Shown here piece by piece: positions 1 to 39,658 of a stretch of DNA of 39,658 nt. Under the pieces are notes generated by a model, which made no database searches, was not told the origin of the DNA, and worked only from the letters and a program-made list of their open reading frames with translations. The position numbers and the translations under genes are program-made. Numbering within the stretch: the first letter of the stretch is position 1; each line of letters opens with the position of its first letter. Source of the DNA: Bacillus sp. ISL-37 (GTDB lineage: Bacteria; Bacillota; Bacilli; Bacillales; Cytobacillaceae); assembly GCF_018613315.1 (NCBI RefSeq), contig NZ_JAGGQL010000037.1:1-39658 (forward strand), written 5' to 3'.

Positions 1-76
1 TATCTCGAAAAGATAATATTCCCTTTTCATATTCCTTTACTGCCCATAGCTTATCTTCAAACGTAAATTTAGCCAT
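1..76 (-). CDS. IS3-family transposase OrfA, N-terminal fragment
   Basis: ATG at 76 on the minus strand, preceded by GGAGGTG, reads MAKFTFEDKLWAVKEYEKG and then ILSFRD before the window ends. This is the usual opening of the IS3/IS150-type OrfA protein, whose helix-turn-helix binds the IS ends; OrfA and OrfB together make the DDE transposase by programmed frameshifting. Only 25 residues are visible, so nothing can be said about whether the gene is intact. The gene lies entirely within the IS end that stops at 132. Confidence 0.7.
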   Translation of the reverse strand, partial: MAKFTFEDKLWAVKEYEKGILSFRD

Positions 77-132
77 AAAAAAAACTACACCTCCATTGTT
101 AGTTTTGTGTCTAACAATTTCGGTGCAGTTCA
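1..132 (-). mobile_element. IS3-family (IS150-like) insertion sequence, left end, cut by window edge
   Basis: Read on the minus strand, the element begins at position 132 with TGAACTGCACCGAAATTG and continues TTAGACA, the terminal inverted repeat style common in IS150-group IS3 elements (TGAACTGCACC...TTAGACA). A ribosome binding site GGAGGTG (88-94) and the start of a transposase OrfA follow. Only the left end is in the window, so completeness cannot be judged. Confidence 0.75.
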
Positions 133-178
133 TAGGGGCGCTTTTTTATTTTAGAAAGTTAGGATTGAACAAGCCACT

Positions 179-378
179 TTTTGATTGGCTCTTTTCTTAA
201 ACTTTGTTGCTATTGCATACAATATTGGATTGAATCAGCTGTTTTCCTTCGTAAAGTTGACGTTTCCTTATGAGAAAAGAGCAGGAAACTTAATACCGAC
301 CTGCAAAATGGGTATATATTACGTTAAAATCGGCTTTAGGATTTTAACAACAATCGTTACGAAAACAGCCTTTTTATT
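179..378 (+). mobile_element. MITE copy A (element 187-370) with 8-bp duplication
   Basis: This 184-bp element runs from GGCTCTTTTC (187) to GAAAACAGCC (370). Its two ends are imperfect inverted repeats (about 20 of 28 positions). Flanks TTTTGATT (179-186) and TTTTTATT (371-378) match at 7 of 8 positions. Inside are GTTAAAATC (323-331) and GATTTTAAC (340-348), a perfect 9-bp hairpin. It lies 11 bases beyond the stop codon of ydbT. The short open frames in it are not genes. It fills nearly all of the gap between the IS end and ydbT. Confidence 0.85.
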
Positions 379-381
379 TTC

Positions 382-1830
382 TTACTCAACTGTTTCATGC
401 GAGTACCAATGATACATCGTGTCAACATGCTTTTTCTCAAGGTCAATGACTTTGCCGCCAGCGCCGCCGTGTCCAGACTTGACAATCGCCTCGACGGTGG
501 CCAGCTTCTTTTTCCGCTGAAAAAAGCTTTCTTTGACGCTGAAAGACTGGACCTTATTTTTCCTCATATACACTGTGTTCTTGACAATATTGCGGTATCG
601 AAAGGTAAGCATCCCCTGGTCGAGACTCCAGCCTGCATCCTTATAATTAAGGTAAGACCATAATGCCGAGACTGGAAGCAGGAGCAGTGCCCCAAAGCCC
701 CAAGGTCTCAAAAACCAGATGGCCACAATGATGATCGGCAGCGTGAACAGCCAGCTCTTCAATAAATATCTGCTGTATGCCCGTTTTGGTGCGGGCAATA
801 TATTGACACGGAAGTGGTACTCCGTCAAATGAGGCTCAAGCAGGCCGGGGATCTTTCTTTTTTTCACGATCGGCAGGATAAGGACCTTGGAACTTTCCTG
901 GTCAAGCGCCGAGCCTCCTGCGCTTTCTACATATGCCGAAGCAAGCCCGAGCGGCTGCCTGATGAGGTTCTCACTGATTCGTACAGCCTGGATCCGGTTA
1001 AGCGGAATCGTAAACTGGCGTTTTTCCAGCAATCCACGTGTTATGACAAGATCATTATCCACTTTTCTCACGGTAAAATTAGCGTATTTCAGCATCGTGC
1101 CAAACAGCGCGATCATCCACGCAAGCAGAAACCCGAGAAAGACCACGACACTGATAAAAACAACACCGTTTTGGACAAAGTGCTCGACCCCATCAAAAAT
1201 TTGCTCATAAGGAATGAATTCTTCAAATTGGAAAACGAACGCAAACACCGCAGAAATGACAACACCAACTCCGCCTGATGTAGTCGCAAGCATCAATAAC
1301 TCTGAAACCGACATTTTATATAGAAGGTCATCGGATGATTCTGGCTCTTCTTCTCCTTGCAGTATCTGCCCCGACTTTTTGATGGATACCAGATAGTCAT
1401 GGATTGCTTGCGCATCCTGCTTTGTGATCGCCGTGAGGACCGCCTCGCCATCCTGCAGACCCATTCCCCCGGACCCGGCTGTCTCCACCTTCACCTTCAC
1501 AAGGCCGAACAGCCGCTGTAAAATCCCTTCTGACAAATCAAGGCTTTGGATCCGGTCGAACGGAATAAATCGCTTTTTCCTGACAATCAATCCGTATTCA
1601 ATTCGCAGTTCACCTTGCTCGATGCGATATGTAAATCTGTACCATGACAAAACTCCATAAACTAAAACCAACACTACAACACCAATCGAACCAAAGAAGT
1701 AAAACAGATCCCAATCCGTTCCCCTGCTCCCGAAAACGACGAAAATGAGGAAAGGGATGATCATTTCCTTCAGCTGGCGCAACGCATTGACGACAGCGGC
1801 GATCGGATGCAGCCTTTTCGGATCAGACAT
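382..1830 (-). CDS. ydbT: YdbT-like membrane protein with three bacterial PH (bPH_2) domains
   Basis: 482-residue membrane protein. Transmembrane pairs near residues 20-60, 180-240 and 370-405 alternate with three bPH_2 (DUF304) domains; recurring cores are LRIEYGLIVRKKRFIPFDRI, LVITRGLLEKRQFTIPLNRI and MLTFRYRNIVKNTVYMRKNK. In B. subtilis ydbST belongs to the SigW stress regulon and protects against antimicrobials of other bacilli; the biochemical role is unknown. The ATG at 1830 was chosen because AAGGGTGG sits 9 bases upstream; ATG 1836 and TTG 1851 are in-frame alternatives. The start overlaps the end of ydbS, so the two are translationally coupled. No TGAAAC/CGTA SigW promoter was found upstream of the pair. 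Confidence 0.85.
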   Translation of the reverse strand: MSDPKRLHPIAAVVNALRQLKEMIIPFLIFVVFGSRGTDWDLFYFFGSIGVVVLVLVYGVLSWYRFTYRIEQGELRIEYGLIVRKKRFIPFDRIQSLDLSEGILQRLFGLVKVKVETAGSGGMGLQDGEAVLTAITKQDAQAIHDYLVSIKKSGQILQGEEEPESSDDLLYKMSVSELLMLATTSGGVGVVISAVFAFVFQFEEFIPYEQIFDGVEHFVQNGVVFISVVVFLGFLLAWMIALFGTMLKYANFTVRKVDNDLVITRGLLEKRQFTIPLNRIQAVRISENLIRQPLGLASAYVESAGGSALDQESSKVLILPIVKKRKIPGLLEPHLTEYHFRVNILPAPKRAYSRYLLKSWLFTLPIIIVAIWFLRPWGFGALLLLPVSALWSYLNYKDAGWSLDQGMLTFRYRNIVKNTVYMRKNKVQSFSVKESFFQRKKKLATVEAIVKSGHGGAGGKVIDLEKKHVDTMYHWYSHETVE

Positions 1831-2305
1831 CTTCATCCGCCACCCTTGCAAGTCTTGAAATGGAAATCCTCAAATTTTCGGCTTCTTTCATATCAAGCGC
1901 AGGTATTTCATGGATGGTTGCAGCTGTCGAAACCGTCACCGTCGATAAACGGTATTTCCGCAGCAAAGGCCCCTGCTGTGTATCAACATGCTGGACTCTG
2001 ATCATAGGAATGAGCGTCCTTTTTATGATGAATACCCCGTATTGAAGTTCAATCTCCTGTTCCCGCACTTCATAGCGCCAGCGTTTCCAGCGCAAGGTCG
2101 GCAGTAACAAGATAAATAAATAGCTATATACAACAGCCACAGCTATGGCTGCAGCGATCATCCATTTAGGAAAATCAAAAAATATCGTAATGGCGATCAG
2201 ACCGCCCGCTAATACCCATACCACCAGGGAATGAAGGATTGCCGCAATTTTCCAGACAGTCAATGCCTGCTCGGAAATCCGCTTTTGCGGCTCAGAAATC
2301 GTCAT
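1823..2305 (-). CDS. ydbS: YdbS-like membrane protein with one bPH_2 domain
   Basis: 160 residues, the usual YdbS length. Two adjacent transmembrane helices (about residues 28-50 and 55-78) are followed by one bPH_2 domain with the core IELQYGVFIIKRTLIPMIRV and then VQHVDTQQGPLL. The start is the ATG at 2305 (MTISEP) because GGGAGGAAA stands seven bases before it; a longer frame to 2338 has no such site. The stop codon overlaps the start region of ydbT. In B. subtilis ydbS directly follows cshA; here uvsE and a repeat region lie between them, so the pair probably has its own promoter. Confidence 0.85.
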   Translation of the reverse strand: MTISEPQKRISEQALTVWKIAAILHSLVVWVLAGGLIAITIFFDFPKWMIAAAIAVAVVYSYLFILLLPTLRWKRWRYEVREQEIELQYGVFIIKRTLIPMIRVQHVDTQQGPLLRKYRLSTVTVSTAATIHEIPALDMKEAENLRISISRLARVADEDV

Positions 2306-2404
2306 AAAGTTTCCTCCCATTTTTCCAATTAATAGCACCTTCTAAGTATACAACAACAATCCGTAAGTATGGCACTAAATTGGGAGGAATATGAGAGCAC
2401 CCGA

Positions 2405-3370
2405 TTATTTTAATAGGAAGCTGCTGCCGTCAATGGCTTCTACTTCAGGCATTTGCTTTAGATCCTCAACCAGCTTGAAAAGGGCAAGATCCTTCTTTTT
2501 CGCTTCAATCATGCAGTGAATTTCTGAAACTGAACCTTTAATGCCGTTAAGGAAATCCTTGAACATGTCAGCATCGACATATTCGGCGTGCGCCCGAAAC
2601 TCTCTTTCCGAACGAGGACTCGAAATATGCATTTTCACTGGGAGCTTCGAGTGTTCCCATGTCCCAACAATTCTACCCCATTGTTCCTGCCAGTTTATAT
2701 CCTCATGATGGGCCAGGTGATGGTGATAATCGAAAACGAGCGGGATCCCAAGCTTTTCGCAAAGGTATAGCGTATCGTGGAGCGTGAAAGATGTATCATC
2801 ATTTTCGAGGATAATCATGTCTTGCAGCCTTGTTGAAATCAGTCCCCAGTTATGGATGAATTGCTCCAGTGCTTTTTCCCGGTTATCATAAACGCCCCCC
2901 ACATGGAGGACACATCGATGCTCGGGGTCGATTTCCATCCCCTTCAATAATGCATGATGCATCGCAAGCGTCTTGATTGAATTGTTCAACGTCTCAGTTT
3001 TCAACGTATTCAGCAGGACAAAATGATCCGGGTGAAAATCAACACGCATCGGATTTTCGTGTAAAAAATCCGCGATATCCTTTAAAGGTTCTTTTAACGC
3101 TCGCATATACTTCCAGTCTGAAAGCTCTTCATGATTGGCAAGAGGAATCAACCTCGAGCTCAGCCGAAAAAAGTGAATCTCGTTCGCTTTGCTATGCCTT
3201 AATAGACGCAGACAGTTTTCAAGGTTGGAGATCGCGATTCTCTCCAGCTTATTAACGGCCGCGTCCCTGTCTTTGATTCCCTGGAATTGCTTGAAAGTCA
3301 TCGTCTGTGACGGCGAAGCATTCTTCAGTTCCTCGCTCATCGCTACATAACCAAGCCTGACGATCGTCAT
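2405..3370 (-). CDS. uvsE: UV DNA damage endonuclease UvsE
   Basis: 321-residue TIM-barrel endonuclease of the UVDE family, which nicks DNA 5' to UV photoproducts (dimers, 6-4 products) and starts alternative excision repair. Family blocks seen in order: RLGYVAMSEELKNASPS at the N terminus, FFRLSSRLIPLANHE, VDFHPDHFVLLNT, LHVGGVYDNREKAL, MIILENDDTSFTLHDTL, LVFDYHHHLAHHE, KMHISSPRSEREFRAHAEYV and CMIEAKKKDLALFKL. The His, Asp and Glu residues in these blocks are the metal ligands. The ATG at 3370 is chosen; an in-frame GTG at 3379 is possible but would overlap the GGGGGTGG ribosome binding site. It is inserted between cshA and ydbST relative to the B. subtilis order. Confidence 0.9.
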   Translation of the reverse strand: MTIVRLGYVAMSEELKNASPSQTMTFKQFQGIKDRDAAVNKLERIAISNLENCLRLLRHSKANEIHFFRLSSRLIPLANHEELSDWKYMRALKEPLKDIADFLHENPMRVDFHPDHFVLLNTLKTETLNNSIKTLAMHHALLKGMEIDPEHRCVLHVGGVYDNREKALEQFIHNWGLISTRLQDMIILENDDTSFTLHDTLYLCEKLGIPLVFDYHHHLAHHEDINWQEQWGRIVGTWEHSKLPVKMHISSPRSEREFRAHAEYVDADMFKDFLNGIKGSVSEIHCMIEAKKKDLALFKLVEDLKQMPEVEAIDGSSFLLK

Positions 3371-3660
3371 TTCAGCCACCCCCGTTTTTTATTGGTAGTA
3401 TGCCCAAGTTCGAGGGAAGGAGACTGGCAAAATTACTGCTTATATGAGGTTGGTTGAAATAATGTGGAATGTGGTCGATAAAACGCAAAAAGTGGTTGAT
3501 ATATCTTGAAATGTGGTCGATATATTCCGAAATGTGGTCGATATATCTTAAAATGTGGTCTAAATCTCAGCAAGAGGTTCAGAATATACGTGGTTAGGCA
3601 GGATATTTTGGGTAAATCAACTTAATTTATATGATCATTCACGTTAAAGGTGCACATTTT
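3371..3660. other. Intergenic stretch upstream of uvsE
   Basis: No gene was seen between the uvsE start and MITE copy B. The stretch holds the 21-bp tandem array (3471-3575, listed separately); the rest is AT-rich sequence without recognisable motifs. Confidence 0.5.
3471..3575. repeat. 21-bp tandem array (five units)
   Basis: Units begin with GTGGTCGATA or a variant at 3471, 3492, 3513, 3534 and 3555, exactly 21 bases apart. The three central units read GTGG(T/C)(T/C)GATATAT plus a variable tail; the outer two are more diverged. Each central unit carries the GATATAT core. No coding frame or adjacent cas genes are present. Confidence 0.8.
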
Positions 3661-3859
3661 TAGACAAACGCTGTTTTCGTATAGATTGTTGTTAAAATCC
3701 TAAAGCCGATTTTAACGTAATAAAAAGCCATTTTGCAGCTCGGTACTAAGTTTGCATGCTCTTTTCTCATATAAAGTGTCAACTTTACGAAAAAAATAGG
3801 TCTTGAAATCCTATTTTGTATTCAAAAGCAACAAAGTTTGAGAAAAGAGCCTAGATAAA
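3661..3859 (-). mobile_element. MITE copy B (element 3669-3851) with 8-bp duplication
   Basis: 183-bp copy in the minus orientation: GCTGTTTTCG near 3670 and GAGAAAAGAGCC ending at 3851. Flanks TAGACAAA (3661-3668) and TAGATAAA (3852-3859) match at 7 of 8 positions. The right flank is part of the U-tract of the cshA terminator, so the element landed directly in that terminator tail. The internal hairpin GTTAAAATC/GATTTTAAC is retained. Confidence 0.85.
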
Positions 3860-3891
3860 AAACCCCCCGTTTAGTTAAAAACCGGGGGGTT
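3853..3891 (-). terminator. Intrinsic terminator of cshA
   Basis: Inverted repeat AACCCCCC (3861-3868) and GGGGGGTT (3884-3891). On the minus strand it is followed by TTTTTTAT. It lies ten bases past the cshA stop codon, and MITE copy B interrupts the DNA just beyond the U-tract. Confidence 0.9.
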
Positions 3892-3901
3892 GGTGTTTAT
3901 T

Positions 3902-5383
3902 TTAGCGTGATGATCTGGATTTGAAGCTGCCGCCTTCTCTGCTTCCGCCGCCGCCACCTGTGCGTTTTGTTCCAGAGCGTGGCTTGTAAGGCTTTTTATT
4001 GCGTCCATCGCTGCCTCTGTTATCGAATCTTTTGCGGTCTCCTTGAGGCTTTTTGTTTCTGTTTGGAAGAGGCTTTTCCTCAGTAAGCTTAACAGGAGTT
4101 GTATCAGGCTCTTTAGTCAGCATTTTCAATACGGAAGCAACAACTGTTTGAGCATCATGATTTTTCAATAGCTCATCTGCAGCCTGGCGGTAGTATTGAA
4201 GGTTATTTGACTCGATTGTTTGTGTAATCTTGTCAACAACTGCTCTTTGCTGGCCTTCAAGCGCTTGGTCCAAGGTTGGAGGAGTCATTTTTTCCATGCG
4301 GCGTTTTGTCGTTTTTTCCACTACATGAAGGTAAGAAGTCTCTCTGTGTGTAACAAACGTGATCGCCATACCCTCTTTACCTGCACGGCCAGTACGTCCG
4401 ATACGGTGTACATAGCTTTCAGGGTCTTGCGGGATATCGAAGTTGTAAACGTGCGTTACACCGGAAATATCAAGTCCACGAGCTGCCACATCTGTCGCAA
4501 CTAGCACGTCGATTGAACCTTCCTTGAACTTTCTTAAAACAGACATACGCTTCGCCTGCGTAAGGTCTCCGTGGATTCCTTCAGCAGTGTAGCCGCGCAG
4601 GTTCAATGCTTCAGCGAGCTCATCAACACGGCGCTTCGTGCGTCCGAAGATGATTGCTAATTCTGGAGATTGGATATCAAGAAGTCGTGTAAGAACATCG
4701 AACTTGTTCTTTTCCTGTACTTCAACATAGAATTGCTCAATCAAAGGAACTGTCATTTCCTTCGCTTTGACACGAACAACTTCCGGATCCTTCATGAAGC
4801 GCTCAGCGATCTTGCGGATCGGTCCTGGCATTGTTGCCGAGAACAATAATGTCTGGCGTTCGCTAGGGATTTTTGCAAGGATTGCTTCGATATCTTCGAT
4901 GAAGCCCATGTTCAGCATTTCATCAGCTTCGTCAAGGATTACAGTTTCGACAGTATCAAGACGGATTGTCTTTCTGTTGATATGGTCAAGAAGTCGTCCT
5001 GGCGTCCCGACGATGATGTGAGGCCCTTTTTTCAATGCACGGATCTGGCGGTTGATATCCTGGCCACCGTAGATTGCAAGAACGCCCAATCTCTTGCCAG
5101 CACCAATCTTGTATAGTTCCTCGGAAACCTGGATTGCCAATTCACGAGTTGGCGCGATGATGATTCCCTGGATGTTATGGTTTTCTTTCTTGATTTTTTC
5201 CACTAGAGGAATACCGAAAGCAGCAGTCTTACCAGTACCTGTCTGCGCCTGGCCAATCACGTCTTTATTCTCAAGGCTGATTGGAATCGTCTCTGCTTGA
5301 ATTGGAGTTGCTTCCTCAAAACCCATATTCTTTACAGCTTTTAATGTTGCGGGGCTAATGCCCATCTCTTGGAACATTGTCAA
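3902..5383 (-). CDS. cshA: DEAD-box ATP-dependent RNA helicase CshA
   Basis: 493-residue cytoplasmic RNA helicase; in B. subtilis CshA is the main helicase linked to the RNA degradosome and cold adaptation. Motifs in order: Q motif GFEEATPIQ, Walker [46 protein letters not shown] and HRIGRTGR. The C-terminal 60 residues are rich in Arg, Lys and Gly with a GGGGG run, a typical RNA-binding tail. The start is the TTG at 5383 with AAAGGAG 11 bases upstream; the next ATG (two codons in) is too far from that site. A long structured leader precedes it. It lies downstream of murF in the conserved Bacillus order, with the esterase between. Confidence 0.95.
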
Positions 5384-5708
5384 CTTTGCTCATTCTCCTT
5401 TATGTTCACATTTATCCCGCATCGGCAATAACCGATGCTTCGTTTATTTAAGTGGCTGTTTAAGGATCCAAACCATTTCTGATTCTGGTTAGTTTGTCGT
5501 ACCTTTACGGCAAAAGGTGTTCGCACCTTGTTTTTTAAGCAGGGCTGAATCAGCAATTACAACACGCTGAAGCACAGAACCTGAAATATTAGCAAAAAAA
5601 GACATTCTCCATCACGGGAGTATGTCCGCTTAAAGGATTTTCTCAGTTAGACACTCAATATTCATGATACCATCTTTAGGAAGGAAAAGCAATTTTTGAG
5701 GAATTGCT
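5384..5708 (-). other. Long structured leader region upstream of cshA
   Basis: About 300 bases without a gene. On the minus strand it contains, after the esterase terminator (5594-5626), a perfect AAGGTG-CGAA-CACCTT hairpin (5514-5529) and a perfect GCATCGG/CCGATGC hairpin (5419-5438) just upstream of the cshA ribosome binding site AAAGGAG. No T-box, riboswitch or open frame was recognised. It may be a regulatory 5' untranslated region. Confidence 0.4.
5594..5626 (-). terminator. Intrinsic terminator downstream of the esterase gene
   Basis: On the minus strand GACATACTCC and GGAGAATGTC pair with one mismatch and are followed by seven T residues (A-tract 5594-5600 on the plus strand). It ends the esterase transcript and separates it from cshA. 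Confidence 0.8.
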
Positions 5709-6419
5709 TCAGCTCCTGATTCCTTCTCTCGGTTTGGAGGTCAAAAAAACATATACCTCGTCAAATAAGTGTTCTTTTTCATCACAGTGACAAATCAGAT
5801 GTTTGGAATTCTTATAAAAAATCAGCCGTTTTTCTTCAGCGCCAATATTTTCATATAAGTAACGGGCGCTTTTCGGGGGGACGATGCCGTCACTCTCGCC
5901 TTGCGCGATCAATGTAGGCACCTTCACATCGTTGAGAATAGGCTTGATTTTGCTCACAAGCCTGCGAAACTGCAAGGTAGCGGTCATGGGTGTTTCTTTG
6001 ATTTTTCTTGTGTAGCGCTTGAATAACTCATTTTCTTTTAATTTTCCTTTTACCGAGTCTCTCATCATTTCCTTGATATCAGAAGCAAGCTGTTTCGGAT
6101 TTACATAATAAGCAGCCGCACTCAGCAGGACAAGCTTGTCAACCCGATAATTCGAGGCGAGATAGCTGGCAATCAGCCCGCCCATCGAAAATCCGACAAC
6201 ATACACGGTGTCACACTCTTTCAATAGCGCCTTCAATTCATTCTCGGCATGGTCAAGCCATTCATTATGCTTGATTCCCTTCAATCTAAGCTCATCGCCA
6301 TGGCCAGGCAGGGTAGGAACTACTATTTTCCAATCCGTCCTCTTCTTCAGCGACTGGGCAAGTGGTTCCACTTCAAACGGTGACCCGGTAAAACCATGTA
6401 TTAACAGACAACCTATCAT
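5709..6419 (-). CDS. Alpha/beta hydrolase, carboxylesterase (Est30 type)
   Basis: 236-residue serine esterase or lipase-like enzyme of the small Bacillus/Geobacillus carboxylesterase family, probably cytoplasmic (no signal peptide). It shows the oxyanion-hole HGFTGSP at the N terminus, nucleophile elbow GFSMGG (Ser near residue 92), acid residue in GESDGIVP and catalytic His in NSKHLI, all in the family order. The natural substrate is not evident. The ATG at 6419 is preferred to the TTG two codons earlier; the ribosome binding site is weak (GGGTGAT). It lies between murF and cshA, which are neighbours in B. subtilis, so it is an insertion in that block, with its own terminator. Confidence 0.85.
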   Translation of the reverse strand: MIGCLLIHGFTGSPFEVEPLAQSLKKRTDWKIVVPTLPGHGDELRLKGIKHNEWLDHAENELKALLKECDTVYVVGFSMGGLIASYLASNYRVDKLVLLSAAAYYVNPKQLASDIKEMMRDSVKGKLKENELFKRYTRKIKETPMTATLQFRRLVSKIKPILNDVKVPTLIAQGESDGIVPPKSARYLYENIGAEEKRLIFYKNSKHLICHCDEKEHLFDEVYVFLTSKPREGIRS

Positions 6420-6528
6420 AACCAATCACCCATTAGTTTTTCTCGTATTTAATCTTTCCCCATTTTAAATCATTTAACCCAGAAATTCCTCGATAATGCC
6501 TTTTGAACTATAGAACTTTAAACTCAAG

Positions 6529-6554
6529 AAGATGCCCTGGCAACAGGACATCTT
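6529..6554. terminator. Hairpin downstream of murF
   Basis: AAGATGCCCTG (6529-6539) and CAGGACATCTT (6544-6554) form an almost perfect hairpin just after the murF stop codon. A T-run (TTTTTG) follows on the plus strand only; on the minus strand, the direction of murF, there is no good U-tract, so termination of murF by this hairpin is uncertain. Confidence 0.5.
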
Positions 6555-6565
6555 TTTGTAGGGAA

Positions 6566-7945
6566 TTATCTCTGCAATGCATGGACGACTTCTTCGAGCG
6601 CCATGCCACGTGAACCTTTTACAAGGACGATTGTTTCACCTGTTACGTATTTCTTCAGTTCATTGCTCAGCTGCTGTTTATCCTGGAAGGAAAATGCTCT
6701 TTCGTCGCCCAGAACTTCTTTTGCCCCTTTGGTGATGGCTTCGCTCAGCTTGCCAAAGGTGAATACATAATCAATTTTTCCGGCATCGATGGAAGAGCCA
6801 AGCTTGTAATGATACTCTTCCTCCAGGGGCCCAAGCTCCAGCATGTCACCGAGCACAAGGATTTTGCGATTGTAGCCTGACAGATTGGCAACGAGGTCGA
6901 TTGCAGCCTTCATGGAGGTTGGACTCGCATTGTAGGCATCATTGATTATTTTTTCTCCATGAGCACCTTCGGAAAGTTCCATTCTCATATTCGTCAGCTT
7001 CAAGCTCGCAAAACCGTCATTCATTTTTTTAGAAGGAACGCCCAGGAAATCTGCCGCAAGCATCGCCGCCAGCGCATTCAGGATATTATGGTTGCCGAGT
7101 ACCGGCAGATAGAAGGTTTCATCACCGACGTTAGTCTTGAATTTGTTGCCATTTTCGATCGACTCGATGCTGACCGGATAAAGGTCATTACCCTGGCTTG
7201 CCCCAAAGGTTTTCAGCTGACCATTACCTGTATAGTCCTTCAGCCTTTCCTTTAGTAACGGCTCGTCTCCATGGAATATGATCAGTCCGTTCTCCTGAAG
7301 ACCATCGATGATTTCAAGCTTCGCATCAGCAATCGCTTCCCTTGAACCGAGGTCAAGCAGATGAGATTCACCGATATTCGTGATGATCACAGCATCTGGC
7401 CGGCCCATTTTCGTTAAAAATTCAATTTCACCTTTGCTGCTCATACCCATTTCAAGTACGGCAACCTCTGTATCTTCACGCAAGCGAAGAAGCGTCAGTG
7501 GAAGGCCCAGGTGGTTATTGAAGTTCCCTTCGGTCTTTTGCACCTTGAATTTTTGCGCCAGCAGATTTGCTGTCATGTCCTTCGTCGTCGTTTTCCCATT
7601 GCTGCCGGTAATGCCGACAACCTTGATATCCAGCGAGTTGCGGTAGCTTCTTGCCAGCTCCTGCAAGGCAGTAGTTGTGTCTTCCACGAAAATGACCGGC
7701 AAGTCTTCCGGCGGATTCGGAACATCCTTTTGCCACAGTGCTGCAGATGCTCCGCCATTCTGGATGACATCAGCGACGAAGTTATGTCCATCTGTCCTTG
7801 CACCTTTAAAAGGAACAAACAGATTTCCTGCTTCTATTTTACGAGTGTCGATTGAAACGCCCTTGACGATTACGTCAGCAAATTTGCTTACATCATTCAA
7901 CGCGCCTGCCATTTGGGCAATCTCTGATAAAGGTTTTTGAATCAT
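6566..7945 (-). CDS. murF: UDP-N-acetylmuramoyl-tripeptide--D-alanyl-D-alanine ligase MurF
   Basis: 459-residue cytoplasmic Mur ligase that adds D-Ala-D-Ala to the UDP-MurNAc-tripeptide, the last soluble step of peptidoglycan precursor synthesis. An N-terminal substrate domain with SIDTRKIEAGNLFVPFKG is followed by the ATP-binding loop GITGSNGKTTTKDM (about residue 113), the central ATPase motifs NFNNHLGLPLTLL and MGMSSKGEIEFL, then NDAYNASPTSM and the C-terminal Rossmann domain. Full family length. The start ATG has GGGAGG nine bases upstream. It follows ddl, whose product is its substrate, with a 71-base gap holding a strong hairpin. Confidence 0.96.
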   Translation of the reverse strand: MIQKPLSEIAQMAGALNDVSKFADVIVKGVSIDTRKIEAGNLFVPFKGARTDGHNFVADVIQNGGASAALWQKDVPNPPEDLPVIFVEDTTTALQELARSYRNSLDIKVVGITGSNGKTTTKDMTANLLAQKFKVQKTEGNFNNHLGLPLTLLRLREDTEVAVLEMGMSSKGEIEFLTKMGRPDAVIITNIGESHLLDLGSREAIADAKLEIIDGLQENGLIIFHGDEPLLKERLKDYTGNGQLKTFGASQGNDLYPVSIESIENGNKFKTNVGDETFYLPVLGNHNILNALAAMLAADFLGVPSKKMNDGFASLKLTNMRMELSEGAHGEKIINDAYNASPTSMKAAIDLVANLSGYNRKILVLGDMLELGPLEEEYHYKLGSSIDAGKIDYVFTFGKLSEAITKGAKEVLGDERAFSFQDKQQLSNELKKYVTGETIVLVKGSRGMALEEVVHALQR

Positions 7946-7967
7946 GCTAATATCCTCCCGAAATAAA

Positions 7968-8002
7968 GGGACACGGCCATGCCTATGGCTGCCGTGTCTC
8001 CC
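7968..8002. other. Strong hairpin between ddl and murF
   Basis: GGGACACGGCCAT (7968-7980) and ATGGCTGCCGTGTCTCCC (7985-8002) form a long, nearly perfect stem with a GCCT loop. On the minus strand (the direction of both genes) it is followed by CTTTATTTC, a poor U-tract, then the murF ribosome binding site. It may be a partial terminator, an RNA-processing site or an mRNA stabiliser. Confidence 0.6.
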
Positions 8003-8016
8003 TGGATGATTTATAT

Positions 8017-9099
8017 TTAGAAAGTATACTTGATCTTCTGTTTTTCAGCGTGGCGCTCGATTCCAAGGTTCACCAGCTTTTCGATTAACTGCGGATATTC
8101 GACGCCGGTATGCTTCCACAATAGCGGGAACATGCTGAATGGCGTGAAGCCAGGCATTGTGTTCACTTCATTGATCAGCAGCTGGCCATCCTTTGTCAGG
8201 AAGAAATCTGCACGGACGAGTCCTGAACAATCCAGTGCCTTGAAAGCAGTAATTGCCATTTCTTTTAGATCAGCATATTGCTGCTCTGTGATTTCAGCAG
8301 GGATGATCATAGCTGTATCGCCATCTTCATACTTCGCTTTGTAATCATAGAAATCCTTCTTAGGGACGATTTCCCCAACTACCGAGCATTCTGGTTCATC
8401 GTTGCCCAGTACGCCGATTTCGATCTCACGTGCGACGACACCCTGTTCAATGATAATTTTACGGTCGAATTGGAAGGCCTCTTTGAACGCTTCTTCAAGC
8501 TCCTGCTTGTTGGAAGCCTTGCTGATTCCTACGCTGGACCCAAGGTTTGCAGGCTTTACAAAGCAAGGATATCCCAGTCTTTCTTCAACTTGGCCGTATA
8601 CTTTTTCACTTTCCTTTTCCCATTCGCTTCTTAGAGCGGACACATAGTCCACCTGAGGAAGTCCCGCCTGTGCAAAAACATTTTTCATGACGATTTTATC
8701 CATACCTGCAGCTGAAGCAAGGACACCATTGCCAACGTAAGGGAGGTTCAATAATTCAAGCAAGCCTTGAACCGTTCCATCCTCACCGTTCGGTCCGTGA
8801 AGCAATGGGAAGATGACATCAAGAGTCTGCCCGGATTCTGCACCGCCCGCCTGGAATAATGCCGGTGTGAATGAAGGAGTCGGCAGGTTCGAGTTATCGG
8901 AAAACTCAAGTGCCTTTACATTCTCTGCAGGAGCGCCCAGCTGAGGACCCTTGACCCACTCTCCCTCCTCCGTTATGTATATAGGATAAATCTCGAATTT
9001 TTCAAAATCCAATGCTTTCGTCACAGCCAAAGCTGTCTGCATCGATACTTTATGTTCAGCCGATTTGCCGCCGTACAGCAGCCCGATTCTTGTCTTCAT
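8017..9099 (-). CDS. ddl: D-alanine--D-alanine ligase
   Basis: 360-residue ATP-grasp enzyme that joins two D-alanines for peptidoglycan. Seen: N-terminal [33 protein letters not shown], the ATP-binding segment [17 protein letters not shown], omega-loop [17 protein letters not shown] with the Tyr that marks a true D-Ala-D-Ala ligase rather than a VanA-type D-lactate ligase, and the metal site [20 protein letters not shown]. The normal ligase means ordinary vancomycin-susceptible precursors. The ATG is preceded by TTGGAGG. It is the first gene of a likely ddl-murF unit, in B. subtilis order. Confidence 0.96.
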
Positions 9100-9407
9100 A
9101 AAAATAGACCTCCAATAAAATTCAATCCGTTTATTATTTTACCACTTTATTTTTAAATTACGGAATTGTTATCAATTTTTAATAATAACTCTCAAGCTAT
9201 ACTATTTCCTGTTTTAACAGCATGAAACCTGCTAGGGAGTTAAAAGTTGACAACTACTGAACAATTTCCCTTTCAAAAAGCCACTTATAGGCAATCAACC
9301 CAAATTCAGCGCCTAAATTACAATATGAAATGATTTATAATTCTGTGAATGAGTGAAACTGTTTTTAAAGGACCATTCAACTGCCATATAGGATTAGAAA
9401 CCGAAAA
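9100..9407. other. Intergenic region upstream of ddl
   Basis: About 300 AT-rich bases between the ddl start and the UspA terminator. The ddl promoter must lie here, but no convincing -35/-10 pair was picked. No hairpin, repeat or small gene stands out. Confidence 0.4.
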
Positions 9408-9441
9408 AAAGCAGTCAAATCATTAAAATGACCTGACTGCT
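9404..9441 (-). terminator. Intrinsic terminator of the UspA gene
   Basis: GCAGTCA (9411-9417) and TGACTGC (9434-9440) with further pairing inside; on the minus strand followed by seven T residues (A-run 9404-9410). Confidence 0.9.
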
Positions 9442-9466
9442 GATTATATGACCTATAGTTAGCTAG

Positions 9467-9889
9467 CTATTTCACAATTAAAACGGGTGCTTTTACTCTT
9501 TTAGCGACTTTATGGCTGACGCTTCCAAGGACCATTTCCTGAAGGCCGTTCAAGCCGCGGCTTCCGAGGACTACGACATCAAAGGAATTCTTATTAGCAT
9601 AGTCGACAATTGCTGGGCCTGGTTCACCTAACAATCTTTCATACTTGAAGTTCAAGCTCGCCTCTTCAAGCATGTTTGTTACGGGCTGGAGCCTGATTTT
9701 TCTTTTCTCCTCGACTACTGTTCGGTCTGTATTGTGAAGAACATCTTCCTTGGATGTCTGTCCATCGACAACATAAACCACTGTTATTTCACTATCGCCG
9801 CTAAGCTTCGCTAATTCCACCGCTTTTTTCGCCGCGCGCACTGAATGGTCTGAACCATCGGAAGCTAACAAGATTCTATTAAACATCAT
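9467..9889 (-). CDS. Universal stress protein, UspA family
   Basis: 140-residue single-domain Usp. It opens with NRILLASDGSDHSVRAAKKA (the ATP-contacting Asp follows the first strand) and ends with the nucleotide-binding pattern GSRGLNG-(9)-GSVSHKVAKRVKAPVLIVK, matching G2xG9xG(S/T), so it probably binds ATP. Two adjacent ATG codons (9889, 9886) follow GGGGGAAT; the second gives better spacing. It is directly downstream of the SulP permease on the same strand, a pairing seen in other bacteria, with a hairpin between that may reduce read-through. It may serve the transporter, but this is inference from position. Confidence 0.9.
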   Translation of the reverse strand: MMFNRILLASDGSDHSVRAAKKAVELAKLSGDSEITVVYVVDGQTSKEDVLHNTDRTVVEEKRKIRLQPVTNMLEEASLNFKYERLLGEPGPAIVDYANKNSFDVVVLGSRGLNGLQEMVLGSVSHKVAKRVKAPVLIVK

Positions 9890-9925
9890 ATTCCCCCTGA
9901 ATTTTTTCCATTATCTTATATATAA

Positions 9926-9957
9926 AGAAAGCACGCTGATTCGTCAACGTGCTTTCT
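9926..9957 (-). terminator. Hairpin between the SulP permease and UspA genes
   Basis: AGAAAGCACG (9926-9935) and CGTGCTTTCT (9948-9957), a perfect 10-bp stem. On the minus strand it is followed by TTATATATAAG, a moderate U-tract; on the plus strand by GAAAAAAAA. It is a likely terminator or attenuator after the permease gene. Confidence 0.65.
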
Positions 9958-9975
9958 GAAAAAAAATATTACATT

Positions 9976-11448
9976 TTAATGTCCTGAAAGTTTTGCGCCT
10001 TCCTGTTTGTGGACAGCTAGCTTGTCAATCAAATGAGAGCTCGGAGCATTCAGGCCGTGCAAGCGGACCACTGTTCCATTCTCCCTCAACTTGATGACGA
10101 TTTTATCGATTGCCGCAACGGCTGAATCATCCCAGACATGGGCATGTGTCAGGTCGATTACGACTTCTTTCGCTGTTTCTTTCAAGTCGAATGCTTCGAT
10201 TAGGTCAGTTACAGATGCGAAGAATACCTGTCCTGTTACAAAATATGTTCGGCGGTCTGCTGCAACATCAAGTGTTGATGTCACTTTCACCTTTGAAATT
10301 TTCGCTACGAAGAAAATTGCACTTAAGATGATACCAGCAAATACACCTTTAGAAAGGTCATGTGTAACCACTGTAGTTACTGTAGTGACAACCATTACGA
10401 TTGTATCCGTAACGGGAGTCTTTGCCATACCTTTAATTGAAGACCAGTCAAATGTTCCAATTGCCACCATGAACATGACGCCAACTAGGGCAGCCATTGG
10501 TATTTGTACAACGACATTTCCTAAAACAAGGATCAGGAACATCAGGAACACACCAGCTACAAGGGCCGATAGTCTGCCTCGGCCGCCAGACTTAACGTTA
10601 ATGACGGACTGGCCAATCATTGCGCAGCCTGCCATGCCGCCGAAAAATCCGGCAACGATATTCGCTATCCCCTGTCCGCGGCTTTCTTTATTTTTATCAC
10701 TGTTAGTATCTGTCATATCATCGACGATTTGAGCAGTCAGCAAAGATTCAAGCAGGCCGACAACAGCCAAAGCCAATGAGTATGGGAAAATAATTTTTAA
10801 TGTTTCCAGGTTGAATGGGATATCAGGGATCAAGAACATTGGCAATGCAGATGTAAGTGTACCCATATCGCCAACAGTTTTAACACCACTGTTGGTCATA
10901 ATTGCAACTAATGTGATAACAATGATTGCTATAAGTGGTGAAGGAACTGCTTTCGTTACACGCGGCAAAAGATAAATGATCGCCAGCGCGCCAGCTACCA
11001 TCGCATACATTACCCATGTTGCGTCTACAAACTGCTCTAACTGTGCCATGAAAATCAAAATCGCAAGTGCGTTTACGAAACCAATCATAACGGAACGCGG
11101 AATGAACTTCATGAACCTTGCTAATTTAAACACACCAAACAGAATCTGCAGGACTCCTGTCAAAATCGTAGCTGCCAATAGATATTGTAAACCATGGTCT
11201 GCAACAAGCGTCACCATCAGCAGCGCCATCGCACCGGTCGCTGCTGAAATCATGCCAGGACGGCCGCCGACAATCGCGATTGTCACAGCAATCGCAAATG
11301 AAGCGTAAAGTCCTACCATTGGGTCAACGCCAGCAATAATCGAAAAGGCGATCGCTTCAGGAATCAAAGCAAGCGCAACGACGATTCCCGCAAGGACATC
11401 TCCTTTGACGTTGCCAAACCATTGTTCTTTAATTGTACTAGTATTCAA
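9976..11448 (-). CDS. SulP/SLC26 family anion permease with STAS domain
   Basis: 490-residue membrane transporter. The N terminus carries the SulP signature region [20 protein letters not shown] and [20 protein letters not shown], followed by about 10-12 transmembrane helices, then a cytoplasmic STAS domain from about residue 380 with [19 protein letters not shown]. Substrate (sulfate, bicarbonate or another anion) cannot be fixed from sequence. The TTG at 11448 is chosen because AAGGGGTG lies five bases upstream and translation opens with [16 protein letters not shown], as in homologues; a longer frame reaches 11553 but has no ribosome binding site. It is followed by a UspA gene. Confidence 0.88.
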
Positions 11449-11714
11449 ATAAACACCCCTTAATATTTTTTGTGGCTTCCTACTCTCAAGCAAGCCGGGT
11501 CCGATAAAAACAGGATTTATCATAACACATTTATCAAAATGAGCAACCAGCATTGTAAGCGCTGTATACTGTCTTTTTCTTCATATATCGACTGATATCT
11601 CCTTTTTTCATATAGATACGTTAAAAACCTTAAAATGTAATACCTTCAATTTGACTTGCATCTAGCAAGCTATTTTCTGCAACATTTTGTTATGATGGTT
11701 TGGGAGGTTTTGAC

Positions 11715-12992
11715 ATGAATACATCAGGTTCTTCAGCACCATTCAAGACGAATTTCTACTACGGCTGGGTCATCGTTTTCATCGCTGGAATGGGCGTGTT
11801 TTTTTCAGGGCCGGGCCAAACATACTCGGTTTCCGTATTCATTGATTCTTACATAAAAGATTTCGGCTGGAGCCGCTCGCATGTATCGGCGGTCTATTCA
11901 CTTGCGACCCTTGCTGCAGGGATTTGCATGTTCTTTGTCGGCCGCTTCGTTGATAAATGGGGACAACGAAAAATGTCAGTTATTGTTGGCATCGGGCTGG
12001 CGCTGGCCAGCTTCTGGAACAGCATGGTCGTTAACACCGCAATGCTGTTCATCGGCTTTTTCCTGATCAGGATTCTCGGCCAGGGTTCAATGACGTTGAT
12101 CCCAAATACCTTAGTCCCTCAATGGTTCATTACGAAACGTGGAAAAGCGATGAGCTTCATGGCAATCGGCGGCTTTGCCAGCTCTGCTGCACTACCGCCA
12201 TTAAATGCCTGGCTTGTTGCGACGTGGGGCTGGAGTTTTTCTTGGAAGGTATGGGGAATCCTGCTTCTTGTGGTCTTCGTGCCATTGGCCTATTTTTTGA
12301 TCAGGAACAAGCCTGAGGATATCGGCGAACATCCTGATGGAGTCAAGCCTGATTGGACAAACGATCCGGCTGACCCTAACAGAACAATCAAGCCTTTTGA
12401 AGAGGTGAATTGGACGGTTCAGGAAGCGGTCAAAACACGTGCCTACTGGCTTTTGCTGTTATGCGTGGGGATTCCGTCTCTCGTCAACACCGGACTGACG
12501 TTTCACCTAATCTCTATATTTAAGACGAATGGGATTTCACCGGGAATAGCCGCGCTTGTATTAAGCTTGATGGCTTTGATTGGTTTTCCAGTCACATTGA
12601 TAGCCGGCCCTCTTCTCGACCGGGTAAAAGTGCAGTATGTGCTTGCAGGCATTTTTGCAGGGGAGATCATTTTCATACTCGTGCTGCTGGCAGCTGACAA
12701 ACCCGCCATCGCAATCGCTTTCGGGGTATTCTGGGGAATCAGCGGAGGATTTGAGCGAATAACACTAAACTACGTCTGGCCGAGCTTCTTCGGACGAAGA
12801 TCGCTTGGCAGTATCAAAGGTTCGGCGATGACCGTCACCGTGCTTGGTTCAGCGTTGGGACCATTGCCATTCGGGCTCGCCTACGATTATTTCGGCGGGT
12901 ATAGAGAAATTCTGCTGATGACCATCATCCTTCCGATCTTAGGCATCACAGCCTCACTACTTGCAAAGAAACCAGTGAAGGAAGCAGCTTAG
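11715..12992 (+). CDS. MFS transporter, monocarboxylate/oxalate-formate antiporter-like
   Basis: 425-residue protein with twelve predicted transmembrane helices and the major facilitator arrangement of two six-helix halves. NFYYGWVIVFIAGMGVFFSG at the N terminus, the loop GRFVDKWGQRKMSVIVG (MFS motif A) after helix 2, and AGPLLDRVKVQYVL in the second half are seen. The FYGWxxV opening is typical of the MCT-like and OFA-like MFS groups that carry organic acids; the substrate is unknown. The ATG at 11715 has GGGAGG eight bases before it; an in-frame TTG at 11700 overlaps that site. It stands alone, divergent from the SulP gene. Confidence 0.85.
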   Translation: MNTSGSSAPFKTNFYYGWVIVFIAGMGVFFSGPGQTYSVSVFIDSYIKDFGWSRSHVSAVYSLATLAAGICMFFVGRFVDKWGQRKMSVIVGIGLALASFWNSMVVNTAMLFIGFFLIRILGQGSMTLIPNTLVPQWFITKRGKAMSFMAIGGFASSAALPPLNAWLVATWGWSFSWKVWGILLLVVFVPLAYFLIRNKPEDIGEHPDGVKPDWTNDPADPNRTIKPFEEVNWTVQEAVKTRAYWLLLLCVGIPSLVNTGLTFHLISIFKTNGISPGIAALVLSLMALIGFPVTLIAGPLLDRVKVQYVLAGIFAGEIIFILVLLAADKPAIAIAFGVFWGISGGFERITLNYVWPSFFGRRSLGSIKGSAMTVTVLGSALGPLPFGLAYDYFGGYREILLMTIILPILGITASLLAKKPVKEAA

Positions 12993-13291
12993 TTTTGTAT
13001 TGAGCTTGACCCAGGATTGTGTACAGGAGAAAGAGCTTCTATGGAACCTTTTCGGTACTTGAAACCAATTTGGGGCTTATAGAACTTTTCTATAGGACCT
13101 TTTCGAGGGTTTTAATCTCATTCGGGCTTATAGAATCTTTCTATAGGACCTTTTCGGCTGTTGAAACCTCATTCGGGCTTATAGAACTTTTCTATAGGAC
13201 CTTTTCGGCGATTCCTACCTCATTTAAGGCTTACATGTAACCTTTTCTGGGGTTTCAGCTGCATCCCGGCATAAAGAGATCAATTACAAAC
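12993..13291. other. Intergenic region downstream of the MFS gene
   Basis: It contains the 51-bp tandem array (13040-13245, listed separately) and unremarkable flanks. An open frame of 73 codons at 13019 exists only because 51 is a multiple of three; it lacks a ribosome binding site. Confidence 0.6.
13040..13245. repeat. 51-bp tandem array (three full units and a decayed fourth)
   Basis: Units start TATGGAACC (13040), TATAGGACC (13091), TATAGGACC (13142) and TATAGGACC (13193), exactly 51 bases apart. Each unit junction forms the hairpin TATAGAA-CTT-TTCTATA or a close variant. The middle of the unit varies, while CTTTTCG and CGGGCTTATAGAA are kept. No cas genes, no spacers and no functional frame. 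Confidence 0.85.
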
Positions 13292-13329
13292 AAAGTCCTG
13301 CAAGCTCAATAAGCTGCAGGACTTTGTTT
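13292..13329. terminator. Bidirectional terminator of the VOC gene
   Basis: AAAGTCCTGCA (13292-13302) and TGCAGGACTTT (13315-13325), followed by GTTTT on the plus strand and GTTTG on the minus strand. It abuts the stop codon of the VOC protein gene. Confidence 0.85.
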
Positions 13330-13712
13330 TACCCAATCGGAGTACAGATTTCTATGTAGTGCCCATCTGGATCGGCTGCATAGGCGACGACCTGGCCCCA
13401 GGGTTTTTCGGTTGGCTCGAGCAGGATCGGGACCCCTGCTGAACGCAGTTTTTCCACTGTGCCTGCAACATCCCCTGTTACGAATCCGAGCTCAAAGGTT
13501 TGTTCATTCCTGACTCCATCTGGAATCGGCAGATTTGTGATTTCGCGGCCGCTTTCCCTTGTATTCATCGATAGCACTGTATTGCCTGTTTCATATTCGA
13601 TATAGGTGCCAAATTCATTTCGAAGTTTAAGGCCTAGCAGCTCACCGTAAAAATGCTTTGTTTTTTCCAAATCAGCCACATATAAAATGACATAACCCAT
13701 TTTCAATTCCAT
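13329..13712 (-). CDS. VOC superfamily protein (glyoxalase/bleomycin-resistance/dioxygenase fold)
   Basis: 127-residue single VOC protein made of two beta-alpha-beta-beta-beta modules. N-terminal ELKMGYVILYVADLEKTKHF is followed by FYGELLGLKLRNEFGTYIEY, and the C-terminal module ends with YAADPDGHYIEICTP, the usual metal-site Glu region. Members range from glyoxalase I to metal-dependent resistance proteins, so the substrate is open. Three successive ATG codons follow AAGAGGTG; the third, at 13712, has the right spacing. Single-gene unit with a bidirectional terminator. Confidence 0.85.
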   Translation of the reverse strand: MELKMGYVILYVADLEKTKHFYGELLGLKLRNEFGTYIEYETGNTVLSMNTRESGREITNLPIPDGVRNEQTFELGFVTGDVAGTVEKLRSAGVPILLEPTEKPWGQVVAYAADPDGHYIEICTPIG

Positions 13713-13764
13713 CATCATCACCTCTTAAACAAGAATTCGAGACTAAATGATGTAATTCCTTCAT

Positions 13765-15207
13765 TTAATACTTGAACGCAGCTTTACTGGCTCTGTACTT
13801 CAATATTGCATCCTTCGTGCAGGTATAAATTCCTTCACTGATCAGCTTGCCGAGCGGGGTGGCAGTGCCTGCATAGGCAATCGACTCCCCCTGCTGGGTT
13901 GCGGCGATGCATATACTGTCTGTCGAAATGCCAGCTGACTGTCCAGCAATGCCAGCCCCGCTTCCCTCAAGCTCATTCAAAACGCTTATTTTCGCTTCTG
14001 CCGCAGTCATTGCGCTCTGGATAAAAGCCTCCTCGGAAATCTTTCCATTAATGAATAGCCATGTATTGATATTCCGCGGTCTGTCACGGTGGGTATTCCC
14101 GGCCGAGACAATGATGAAAATGGAAAGGTCTCCATCCTCAAACAGTTGGTATGATGCTGTCTCTGCAGGAACAGCTGTCATCATCGCAACCGTCTCGCTT
14201 GGCAGGAAGTCATTCTCCTGCAAATACTCAGCCATTTCCTCCTTATGGTCGCTGCAGTCATATTCCATCGGAACAACTCTGTGCACGAACGAACTATGCC
14301 AGCCAATCCCGGCACCGGTGATTCCGGAAGACATCGTCCTCAAGTTCATCGGTGACTGCAGGACAATCCTGTCTTGTCCTACATCAAGAATTCTGGCATC
14401 TATTTTAAAATCAGCATCAGGACCGCCGTCCACTTCGGGAACCAGGAGCAATTGCGGCTTGGCAATTTCCGGGTGCGGATGGTTTTTGATCTGGGTTTTA
14501 TAGACTTTTTTAATTCTTTCTTCCTTTAAAACCTCTGTAGGAGTGTCAACGATCAAAACTTCACCATTTTCCATCAACAGCAGCCTGTCACAATATAATG
14601 AAGCCAGATTCAAGTCATGAAAAATCGAGACAACCGTCAATCCTTCTTCCGCTGCCCACTTTTTCAGCAAGTCGAGCAGTTCCTTTTGGAAACTGAGGTC
14701 AAGGTGGTTCGTCGGCTCATCTAGCAAGAGAATCCTGGGCTGCTGAGCCAGCGCCTGCGCGAGAAATACCCGCTGCTTTTCACCGCCGGACAATTCCACG
14801 ATCGATTTATCCTGAAGGCGAGTTATCCCTGTCTGCTCCATCACCTTCTGGACGATCTGTTCATCCTCATCACGCCAGCTATTGAACCAGCCTTTCTGGT
14901 GTGCATAGCGCCCGAGTGCAACGGTTTCTTTTACCGAATAAGGAAAGGTCTGTTCACCGTTCTGAGGCAGGACGGCCATCATCCTTGCAAGCTGCTTTGG
15001 CGAGTATTGTGTCAACGGACGCCCATCCACGTCGATAGAACCTTCTCTGAAATCCAGAGCTCCGCTGATCATTTTTAAAAGCGTTGTTTTTCCGCTGCCA
15101 TTAGGGCCAAGGATTCCAAACAACTCTCCCTTGCCAACCTCAAAGGAGATTCCCTTCAACACCTCTCCGCCTGCATATCCGCCTGTCAAACTCTTCACTG
15201 TAATCAT
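13765..15207 (-). CDS. btuD: Cobalamin ABC transporter ATPase fused to CbiZ adenosylcobinamide amidohydrolase
   Basis: 480 residues with two domains. Residues 1-255 are a FecE/BtuD-type ATPase: Walker A GPNGSGKTT, Q-loop LPQNGEQTF, signature LSGGEKQRV, Walker B ILLLDEP and the H-loop SIFHD. Residues about 265-480 are a CbiZ domain (MSSGITGAGIGWHSSFVHR, VSAGNTHRDRPRNINTWLFI, GQSAGISTDSICIAA, YAGTATPLGKL). CbiZ hydrolyses adenosylcobinamide (and pseudocobalamin) to adenosylcobyric acid for re-assembly. The fusion links uptake to salvage of incomplete corrinoids. The ATG overlaps the btuC stop (ATGA). Such fusions are known in Bacillaceae. No cob biosynthesis genes are in the window. Confidence 0.9.
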   Translation of the reverse strand: MITVKSLTGGYAGGEVLKGISFEVGKGELFGILGPNGSGKTTLLKMISGALDFREGSIDVDGRPLTQYSPKQLARMMAVLPQNGEQTFPYSVKETVALGRYAHQKGWFNSWRDEDEQIVQKVMEQTGITRLQDKSIVELSGGEKQRVFLAQALAQQPRILLLDEPTNHLDLSFQKELLDLLKKWAAEEGLTVVSIFHDLNLASLYCDRLLLMENGEVLIVDTPTEVLKEERIKKVYKTQIKNHPHPEIAKPQLLLVPEVDGGPDADFKIDARILDVGQDRIVLQSPMNLRTMSSGITGAGIGWHSSFVHRVVPMEYDCSDHKEEMAEYLQENDFLPSETVAMMTAVPAETASYQLFEDGDLSIFIIVSAGNTHRDRPRNINTWLFINGKISEEAFIQSAMTAAEAKISVLNELEGSGAGIAGQSAGISTDSICIAATQQGESIAYAGTATPLGKLISEGIYTCTKDAILKYRASKAAFKY

Positions 15208-16265
15208 CGGCCAGCACTTCTTTCCTTACGATTTCTCATTAAAATCAATGCAAAAACCGGAGCTCCGATCAAGGCTGTGATCACGCCGATCGGTAATTCT
15301 GATGGCGCGATGATTGTCCTCGATACAAGGTCGGCAAGAATCAGGAAGCCGCTGCCAATCAAAACGGATAGCGGCAATAAATGACGATGGTCCGGTCCCC
15401 AGACAGTCCTTGTCAGATGCGGGATGACGAGGCCGACGAAGCCGATCGCCCCTGACACCGCAACCGCTGAACCTGTTAAAAGCGAGCCAGACAATAAAAT
15501 CAGCAGCTTGCGGCGCTCGACATTGACACCAAGGTGTTGTGCCCGTTCCTCACCGAAGGACATTGCATTTAACTCCCTGGTATTTGCAAGCAAAATCACC
15601 AATCCAATAATAAAAAAAGGGAAAATAATTTTGATGTATTCCCAGCCGCGCATCGAGACACTGCCAAGCAGCCAGCCAATGATTTGCCGCAGCTCCTCGC
15701 CAGATAGGGCGATCATCAATGAAATAAATGATCCAAGAAATGAACTTAAAATGATTCCCGTCAATATAATCGTCTCAACCCTGAGCAGCCTGTCGACTCT
15801 CCGGGCAAAAAAGAGCACAAACAACACGGTTGCGAATGCGAACAAAATGCTCAGCACCGGCAACGTGAATGCCCCAACTAACGGCAATGAAATTCCAAAA
15901 AACAACGTGATGACTGCACCGATTGAGGCCCCTGATGAAATCCCAAGCGTATACGGGTCTGCCAGTGGGTTACGGAGCAGTCCCTGGAACGCCGCACCGG
16001 CAATTGCCAGGGACGCACCGACGAGTCCTGCCAGCAAAACGCGCGGCAGCCTGATATCCATGACAATGCTTTCATGCATCGAATCGATTCCCTGTCCCTG
16101 AAAGCGGAAAACCTCAGCACCAATAATTTCAATAATAGCGGGTACAGGGATGGAAACCGTTCCGATCGATATGCCCAACAGCATCGAAATGATCAAAAAT
16201 GCTGTCGAAATGATATATGCTAATCCTTTATTATTTAAAAACGTCCGGATAAATGGCTTTTGCAA
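15204..16265 (-). CDS. btuC: Cobalamin ABC transporter permease BtuC
   Basis: 353-residue FecCD-family permease with about ten transmembrane helices. Family motifs: RLPRVLLAGLVGASLAIAGA, FQGLLRNPLADPYTLGISSG, the ATPase-contacting loop region around SFGEERAQHLGV, and GAIGFVGLVIPHLTR followed by a C-terminal RTIIAPSELPIGVITALIGA. The start is a TTG at 16265 inside the 3' end of btuF (35-bp overlap) with GGAG sequences just upstream; no better ATG exists before the first helix. It ends in a 4-bp overlap with the ATPase gene, so btuF, btuC and btuD-cbiZ are one coupled operon. Confidence 0.9.
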   Translation of the reverse strand: MQKPFIRTFLNNKGLAYIISTAFLIISMLLGISIGTVSIPVPAIIEIIGAEVFRFQGQGIDSMHESIVMDIRLPRVLLAGLVGASLAIAGAAFQGLLRNPLADPYTLGISSGASIGAVITLFFGISLPLVGAFTLPVLSILFAFATVLFVLFFARRVDRLLRVETIILTGIILSSFLGSFISLMIALSGEELRQIIGWLLGSVSMRGWEYIKIIFPFFIIGLVILLANTRELNAMSFGEERAQHLGVNVERRKLLILLSGSLLTGSAVAVSGAIGFVGLVIPHLTRTVWGPDHRHLLPLSVLIGSGFLILADLVSRTIIAPSELPIGVITALIGAPVFALILMRNRKERSAGR

Positions 16266-17187
16266 GCTCCTCTGCTCCTTCAGCGAGCCTTGGGCCAGAA
16301 CGGGTTACGAGGTCAGAGTGGACATCGAATACCTGCTGGTCCTTGACCGCTTTTACATTATTCCAGCCTTGCCGCGCAAGAACCTGTTCGATTGGTTTTT
16401 CTGTGTAGTAACCATAGGTTGTCACAATAACATCGGGATTACGCTCGACGATTGCCTCCGGGTCAACCTTTGGCCAGCCATCCATATCTCCGGCTGCATT
16501 CTTTGCACCAATCAACTCAAGCATTTCATTAATGAAAGTATTTTTGCCGGCTGTGTAGATTTCCGGTGCAGGAGAGACCTCGACAAATACCGACTTCTGT
16601 TCTTCTGGTTTAATTGCCTCTGCTTTCTTCTTCAGTTCAGCAAAACTGTTTTTCATGTTTTCAATAAGTTCATTTGCCTTATCTGTCTCACCGATGGCCT
16701 GGCCAATCATCTCGATTGATTGATACACTTCTTCAAATGACTGCGCATCATTCACAACCACAACATCAATTCCTGCATCCTTCAATTGCTGAAGACCTTC
16801 TTTTACAGTGTCCGCTGTTGATCCAGGAGCAAGAACGAGGTCTGGCTTCAGAGAAATCATTTTCTCTATATTGAATTCCATCCCGCCGATTTTTTCCTTC
16901 GACATTACTTCCTCTGGATAATTGTCGAAATCCGTGACACCGACAATTGCATCACCGCTGTCGAGCGCGTAAACGATCTCCGTGTTGCTCGGAATCAGGG
17001 AGATGATCTTTTCTGGTTTTTCTTCAATAATAACTTCCTCATCAATCGCATCTTTTACAGTGACGGGGAAACCCGGCTTCTGCTCCTGCGCGGTTTTTTC
17101 GCCTTCATTCTTTTCAGGCTGTGATTCAGTACCACAGCCAACCAGGATCATGGCTGCTGCCATCATCAACAATAATAATTTTTTCAT
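16231..17187 (-). CDS. btuF: Cobalamin ABC transporter substrate-binding lipoprotein BtuF
   Basis: 318-residue lipoprotein. MKKLLLLMMAAAMILVGCGT is a type II signal peptide with lipobox LVGC; the Cys near residue 20 would be acylated. A charged Glu/Lys linker precedes the periplasmic-binding-protein fold: EKPEKIISLIPSNTEIVYAL, VGVTDFDNYPEEV, KIGGMEFNIEKMISLKPDLV and NPDVIVTTYGYY. The ATG at 17187 has GGAGGAG seven bases upstream; a frame to 17202 would run through that site. First gene of the riboswitch-controlled operon. Adjacent CbiZ and the riboswitch favour corrinoid over iron-siderophore as ligand. Confidence 0.9.
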   Translation of the reverse strand: MKKLLLLMMAAAMILVGCGTESQPEKNEGEKTAQEQKPGFPVTVKDAIDEEVIIEEKPEKIISLIPSNTEIVYALDSGDAIVGVTDFDNYPEEVMSKEKIGGMEFNIEKMISLKPDLVLAPGSTADTVKEGLQQLKDAGIDVVVVNDAQSFEEVYQSIEMIGQAIGETDKANELIENMKNSFAELKKKAEAIKPEEQKSVFVEVSPAPEIYTAGKNTFINEMLELIGAKNAAGDMDGWPKVDPEAIVERNPDVIVTTYGYYTEKPIEQVLARQGWNNVKAVKDQQVFDVHSDLVTRSGPRLAEGAEELAKAIYPDVFK

Positions 17188-17222
17188 TTGCTTCTCCTCC
17201 AATTTCTAATAAGGCTTGCGTG

Positions 17223-17350
17223 GTTGATTTTCGTTCCAGGCGCTTCGCTTTCCGCGGGCTGAGGCTGAGCCTCCTCGTCGCAAGCTCCTGCGGGGTCTCA
17301 TCTTCTCAGCTTTTCCCGCAGGAGTCTACGCGCCTTCCACTACAATCAAC
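17223..17350. repeat. GC-rich palindromic repeat in the btu operon leader
   Basis: It is bounded by GTTGATT (17223-17229) and AATCAAC (17344-17350), with further pairing such as AGGCGC/GCGCCT and CCTGCGGG/CCCGCAGG, so nearly the whole 128 bp can fold as one branched hairpin. From memory, similar sequences (CCAGGCGCTTCGCTTTCCGC...) are scattered through many Bacillaceae genomes. It lies between the riboswitch terminator and btuF, and so is part of the transcribed leader. Confidence 0.8.
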
Positions 17351-17400
17351 AATCAACAGGATGTTAAAATCCAGCATTGGCCCTCAACAAAGCCTTTGAT

Positions 17401-17436
17401 AAAATTAAAAAACATCTCCACCTGAAGGGGAGATGT
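17401..17436 (-). terminator. Riboswitch-controlled terminator upstream of btuF
   Basis: ACATCTCC (17412-17419) and GGAGATGT (17429-17436), followed on the minus strand by TTTTTTAATTTT. It lies directly downstream of the cobalamin riboswitch, as expected of the expression platform for transcription attenuation. Confidence 0.9.
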
Positions 17437-17469
17437 CCGAGTAAGCAAATGTTCTTTATTATCATAAAA

Positions 17470-17690
17470 AGACATAGAGCCTGTCGGCACCTCCCTATCC
17501 TCGTAGGTTTGTTGGTGCAATGGACAGGCAGGTCTCCTGGCTCATGGTCAATGCTCGCTGCGCCTTCCCATACATTTGTACAGTGGCCGTTGCAGATTGC
17601 TCCCATTTACAGTGGCGGGACCGCGTTGGATTTTCACCAACTTCCCTATTAAGTCTTGTTTAAAAAGACACCCGTTCATTTCGATATGTA
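17470..17690 (-). ncRNA. Cobalamin (B12) riboswitch
   Basis: On the minus strand the conserved order is seen: AATAGGGAAGTTGGTGAAAA, then TCC, GCGGTCCCGCCACTGTAA (B12 box core GCCACTG), GGGAGC, a second GCCACTG, GGGAAGG, and CATGAGCCAGGAGACCTGCC. This is the adenosylcobalamin riboswitch consensus. A terminator follows, then btuFCD. High cobalamin should stop transcription before btuF. The outer boundaries are approximate. Confidence 0.95.
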
Positions 17691-17757
17691 ATTTTCCGCT
17701 AAATCCAATTATACACGATTTGCCAAAAATTGCTCCAAAAATTTTGCCTTTTCGACT

Positions 17758-17957
17758 TTATTGGGGGCTCTTTTCTCAAACTTTGTTGCTATTGACTACA
17801 AAATAGGATTGTATTACCTAAGTTTCTTTACAAAATTTAACGCTTATAATGAGAAAAGAGCTTGCAAACTTAGTACCGACTTACAAAATGACTTTTATCA
17901 CGTTAAAATCGGCTTTAGGATTTTAACAACAATCTTTACGAAAACAGCTTTATTGGG
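17758..17957 (+). mobile_element. MITE copy C (element 17766-17949) with 8-bp duplication
   Basis: Begins GGCTCTTTTC (17766) and ends GAAAACAGCT (17949). Perfect flanking duplication TTATTGGG at 17758-17765 and 17950-17957; an extra T makes it look like 9 bp. The right duplication holds the stop codon of the neighbouring minus-strand gene, so the insertion hit the stop and the duplication preserved it. The internal 9-bp hairpin is present. Confidence 0.9.
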
Positions 17958-18726
17958 CAAGCAGACTCCATTCTTTCACTTTTTTATCAAAGACAAGCCT
18001 GCCATCCGGATTGCTGCGGCTTGCTTCTTTATATTCATCATGCATGTCATCCATGTTGGCAAAATCTCCGATAATCCAAATCGGTATTTCAATTCTGTTG
18101 CGGTTTTGCTGGATGTTTTTCAGCGAAAAAACCGCCCCTTCCTTCATCGCCGGTGTCAACGATTTCAAAATCTCCTTGCTGACGGCTGGGTAGGACTTCT
18201 TTTTCCTGATCCCGAGCAGTGTTTTTTCCGGTTTCATTTCCCCGAGCTTGCCAGAAAGGACCGTTCCGAGCATCCGGAAAAAATCATTGAAGTTGCGGTA
18301 ATATATTTTGTTGAACCAGCCATCCTCATGGGAAAGGTAAACAAAGCGATTATCGAGCTGGTTATAAAATGGCTGCTTCAAATGGTGCTTGATATGGCCT
18401 AGATAAAGAAGTTCGGCAATCTCCTGGGCCGTCAGCACATTCAGTGCTTCCACTTCCTCAAAATCAATCCAGCAAAAATCCCCGTATGCATGGACATTTG
18501 CGGCGACCAACTTTTCGACGCTGTCTTCAGGTACATATTCAAATAAGGTATGTCTATTGAACTCACCATCCTCATAGCGATGCTTCAACAGCAGCAGATG
18601 GTTAAGCGAATCAGACAAGACCCGCGCAAATTCATGGAATTCCATACCATGCGAGAGCACGTACTGATCCCGCTCGTTCAAATGGACATATAGTAAATCC
18701 CTGCTATAAGGATGGTTCTTTTTCAA
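17950..18726 (-). CDS. Conserved Bacillaceae protein of unknown function
   Basis: 258 residues, soluble, no signal peptide or transmembrane helix. It is rich in aromatic and charged residues: YSRDLLYVHLNERDQYVLSH, HAYGDFCWIDFEEVEALN, ELLYLGHIKHHLKQPFYNQL, IYYRNFNDFFRMLG, IEIPIWIIGDFANMDDM. From memory close relatives exist in the B. cereus group under the name oxalate:formate antiporter, which cannot be right for a protein without membrane helices. The start is the TTG at 18726 because GGGAGGT stands seven bases upstream; the frame extends to 18819 without support. Its stop lies in the MITE C target duplication. No operon partner. Confidence 0.8.
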   Translation of the reverse strand: MKKNHPYSRDLLYVHLNERDQYVLSHGMEFHEFARVLSDSLNHLLLLKHRYEDGEFNRHTLFEYVPEDSVEKLVAANVHAYGDFCWIDFEEVEALNVLTAQEIAELLYLGHIKHHLKQPFYNQLDNRFVYLSHEDGWFNKIYYRNFNDFFRMLGTVLSGKLGEMKPEKTLLGIRKKKSYPAVSKEILKSLTPAMKEGAVFSLKNIQQNRNRIEIPIWIIGDFANMDDMHDEYKEASRSNPDGRLVFDKKVKEWSLLAQ

Positions 18727-19181
18727 TGGCACAACCTCCCGGAAAATTCTCAGCTGCATGATTGCCAGCGACACTCTGACCCCGTACAAATAACACTTCT
18801 TCCATTCTAACAAAAACACATGAAAATATCTTAATCTGACTCTTCAAAAACATAATTATTATCGTACTAACACGTTAAAAGAATCCCTTTTACAAACGCT
18901 GTTTTCGTAAAGATTGCTGTTAGTTTTGCAGGTCGGTATTAAGTTTGCATGCTCTTTTTTCATAAGAAGCGTCAACTTTACGAAGGAATATAGGTAATTC
19001 ACTCCAATCTTGTATTCAATAGCAACAAAGTATGAGAAAAGAGCCTTTTCAAAAGAAACTATTCCCTTTTTTCATTCGTCTATTACTTGCATAGGAAAAT
19101 GTTACCTGAGCAGGGATTGTAAGGATAATTCAACTCTGCTAGCATAATATTGTAAAAACGGATTGAGACAGGGTGTAGCAA
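18727..19181. other. Divergent intergenic region with MITE copy D
   Basis: It separates the minus-strand gene of unknown function from the RodA-like gene. Apart from MITE D (18889-19053) only AT-rich sequence was seen. Promoters for both genes must lie here, but none was read with confidence; the insertion adds about 157 bp between them. Confidence 0.5.
18889..19053 (-). mobile_element. MITE copy D (element 18897-19045, internally deleted)
   Basis: 149-bp copy in minus orientation, from CGCTGTTTTCG (18897) to GAGAAAAGAGCC (19045). Flanks TTTACAAA (18889-18896) and TTTTCAAA (19046-19053) match at 7 of 8. Compared with the 183-bp copies it lacks the segment holding the GTTAAAATC/GATTTTAAC hairpin. 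It is the only copy not at a gene 3' end. Confidence 0.8.
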
Positions 19182-20369
19182 ATGGAGAAGCCTATTAAAA
19201 AATTTGACCGGTTTGATTGGACATTGACGCTCCTTTTATTGTTGTTCTTTCTGACAAGCTGCTTCGCGATATACAGCGCCCAGAGAACAGGCCAATATGT
19301 TGGACAGAACTTTTTATACAAACAAATCTTTTGGTATGTCGTTGGGTCGGGGATCATTGGTGTCGTGATGATGTTCGACAGCGAACAGTACCGCAAGCTC
19401 AGCTGGTATTTGTACGGCTTCGGAGTCTTCCTGCTCATCTTCCTTTTTTTCGCTCCTGCCAGTATAGCCGAGGAACGGAATGGCGCAAAAAGCTGGTTTT
19501 TCATCGAGCCGTTCGGTTCCATCCAGCCTTCAGAATTCATGAAAGTCTTTCTGATTCTTGCCCTTAGCAGCACGATCTATGCCCACCATAAAAGGCATAC
19601 AAGAAAGACACTTCAAACTGACTTCCTGCTTTTCATCAAGCTTGGCTTCATAACCGCCTTGCCACTTGGAATGATCATGCTGCAGCCAGACCTGGGAACC
19701 TCTCTCGTCGTGCTTGCGATTTTCACAGGAATCATCCTTGTTTCCGGTATCACCTGGAAAATCATCCTGCCGCTTTATGGCGGAGGTGCGGCACTTGGAG
19801 CAGGCATATTGTATCTCGTGATCTGGAAACCGGAAATCCTAAAAGAATACCTGGGTGTAAAAACGTATCAGTTCGGGCGCATTTATGCGTGGCTTGACCC
19901 GGAGAGCTACCCTGAATATGGCTACCATCTGCAAAAATCCCTCAGTGCCATTGGTTCCGGTATGCTTACAGGGAAAGGCCTGAAGGGCAGCGAAGTCTAC
20001 ATTCCAGAAAGCCATACGGACTTCATCTTCAGTGTGATCGGCGAGGAATTTGGCTTTGCGGGCGGCAGCTTTGTCATCGGCCTTTACTCCCTGTTAATCT
20101 ACCATTTGACAAAAACCGCACTGGATACGAATGACCCATTCAATACCTACATTAGCGCGGGCGTCATCAGCATGATCACCTTCCACGTCTTCCAGAATAT
20201 CGGGATGACGATCCAGCTGCTGCCGATTACCGGGATCCCGCTGCCATTCATCAGTTACGGCGGCAGCTCGCTTATGGGCAATATGCTCGCGATCGGATTG
20301 ATTTACGGTATCCGGTTCCATCATAAAACATACATGTTTGCCTCGAAAGACAGGAGTTTTGATATATGA
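19182..20369 (+). CDS. RodA/FtsW/SpoVE (SEDS) family peptidoglycan glycosyltransferase, RodA-like
   Basis: 395-residue SEDS protein with about ten transmembrane helices. SEDS enzymes polymerise lipid II into glycan strands with a partner class B PBP. Family marks: GAKSWFFIEPFGSIQPSEFM, MLQPDLGTSLVVLAI, the extracellular loop RIYAWLDPESYPEYGYH with the conserved catalytic Asp, PESHTDFIFSVIGEEFGF and PLPFISYGGSSLMGNM near the C terminus. Whether it is the elongation enzyme RodA or a paralogue cannot be settled here. The start ATG has a weak AGGGTG site. It overlaps the following GNAT gene by four bases (ATGA), an unusual partner for a SEDS gene. Confidence 0.88.
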   Translation: MEKPIKKFDRFDWTLTLLLLLFFLTSCFAIYSAQRTGQYVGQNFLYKQIFWYVVGSGIIGVVMMFDSEQYRKLSWYLYGFGVFLLIFLFFAPASIAEERNGAKSWFFIEPFGSIQPSEFMKVFLILALSSTIYAHHKRHTRKTLQTDFLLFIKLGFITALPLGMIMLQPDLGTSLVVLAIFTGIILVSGITWKIILPLYGGGAALGAGILYLVIWKPEILKEYLGVKTYQFGRIYAWLDPESYPEYGYHLQKSLSAIGSGMLTGKGLKGSEVYIPESHTDFIFSVIGEEFGFAGGSFVIGLYSLLIYHLTKTALDTNDPFNTYISAGVISMITFHVFQNIGMTIQLLPITGIPLPFISYGGSSLMGNMLAIGLIYGIRFHHKTYMFASKDRSFDI

Positions 20370-21223
20370 AGCTAGTAAGCCATTACCGCGAGAATAAAAC
20401 TTTGAGAAAAAGCTTCATGCAGCTGGCACTTGATGTTTTTGGAATTGATTTTGAAAGCTGGCATGAACATGGATATTGGGGAGAGCGATACATCCCGTTT
20501 TCCTATGCAGATGGCGACATGATCGTAGCCAATGTATCGGTCAACGAGCTCGATTTTATTATTGAAGGAAAAAACTATAAAGCTCTTCAGATTGGCACCG
20601 TCATGACCCATCCGGAATATCGGAACAAAAGCCTGTCAGCAAGTCTGATGAACCATGTTTTGGACGTGTATCAGGGAAAGTATGATTTTATGTACCTGTT
20701 CGCGAATGTTCGAGTGCTCGACTTTTATCCGAAATTCGGGTTTGAAGAGGTTGAGGAGTATCAGTACTCCGCAAAGATATCTGCTGGCCAGGGCGGATTC
20801 GATTTTAGGAAACTCGAGTTGGCAGATGACCTGGACTTCATTGAAAAAACAGTTTACGGACGAGTGCCGGTTTCAAAAACCTTTTCGACTGCCAGTTCGT
20901 CCGGGATTACGATGTACCATATCCTGAATGTTTTTACCGACCATCTCTACTATCATTCAGAAGAAGACGCGGTCGTTATTTTTACAAAGGAAAACCGCGT
21001 TGTCCAGCTGTACGATGTTATCAGTACATCACCTGTTAATATCAAAAACATTGTTGATTGCTTTGGAGAAGCAGACGAAATCGAATTCCACTTCACACCT
21101 GATTACAAAGACTTCCAGTTTCAGCGGTGTCCTTTTAAAAGAGATGGAGCATTATTTGTAAAAACGAGACCAGGACTGGAGCTTCCTAAGTTCATAAAAC
21201 ATCCATTTACCTCGGAGGCTTAA
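20366..21223 (+). CDS. GNAT-family N-acetyltransferase
   Basis: 285 residues. The N-terminal half shows the GNAT core: QIGTVMTHPEYRNKSLSASL (acetyl-CoA loop, here R-N-K-S-L-S), MNHVLDVYQGKYDFMYLFAN, then VLDFYPKFGFEEVEEYQY. The C-terminal half (about residues 150-285) is an additional domain as in the larger two-part GNAT proteins. The substrate is unknown. Its ATG overlaps the RodA-like stop codon (ATGA), so the two are translationally coupled and may share a cell-envelope role; that is inference. A bidirectional terminator follows. Confidence 0.85.
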   Translation: MKLVSHYRENKTLRKSFMQLALDVFGIDFESWHEHGYWGERYIPFSYADGDMIVANVSVNELDFIIEGKNYKALQIGTVMTHPEYRNKSLSASLMNHVLDVYQGKYDFMYLFANVRVLDFYPKFGFEEVEEYQYSAKISAGQGGFDFRKLELADDLDFIEKTVYGRVPVSKTFSTASSSGITMYHILNVFTDHLYYHSEEDAVVIFTKENRVVQLYDVISTSPVNIKNIVDCFGEADEIEFHFTPDYKDFQFQRCPFKRDGALFVKTRPGLELPKFIKHPFTSEA

Positions 21224-21227
21224 ATAG

Positions 21228-21256
21228 AAAAAAGGCTGAGCTGCTCAGCCTTTTTT
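21228..21256. terminator. Bidirectional terminator between the GNAT and TSUP genes
   Basis: Perfect palindrome GGCTGAG-CTG-CTCAGCC flanked by A- and T-runs on both sides. It serves the converging GNAT (plus) and TSUP (minus) genes and overlaps the 3' end of the latter. Confidence 0.95.
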
Positions 21257-22099
21257 CAATACCCTGGTTTTAAGTAATGACTTTACAAGAAAATACACTA
21301 TGAATATACCCATGATCCAAAGGCCTATTTTATTCAGATCAAACAGCTTCAGAACTGCTCCTGCCAGTGTGACAAGATAAAGGATACCTAGCATTTCGTT
21401 CATTTCCCTGTTTTCAAAATAACCAGTCATTCTTGCGCCGAAATGGGAGCCGAATAGCGTACCGGCAATCAGCATCAGACCAATGAAGTAATTGATTTCC
21501 GTATTGATCGCATATGAGATGAACCCTACTGAGACGATCAACAGTACAGCAAAAAGACTCGTTCCGACTGCCTTTTTCGGATTGAAGCCCAGCGATGTAA
21601 TGATAAGAGGTACGATGATGAACCCACCGCCAACTCCCAGTGCTGCCGAAACAAAACCACCGACAAAGCCAACAGCCAATAGCATTGGCATCGAAAAAGA
21701 AGTTGGGGCAGTGTTCCCATCGTCTGTCTTCTTGCCCTGGCGAATCATTTTTATCGCGAAATAAGTGAGCAGTATAATATAGAGGAACGGAATGACGACT
21801 TCATCCCACCCTCGCGCTTCAAGAGCATACACAAGTGGTCTCGCCAGCTGCGTCGCGACAATACCACTTGCTCCCATGATCAATCCCTCTTTCCAGAGGA
21901 TATTCTTTAGGCGGATATGTGCTGTAATTCCCGAAATAGATGTACCCACTGTGAAAAACAAACTTGTCGTAATTGCTTCAAGTGGCGAAAATCCGATCAA
22001 CAGTAATATGGGCGTCAGGATAAAGCCTCCGCCAACCCCGAAAAATCCAGAGAGGACACTGATCATGCCGCCGAGCAGCAAATAGATTATGTATTCCAT
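21245..22099 (-). CDS. TSUP family permease (TauE/SafE)
   Basis: 284-residue membrane protein with about eight helices in two homologous halves: GMISVLSGFFGVGGGFILTP with FSPLEAITTSLFF in the first, and GFVSAALGVGGGFIIVPLII with FNPKKAVGTSLFAVL in the second. The GVGGG motif in each half is typical of TSUP proteins, which export sulfite, sulfoacetate or related organosulfur anions. The actual substrate is unknown. The ATG at 22099 follows GAGGGAG; an upstream TTG is less likely. Single-gene unit. Confidence 0.88.
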   Translation of the reverse strand: MEYIIYLLLGGMISVLSGFFGVGGGFILTPILLLIGFSPLEAITTSLFFTVGTSISGITAHIRLKNILWKEGLIMGASGIVATQLARPLVYALEARGWDEVVIPFLYIILLTYFAIKMIRQGKKTDDGNTAPTSFSMPMLLAVGFVGGFVSAALGVGGGFIIVPLIITSLGFNPKKAVGTSLFAVLLIVSVGFISYAINTEINYFIGLMLIAGTLFGSHFGARMTGYFENREMNEMLGILYLVTLAGAVLKLFDLNKIGLWIMGIFIVYFLVKSLLKTRVLKKG

Positions 22100-22322
22100 A
22101 GACAACTCCCTCTATTAATCGAGTTCCTTTATAGAGTACCACTTTTAGTCTGAAAATAAATAATCGCAGACTTTTCATTTACCTGAGGCCTCTGATAACC
22201 GGCCGTCAAATGCGCTCATCTCATTGCTGAAATAGTTGGCTCTAGCAGAATTAAACATGGTATACTCTTTACTAGGCTCATTTTGCGGCCTTCCTATAAC
22301 AACTTAAAGGAGATACTTTTTC

Positions 22323-22901
22323 ATGTCTGAATGGATACATGCGTTTGAAGAATGGCTGCTTGAATTTGGTTCCTGGGGACTATTCTTCGTGTCTTTCTTG
22401 GAATCTTCCTTTTTCCCGATCCCGCCTGATGTCTTGATGATCCCAATGGGAATCGCGAACCCTGACCGGGCATTGTGGTACGCATTCATCACAACAGCCG
22501 GATCCGTGCTCGGAGCACTACTGGGCTGGTACATCGGTAAAAAAGTTGGCCGTCCAATTCTGCGTTATTTTATAAAAGAAGAAAAAATCGCCCTAGTAGA
22601 AGGGTACTTCGAAAAGTACGGCGCGATGGCGATCTTAATAGCTGGTTTCACTCCAATCCCATACAAAGTCTTCACGATTTTTTCCGGAATCTCCAATGTG
22701 AAGATTCCAACACTAATCATCTGGTCCATTATTGGACGAGGCCTGCGCTTCTTCCTTGAAGCAGCGATCATCGTTACTCTAGGTGACAAAGCAATGCCAT
22801 TCATTGAAGAAAACTTCGCGATGCTCACGATCATTTTAGGTGTCGTCGTGATTTTCGGATACCTGATTTACGCATATTTAAAAAGATCGAAGAAAGCATA
22901 A
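22323..22901 (+). CDS. DedA/SNARE-associated family membrane protein (YqaA type)
   Basis: 192 residues, about five membrane segments. It carries the DedA marks: FLESSFFPIPPDVLMIPMGI (first re-entrant loop), GSVLGALLGWYIGKKVGR and RYFIKEEKIALVEGYFEKYG, then GFTPIPYKVFTIFSGISN (second re-entrant loop). DedA proteins act as lipid scramblases or flippases, including undecaprenyl-phosphate recycling, and support membrane potential and resistance to cationic compounds; the lipid for this one is unknown. TAAAGGAGA precedes the ATG by ten bases, and a terminator follows. Confidence 0.88.
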   Translation: MSEWIHAFEEWLLEFGSWGLFFVSFLESSFFPIPPDVLMIPMGIANPDRALWYAFITTAGSVLGALLGWYIGKKVGRPILRYFIKEEKIALVEGYFEKYGAMAILIAGFTPIPYKVFTIFSGISNVKIPTLIIWSIIGRGLRFFLEAAIIVTLGDKAMPFIEENFAMLTIILGVVVIFGYLIYAYLKRSKKA

Positions 22902-23221
22902 CAATTAAAACCGAGCCCCTTGCTCGGTTTTTTATTATTTATAGCCCCTCTTAAATCAATCGCACACAATCGAAGGCTTCTTTAAAATCTGTACAGCCCT
23001 TCCCTCTTCTCTCTCTTTATATCAATAGTTTCAAAACTCAACACTTCCATTAGACGATGTTCCTTACTTTGTTTACATAGACAATATTTGGGTAGATTAA
23101 AGTATGCTTGCTAGCTAACTAAGGACTTTTTTCACAGGTTGAAGCTGCACTAGTTCTAGTTCTTATCCATACACATCCGCAGCTCGGCTTGAAAATCCAA
23201 TTAAAATGAGGAGTGAGAAGG
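22902..23221. other. Intergenic region upstream of the channel-like gene
   Basis: It begins with the DedA terminator (AAACCGAG 22908-22915 and CTCGGTTTTTT 22923-22933). In the remaining ~285 bp no small gene, repeat or clear promoter was seen. Confidence 0.5.
22908..22934 (+). terminator. Intrinsic terminator of the DedA gene
   Basis: AAACCGAG and CTCGGTTT pair around CCCCTTG, followed by TTTTATT. Confidence 0.9.
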
Positions 23222-24946
23222 TTGAACAATAATTTTTACAATGGCTGGGACAGCATTCTTGGCAAACTGCCCAATGTGCTGATCGCGCTTGCAGTCCTGC
23301 TCGTCGGATGGCTTGTCGCAAAATTAATAGAAAAAGCAGTTTACAAAGGGCTTCAGAAAACAAGCCTTGATAACAAGCTTTTTTCGAATGTGAACAATAA
23401 CAAGTATTCCGCTGAAAAAATCATCAGCAAGATTGTCTATATTTTAATTCTAGTATTTGTCTTCATCATGTTCCTGAATATCTTAGATTTATATGTTTTG
23501 ACGGAGCCGCTCATCGGAATGTTCTCCACTATTGCCGCAGCGATTCCTAATATCCTGAAAGCAGGATTGATTCTATTATTTGCCTGGTTGATTGCTTCTG
23601 GCTTGAAATTCCTGATCCAAAAAGGCGGCAAGACGCTAGGTGTCCATGAAAAGTTAAGCAAGTATAAGCTTACGGACGACAACCAGCAGACGACGAATGC
23701 AGTTGATAAAGTCGCGAACATCGTTTTCTATCTTGTCTTGCTGATGGCATTGCCAGCTGTATTGTCCGCACTGAACCTGCACGGCGTATCAGAGCCTTTT
23801 GAAAACATGATCGCAGGAATCCTGTCCTTCATTCCTAAACTTTTCGCGGCAGCGCTGATTCTTTTAGTCGGTTACTTTGTTGCTAAAATCGTTCGTGATA
23901 TCCTGACGAACTTTTTACAAAGCATTGGCACTGAAACATTAGTCCAGCGTTTCGGACTTTCACGCTTATTTGAAGGCACTAGCCTTTCACGCGTGATCGG
24001 CACTGTTGCTTTCGTCTTGATATTAATCCCGACAGTCATCGCCGCTCTCGAGCGACTTGATGTCGAAGGAATATCTGAACCAGCCATCGCAATGTTGAAT
24101 GACATTCTGACGATGATTCCAAATATCGTCGTGGCCATCATTCTAGTCATGATTGGTCTGTGGCTTGGAAAATGGCTGAAGAAATTCACTGCTGATTTAT
24201 TAAGAAGAATTGGTTTTGACTCATATTTTAAAGGAGTAACTGTAGGTAGCGCTGCCAAGCGTCCTAACTCATTAAGCTTATCGGAAATTGTCGGCTATAT
24301 TGTCCAGGTCATCGTCGTCCTGCTATTTGTAGCAGAAGCATTGAATGTAGTAAACCTTGATTTCTTCGTCGACCTGGCACGGGGTGTTATTGCTTATCTG
24401 CCACATGTAATTGCCGCGATCGTCATCCTTGGTGTCGGCCTATGGCTCGGCGGGCTTGCAAAGAAAGTACTCAGCAGCATCCTGCAAGGGGACTCTTCCA
24501 ATGTGCTGGCAACTGTTGCAAAATATGCGATTATCACCATTGCTGTCTTCATGGCCCTTGACCAGCTTGGAGTAGCACCAGCAATCGTGAATGCAGCTTT
24601 CATCCTGACACTTGGAGGACTGGCACTCGCATTCGGCTTAGCATTCGGTCTAGGCGGCAAAAACTTCGCATCGAAATACCTGACCAAGTTCGATGAGAAA
24701 ATCGAAAAAACCAGCATTGATCACGCCGCGGTCCAACAGCAGAAAATGAAAAAGAACAACCCGGTCAACCCGAACCCTGCTACACCACCAAACTTGAATA
24801 ACCTAAATCAGAACCCTGGAACTGGTCCAAACTTAAACAATCCGAACCAAAACCCTGGAACTGGTCCAAACTTGAACAATCCGAACCAGAACAGAAACAA
24901 TAACCCTATCGATCCTCATAACGATAACAACCCGATGAATCCATAA
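23222..24946 (+). CDS. Mechanosensitive-channel-like protein with repeated TM_helix units
   Basis: 574-residue membrane protein. Five copies of a conserved TM_helix segment are visible: NVLIALAVLLVGWLVAKLIE, NILKAGLILLFAWLIASGLK, KLFAAALILLVGYFVAKIVR, NIVVAIILVMIGLWLGKWLK and HVIAAIVILGVGLWLGGLAK, each followed by a short amphipathic helix. The C-terminal core GVAPAIVNAAFILTLGGLAL then AFGLAFGLGGK resembles the MscS pore helix and its end. A ~60-residue Asn/Pro/Gly-rich tail holds a 13-residue tandem repeat. The start is the TTG at 23222 with GAGGAG eight bases upstream. Single gene with a bidirectional terminator. Channel activity is inferred from the family. Confidence 0.8.
   Translation: MNNNFYNGWDSILGKLPNVLIALAVLLVGWLVAKLIEKAVYKGLQKTSLDNKLFSNVNNNKYSAEKIISKIVYILILVFVFIMFLNILDLYVLTEPLIGMFSTIAAAIPNILKAGLILLFAWLIASGLKFLIQKGGKTLGVHEKLSKYKLTDDNQQTTNAVDKVANIVFYLVLLMALPAVLSALNLHGVSEPFENMIAGILSFIPKLFAAALILLVGYFVAKIVRDILTNFLQSIGTETLVQRFGLSRLFEGTSLSRVIGTVAFVLILIPTVIAALERLDVEGISEPAIAMLNDILTMIPNIVVAIILVMIGLWLGKWLKKFTADLLRRIGFDSYFKGVTVGSAAKRPNSLSLSEIVGYIVQVIVVLLFVAEALNVVNLDFFVDLARGVIAYLPHVIAAIVILGVGLWLGGLAKKVLSSILQGDSSNVLATVAKYAIITIAVFMALDQLGVAPAIVNAAFILTLGGLALAFGLAFGLGGKNFASKYLTKFDEKIEKTSIDHAAVQQQKMKKNNPVNPNPATPPNLNNLNQNPGTGPNLNNPNQNPGTGPNLNNPNQNRNNNPIDPHNDNNPMNP
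24806..24883 (+). repeat. 39-bp coding tandem repeat in the channel-like gene
   Basis: Two 39-bp units (24806-24844 and 24845-24883) nearly identical in DNA, encoding NQNPGTGPNLNNP twice, with a shorter degenerate start before and NQN after. It is the Asn/Pro-rich cytoplasmic tail of the channel-like protein and a likely site of copy-number variation. Confidence 0.85.
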
Positions 24947-24952
24947 AAACAA

Positions 24953-24986
24953 AACACAGCTGCCAACCACGGCAGCTGTGTTTTTA
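24953..24986. terminator. Bidirectional terminator after the channel-like gene
   Basis: AACACAGCTGCC (24953-24964) and GGCAGCTGTGTT (24971-24982) form a perfect 12-bp stem with a T-run on the plus strand and GTTTTTATG on the minus strand, just past the stop codon of the small minus-strand gene. Confidence 0.9.
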
Positions 24987-24991
24987 TGTAT

Positions 24992-25192
24992 TTAGCTAAA
25001 ATTATCAATGAAAAATATCACGAGAAACACGATGAAGGCATAGAAACTAAGATGCAGAATCACAGTAGTGAAAAATTCCTTCAGTTTATCAAATGAAAAA
25101 GGTTCACTCTTCCTTGTCCTCGCTCTCATAGCCAGCCTGTCCCCCTCTAGTAAAACTATCCAATCAGTCCATTTTTTTCTTTTAATAATCAT
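24992..25192 (-). CDS. Small putative membrane protein
   Basis: 66 residues: a basic N-terminal part (KRKKWTDWIVLLEGDRLAMR and further Arg/Lys) and one C-terminal transmembrane helix in VILHLSFYAFIVFLVIFFID. It resembles no family I know. The ATG at 25192 lacks a good ribosome binding site; an internal ATG (MRARTRKSEPFS) is preceded by GAGGGGG about 11 bases upstream and may be the true start, giving about 46 residues. It ends at a shared bidirectional terminator, which supports a real transcript. Confidence 0.5.
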   Translation of the reverse strand: MIIKRKKWTDWIVLLEGDRLAMRARTRKSEPFSFDKLKEFFTTVILHLSFYAFIVFLVIFFIDNFS

Positions 25193-25332
25193 AGCATAAT
25201 CTAGTTACTTTGTGATTCACTTTTATGAAATATAGCGGACAGTTAACTTTCCAATATAAAAAGGGATGAAAACTTATCAGGCCGACTAAAGGCAAGAGGA
25301 GGTTGTTTCAGAGTCCCGGACACAAAAAAGAA

Positions 25333-25352
25333 AAACCCTCAAAATAGAGGGT
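25333..25352 (-). terminator. Terminator overlapping the aldolase stop codon
   Basis: ACCCTC (25335-25340) and GAGGGT (25347-25352) with TTTTTCTTTTTT following on the minus strand. The stem's first base is part of the stop codon. Confidence 0.8.
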
Positions 25353-25993
25353 CATCTCTGGCCGTAACTTTCAAATTTCTTGGACAGGCGTGCCATTTCT
25401 TCTTCAGTAAGTTCTGTTGGCTCGCCAATCGCTTTCGCTTGATAATAAATCTGAGCGCTGAACTCGATTTCCTCAGCGACTGTAAATGCTGTTTCGATGT
25501 TATGGGCACCGGCAATCATACCGTGGTTCGCCAACAGCACAGCTCTTCTATCCACCATGCCTTCAAATGCCTTTTCGGCGAGCTCCTTCGTTCCGAATGT
25601 TGCATAGGGAGCGCACCTTACATTCGGACCGGCAAACGCCACCAAATAAGTAATCGGCGGAATGTCCCAGCCAAGTGTCGCTATCGTTTTTGCATAGGGC
25701 GAGTGGGTGTGGACAAGCGCGTTTAAATCTTCGCGACGCTGGTAAAAAATCAAATGCATGTCAAGCTCACTCGAAGGCTTTTTACTGCCATCAACGATTT
25801 CGCCATCCAAATTAATGATCACAATATCTTCAGGCTTCGTCTCGAAATAATCGATCCCGCTCGGACTGATGGCAACCAGTTGCTTTTCCCGATTGAAAAT
25901 GCTGATATTTCCACCAGTCCCTTTAGTCAGGCCACTTGAAATAATTTTCTTGCCGTATTCTACGACTTTCATCCGTTCTTCCAGAAGCAACAT
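25352..25993 (-). CDS. Class II aldolase/adducin family protein, likely 5-deoxy- or 5-methylthio-ribulose-1-phosphate aldolase
   Basis: 213-residue Zn-dependent class II aldolase of the FucA/AraD fold. TKGTGGNISI is the phosphate-binding region, SPSGIDY follows, SSELDMHLIFY gives the catalytic Glu, ALVHTHSPYAKTIA gives two His ligands and VLLANHGMIA a third. Sequence alone allows fuculose-phosphate aldolase, but the gene lies 46 bp after an MtnK-like kinase on the same strand. That points to the aldolase of the DHAP shunt (DrdA/Ald2 type), which splits 5-deoxyribulose- or methylthioribulose-1-phosphate into DHAP and an aldehyde. The mtnA isomerase expected between them is absent here. ATG start with AGAGAGG eight bases upstream. 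Confidence 0.8.
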   Translation of the reverse strand: MLLLEERMKVVEYGKKIISSGLTKGTGGNISIFNREKQLVAISPSGIDYFETKPEDIVIINLDGEIVDGSKKPSSELDMHLIFYQRREDLNALVHTHSPYAKTIATLGWDIPPITYLVAFAGPNVRCAPYATFGTKELAEKAFEGMVDRRAVLLANHGMIAGAHNIETAFTVAEEIEFSAQIYYQAKAIGEPTELTEEEMARLSKKFESYGQR

Positions 25994-26039
25994 ATGATGC
26001 GCCTCTCTTTCTCTAAAAATCTAGATAGGGAACGTCCTA

Positions 26040-27260
26040 TTATCGCATATTATGGCTTGAAGCTGAATCCTTTAATACTTTTAAAAATTGTTCACCCGTT
26101 TTGTAGCTGCCGGATTCCAAGATGAACCGCTTCGCTGCAGACAGGCAAATCCTCTCTGCAAGAACGCGTTGCCCCTCATCAGAAATGGACGTTATATCCT
26201 TGACCTTCGCCAGGCCGGCAATACGGCGAATCATCTCCATGCCGGTTACCGAGGCAGTATCCTGAAGAACAGAGTCCAGATACCAGCGGTCGAAGCCCTG
26301 CTCCTTCGCCATGATATCATTGACATTATCCTTCCAGCTTTCCAGGAATTTTTCTGCAAAAAGGTTTACCGTATCTTTGATCGTCTCCTCAAGCCAGGAA
26401 ATATATTTCTCATCAGCATTTGTTACATATGCGCGTGACCACGCGAACATCAGGTTCGCAACCACGTTGCCAACGTCATAGCCCATCGGACCGTAGAACG
26501 CGAATTCAGGATCAATTACTTTTGTTGATTCTTCTTTTACAAAAACAGAACCTGAATGCAAATCCCCATGCACAAGTGCCTGGGCATTGGTCATGAAAGC
26601 AAACTTCAGCTTCGCAGCTTCGAAGCGCAATTTATCATCACCATATATATTTTCTTCTATCCAACCCTTGTTTGCCGGGAACAGGTCATTTCGGTTGTTA
26701 TGGTCAGTGAAAGGCTCAGAGTATACAAGGTCCTCGGAAATTTCGCACAATTCCGGGTTGATATAATCCTGGACAAGCGCCTTTTTCGCCTTATGCTCCA
26801 TGACTACATCCGAAGTGAGCAGAAGCGTGTTGACCATGAAAGTAGTCAGGTCATCCGCAAGCTTTGGAAAAATACGGCCTTCATTAAGCGCTGTACGGAG
26901 GATAGTATGATCAGAAAGATCCTCCATAACGCAGCAATTCATCACATCATCAAACAGGTATACATCCGGGACCAAACCTGGCGCCAGCTCACCTTCAAGC
27001 CTAAGCACATTGGATTCAATCCTGATCCGGTTTGTGGAAAGCTTGAATTCGTCAGAAATCCTCGCAGTATCACCAGCCTGTTTAACAATCAATGACTTTC
27101 CCGATTGCTCATCAATCACCCGGAATACGTAATTCAAATTGCCATCCCCAATTTCGGTACAGCTCAATTCAGCATCTTTATCAAAAAAATCGGTCTTTTC
27201 TTTTACATATAAAATGACCTCATCAGCATTCATCAAAAAATAAGTATTAAAATCAGCCAT
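26040..27260 (-). CDS. mtnK: S-methyl-5-thioribose kinase (MtnK) or 5-deoxyribose kinase
   Basis: 406-residue kinase of the MtnK/ChoK fold that phosphorylates the C1 hydroxyl of methylthioribose (or 5-deoxyribose) with ATP. Seen: [15 protein letters not shown] (nucleotide loop), SLIVKQAGD with the ATP Lys, [10 protein letters not shown], catalytic loop [14 protein letters not shown], metal-binding [16 protein letters not shown], and C-terminal [12 protein letters not shown]; each matches B. subtilis MtnK as I recall it. The start ATG has AAGGGGAAG seven bases upstream. A TATAAT box on the minus strand (27312-27317) may be its -10. No SAM riboswitch (S-box) is visible upstream, unlike B. subtilis mtnKA. 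Operon with the downstream aldolase. Confidence 0.85.
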
Positions 27261-27358
27261 GGTGAACTTCCCCTTTCCCGCAGTAACAATTATAGAAATC
27301 TTTTAAAAATTATTATAGCTTAAGATTGTATTTCGACGCACTAAAAATTACTTCCAAA
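27261..27358. promoter_or_regulatory. Upstream region of mtnK with a candidate -10 box
   Basis: On the minus strand TATAAT occurs at 27312-27317 and a second TATAAT-like box nearer the gene. No good -35 at 16-18 bp was seen, so promoter assignment is weak. Confidence 0.35.
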
Positions 27359-27648
27359 ACCAGAAAGGCGGAGGCGACTGCTTAACTCCGACAAACGCTG
27401 GAGGGCCTGACAGTGAAGTCGCTCTTTGACTTCATTGGCAGGACCGAAATTGAAATGTATAGCCGACTGTCCAGAAACGCAGAAACTGGAGACTCCGACA
27501 AAGAAGCGCTTTTTGCTTCTGCCGGCGGAGTTGAAGTTTCGGAGTTTCAAGGAGGCGACACTAGACAGCGTCTCGAGGAGTTAGGAGCCGCAGCTAGACA
27601 ACCAGAAAGGCGGAGGCGACTGCTTAACTCCGACAAGCTTCTGGTAAA
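27359..27648. repeat. GC-rich structured non-coding element with 36-bp direct repeats
   Basis: A 36-bp sequence beginning ACCAGAAAGGCGGAGGCGAC occurs perfectly at 27359-27394 and 27601-27636. Between them are strong hairpins: CCTGAC-AGTGAAGTC with GACTTCATT-GGCAGG, and AGAAGC/GCTTCT inside CTCCG/CGGAG. The 3' end pairs CCAGAA with TTCTGG. Base composition is unlike the AT-rich surroundings. The 80-codon open frame across it has no homology that I recognise and looks accidental. From memory, sequences of this kind recur in some Bacillaceae genomes. Confidence 0.7.
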
Positions 27649-27692
27649 CTTATGAACCTATCCATAAAAAAAGAAGACCGTTATCTGCCTTC

Positions 27693-27852
27693 TCTTTCAT
27701 TTACAATCTCGTTTTCTAGCTTCCGTTTGTTCGGCAGGTTCTCCTATCGGACACTTTCTCTCGCTTTCGCCTTCTGTTTGGCCGATAGAGCCTTTCTATC
27801 GGTCATTTTTCTCCGCTTTCGCCCTCTGTTTGTCCGATAGAGCCCTTCTACA
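27693..27852. repeat. 52-bp tandem array (two clear units plus diverged edges)
   Basis: Full units begin at TATCGG 27745 and TATCGG 27797, 52 bases apart, with a decayed unit before (from about 27693) and the start of another after 27849. Junctions form CCGATAGA-GCCTT-TCTATCGG hairpins (8-bp stem). The array lies just past the stop codon of the kinase gene (minus) and may act as its 3' structure, since no ordinary terminator is seen there. Confidence 0.8.
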
Positions 27853-27866
27853 AGAAACGTATTCCA

Positions 27867-29102
27867 TTACTCACATGGCAGCAGAATCGTGAATGTGGTG
27901 CCTTTTCCTTCTGCACTTTCGACATTGATTCGGCCTCTCATTCTTTGGATAATATCAAAGGAAATCATCATGCCGAGGCCTGTGCCTTTTTCCTTCGTGG
28001 AGTAATAAGGGTGACCGAGTCTGTCGAGCTGCTCTTTATTCATGCCGACTCCTTCATCCCGGAACTGGATTCTTACATTATTCTTGTCGACCTTGGCGAT
28101 GATGTAGATGCTTCCGCCAGAAGGCATCGCTTCGATGCCATTTTTCAGGATATTGATAAAAACTTGTCTGATTTCATGGGCATCACCTTTGATGGAAAGG
28201 TTCTTATCGATCGCCTCCACTAATTCTGTATTGGCGAGATGCGAATAGGATCTCATGAAGTCAATCGTTTCTTTTAAAAGTTCGCTCAGGTTAATTTTTG
28301 CCATGCTGCCTGTATTTGGTTTTGCCAGCGAGAGGAAATTGTCAATGATTGTCTGGGTACGATCCAGCTCCTGAAGGGATATCGTGATGAAGAGATTCTG
28401 GTTATCATTCAGATTCTTTTCTCCTTGAAGAACCTGCATGAAGCCTCTGATTGTGGTCATTGGGTTCCGGATTTCATGGGCAACCGAGGCTGCTAGCTGG
28501 CTGATTGCTGAAAATTTCTCAGCTTTGTGAAGCTCATGCATCAATTTAAGCTGCAAGTTGGTCATTTCAATGATATAAATGGTTACCGATAGCGCAACGA
28601 AAGAGACGAGTGAAAATACAAGCAAATACAGATAGTCCTCCGCTTTGCCGGCGTTGATCATTGCCGCGAGTCTTGTCGTTGTAATCAGGCCGTACACAAA
28701 AAGGCCGAGCGCAATTTTTCTGTTAACAGTTGTATTTTTATATAATTTTTCAATCGAAAAAAATAGAATTAATATGACCATATAATTGACGACCGTGACA
28801 GGGAGCTTATCAATCCCCACAAATCCCTGCAATAACAACAGGACAGCCACAAGCAAAAAGCTATCAGTCCTGCTTAGATAAAAAAAGGCAATGAAGATTG
28901 GAATCAGCTTCAAGTCGAATTCCATGCCACCATGGAATCTTACAGGCAGCGCCATTGTCATCAATAGCGCAGCTAAAATGGCCATTTTAAAGACTTGTTT
29001 CTTATATACCGAACGCTTCTGCATCCATAGAAAGTTATACATGAAGCCGAGCGATAATATAATTGAAAAATGCAGGATCAAATCTTTTATAAACTCTACC
29101 AT
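27867..29102 (-). CDS. Sporulation-type membrane histidine kinase (KinB-like)
   Basis: 411 residues. The N-terminal ~190 residues form about six transmembrane helices of the 5TM/LytS-like kind with little outside the membrane. The kinase core follows: H-box AASVAHEIRNPMTTIRGFMQ (phosphorylated His near residue 207), N-box NILKNGIEAMPSGG, G1 FRDEGVGM and G2 GTGLGMMIS. No response regulator gene is adjacent, so it is an orphan kinase, as are the kinases feeding the Spo0F-Spo0A phosphorelay; KinB has this same layout. The signal is unknown. The ATG is preceded by GGGGGA. The 52-bp repeat array lies directly downstream. Confidence 0.85.
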   Translation of the reverse strand: MVEFIKDLILHFSIILSLGFMYNFLWMQKRSVYKKQVFKMAILAALLMTMALPVRFHGGMEFDLKLIPIFIAFFYLSRTDSFLLVAVLLLLQGFVGIDKLPVTVVNYMVILILFFSIEKLYKNTTVNRKIALGLFVYGLITTTRLAAMINAGKAEDYLYLLVFSLVSFVALSVTIYIIEMTNLQLKLMHELHKAEKFSAISQLAASVAHEIRNPMTTIRGFMQVLQGEKNLNDNQNLFITISLQELDRTQTIIDNFLSLAKPNTGSMAKINLSELLKETIDFMRSYSHLANTELVEAIDKNLSIKGDAHEIRQVFINILKNGIEAMPSGGSIYIIAKVDKNNVRIQFRDEGVGMNKEQLDRLGHPYYSTKEKGTGLGMMISFDIIQRMRGRINVESAEGKGTTFTILLPCE

Positions 29103-29343
29103 TGTATCCCCCGGGTTCTCCAGAATATGAATATATGCCTACATAATTATTATCTACTCCCCATATGGATACTTCAATGGAAAATTCAGATATTTTTGAT
29201 AAAATTGCATAATTTTGTCTATTTCAAAGGGATGCTATCGTATTTTGGGAGTGTACCTTCCCGGTCTCAGGTATTTAGGGGGAACTAAATGGGGCGAAAT
29301 GTTGTGCAGGCAAACAACAAAGTTTGTAATCCGAAAAACTTTT
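29103..29343. other. Intergenic region upstream of the kinase
   Basis: AT-rich. The kinase promoter must lie here but was not identified. No small gene or repeat was recognised before the promoter at 29344. Confidence 0.4.
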
Positions 29344-29374
29344 TTTACAGTGTCTGTAAAACTTATGCTATAAT
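29344..29374 (+). promoter_or_regulatory. Extended -10 promoter on the plus strand
   Basis: TGCTATAAT (29366-29374) is a perfect extended -10. TTTACA (29344-29349, 19-bp spacer) or TTACAG (18 bp) is a usable -35. The transcript would start near 29381. No plus-strand gene lies upstream or close downstream. Confidence 0.6.
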
Positions 29375-29380
29375 AAGAAC

Positions 29381-29431
29381 AACCATTGCTTTACCGCATT
29401 AAACCCCACTCAATTGGAGTGGGGTTTTTTT
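29381..29431 (+). ncRNA. Candidate ~50-nt small RNA (promoter to terminator)
   Basis: The promoter at 29344-29374 is followed by a single-stranded stretch and the terminator hairpin CCCCACTC/GAGTGGGG (29404-29424) with a T7 run. This predicts a stable RNA of about 50 nt. No open frame with a ribosome binding site is inside it. It could also be the attenuated leader of a gene lost or displaced by MITE E, which was inserted in the T-run. Confidence 0.4.
29404..29431 (+). terminator. Intrinsic terminator of the candidate small RNA
   Basis: CCCCACTC (29404-29411), loop AATTG, GAGTGGGG (29417-29424), then seven T residues. The right end of the T-run is the target duplication of MITE E. Confidence 0.9.
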
Positions 29432-29626
29432 ATTAGGCTCTTTTCTCAAACTTTGTTGCTATTGCATACAATATTGGATTGAATAGCTATTTTCCTTCGT
29501 AAAGTTGACGTTTCCTTTTGGAAAAGAGCATGCAAACTTCATACCGACCTGCAAACTGGGTATATATTACGTTAAAATCGGCTTTAGGATTTTAACAACA
29601 ATCGTTACGAAAACAGCCTTTTATTA
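29428..29626 (+). mobile_element. MITE copy E (element 29436-29618) with 8-bp duplication
   Basis: 183 bp from GGCTCTTTTC to GAAAACAGCC, with perfect duplication TTTTATTA at 29428-29435 and 29619-29626. It is very similar to copy A over its full length. It is inserted in the U-tract of the terminator at 29404-29431. The 62-codon frame inside is not a gene. Confidence 0.92.
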
Positions 29627-29647
29627 TTATTCAAATATATATGAACA

Positions 29648-29681
29648 TAAAAAAACAAGCTCTGATGAATCAGAGCTTGTT
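29648..29681 (-). terminator. Intrinsic terminator of the cold-shock gene
   Basis: CAAGCTCTG (29656-29664) and CAGAGCTTG (29671-29679), followed on the minus strand by TTTTTTTATG. Confidence 0.92.
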
Positions 29682-29700
29682 TGTATGGGCTAATCCGTTA

Positions 29701-29901
29701 TTATAGTTTTGTAACGTTAGCTGCTTGTGGTCCACGAGCGCCTTGCTCAACGTCGAAAGAAACTTCTTGGCCTTCTTCAAGAGTCTTGAAGCCTTCGCCT
29801 TGGATAGCTGAGAAGTGTACGAATACGTCTTCTCCACCTTCACGTTCGATGAATCCGAAACCTTTTTCTGCGTTAAACCATTTTACTTTACCGTTTTCCA
29901 T
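29701..29901 (-). CDS. CspA-family cold-shock protein
   Basis: 66-residue single cold-shock domain, the normal Csp length. RNP1 is KGFGFIE and RNP2 is [25 protein letters not shown] opens the protein and [11 protein letters not shown] closes it. Csp proteins bind single-stranded RNA and DNA and act as RNA chaperones. It is closest to the B. subtilis CspB/C/D group, but I cannot choose among them. CTAGGAGG stands nine bases before the ATG. A promoter (30023-30051) and a ~115-nt leader precede it, and a strong terminator follows. Confidence 0.95.
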
Positions 29902-29916
29902 TTTTGTTGCCTCCTA

Positions 29917-29931
29917 GTGTGATATCCACAC
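29917..29931 (-). promoter_or_regulatory. Hairpin just upstream of the csp ribosome binding site
   Basis: GTGTG (29917-29921) and CACAC (29927-29931) around GATAT lie three bases upstream of the csp Shine-Dalgarno sequence. The motif GGATATCAC occurs twice in the leader. A temperature-sensitive structure is possible, but the stem is short. Confidence 0.35.
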
Positions 29932-30022
29932 AATTTGTTACTATTCTTGTCTCAGTGATATCCAGGCGAATCAAGCAGTGCATGTTCTTTCCTTGCATAC
30001 CGAACAAAAATAATTCTTCCTA

Positions 30023-30051
30023 AGAATAACAGAATTGAAAAGATAGTGCAA
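30023..30051 (-). promoter_or_regulatory. Sigma-A promoter of the cold-shock gene
   Basis: On the minus strand TTGCAC (30046-30051), a 17-bp spacer and TATTCT (30023-30028). The start of transcription would be near 30016, giving a leader of about 115 nt, a usual feature of cold-shock genes. Confidence 0.6.
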
Positions 30052-30139
30052 GTATTTAGGAATTTTCCAAAAACAGGGTTTTATAAAAAATCATTCGAAA
30101 GCCCATACTGGATTAATAAAAGTGAATCAGAAAATGTGG

Positions 30140-30145
30140 TATAAT
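30140..30145 (+). promoter_or_regulatory. -10 box of the 57-residue gene
   Basis: TGGTATAAT (30137-30145) is an extended -10 on the plus strand. No good -35 is visible. It is divergent from the csp promoter and lies 27 bases before the small gene. Confidence 0.55.
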
Positions 30146-30172
30146 TAAAAGAACATGAAAGGGCGTGGCTAA

Positions 30173-30346
30173 TTGAAAAGCGCAAGCAACATTTATAAAA
30201 CAGGTCAATCGGTCAATATCAAGGAAACCGGCGAAACAGTGACAATCATGAAATCCCAATACGTAAAAAACATGAAAAGATATTCATACACTGTGAAGGA
30301 ATACCCAAGCACATTTTACTTTGAGGAAGAACTAGAGAGTAATTAA
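30173..30346 (+). CDS. Small conserved-looking protein of 57 residues, function unknown
   Basis: TTG start at 30173 with AAAGGG nine bases before it and an extended -10 upstream; stop at 30344-30346 and a strong terminator right after. The protein opens KSASNIYKTGQSVNIKETGE, then TVTIMKSQYVKNMKRYSYTV and an acidic end (YFEEELESN). Alternation of charged and beta-branched residues suggests a small beta-rich cytoplasmic domain. No family is recognised. The promoter, ribosome binding site and terminator make a complete transcription unit, so it is probably real. Confidence 0.7.
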   Translation: MKSASNIYKTGQSVNIKETGETVTIMKSQYVKNMKRYSYTVKEYPSTFYFEEELESN

Positions 30347-30356
30347 TGACCCCACT

Positions 30357-30389
30357 AAAAAGCGTGCCACAGCTGAGCACGCTTTTTTT
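30357..30389. terminator. Bidirectional terminator between the small gene and the MMPL gene
   Basis: AAAAAGCGTGC and GCACGCTTTTTTT pair around CACAGCTGA. It has T-runs in both directions and serves the converging genes. Confidence 0.9.
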
Positions 30390-30393
30390 GTTT

Positions 30394-32547
30394 CTATTTT
30401 ACTTTTCGAGGCCAAAGGCTGTATTTCCCCAGCTTGACCATAATCGCTGGTACTAGAATTGTACGAATCAGGAATGTATCAATCAAGACACCGATCGCGA
30501 CAGTGAAACCGAACATGAACAGCTCCATGATCGGCTGTGTGATCAGGACTGCGAATGTTGCCGCAAGAATGATCCCCGCGGATGAAATGACTCCACCTGT
30601 ATGGGATAAACCGAGACTGATCGCCTCTTTAATCGAATGGTTCCTTGCTTCCTCTTTTATCCTCGAAATGAGCATGATGTTATAGTCCACTCCAAGTGCC
30701 ACCAGGAAGATGAACGTGTATAACGGAATCCGGTAACTGATTTCAGAATAGCCGAAGAACTGGTCAAAGATGAAGAAGCCGGCCCCTAGCGCTGTAAAAT
30801 AAGACAGGATGATCGTTGCCATCATATAGATGGGAGCAATCAGGGATTTTGTCTGCATGCCAAGCAGGACCATGATGACAACGGTCGTTAACAGGACGAC
30901 CACCCATGTATCACGATCATTCACTTCGCGGACTTCTGCCTGCTTTGCAGTTTCGCCAGCATAGTAGAAGTTTGCACCTTCAAGGCCAGCATCTTGCTTC
31001 AGCTCTCCTCCCTGAATACGGATTTCATTCAACTGATCGAATGTCTTTTGGTCATAAGGATTGCCGGCAAAAACGATCTCCAGCTTTGCTGCATTTTTAT
31101 CTTTAGAAAAATAAGAATCAGCATGCAGGGCGAAATCAGGATTCACCTGTTCAACCCCATCCATATCAAGGATCTCACTCCTTAAGGCTTGCAGCTCTTC
31201 TTTCCCTATTTCACTGTCACTTTCAACGATCAGGGTTGTCGGTGCCAGCTCACCCGGCGAGAAGTTCTTCTCCAGGATCTCATATCCCTGCCTTGACTGG
31301 ATGTCATCAGGGAAAGATTTGATAAGATTGAATGAGTACGTAATATTGACCGTATTCAAGGCAATGGCCACTAGCGGGATAAGCACGAAGACTCCGCTCT
31401 TTACTGGATTTTTCACTACCATATTTCCGAGTCTGGACCAAATGGCCACTTTAGCAGGTGCCTCGTCGTCCACTTTCGGAAGTGACGGCCAGAACGCTTT
31501 CCTGCCAAATAGCACATACAAAGCCGGCAGCAACGTCAACCCGCCAAGGAGAATCAACACTAATGCAATCGAGAAAACCGGCGCAAAATTGCGGTACGGC
31601 TCATAAATGGCAGCGAACAACACAAGCATCGCTGCCAGCACGGTCCCGCCGCTGAAGAGAATCGGTTCAGTGACTTCCTCCATCGCCCGCTTCATCGCGG
31701 TAAATTTGTTTTCTACCTGTTTCAGTTCTTCTTTGAAACGCGCCACAATGAACAGCGAATAATCAGTCAGTGCCGCAAATAACAGGATTGACATGATCGA
31801 GGTCGACTGCGCCTCGATCTTCATCCCTGCAGAGCCAAATATTCCAATACTTTTATTGACCACTTCATAAACAAGTCCTGCTCCCAATAATGGGACCAGC
31901 GCCAACAGCGGCGAACGGTAAATCAGGATTAACAGGATAAAGATCAGTCCGATTGTACCTAGCAAGAGCACGATATCCGCCCGGGCGAATATGCCGATCA
32001 TATCGGCGACAATCCCGGCTGGACCGGTGATCGCCAGCTTGACCTCCTCCTGTCCTTTCAACTCTTTTTTGGCAAGCTGCCCAATCTTTTTAATAGTGTC
32101 ATTGATTGTGCTGCGTTCGAGATTTTCTTTCAGTGATACTGGCAAAATGAGTGTCGTATTGTTTTCTGATAGAAACGTTGCTTTTGCCTGGGGTGGCATC
32201 TGATGAAACGGCACCACAACCTTTACACCCTCTAGCTCCGCCTCTATCAGCTTTTTGCTGACCTGGTCAATGGTCGCAAAGTCGGTCTCGGTGAATTCCC
32301 CCTTTTTATTAAAAACGAGCAGTGCGGGAATCCCATTGTCTTCAGGAAAATACTCTTTGATTTTTTCATCTGCTTTTAACGAAACGGAATCCTCAGGAAG
32401 ACCCGACTCATTGACGCTTGTCGCATAGTCACTCGCACTTGGGGCAAGCCAGCCCATCAATAATGCAGCAAGGACCCAGATGGCCACGATTCCTTTCGAG
32501 CCTTTTTGGCTGCCTGAAAAAGCCGTTAATTTCCTAACCCACTTCAT
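30394..32547 (-). CDS. MMPL/RND-family transporter
   Basis: 717 residues with the RND layout: one helix (about 20-38), a large extracellular loop, helices 2-6, a second helix after a linker (about 375), a second extracellular loop and helices 8-12. MMPL marks are seen in both halves: ALTDYSLFIVARFKEEL and ALGVDYNIMLISRIKEEA contain the conserved Asp-Tyr proton-relay pair. Such proteins export lipids, surfactants, drugs or (in mycobacteria) bind haem. GGGGGAGAGG precedes the ATG. It lies 83 bp downstream of the small haem-oxidase-like gene on the same strand with only MITE F and no clear terminator between, so co-transcription from the HssR-like promoter is possible. Confidence 0.85.
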   Translation of the reverse strand: MKWVRKLTAFSGSQKGSKGIVAIWVLAALLMGWLAPSASDYATSVNESGLPEDSVSLKADEKIKEYFPEDNGIPALLVFNKKGEFTETDFATIDQVSKKLIEAELEGVKVVVPFHQMPPQAKATFLSENNTTLILPVSLKENLERSTINDTIKKIGQLAKKELKGQEEVKLAITGPAGIVADMIGIFARADIVLLLGTIGLIFILLILIYRSPLLALVPLLGAGLVYEVVNKSIGIFGSAGMKIEAQSTSIMSILLFAALTDYSLFIVARFKEELKQVENKFTAMKRAMEEVTEPILFSGGTVLAAMLVLFAAIYEPYRNFAPVFSIALVLILLGGLTLLPALYVLFGRKAFWPSLPKVDDEAPAKVAIWSRLGNMVVKNPVKSGVFVLIPLVAIALNTVNITYSFNLIKSFPDDIQSRQGYEILEKNFSPGELAPTTLIVESDSEIGKEELQALRSEILDMDGVEQVNPDFALHADSYFSKDKNAAKLEIVFAGNPYDQKTFDQLNEIRIQGGELKQDAGLEGANFYYAGETAKQAEVREVNDRDTWVVVLLTTVVIMVLLGMQTKSLIAPIYMMATIILSYFTALGAGFFIFDQFFGYSEISYRIPLYTFIFLVALGVDYNIMLISRIKEEARNHSIKEAISLGLSHTGGVISSAGIILAATFAVLITQPIMELFMFGFTVAIGVLIDTFLIRTILVPAIMVKLGKYSLWPRKVK

Positions 32548-32574
32548 TCTTCCCTCTCCCCCTCTTTAACGTCT

Positions 32575-32644
32575 TTCGATAAGGCTCTTTTCTCAAACTT
32601 TGTTGCTATTTAACAACAATCTTTACGAAATCAGCCTTCGATAA
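32575..32644 (+). mobile_element. MITE copy F (54-bp deletion derivative, 32583-32636)
   Basis: Only the two ends remain: GGCTCTTTTCTCAAACTTTG then TTGCTATT joined to TAACAACAATCTTTACGAAA and TCAGCC. Perfect duplication TTCGATAA at 32575-32582 and 32637-32644. The right end supplies the last codon (GGC) and stop (TGA) of the minus-strand gene next to it. Confidence 0.92.
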
Positions 32645-33014
32645 AAAATGTCGACACCAGGAAGAGGATAAAGCTGACAAGCAATGTCACCCCTCCGCCA
32701 ATATAAAGGATGAGTGAAAAAGCCTCTGGTAAATCAAACGGCTTCAGATTATGGACCCACATACCTGCTGTCAATCCTGTCGTGCCAATGATTGCAGTCC
32801 ATGTATGCCACGCGGCCAGTTTTTTAGACGTAATCGTGAATACCTCATAATAAACTGCCCAGGCAAACAACGTCAGCCACCCGACAACCAGGATATGGGC
32901 ATGGATCGGCCGGAACGCATACGAACCCGCACCTGCCATATGAGCCCCAAGCACCGCCCCGATTACTGAAAACACTGCTGAAAATCGAAGCAGCGCCAAA
33001 TTTTTCCCCTTCAT
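32631..33014 (-). CDS. Small haem-copper oxidase subunit I-like membrane protein
   Basis: 127 residues, four transmembrane helices. HMAGAGSYAFRPIHAHILVV and GWLTLFAWAVYYEVF resemble the helix of cytochrome oxidase/NorB subunit I that carries a haem-ligand His; further His residues occur in AAWHTWTAIIGTTG and MWVHNLKPFDLPEA. It is far too short for an oxidase, so a haem-binding or sensing role is more likely (inference). GGAGGAGG lies seven bases before the ATG. A GTTCAC direct repeat and a -10 box lie upstream, right after an HssRS-like pair. The original C terminus would read IERR; MITE F changed it to IEG. Confidence 0.8.
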   Translation of the reverse strand: MKGKNLALLRFSAVFSVIGAVLGAHMAGAGSYAFRPIHAHILVVGWLTLFAWAVYYEVFTITSKKLAAWHTWTAIIGTTGLTAGMWVHNLKPFDLPEAFSLILYIGGGVTLLVSFILFLVSTFFIEG

Positions 33015-33031
33015 AAAAACTCCTCCTCCAT

Positions 33032-33090
33032 AAAAAAACCTTCTGATTACTTACGATTCTCATTATAAGAATCGAAAGTGAACAGAAGGT
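33032..33090 (-). terminator. Palindromic terminator after hssS, overlapping a promoter
   Basis: ACCTTCTG (33038-33045) and CAGAAGGT (33083-33090) pair, as do CGATTCT (33054-33060) and AGAATCG (33068-33074), followed on the minus strand by TTTTTTT. This looks like the terminator of hssS, although the stem has a large internal loop. The same DNA holds the putative HssR site and -10 of the next gene. Confidence 0.6.
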
Positions 33091-33094
33091 GAAC
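33062..33094 (-). promoter_or_regulatory. HssR-like operator and promoter of the small haem-oxidase-like gene
   Basis: On the minus strand GTTCACCTT-CT-GTTCACTTT (33075-33094) is a 9-bp direct repeat with a 2-bp spacer, followed by 7 bases and TATAAT (33062-33067). From memory the Staphylococcus aureus HssR operator is GTTCATATT-N2-GTTCATATT, the same spacing and core. It covers the place of the -35, where no consensus hexamer exists, as expected for an activator-dependent promoter. Transcription would start about 40 nt before the start codon. Confidence 0.6.
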
Positions 33095-33124
33095 TGGATA
33101 TTACAAATGAGGTTGCGTGCTGTT

Positions 33125-34504
33125 TTACTTTTTAGGCAGCAACACAACGAACTCAGAACCTTTACCTGTTTCGCTGGTCACGTTAATACTTCCATCGTGC
33201 AATTTTATAACCCTGTCTACGATGGACAAACCAAGACCGGTGCCCTCGATTTCCTTTGATCTCGATGGATCAGCACGGTAAAAACGGTCGAATATCCGCT
33301 CGGTCTCTTCCGGGGACATGCCGATTCCGGTGTCCTTGAAGATGATTTTTACCAGGTCGGTTTCTTCATGAAGCGTGATTTCGATCTCTCCGTTTTCCTT
33401 ATTATATTTGATCGCGTTTGACAAAAGATTCTCCCAGGCATTATGAAGCAGATTTCCATCGCCATGGAAGATGACGTCCGGCAAATGAAAGGTGAGGGCA
33501 ATCCCCTTCTCATCAAGCTGCCATATATATTTTTGGATGAGTTCCTTCATTTGGGTTCCTAAATTAAAAGCGGCCGGCTTGAAGATAAACTCTTCTTTTT
33601 CCAGGGAGGTCAGCAAAAGCAGCTGCTTTGTCATTAATGACAGCCGATTTGTTTCCTGTTGGATCACCTGGATATAATGCGCCCTTTCTTCCTGCTTCAA
33701 GTTTTCTTTGCCCAGTAGCTGGGTGTAGCCCTGGATATTTAGTAACGGAGATTGGAAGTCATGCGATACATTTGAGACGAATTCTCTCCTCATCTGATCA
33801 AGCTGGCTGAGCCTCAAGCTCATTTCCTCAAAGCTTCTTGCCAGGACACCGAGTTCATCCTGCCGGCTGATGTCCAGCTTGATATCAAAATTCCCCGTCT
33901 GGATCTCTTTAGTTGCGGACGTCAGCTTTGTGATCGGTTTTACAAGATACTTTGAAGCTATCAGTACAAGGATGACACTGATGATGAACATGATCAGGAT
34001 CATCCAGCCCATCAGCACATGGACTTCACTGAACAAAAGCTTGATGTCAGGCCTGATGAAGAGCGCATATCGTTCATTACCATAGGTGAAGGGCACACCT
34101 ACCGTATTTCGGAGCTCATTCGCGAAAAAGCCAGTGACGAACGTTTCCATCGGGTAGTCCCTCATGCCATGGTAGATTTCCCCGCTCAGTACCGAATTTA
34201 CGGCTCCCTTCTGAAGGTTTGGGGTTTTGAAAGGTGCGCCAAAGTACTGTTCGTAGCCACTTGCATTGACTGCGTAGATTTGGTATCCCATCGATGCCGC
34301 ACTTTCGAGATAGTATTCAAGCTCGATATTCTCCTGGCTCTCTATGTAGCTTGAAAGATTCTGCGCCACACTGACATTCTTCTCGTCGTTCAATGGCTTC
34401 ACCAGCTGATGATAGTAGGTATTGGCTATCAAAAATCCAAGCAGCGTGCTCGTCAGGATAATGGCTATGGTCGCTATCACAAATTTTGAATAGATGGATT
34501 TCAT
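33125..34504 (-). CDS. hssS: HssS-like haem-sensing histidine kinase
   Basis: 459-residue membrane kinase (S. aureus HssS is about the same length). Two transmembrane helices (about 7-28 and 165-187) bracket an extracellular sensor domain. Its features YHGMRDYPMETFVTGFF, ANELRNTVGVPF and FIRPDIKLLFSE match HssS as I recall it. HAMP follows (YLVKPITKLTSATKEIQTGN), then the H-box FVSNVSHDFQSPLLNIQGYT (note HDFQSP, not the usual HELRTP), N-box NAWENLLSNAIKYN, G1 KDTGIGM and G2 GTGLGLSIV. The start overlaps the regulator's stop (ATGA). HssS responds to toxic haem in staphylococci and Bacillus anthracis. No hrtAB is in the window. Confidence 0.8.
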   Translation of the reverse strand: MKSIYSKFVIATIAIILTSTLLGFLIANTYYHQLVKPLNDEKNVSVAQNLSSYIESQENIELEYYLESAASMGYQIYAVNASGYEQYFGAPFKTPNLQKGAVNSVLSGEIYHGMRDYPMETFVTGFFANELRNTVGVPFTYGNERYALFIRPDIKLLFSEVHVLMGWMILIMFIISVILVLIASKYLVKPITKLTSATKEIQTGNFDIKLDISRQDELGVLARSFEEMSLRLSQLDQMRREFVSNVSHDFQSPLLNIQGYTQLLGKENLKQEERAHYIQVIQQETNRLSLMTKQLLLLTSLEKEEFIFKPAAFNLGTQMKELIQKYIWQLDEKGIALTFHLPDVIFHGDGNLLHNAWENLLSNAIKYNKENGEIEITLHEETDLVKIIFKDTGIGMSPEETERIFDRFYRADPSRSKEIEGTGLGLSIVDRVIKLHDGSINVTSETGKGSEFVVLLPKK

Positions 34505-35178
34505 TTGCTTTGTACCTCAACCAAATAACCGACGCCGCGTATTGTTTTGATCGCGAAGTCATCGGTCAATTCAGAGAACCGGTCTCGAAGCCTTTTGACA
34601 TGGACGTTCAGCGTACGTTCATCCCCTGAAAAATCAAGGCCCCAGATTTCCTCGATCAGCTGGTTTCTCGTAAACACCTGGTTCGGCTTCGCTGCCATGT
34701 AAGAAAGAAGCTCAAACTCCTTCAGAGGCAAAATCAGCGTCTTATCACCCACCTGAACCTCGAAGTTTTGCTGGTTGATCGTTACATTGCCAATTGTAAT
34801 CAGCATATTGCTCCGCTTCTGATAGCGCCGGAATAATGCGTTGATCCTGAAAATCAGCTCCTTTGGGTCAAATGGCTTTACGATATAGTCATCCGTGCCT
34901 GAAAGGAATCCCTGCTCCTTGTCCTCAATCTGCCCCTTCGCCGTCAGCATAATCACCGGGATATCGTGCAGTTCCCGGATTTGCTTCGTTAGCTCATATC
35001 CGTCCATTCCGGGCATCATCAGATCCACTACCGCCAAATCGATGACAGTTTCATTCAGCGTTTTCAAGGCACCTGTTCCATCCTGTGCCTGGTATACAAC
35101 ATGTCCTGCTCCCTGAAGCTGGCTTTTTACCAAAAATAAAATATTAGGATCATCATCCACAATTAAGATCGCTGCCAT
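34501..35178 (-). CDS. hssR: HssR-like OmpR-family response regulator
   Basis: 225 residues. The receiver domain has the acidic pocket DDD, phospho-Asp in AVVDLMMPGMDGYEL, Thr in IPVIMLTAKG and Lys in DDYIVKPFDPKELIFRI. The C-terminal winged helix has TIGNVTINQQNFEVQVGDKT and FTRNQLIEEIWGLDF then GDERTLNVHVKRLRDRF. These blocks agree closely with S. aureus HssR from memory. The ATG at 35178 follows AAGGAG at eight bases; an upstream GTG codon is in frame but less well spaced. First gene of the pair. Its likely target site lies upstream of 33014. Confidence 0.8.
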   Translation of the reverse strand: MAAILIVDDDPNILFLVKSQLQGAGHVVYQAQDGTGALKTLNETVIDLAVVDLMMPGMDGYELTKQIRELHDIPVIMLTAKGQIEDKEQGFLSGTDDYIVKPFDPKELIFRINALFRRYQKRSNMLITIGNVTINQQNFEVQVGDKTLILPLKEFELLSYMAAKPNQVFTRNQLIEEIWGLDFSGDERTLNVHVKRLRDRFSELTDDFAIKTIRGVGYLVEVQSK

Positions 35179-35410
35179 CACCGTGTCTCCTTACTCAGTT
35201 CTAGTTATGTTTATTATAGCGATTCCTGCTTACTTCGCCTAACTAATTACTTTTTGCCTATTAAACCCCATTTTCACTCTTTTAAACTCTATCATTTTTA
35301 CTTATTTCGAGGCTCGAAATTTGTCTGAAAAATAGGTACCATACTCTATTAAATGTTTTTTAAAAATTCAGTAATATATATAGTGAATCTAGTTTATAGG
35401 AGGAATGACG

Positions 35411-36475
35411 ATGAATTTGAAAAAGAAGGTTCTATCGGTTTCTTTATCAAGCATGATGGCTCTTGGCGCGGTGACTGTGGTGGCCCTGCCTGCAGGTGCT
35501 GTCGGGAATGGACCGAGTGCCGGAAATGGAGCCGTACAAACATCGATTTTGCATACATATGAAAGTTTAGTAGATTACCTGAAGACTCAGGATGCCAAAC
35601 AGGAGGCATTGGAACTGGAAGTGATCGGCCAGACAGTCAAGGGCCGCGATATTTACATGGCAAAGTATATTTCCAATCCGGAAAACCCAACCGTGTTGTT
35701 CCTGACACAGCAGCATGGAAACGAGCAGCTGACAACTGAGGGTGCACTTGAATTCATCAAGCATTTGGGCACTGGTAAAACTAGTGATGTACTTGATAAT
35801 GTAAACATCCTTGTCATTCCGATGCTGAATGCGGACGGAGCAATGGGCGATGTCGACTTTTCACTTGAAGATTACCACGCTGATGGCGACCGCCACCTTA
35901 CCCGCTACAACGCAAACTACGTAGATTTAAATCGTGAGCACGCAAAGGCAACTAGCGAGATGGAACCAGAGGCACGCGCGCTACACGAAAATGTTTTTGA
36001 AAAATATGAAATCGATTACATGATCGACCTTCATCATCAGGGCACGCTCAGCGAAACAGAAGGTGAACTTGTTTCTGGATCGATTCTGCACCCAACGAAT
36101 CCTGATGTGAAGCCAGAGGTATTAGATGGCTCCAAGAAGCTTGGTGCAGTCGTATACAATGCGCTTGAAGAAAAAGGATGGGGCCATATTGGCAAATACC
36201 GCGGCGGGGAAGGTGCAAACATTGGCCGTAACGGCGCAGCTGTCCGATATGACATTTCGACTCTATTATTCGAAATGCGCGGCATGTCCGACCATTTTTA
36301 CGAGTCTTATGCGTTAGGTCAGAAGAGCAACGGCTACCTGATCAAGCAGACCATCACCACTTTGGATGCTACAGTAAGAGCGATTGCTGATGACTCTATC
36401 GAAAAGATGGATACCAGCTTCTGGGATACCCTTCCTTACCAGACGAACAGACAGAGCGAAGAAGCAGACGAATAG
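35411..36475 (+). CDS. Secreted M14-family zinc carboxypeptidase
   Basis: 354 residues. The signal peptide is about 30 residues: basic MNLKKK, a hydrophobic stretch and cleavage near LPAGA. The M14 domain has the Zn ligands in QQHGNEQ (His and Glu of HxxE) and in MIDLHHQG (second His), the substrate residues in NADGAM and NANYVDLNREH, and the catalytic Glu in LLFEMRG. It should release C-terminal residues from peptides or peptidoglycan stem peptides outside the cell. The ATG at 35411 has AGGAGG seven bases upstream; the ATG at 35405 is too close. It is followed by its own terminator and then another secreted hydrolase. Confidence 0.9.
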   Translation: MNLKKKVLSVSLSSMMALGAVTVVALPAGAVGNGPSAGNGAVQTSILHTYESLVDYLKTQDAKQEALELEVIGQTVKGRDIYMAKYISNPENPTVLFLTQQHGNEQLTTEGALEFIKHLGTGKTSDVLDNVNILVIPMLNADGAMGDVDFSLEDYHADGDRHLTRYNANYVDLNREHAKATSEMEPEARALHENVFEKYEIDYMIDLHHQGTLSETEGELVSGSILHPTNPDVKPEVLDGSKKLGAVVYNALEEKGWGHIGKYRGGEGANIGRNGAAVRYDISTLLFEMRGMSDHFYESYALGQKSNGYLIKQTITTLDATVRAIADDSIEKMDTSFWDTLPYQTNRQSEEADE

Positions 36476-36482
36476 AATTTTG

Positions 36483-36520
36483 ACAGTGTGATTCCCTGGT
36501 GGATCACACTGTTTTATTTT
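36483..36520 (+). terminator. Terminator of the M14 carboxypeptidase gene
   Basis: ACAGTGTGAT and ATCACACTGT pair around TCCCTGGTGG, followed by TTTATTTT. Confidence 0.88.
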
Positions 36521-36612
36521 CGTTGATTTTAAGAACACGACATTTATCGTATATAAGTGTCCTGGTGATTTTTCGTAAGATTAATTTGAAAACCCTTACA
36601 GGAGGCTTGCTC

Positions 36613-38403
36613 ATGAGATTATTCCATCTTACACTTACTTTTATCATTATCTTCAGTCTGTTCCCAGGGCTTGGTTCTTCCCAGGCTTCTGCTTCAGGTC
36701 CTGAATGGGAAGAAACAATCTATGACCGCCAAGAACAGTATTCAAGCTATACTACCGAAAAAGATGTCTTCATCACGATGAGGGATGGCGTGATTTTAGC
36801 AGCCGATGTGCACCTGCCTGATGGCGAGGGACCGTTCCCTGTCATCCTTACACAAACTCCGTATAACAAGAACGTAAGCAGCACCGAGAATCTAAATGAG
36901 TATTTTATTAAGCGTGGCTATGCCCATGTGGTAGTCGATGTTCGGGGGACAGGCGCCTCACAGGGTGCATGGGATTCATTCGGCGAAGCAGAACAGCGCG
37001 ATGGCAAGGAGCTCGTCGAATGGGCAGCAAGCCAGCCGTGGAGCACTGGAAAGGTTGGTTTATATGGCTCTTCCTACCGGGCGATCAACCAGCTTTTAAC
37101 CGCAGCCAAACAGCCTGAAGGACTGGAAGCCATTTTCCCGATCGTGCCGATGGGTGATATGTACCGCGACATTCTCATGTCAGGAGGAATGGTCAACACA
37201 GGATTCATCCCGCTCTGGCTCGGCCTTGTGACAGGCAGCGGGTTGCTTCCGCCTTCCTACACTCTGTCGGACCCAATCATGGGAACGACCGTTTTGCTAA
37301 ACCACACCGGACAAATTCTCGGCTTTCCAGTCAGCACCCTAAGCTCTGCGATTACAGGCGGCGACTTCGCCTATGATGGATCAGCCGCACAGTTGCGCTC
37401 CCCACTGGCGGTTGCCGATCAAATTGAAGTTCCCGCATTTTTCACCGGCGGACTTCATGACCTTTTTCAGCGTGGCACTCCGCTTCTTTATGAAAAATTA
37501 AAAGCGAACGGTGTACAGACAAAGCTGCTGATGGGAAACTGGACGCACGGAAACTATGGGAGCGGCTTGCCTGCTGATAATGTTCCTGCCCTTGACCAGC
37601 TGGCGTTGCGATGGTTCGATCAGTATTTGATGGGAATCAACACGAACATCAACAAAATACCTGATGTCACTCAATATGTGCTGGGTGAGGATCGTTTCGA
37701 GGTCCAGCCAAGCTGGCCACATCAGGAGGCAGAAGCTGAGAAGTTTTACTTGCGCAGCGGTAAGCAGTTGACGAAGGAGACTCCTTCCTATGCGGAGCCG
37801 TCGCGCACTATGCTCCAGCAGCCGCTGAACGGCATCTGTTCAGGCAGCACGAATCAGTGGATGGCCGGCATTCCAGATGCCCTCCCATGTACGAAAGATA
37901 ATCGCCTGACAGAACTGGGCGAGCTCACCTATACGACGGCACCTGTGAATTCAGACTTGCGTATTTCTGGGCCGATCGCCGCTAAAATTTTCGCTAAAAC
38001 AACCGCCCGTGAACTAGTATTGTCTGTGCGTGTAACCGATGTCGCACCGGACGGGACTTCCCGCGAAATTACTGCAGGCTGGCTCGCTGCCTCACACCGG
38101 GCAGTCGACGAAAGCAAGAGCCGCTTCCTCGATGGAGAGAACATCCAGCCATGGCATCCATTTACGAGAGCTGCGGTGCAGGAAGTGAAGCCATATGAAG
38201 TTATGGAGCTGGACGTCGAGGTTTTCCCGAGCAACTACGTCATCAAAGAAGGGCACAGACTCCGCGTTGCCATCGGGCCAAGCGACTTCCCGCACTCCAT
38301 GTCGCCAGCACCGCAGCTGCTCAACCAGCTCGGTGGGATTGCAACGATTTTGTCTAACTCAAAATATCCGTCATCGATTATACTGCCAGTGGTTGAGGAA
38401 TAA
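36613..38403 (+). CDS. Secreted CocE/NonD-type alpha/beta hydrolase (X-Pro dipeptidyl-peptidase family)
   Basis: 596 residues. N-terminal signal peptide (MRLFHLTLTFIIIFSLFPGL, cleavage near SSQASA). Catalytic domain: VFITMRDGVILAADVHLPDG, TQTPYNKN, YAHVVVDVRGTGASQGAWDS, nucleophile elbow GLYGSSYRAINQ (second Ser of GSSY), the Asp in GGLHDLFQRG and the His in NWTHGNYG. A C-terminal jelly-roll domain (LRISGPIAAKIFAK onward) is typical of PepX_C. Members cleave X-Pro peptides, cocaine-type esters or acylated beta-lactams; the substrate is unknown. The start is the ATG at 36613 with AGGAGG eight bases upstream; an open frame back to 36499 runs through the previous terminator and is not used. Confidence 0.9.
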   Translation: MRLFHLTLTFIIIFSLFPGLGSSQASASGPEWEETIYDRQEQYSSYTTEKDVFITMRDGVILAADVHLPDGEGPFPVILTQTPYNKNVSSTENLNEYFIKRGYAHVVVDVRGTGASQGAWDSFGEAEQRDGKELVEWAASQPWSTGKVGLYGSSYRAINQLLTAAKQPEGLEAIFPIVPMGDMYRDILMSGGMVNTGFIPLWLGLVTGSGLLPPSYTLSDPIMGTTVLLNHTGQILGFPVSTLSSAITGGDFAYDGSAAQLRSPLAVADQIEVPAFFTGGLHDLFQRGTPLLYEKLKANGVQTKLLMGNWTHGNYGSGLPADNVPALDQLALRWFDQYLMGINTNINKIPDVTQYVLGEDRFEVQPSWPHQEAEAEKFYLRSGKQLTKETPSYAEPSRTMLQQPLNGICSGSTNQWMAGIPDALPCTKDNRLTELGELTYTTAPVNSDLRISGPIAAKIFAKTTARELVLSVRVTDVAPDGTSREITAGWLAASHRAVDESKSRFLDGENIQPWHPFTRAAVQEVKPYEVMELDVEVFPSNYVIKEGHRLRVAIGPSDFPHSMSPAPQLLNQLGGIATILSNSKYPSSIILPVVEE

Positions 38404-38415
38404 TCGTAAATTTAG

Positions 38416-38441
38416 CCTGCCGAGTTTTCGGCAGGTTTTTT
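38416..38441 (+). terminator. Terminator of the CocE-type hydrolase gene
   Basis: CCTGCCGA (38416-38423) and TCGGCAGG (38428-38435) followed by six T residues. Confidence 0.93.
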
Positions 38442-38498
38442 GCCTTAAAATGTTCACTGGCTATTTATTCTCTTTTGCTTAAAAATGGAGGAGAAAGG

Positions 38499-38543
38499 AT
38501 GTGGAGTATGATTAGAAAAAACGGGTTAAATCAAATGAGTTGA
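38499..38543 (+). CDS. Possible 14-residue leader peptide before the NERD gene
   Basis: ATG at 38499 directly follows the best ribosome binding site in the area, GGAGGAGAAAGG. It encodes MWSMIRKNGLNQMS and stops at TGA 38541-38543, which overlaps the TTG at 38540 and lies two bases before the ATG of the NERD gene. The NERD start has no strong site of its own, so translation may depend on re-initiation after this peptide. It could instead be a decayed start of the gene. Confidence 0.35.
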   Translation: MWSMIRKNGLNQMS

Positions 38544-38545
38544 AA

Positions 38546-39412
38546 ATGTTGGACTGGTTAGCACCTCGCATGGAATTTACTGGGAAAGAGAAACAAAGGC
38601 ACTATAGTCTCAGGAAAGGATTTGAAGGAGAAATCAAGTTTGATCTATGGATGGAAGCCCTTGAAATTGAACATCTGACACTGAATGACCTGCTCTTAGA
38701 AGTAGGAGGCACAACCTTCCAGATTGATTCTCTTATCATTATTCAAGATGCTATCCTTGTTTTCGAGGTAAAGTACTATGAAGGTGACTACTACTACGAA
38801 GGTGAACGCCTCAAAAAAATCAACGGAAGTGAAATCAAAGATCCCCTGCTCCAATTGAAACGGAGTATCTCCCTGCTTCGACAACTATTTGAAAGCTTAG
38901 GCTTTCGCCTTGTGATTGAATCCTCCGTTGTCTTCATCAACCCTGAATTTACTCTATACCAGTCCCCTAAGGATGCACCCATTATATTTCCAAGCCAGTT
39001 AAATCGTTATATGAAAAATCTAAACAAGAAACATTCCAAACTGACAAACCTTCATAGAAAAATTGCAGAGAAGCTTTTACAATTACACCAAACTGACTCC
39101 CCTTATAAGCGAGTTCCAAAGTACGATTATGATCAATTGGCGAAAGGGCTGATGTGTGAAGAATGTCATCAGCCTTTGAATAGGACCGAAAAAAAGGAAT
39201 TCGTGTGCAGCCACTGTGGAAAACATGAAAAAATTGATGCCGCTGTGATGCGAAGTATCGAGGAAATTAGGTTACTTTTTCCGGAGAGGAGGTTAACTAC
39301 AGCTTTGATTTTTGATTGGTGTAATGGAGTACTGCCTATCAAAGCAGTTAGAAGAGTGTTAAATACACATTGTAGTCCGGTTGGAGACAGGCATATGCGC
39401 TATTACAAGTAA
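38546..39412 (+). CDS. NERD-domain (nuclease-related) protein with C-terminal zinc ribbon
   Basis: 288 residues from the ATG at 38546 (TTG at 38540 also possible). The N-terminal NERD domain starts with HYSLRKGFEGEIKFD; active-site-like residues are the Asp in FQIDSLIII and the Glu/Lys pair in LVFEVKYYEG, the D...ExK pattern of restriction-type nucleases. The C-terminal third has a zinc ribbon CEEC...CSHC (about residues 205-225) followed by a helical part. NERD proteins are common in bacilli; nuclease activity is presumed, and the biological role is unknown. The first two Lys/Arg-rich helices lack a signal peptide. It is preceded by a possible coupled leader peptide and followed by the 52-bp array. 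Confidence 0.8.
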   Translation: MLDWLAPRMEFTGKEKQRHYSLRKGFEGEIKFDLWMEALEIEHLTLNDLLLEVGGTTFQIDSLIIIQDAILVFEVKYYEGDYYYEGERLKKINGSEIKDPLLQLKRSISLLRQLFESLGFRLVIESSVVFINPEFTLYQSPKDAPIIFPSQLNRYMKNLNKKHSKLTNLHRKIAEKLLQLHQTDSPYKRVPKYDYDQLAKGLMCEECHQPLNRTEKKEFVCSHCGKHEKIDAAVMRSIEEIRLLFPERRLTTALIFDWCNGVLPIKAVRRVLNTHCSPVGDRHMRYYK

Positions 39413-39475
39413 AATTCAATTATACACTTTAATCTTTTTACGTCCGGGGATTTCTGAAGAGCTTTCACCCTTTTG

Positions 39476-39658
39476 GCTTCTCCCCGGCATTTTCGGGTAA
39501 TGCATAGCCTTTCCTTTTACCCTTTTTACTTCTCCCCAGCATTTTCGGGTAATGCAGAACCTTTCCTTTTACCCTTTTTTACTTCTCCCAGGCATTTTTG
39601 GGTAATGCAGAGGCTTTCCTTTTACCCTTTTTGCTTCTCCCCGGCATTTTCGGGTAAT
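39476..39658. repeat. 52-bp tandem array, continuing past the window end
   Basis: Units starting GCTTCTCCCC or ACTTCTCCC at 39476, 39528, 39581 and 39633 (spacings 52, 53, 52). Each holds GCATT-TTCGGGT-AATGC, and GGGTAA ... TTACCC can pair across the unit. The array is cut by the window end, so the copy number is unknown. No cas genes or spacers. Confidence 0.85.

Follow-up and report, generated by a model that had tools for sequence, protein, structure and literature searches.

The window, by which we mean the whole stretch of 39,658 nt that was analysed, carries six copies of a short repeat with inverted ends (Table 1). We read all six directly in the sequence, where the original prediction had placed them, and found the flanking 8-mers as it had described, identical on both sides at three copies and alike at 7 of 8 positions at the other three. 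The inverted ends are indeed imperfect: over the first 24 positions, the left and right consensus are alike at 18. The full copies contain the perfect 9-bp hairpin GTTAAAATC/GATTTTAAC that had been noticed, and it is absent from the 149-bp and 54-bp copies. The copies at 187 and 29436 are 95% identical to each other, and the peptide NFVAIAYNIG can be read in one frame of the former. The right 8-mer of the copy at 17766 includes the TAA stop codon of ORF 17950-18819, which is on the minus strand, and the T-tract of a terminator-like hairpin extends into the target 8-mer of the copy at 29436. An Rfam scan of the window returned a cobalamin riboswitch and a cspA element and nothing else.

Table 1. 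Copies of the repeat and adjoining hairpin in the window
Feature	Position	Strand	Details
MITE copy, 184 bp	187..370	+	flanks TTTTGATT/TTTTTATT, 7 of 8 alike
MITE copy, 183 bp	3669..3851	-	flanks TAGACAAA/TAGATAAA, 7 of 8 alike; empty site in relative G014
MITE copy, 184 bp	17766..17949	+	TTATTGGG on both sides
MITE copy, 149 bp, internal deletion, hairpin lost	18897..19045	-	flanks TTTACAAA/TTTTCAAA, 7 of 8 alike
Terminator-like hairpin	29401..29435	+	stem 29401-29427; consensus match, putative terminator
MITE copy, 183 bp	29436..29618	+	TTTTATTA on both sides
MITE derivative, 54 bp, internal deletion	32583..32636	+	TTCGATAA on both sides

We then looked at the whole genome of the host, which is probably a Mesobacillus. 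The left end, with up to 3 mismatches, was found at 106 places in total (100 among the matches listed) and a reversed control pattern at none, so the family extends far beyond six copies. Pairing of left and right ends gave 89 copies, or 88 distinct ones once an internal mispairing was taken out. They measure 54-192 bp, which leaves no room for a transposase gene, and 73 of the 88 fall between 178 and 188 bp. Identical 8-mers flank 42 of the 88, when shuffled flanks gave a mean of 1.0 and a maximum of 5 in 1000 shuffles; with up to one mismatch allowed, the count rises to 70, against 4.5 for shuffled flanks. These counts cover paired copies and leave aside 35 unpaired end matches, some of which are second-strand views of paired copies. 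Perfect flanking repeats of 7 bp and 9 bp were seen at only 3 and 2 of the 88 copies, showing that the duplication has a fixed length of 8 bp. In seven copies the two 8-mers differ by 4-6 mismatches, at least some of which arise because the assumed end is off by one base, and across the family the number of 8-mer mismatches did not track divergence from the consensus (Spearman -0.13, p 0.28).

Comparison with related species revealed matching empty sites that span exactly one 8-mer, with at least one empty orthologue at five of the six window sites. At site 187, a possible empty orthologue was seen in G009 alone, with 21 bases of left flank. Site 18897 is filled in the host only and empty in all 11 relatives scored, and site 29436 is empty in five of five. 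For site 32583, the empty site in G008 is exact, and G014 retains a remnant of 24 bp and the same 8-mer. Altogether, the copy number, the 8-mers and the empty sites show that these repeats are a true MITE family with 8-bp target duplications, as originally proposed.

The history of site 17766 is more intricate. It is filled in eight genomes of the genus, the host included, and empty in ten, and three element types occur at the one 8-mer, with identities of 94-99% within and 80-88% between types. A single old insertion, internally replaced by gene conversion and precisely lost in several lineages, would account for the interspersion of filled and empty genomes on the trees and for the 96% identical elements of G008 and G009, which are not sisters there. 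However, the three types read equally well as a hot spot that received repeated insertions, and both trees contain several weak nodes (lowest supports 24 and 33). We consider the single old insertion quite possible, if somewhat less probable than its opposite. The many filled and empty sites offer a useful natural data set for following how insertion sites are gained, lost and used again.

The family is not confined to the genus. At the level of the family, 102 of the 193 genomes gave matches, and these represent 17 of the 25 genera; the copies in other genera mostly match from end to end, with about 71-79% identity. Inside the element, a second, inverted copy of the left end is kept across genera, as are two internal stems with some paired changes. 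The interior alignment omitted 6 of 47 rows whose right ends were poorly placed, and a recount with all rows gave the same result. This conservation, together with the whole-length matches, could mean that the host retains the repeats for a function of its own, as a DNA structure or a regulatory RNA, and that they are not chiefly selfish. Against this, at all five window sites that were resolved some related species are filled and others empty, single copies fold weakly as RNA (z -1.5 and -2.3), and the covariation term computed over the whole alignment is not favourable; moreover, the paired bases may come instead from a second site for the transposase or from repair templated by a hairpin. 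A host function therefore appears improbable to us.

Which transposase, then, could move these elements? ISL3-family elements make 8-bp duplications, and their ends resemble GGCTCTT, the first seven bases of the MITE left end. On this ground an ISL3-type transposase had been put forward as the driver, and one ISL3 locus (L094) does contain GGCTCTTCGCCA. However, the ISL3 profile PF01610 had no match in the host and was found in only 3 of 21 genomes of the genus, where the ends are different. Three of the four ISL3 loci have end candidates, which share 2-11 of 24 positions with the ends of the MITE, against 17-24 of 24 for the ends of an IS1595 subgroup; the fourth has none, and a looser scan of the four loci gave nothing more than an isolated end-like sequence in L091, with 7 mismatches. 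Furthermore, the transposase that lies between matching ends scores 213 bits with the IS1595 model and 19 bits with the ISL3 model, whose cut-off is 180. The absence of PF01610 from the host and the non-matching ends led us to reject the ISL3 driver, which we regard as very improbable.

IS1595 elements were examined by a motif-free search for 8-bp repeats and inverted ends around IS1595 transposase genes at 30 loci. MITE-type ends were recovered at 13 of them, and identical 8-mers at 11 of these 13, one of the 8-mers, AAAAAAAA, being uninformative. Related ends such as GGCTCTGTTA were seen at L246, L252 and L253, and the search recovered no ends at the other 14 loci. In addition, the 3' end of a broken IS1595 copy on a Priestia flexa plasmid equals the MITE right end at 24 of 24 positions. 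When the 13 IS and the Priestia flexa element are compared with the MITE, the right end of the latter is similar to both IS ends (18-22 of 24 at the 5' end, 19-24 at the 3' end), and the left end matches at 18-22 positions of the 3' end and 17-19 of the 5' end, best with the 3' ends of L227, L229 and L243; since the two MITE ends are themselves alike at 18 of 24 positions, the lower of these scores weigh little alone. We considered whether the left end of the MITE corresponds to the IS 3' end and its right end to the IS 5' end; this is weakened, as 11 of 14 IS 3' ends are closer to the MITE right end. The 3' ends of the 13 IS start with GGCTC in six cases and with GGCTG (once CGCTG) in seven.

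The partner transposases score above cut-off with NF033547, NF050000 and PF12762. In one genome, G186, the MITE coexists with a close relative of the transposase (NCBIfam NF033547 IS1595, E 3e-63; Pfam PF12762, E 5e-18). The IS1595 family is defined by an 8-bp duplication, GG-terminal inverted ends, a zinc-binding N-terminus and a DDE domain (PMC8101967). All of these were found in the partner elements, the zinc ribbon PF12760 scoring below Pfam's own cut-off. The MITE is too short to encode a DDE_Tnp_IS1595 domain, which only the proposed partners encode, and is thus classed as a rider on the IS1595 family and not as a member of it. That it arose as a simple internal deletion of an IS was also considered and rejected for the elements compared (18 IS, blastn-short), because beyond the ends, to about position 28, the consensus shares with them no word longer than 14 bases.

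These comparisons lead us to reassign the driver from the ISL3 to the IS1595 family as the most likely one. Judging from the sequences, the copies are very probably non-autonomous elements mobilised in trans by an IS1595-family transposase, which would recognise ends of the type GGCT(C/G)TTTTC-N9-TGTTG and insert the element at an AT-rich target of 8 bp, with duplication of that target. The full-length relative that had been expected was not encountered: no IS1595 transposase matched in the host, a draft assembly of 62 contigs in which an IS could sit in a gap, and neither the host nor the 21 genomes of the genus contain an intact cognate IS, the subgroup being represented there by two broken relics only. 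With the driver apparently missing, the host copies are probably stranded and decaying. In two scans of viral contigs the exact end patterns hit no stretch, and phages gave no match.

We also looked at where the insertions lie, using the sites with at most one mismatch between their 8-mers (155 in all, 71 from the host), so that decayed copies are left out. Outside genes we counted 61 of the 71 host sites, and 32 of the 71 are downstream of genes only. A terminator-like hairpin adjoins 30 of the 71, against 6.7 expected, and one of the six window copies. The 155 include orthologous sites from different species, which are not independent, a problem that the host-only test avoids. One explanation is survival alone: insertions past genes would be tolerated, and the targets would merely be AT-rich. 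In its favour are the 32 host copies 3' of genes, where harm should be small, and the controls sharing the 8-mers, which also lean to T-tracts. Yet within this 3'-only class 16 of 32 sites adjoin such a hairpin, against 12.5% of 990 AT-rich controls (p 6e-7), and the excess persists with the 8-mer matched (63 of 152 against 18 expected, three sites lacking matched controls being omitted). Relative to control, insertion density is 4.7-fold at 4-14 nt and 3.6-fold at 14-24 nt past the start of the T-tract, with no insertion at 40-60 nt, in a profile without three short-flank sites. We find survival alone unlikely, and suggest that the concentration of insertions in the T-tracts of terminator-like hairpins would be mainly due to target choice. 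Insertion beside terminators would explain how a genome can put up with this number of copies, and could also influence transcription termination between genes.

Combining target choice with the interior, we tentatively picture a terminator-seeking MITE, a reading that we hold possible rather than probable. IS1595-type machinery would pick the T-tract at the foot of an intrinsic terminator hairpin. The structured interior, with its inner left-end copy changing in step with the left end and its 9-bp hairpin, would either give the transposase an additional site or fold in a way that helps transposition, so that the family could persist in the majority of genera of the bacterial family even where the driver is absent. 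The paired interior offers a concrete starting point for asking why certain MITEs outlast and outnumber their parent elements.

With about 100 copies in one genome, this repeat family reaches well beyond one genus, and its probable driver is now corrected. New here are the family-wide spread, the inner inverted left-end copy and the clustering at terminator-like hairpins. Among the matches listed for PMC literature on MITEs with ISL3, Bacillus, Bacillaceae, Mesobacillus, IS1595 or inverted repeats, no title or abstract opening describes this family, and among those listed for terminators and insertion sequences there is no report of terminator targeting by IS1595. With the ISL3 family the MITE shares the first seven bases of its left end and the 8-bp duplication, but the ISL3 transposase was not found in the host and the ISL3 end sequences differ. 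The IS1595 family (ISXO2-like transposase; subgroup ends GGCTGTTTTC/GGCT(C/G)TTTTC) is alike in its ends of about 24 bp (17-24 of 24 positions), its mostly AT-rich 8-bp duplication and its terminal GG, whereas the MITE is about 183 bp long, lacks a transposase and has an interior not found in the 18 IS compared. Within that family, ISApl4 likewise has A/T-rich 8-bp direct repeats and many copies in one genome (39), but it is autonomous, with 712 bp and GGGGCTGTACTAGA ends (PMC12561309), and the host MITE is non-autonomous. Bacterial MITEs in general are characterised as short, with inverted ends, target duplications, a high copy number and a location mostly outside genes (PMC10969869), and the host family shows all of these (61/71 outside genes); it differs in its presence in 17 of 25 genera, its inner inverted end copy and its insertion centred on terminator-like hairpins.

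The six MITE copies of the window read as the original prediction had described them. We searched the whole genome of Bacillus sp. ISL-37, the host (4.74 Mb, 62 contigs), with the 24-mer of the MITE left end, allowing up to 3 mismatches, and 106 places were matched against 0 for the reversed control. Among the 100 places listed, those fetched gave, duplicates removed, 88 distinct copies with both ends, on which the paired-copy counts rest. The length was 178-188 bp in 73 of the 88, and median identity to their own consensus was 91%. Flanking 8-mers were identical in 42 copies, with one mismatch in 28, two in 11 and four to six in 7. When the flanks were re-paired at random 1000 times, the mean was 1.0 perfect 8-mers and the maximum 5. 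Perfect flanking repeats of 7 bp were found at 3/88 copies and of 9 bp at 2/88, and the perfect target 8-mers were 91% A+T.

Orthologous stretches were fetched from 19 of the 20 other genomes of the genus. Where the host has two copies of an 8-mer, relatives ran uninterrupted across a single one (in some cases with substitutions): in 11 genomes at site 18897 (one off by a base), in 5 at site 29436 (alignment slips of 0-3 bases) and in 1 at site 3669. At site 32583, where the host carries a 54-bp derivative, one relative (G014) keeps a remnant of 24 bp that shows the same 8-mer, and another (G008) is the single empty genome, with an exact empty site. The sequence of a third (G009), with a left flank of only 21 bases, hints at an empty orthologue of site 187. 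The perfect 8-mers, together with these empty sites, uphold the predicted MITE with 8-bp duplications, and the family is larger than the six copies reported. Site 17766 was empty in 10 genomes, filled in 8 (host included) and ambiguous in G019. The same 8-mer is occupied in these eight genomes by three element types, 94-99% identical within a type and 80-88% between types, and genomes with and without an insertion are intermingled on the two trees, each of which has weak nodes. Any of four processes may have played a part in this pattern: repeated insertion, gene conversion, exchange of alleles and precise loss.

A 32-base piece from the right-hand part of the MITE was matched exactly by 73 stretches in all, in records named as Mesobacillus species, Bacillus sp. 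ISL strains, Robertmurraya yapensis, Cytobacillus oceanisediminis and others. The window itself probably belongs to Mesobacillus. By DNA similarity, the MITE matched 102 of 193 family-level genomes in 17 of 25 genera, including 19/21 of the genus, with the weaker matches (E near 1e-4) possibly covering the ends only. From other genera, 39 of 40 fetched copies could be bounded, at 178-189 bp, and most showed 71-79% identity to the host consensus; identical 8-mers were present in 19, a count biased towards identity since the 8-mer entered the score by which ends were chosen. A second subfamily has a GGCTCTTTTCGTAAAC-like left end and pairs of 66-203 bp. Its left-end pattern was matched in 14 of the 21 genus genomes, and, if one mismatch is allowed, picks up some A-type copies as well (A and B denote kinds of left end). 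Four records titled Chryseobacterium sp. ISL-80 (L337, L349, L350, L351) contain this Bacillaceae MITE, and their label is probably wrong.

The predicted ISL3 driver did not hold up: the ISL3 transposase domain (PF01610) was found in 3/21 genus genomes and not in the host, and the four ISL3 loci of the genus had no MITE ends except for a lone stray hit carrying 7 mismatches. Searching plasmids with the MITE as query pointed to a 1303-bp element on a Priestia flexa plasmid, flanked by an 8-bp duplication with one mismatch and containing a broken transposase, one piece of which matches DDE_Tnp_IS1595 (E 1e-10). At its 3' end this element is identical to the MITE right end (24/24 positions). The N-terminal piece of this transposase matched 73/193 family-level genomes in 16/25 genera, the host not among them. 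We then considered 30 fetched transposase loci, in which an 8-bp repeat and inverted ends spanning the transposase were sought with no MITE motif given. MITE-type ends were obtained at 13 loci, 11 with identical 8-mers (one merely an A run), related GGCTCTGTTA or AGCTATGTTA type ends at three, and no ends at 14. The transposase of the family-level genome G186 is an IS1595 family member (NCBIfam E 3e-63; also Pfam). In the 13 IS, the transposase start lies close to an end reading GGCTG (or CGCTG, GGCTA); at the opposite end, 6 have GGCTC and 7 have GGCTG (once CGCTG). The MITE right end is like both IS ends at 18-24 of 24 positions, and the left end like the IS 3' end at 18-22, a better match there than the right end only for three loci (L227, L229, L243). 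The driver of the MITE is most likely of IS1595 type, not ISL3. PF12762, the IS1595 domain, occurs in 5/21 genus genomes. Among these genomes, the cognate subgroup was seen as two broken relics only (G003, G013), which share 68-74% identity with the G186 protein in the parts that match. G011 has three unbroken IS from another subgroup, whose 8-bp duplications are perfect, and G012 one copy that has similar ends and is interrupted by a single stop; at the two unbroken PF12762 genes of G017, matching ends were looked for and none found.

Location and nature of features in the window and in fetched loci (L)
Location	Strand	Feature	Remark
window 187-370, 3669-3851, 17766-17949, 18897-19045, 29436-29618, 32583-32636		MITE copies	sites named by start
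window 17510-17690	-	cobalamin riboswitch	Rfam RF00174, 126 bits; near re-used site 17766
window 29651-30031	-	cspA thermoregulator match	RF01766, 94.8 bits; adjoins 29436 copy
window 39462-39658	 	tandem array	52-bp unit
window 13037-13224	 	tandem array	51-bp unit
window 3468-3560, 24788-24892, 27720-27850		further tandem arrays	
L224:2506-2787	-	extra small ORF beside transposase, IS1595-type element	93 aa; differs from that of L229
L229:2553-2990	-	extra small ORF beside transposase, IS1595-type element	145 aa; lipoprotein-like, judged by eye
L169:3407-4029		~620 bp between two MITE/IS-like ends, Paenibacillus polymyxa plasmid pSC2	transposase fragment inside; no clear 8-bp duplication
L155, L158, L187, L190, L198, L207, L209, L212, L214, L215		second MITE subfamily	

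Insertions were compared with terminator-like hairpins, that is, consensus matches taken as predicted terminators. In the host, 30 of 71 insertions lay no more than 22 nt from where the T-tract of such a hairpin begins; weighted for context, AT-rich positions in those loci predict 6.7 (p 4e-13). For host sites solely 3' of genes, the proportion was 16/32 versus 12.5% of 990 controls (p 6e-7). When controls shared the exact 8-mer, a hairpin lay at 63 of the 152 sites from all species, against 18 expected; 5000 permutations gave at most 32. Under a stricter hairpin rule, insertion density past the T-tract start was 4.7x control at 4-14 nt, 3.6x at 14-24 nt and 1.4x at 24-40 nt, with 0 sites at 40-60 nt. 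On the opposite side of the hairpin it was 2.3-2.6x control, which fits two-way terminators. The left-end side faced the hairpin more often than the right (41 vs 26), not significantly (p 0.09). IS copies also abutted terminator-like hairpins (6/19, at a slightly wider limit and without matched control); of the six window copies, 29436 alone did.

Finally, pairing within the MITE was counted in 47 copies (39 from other genera, 8 from the host), and RNAalifold was run on 41 of these. Stem 1 pairs left-end positions 2-13 with 86-97 (standard pairs in 554/564 cells), and stem 2, a hairpin, 138-146 with 155-163 (417/422). Pair 12-87 was C-G in 21 of the 47 rows and T-A in another 21, and two hairpin pairs were changed on both sides, in 2 rows each. 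As evidence this pairing is weakened because such counts are shaped by ancestry and could go back to a small number of events, because the covariation term was slightly unfavourable (+0.33 and +0.05), and because, in 118 copies (mostly of the genus) that retain the remainder of the stem, position 12 was C-G in 101, unpaired or G-T in 17 and T-A in none. An inner inverted copy of left-end positions 2-11 (9 or 10 of 10) was present in 127/139 A-type and 9/11 B-type copies, and shuffled interiors never exceeded 8 of 10. At position 11 of the 118 copies, T stood with inner A in 110 and G with inner C in 6, these six having a B-type left end. The interior was not found in the 18 IS sequences compared. 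Our leading guess is that it acts as a fold or as an additional site for the transposase. As a kind of element this MITE is known; what deserves a specialist's attention is its preference for terminators and its paired interior.
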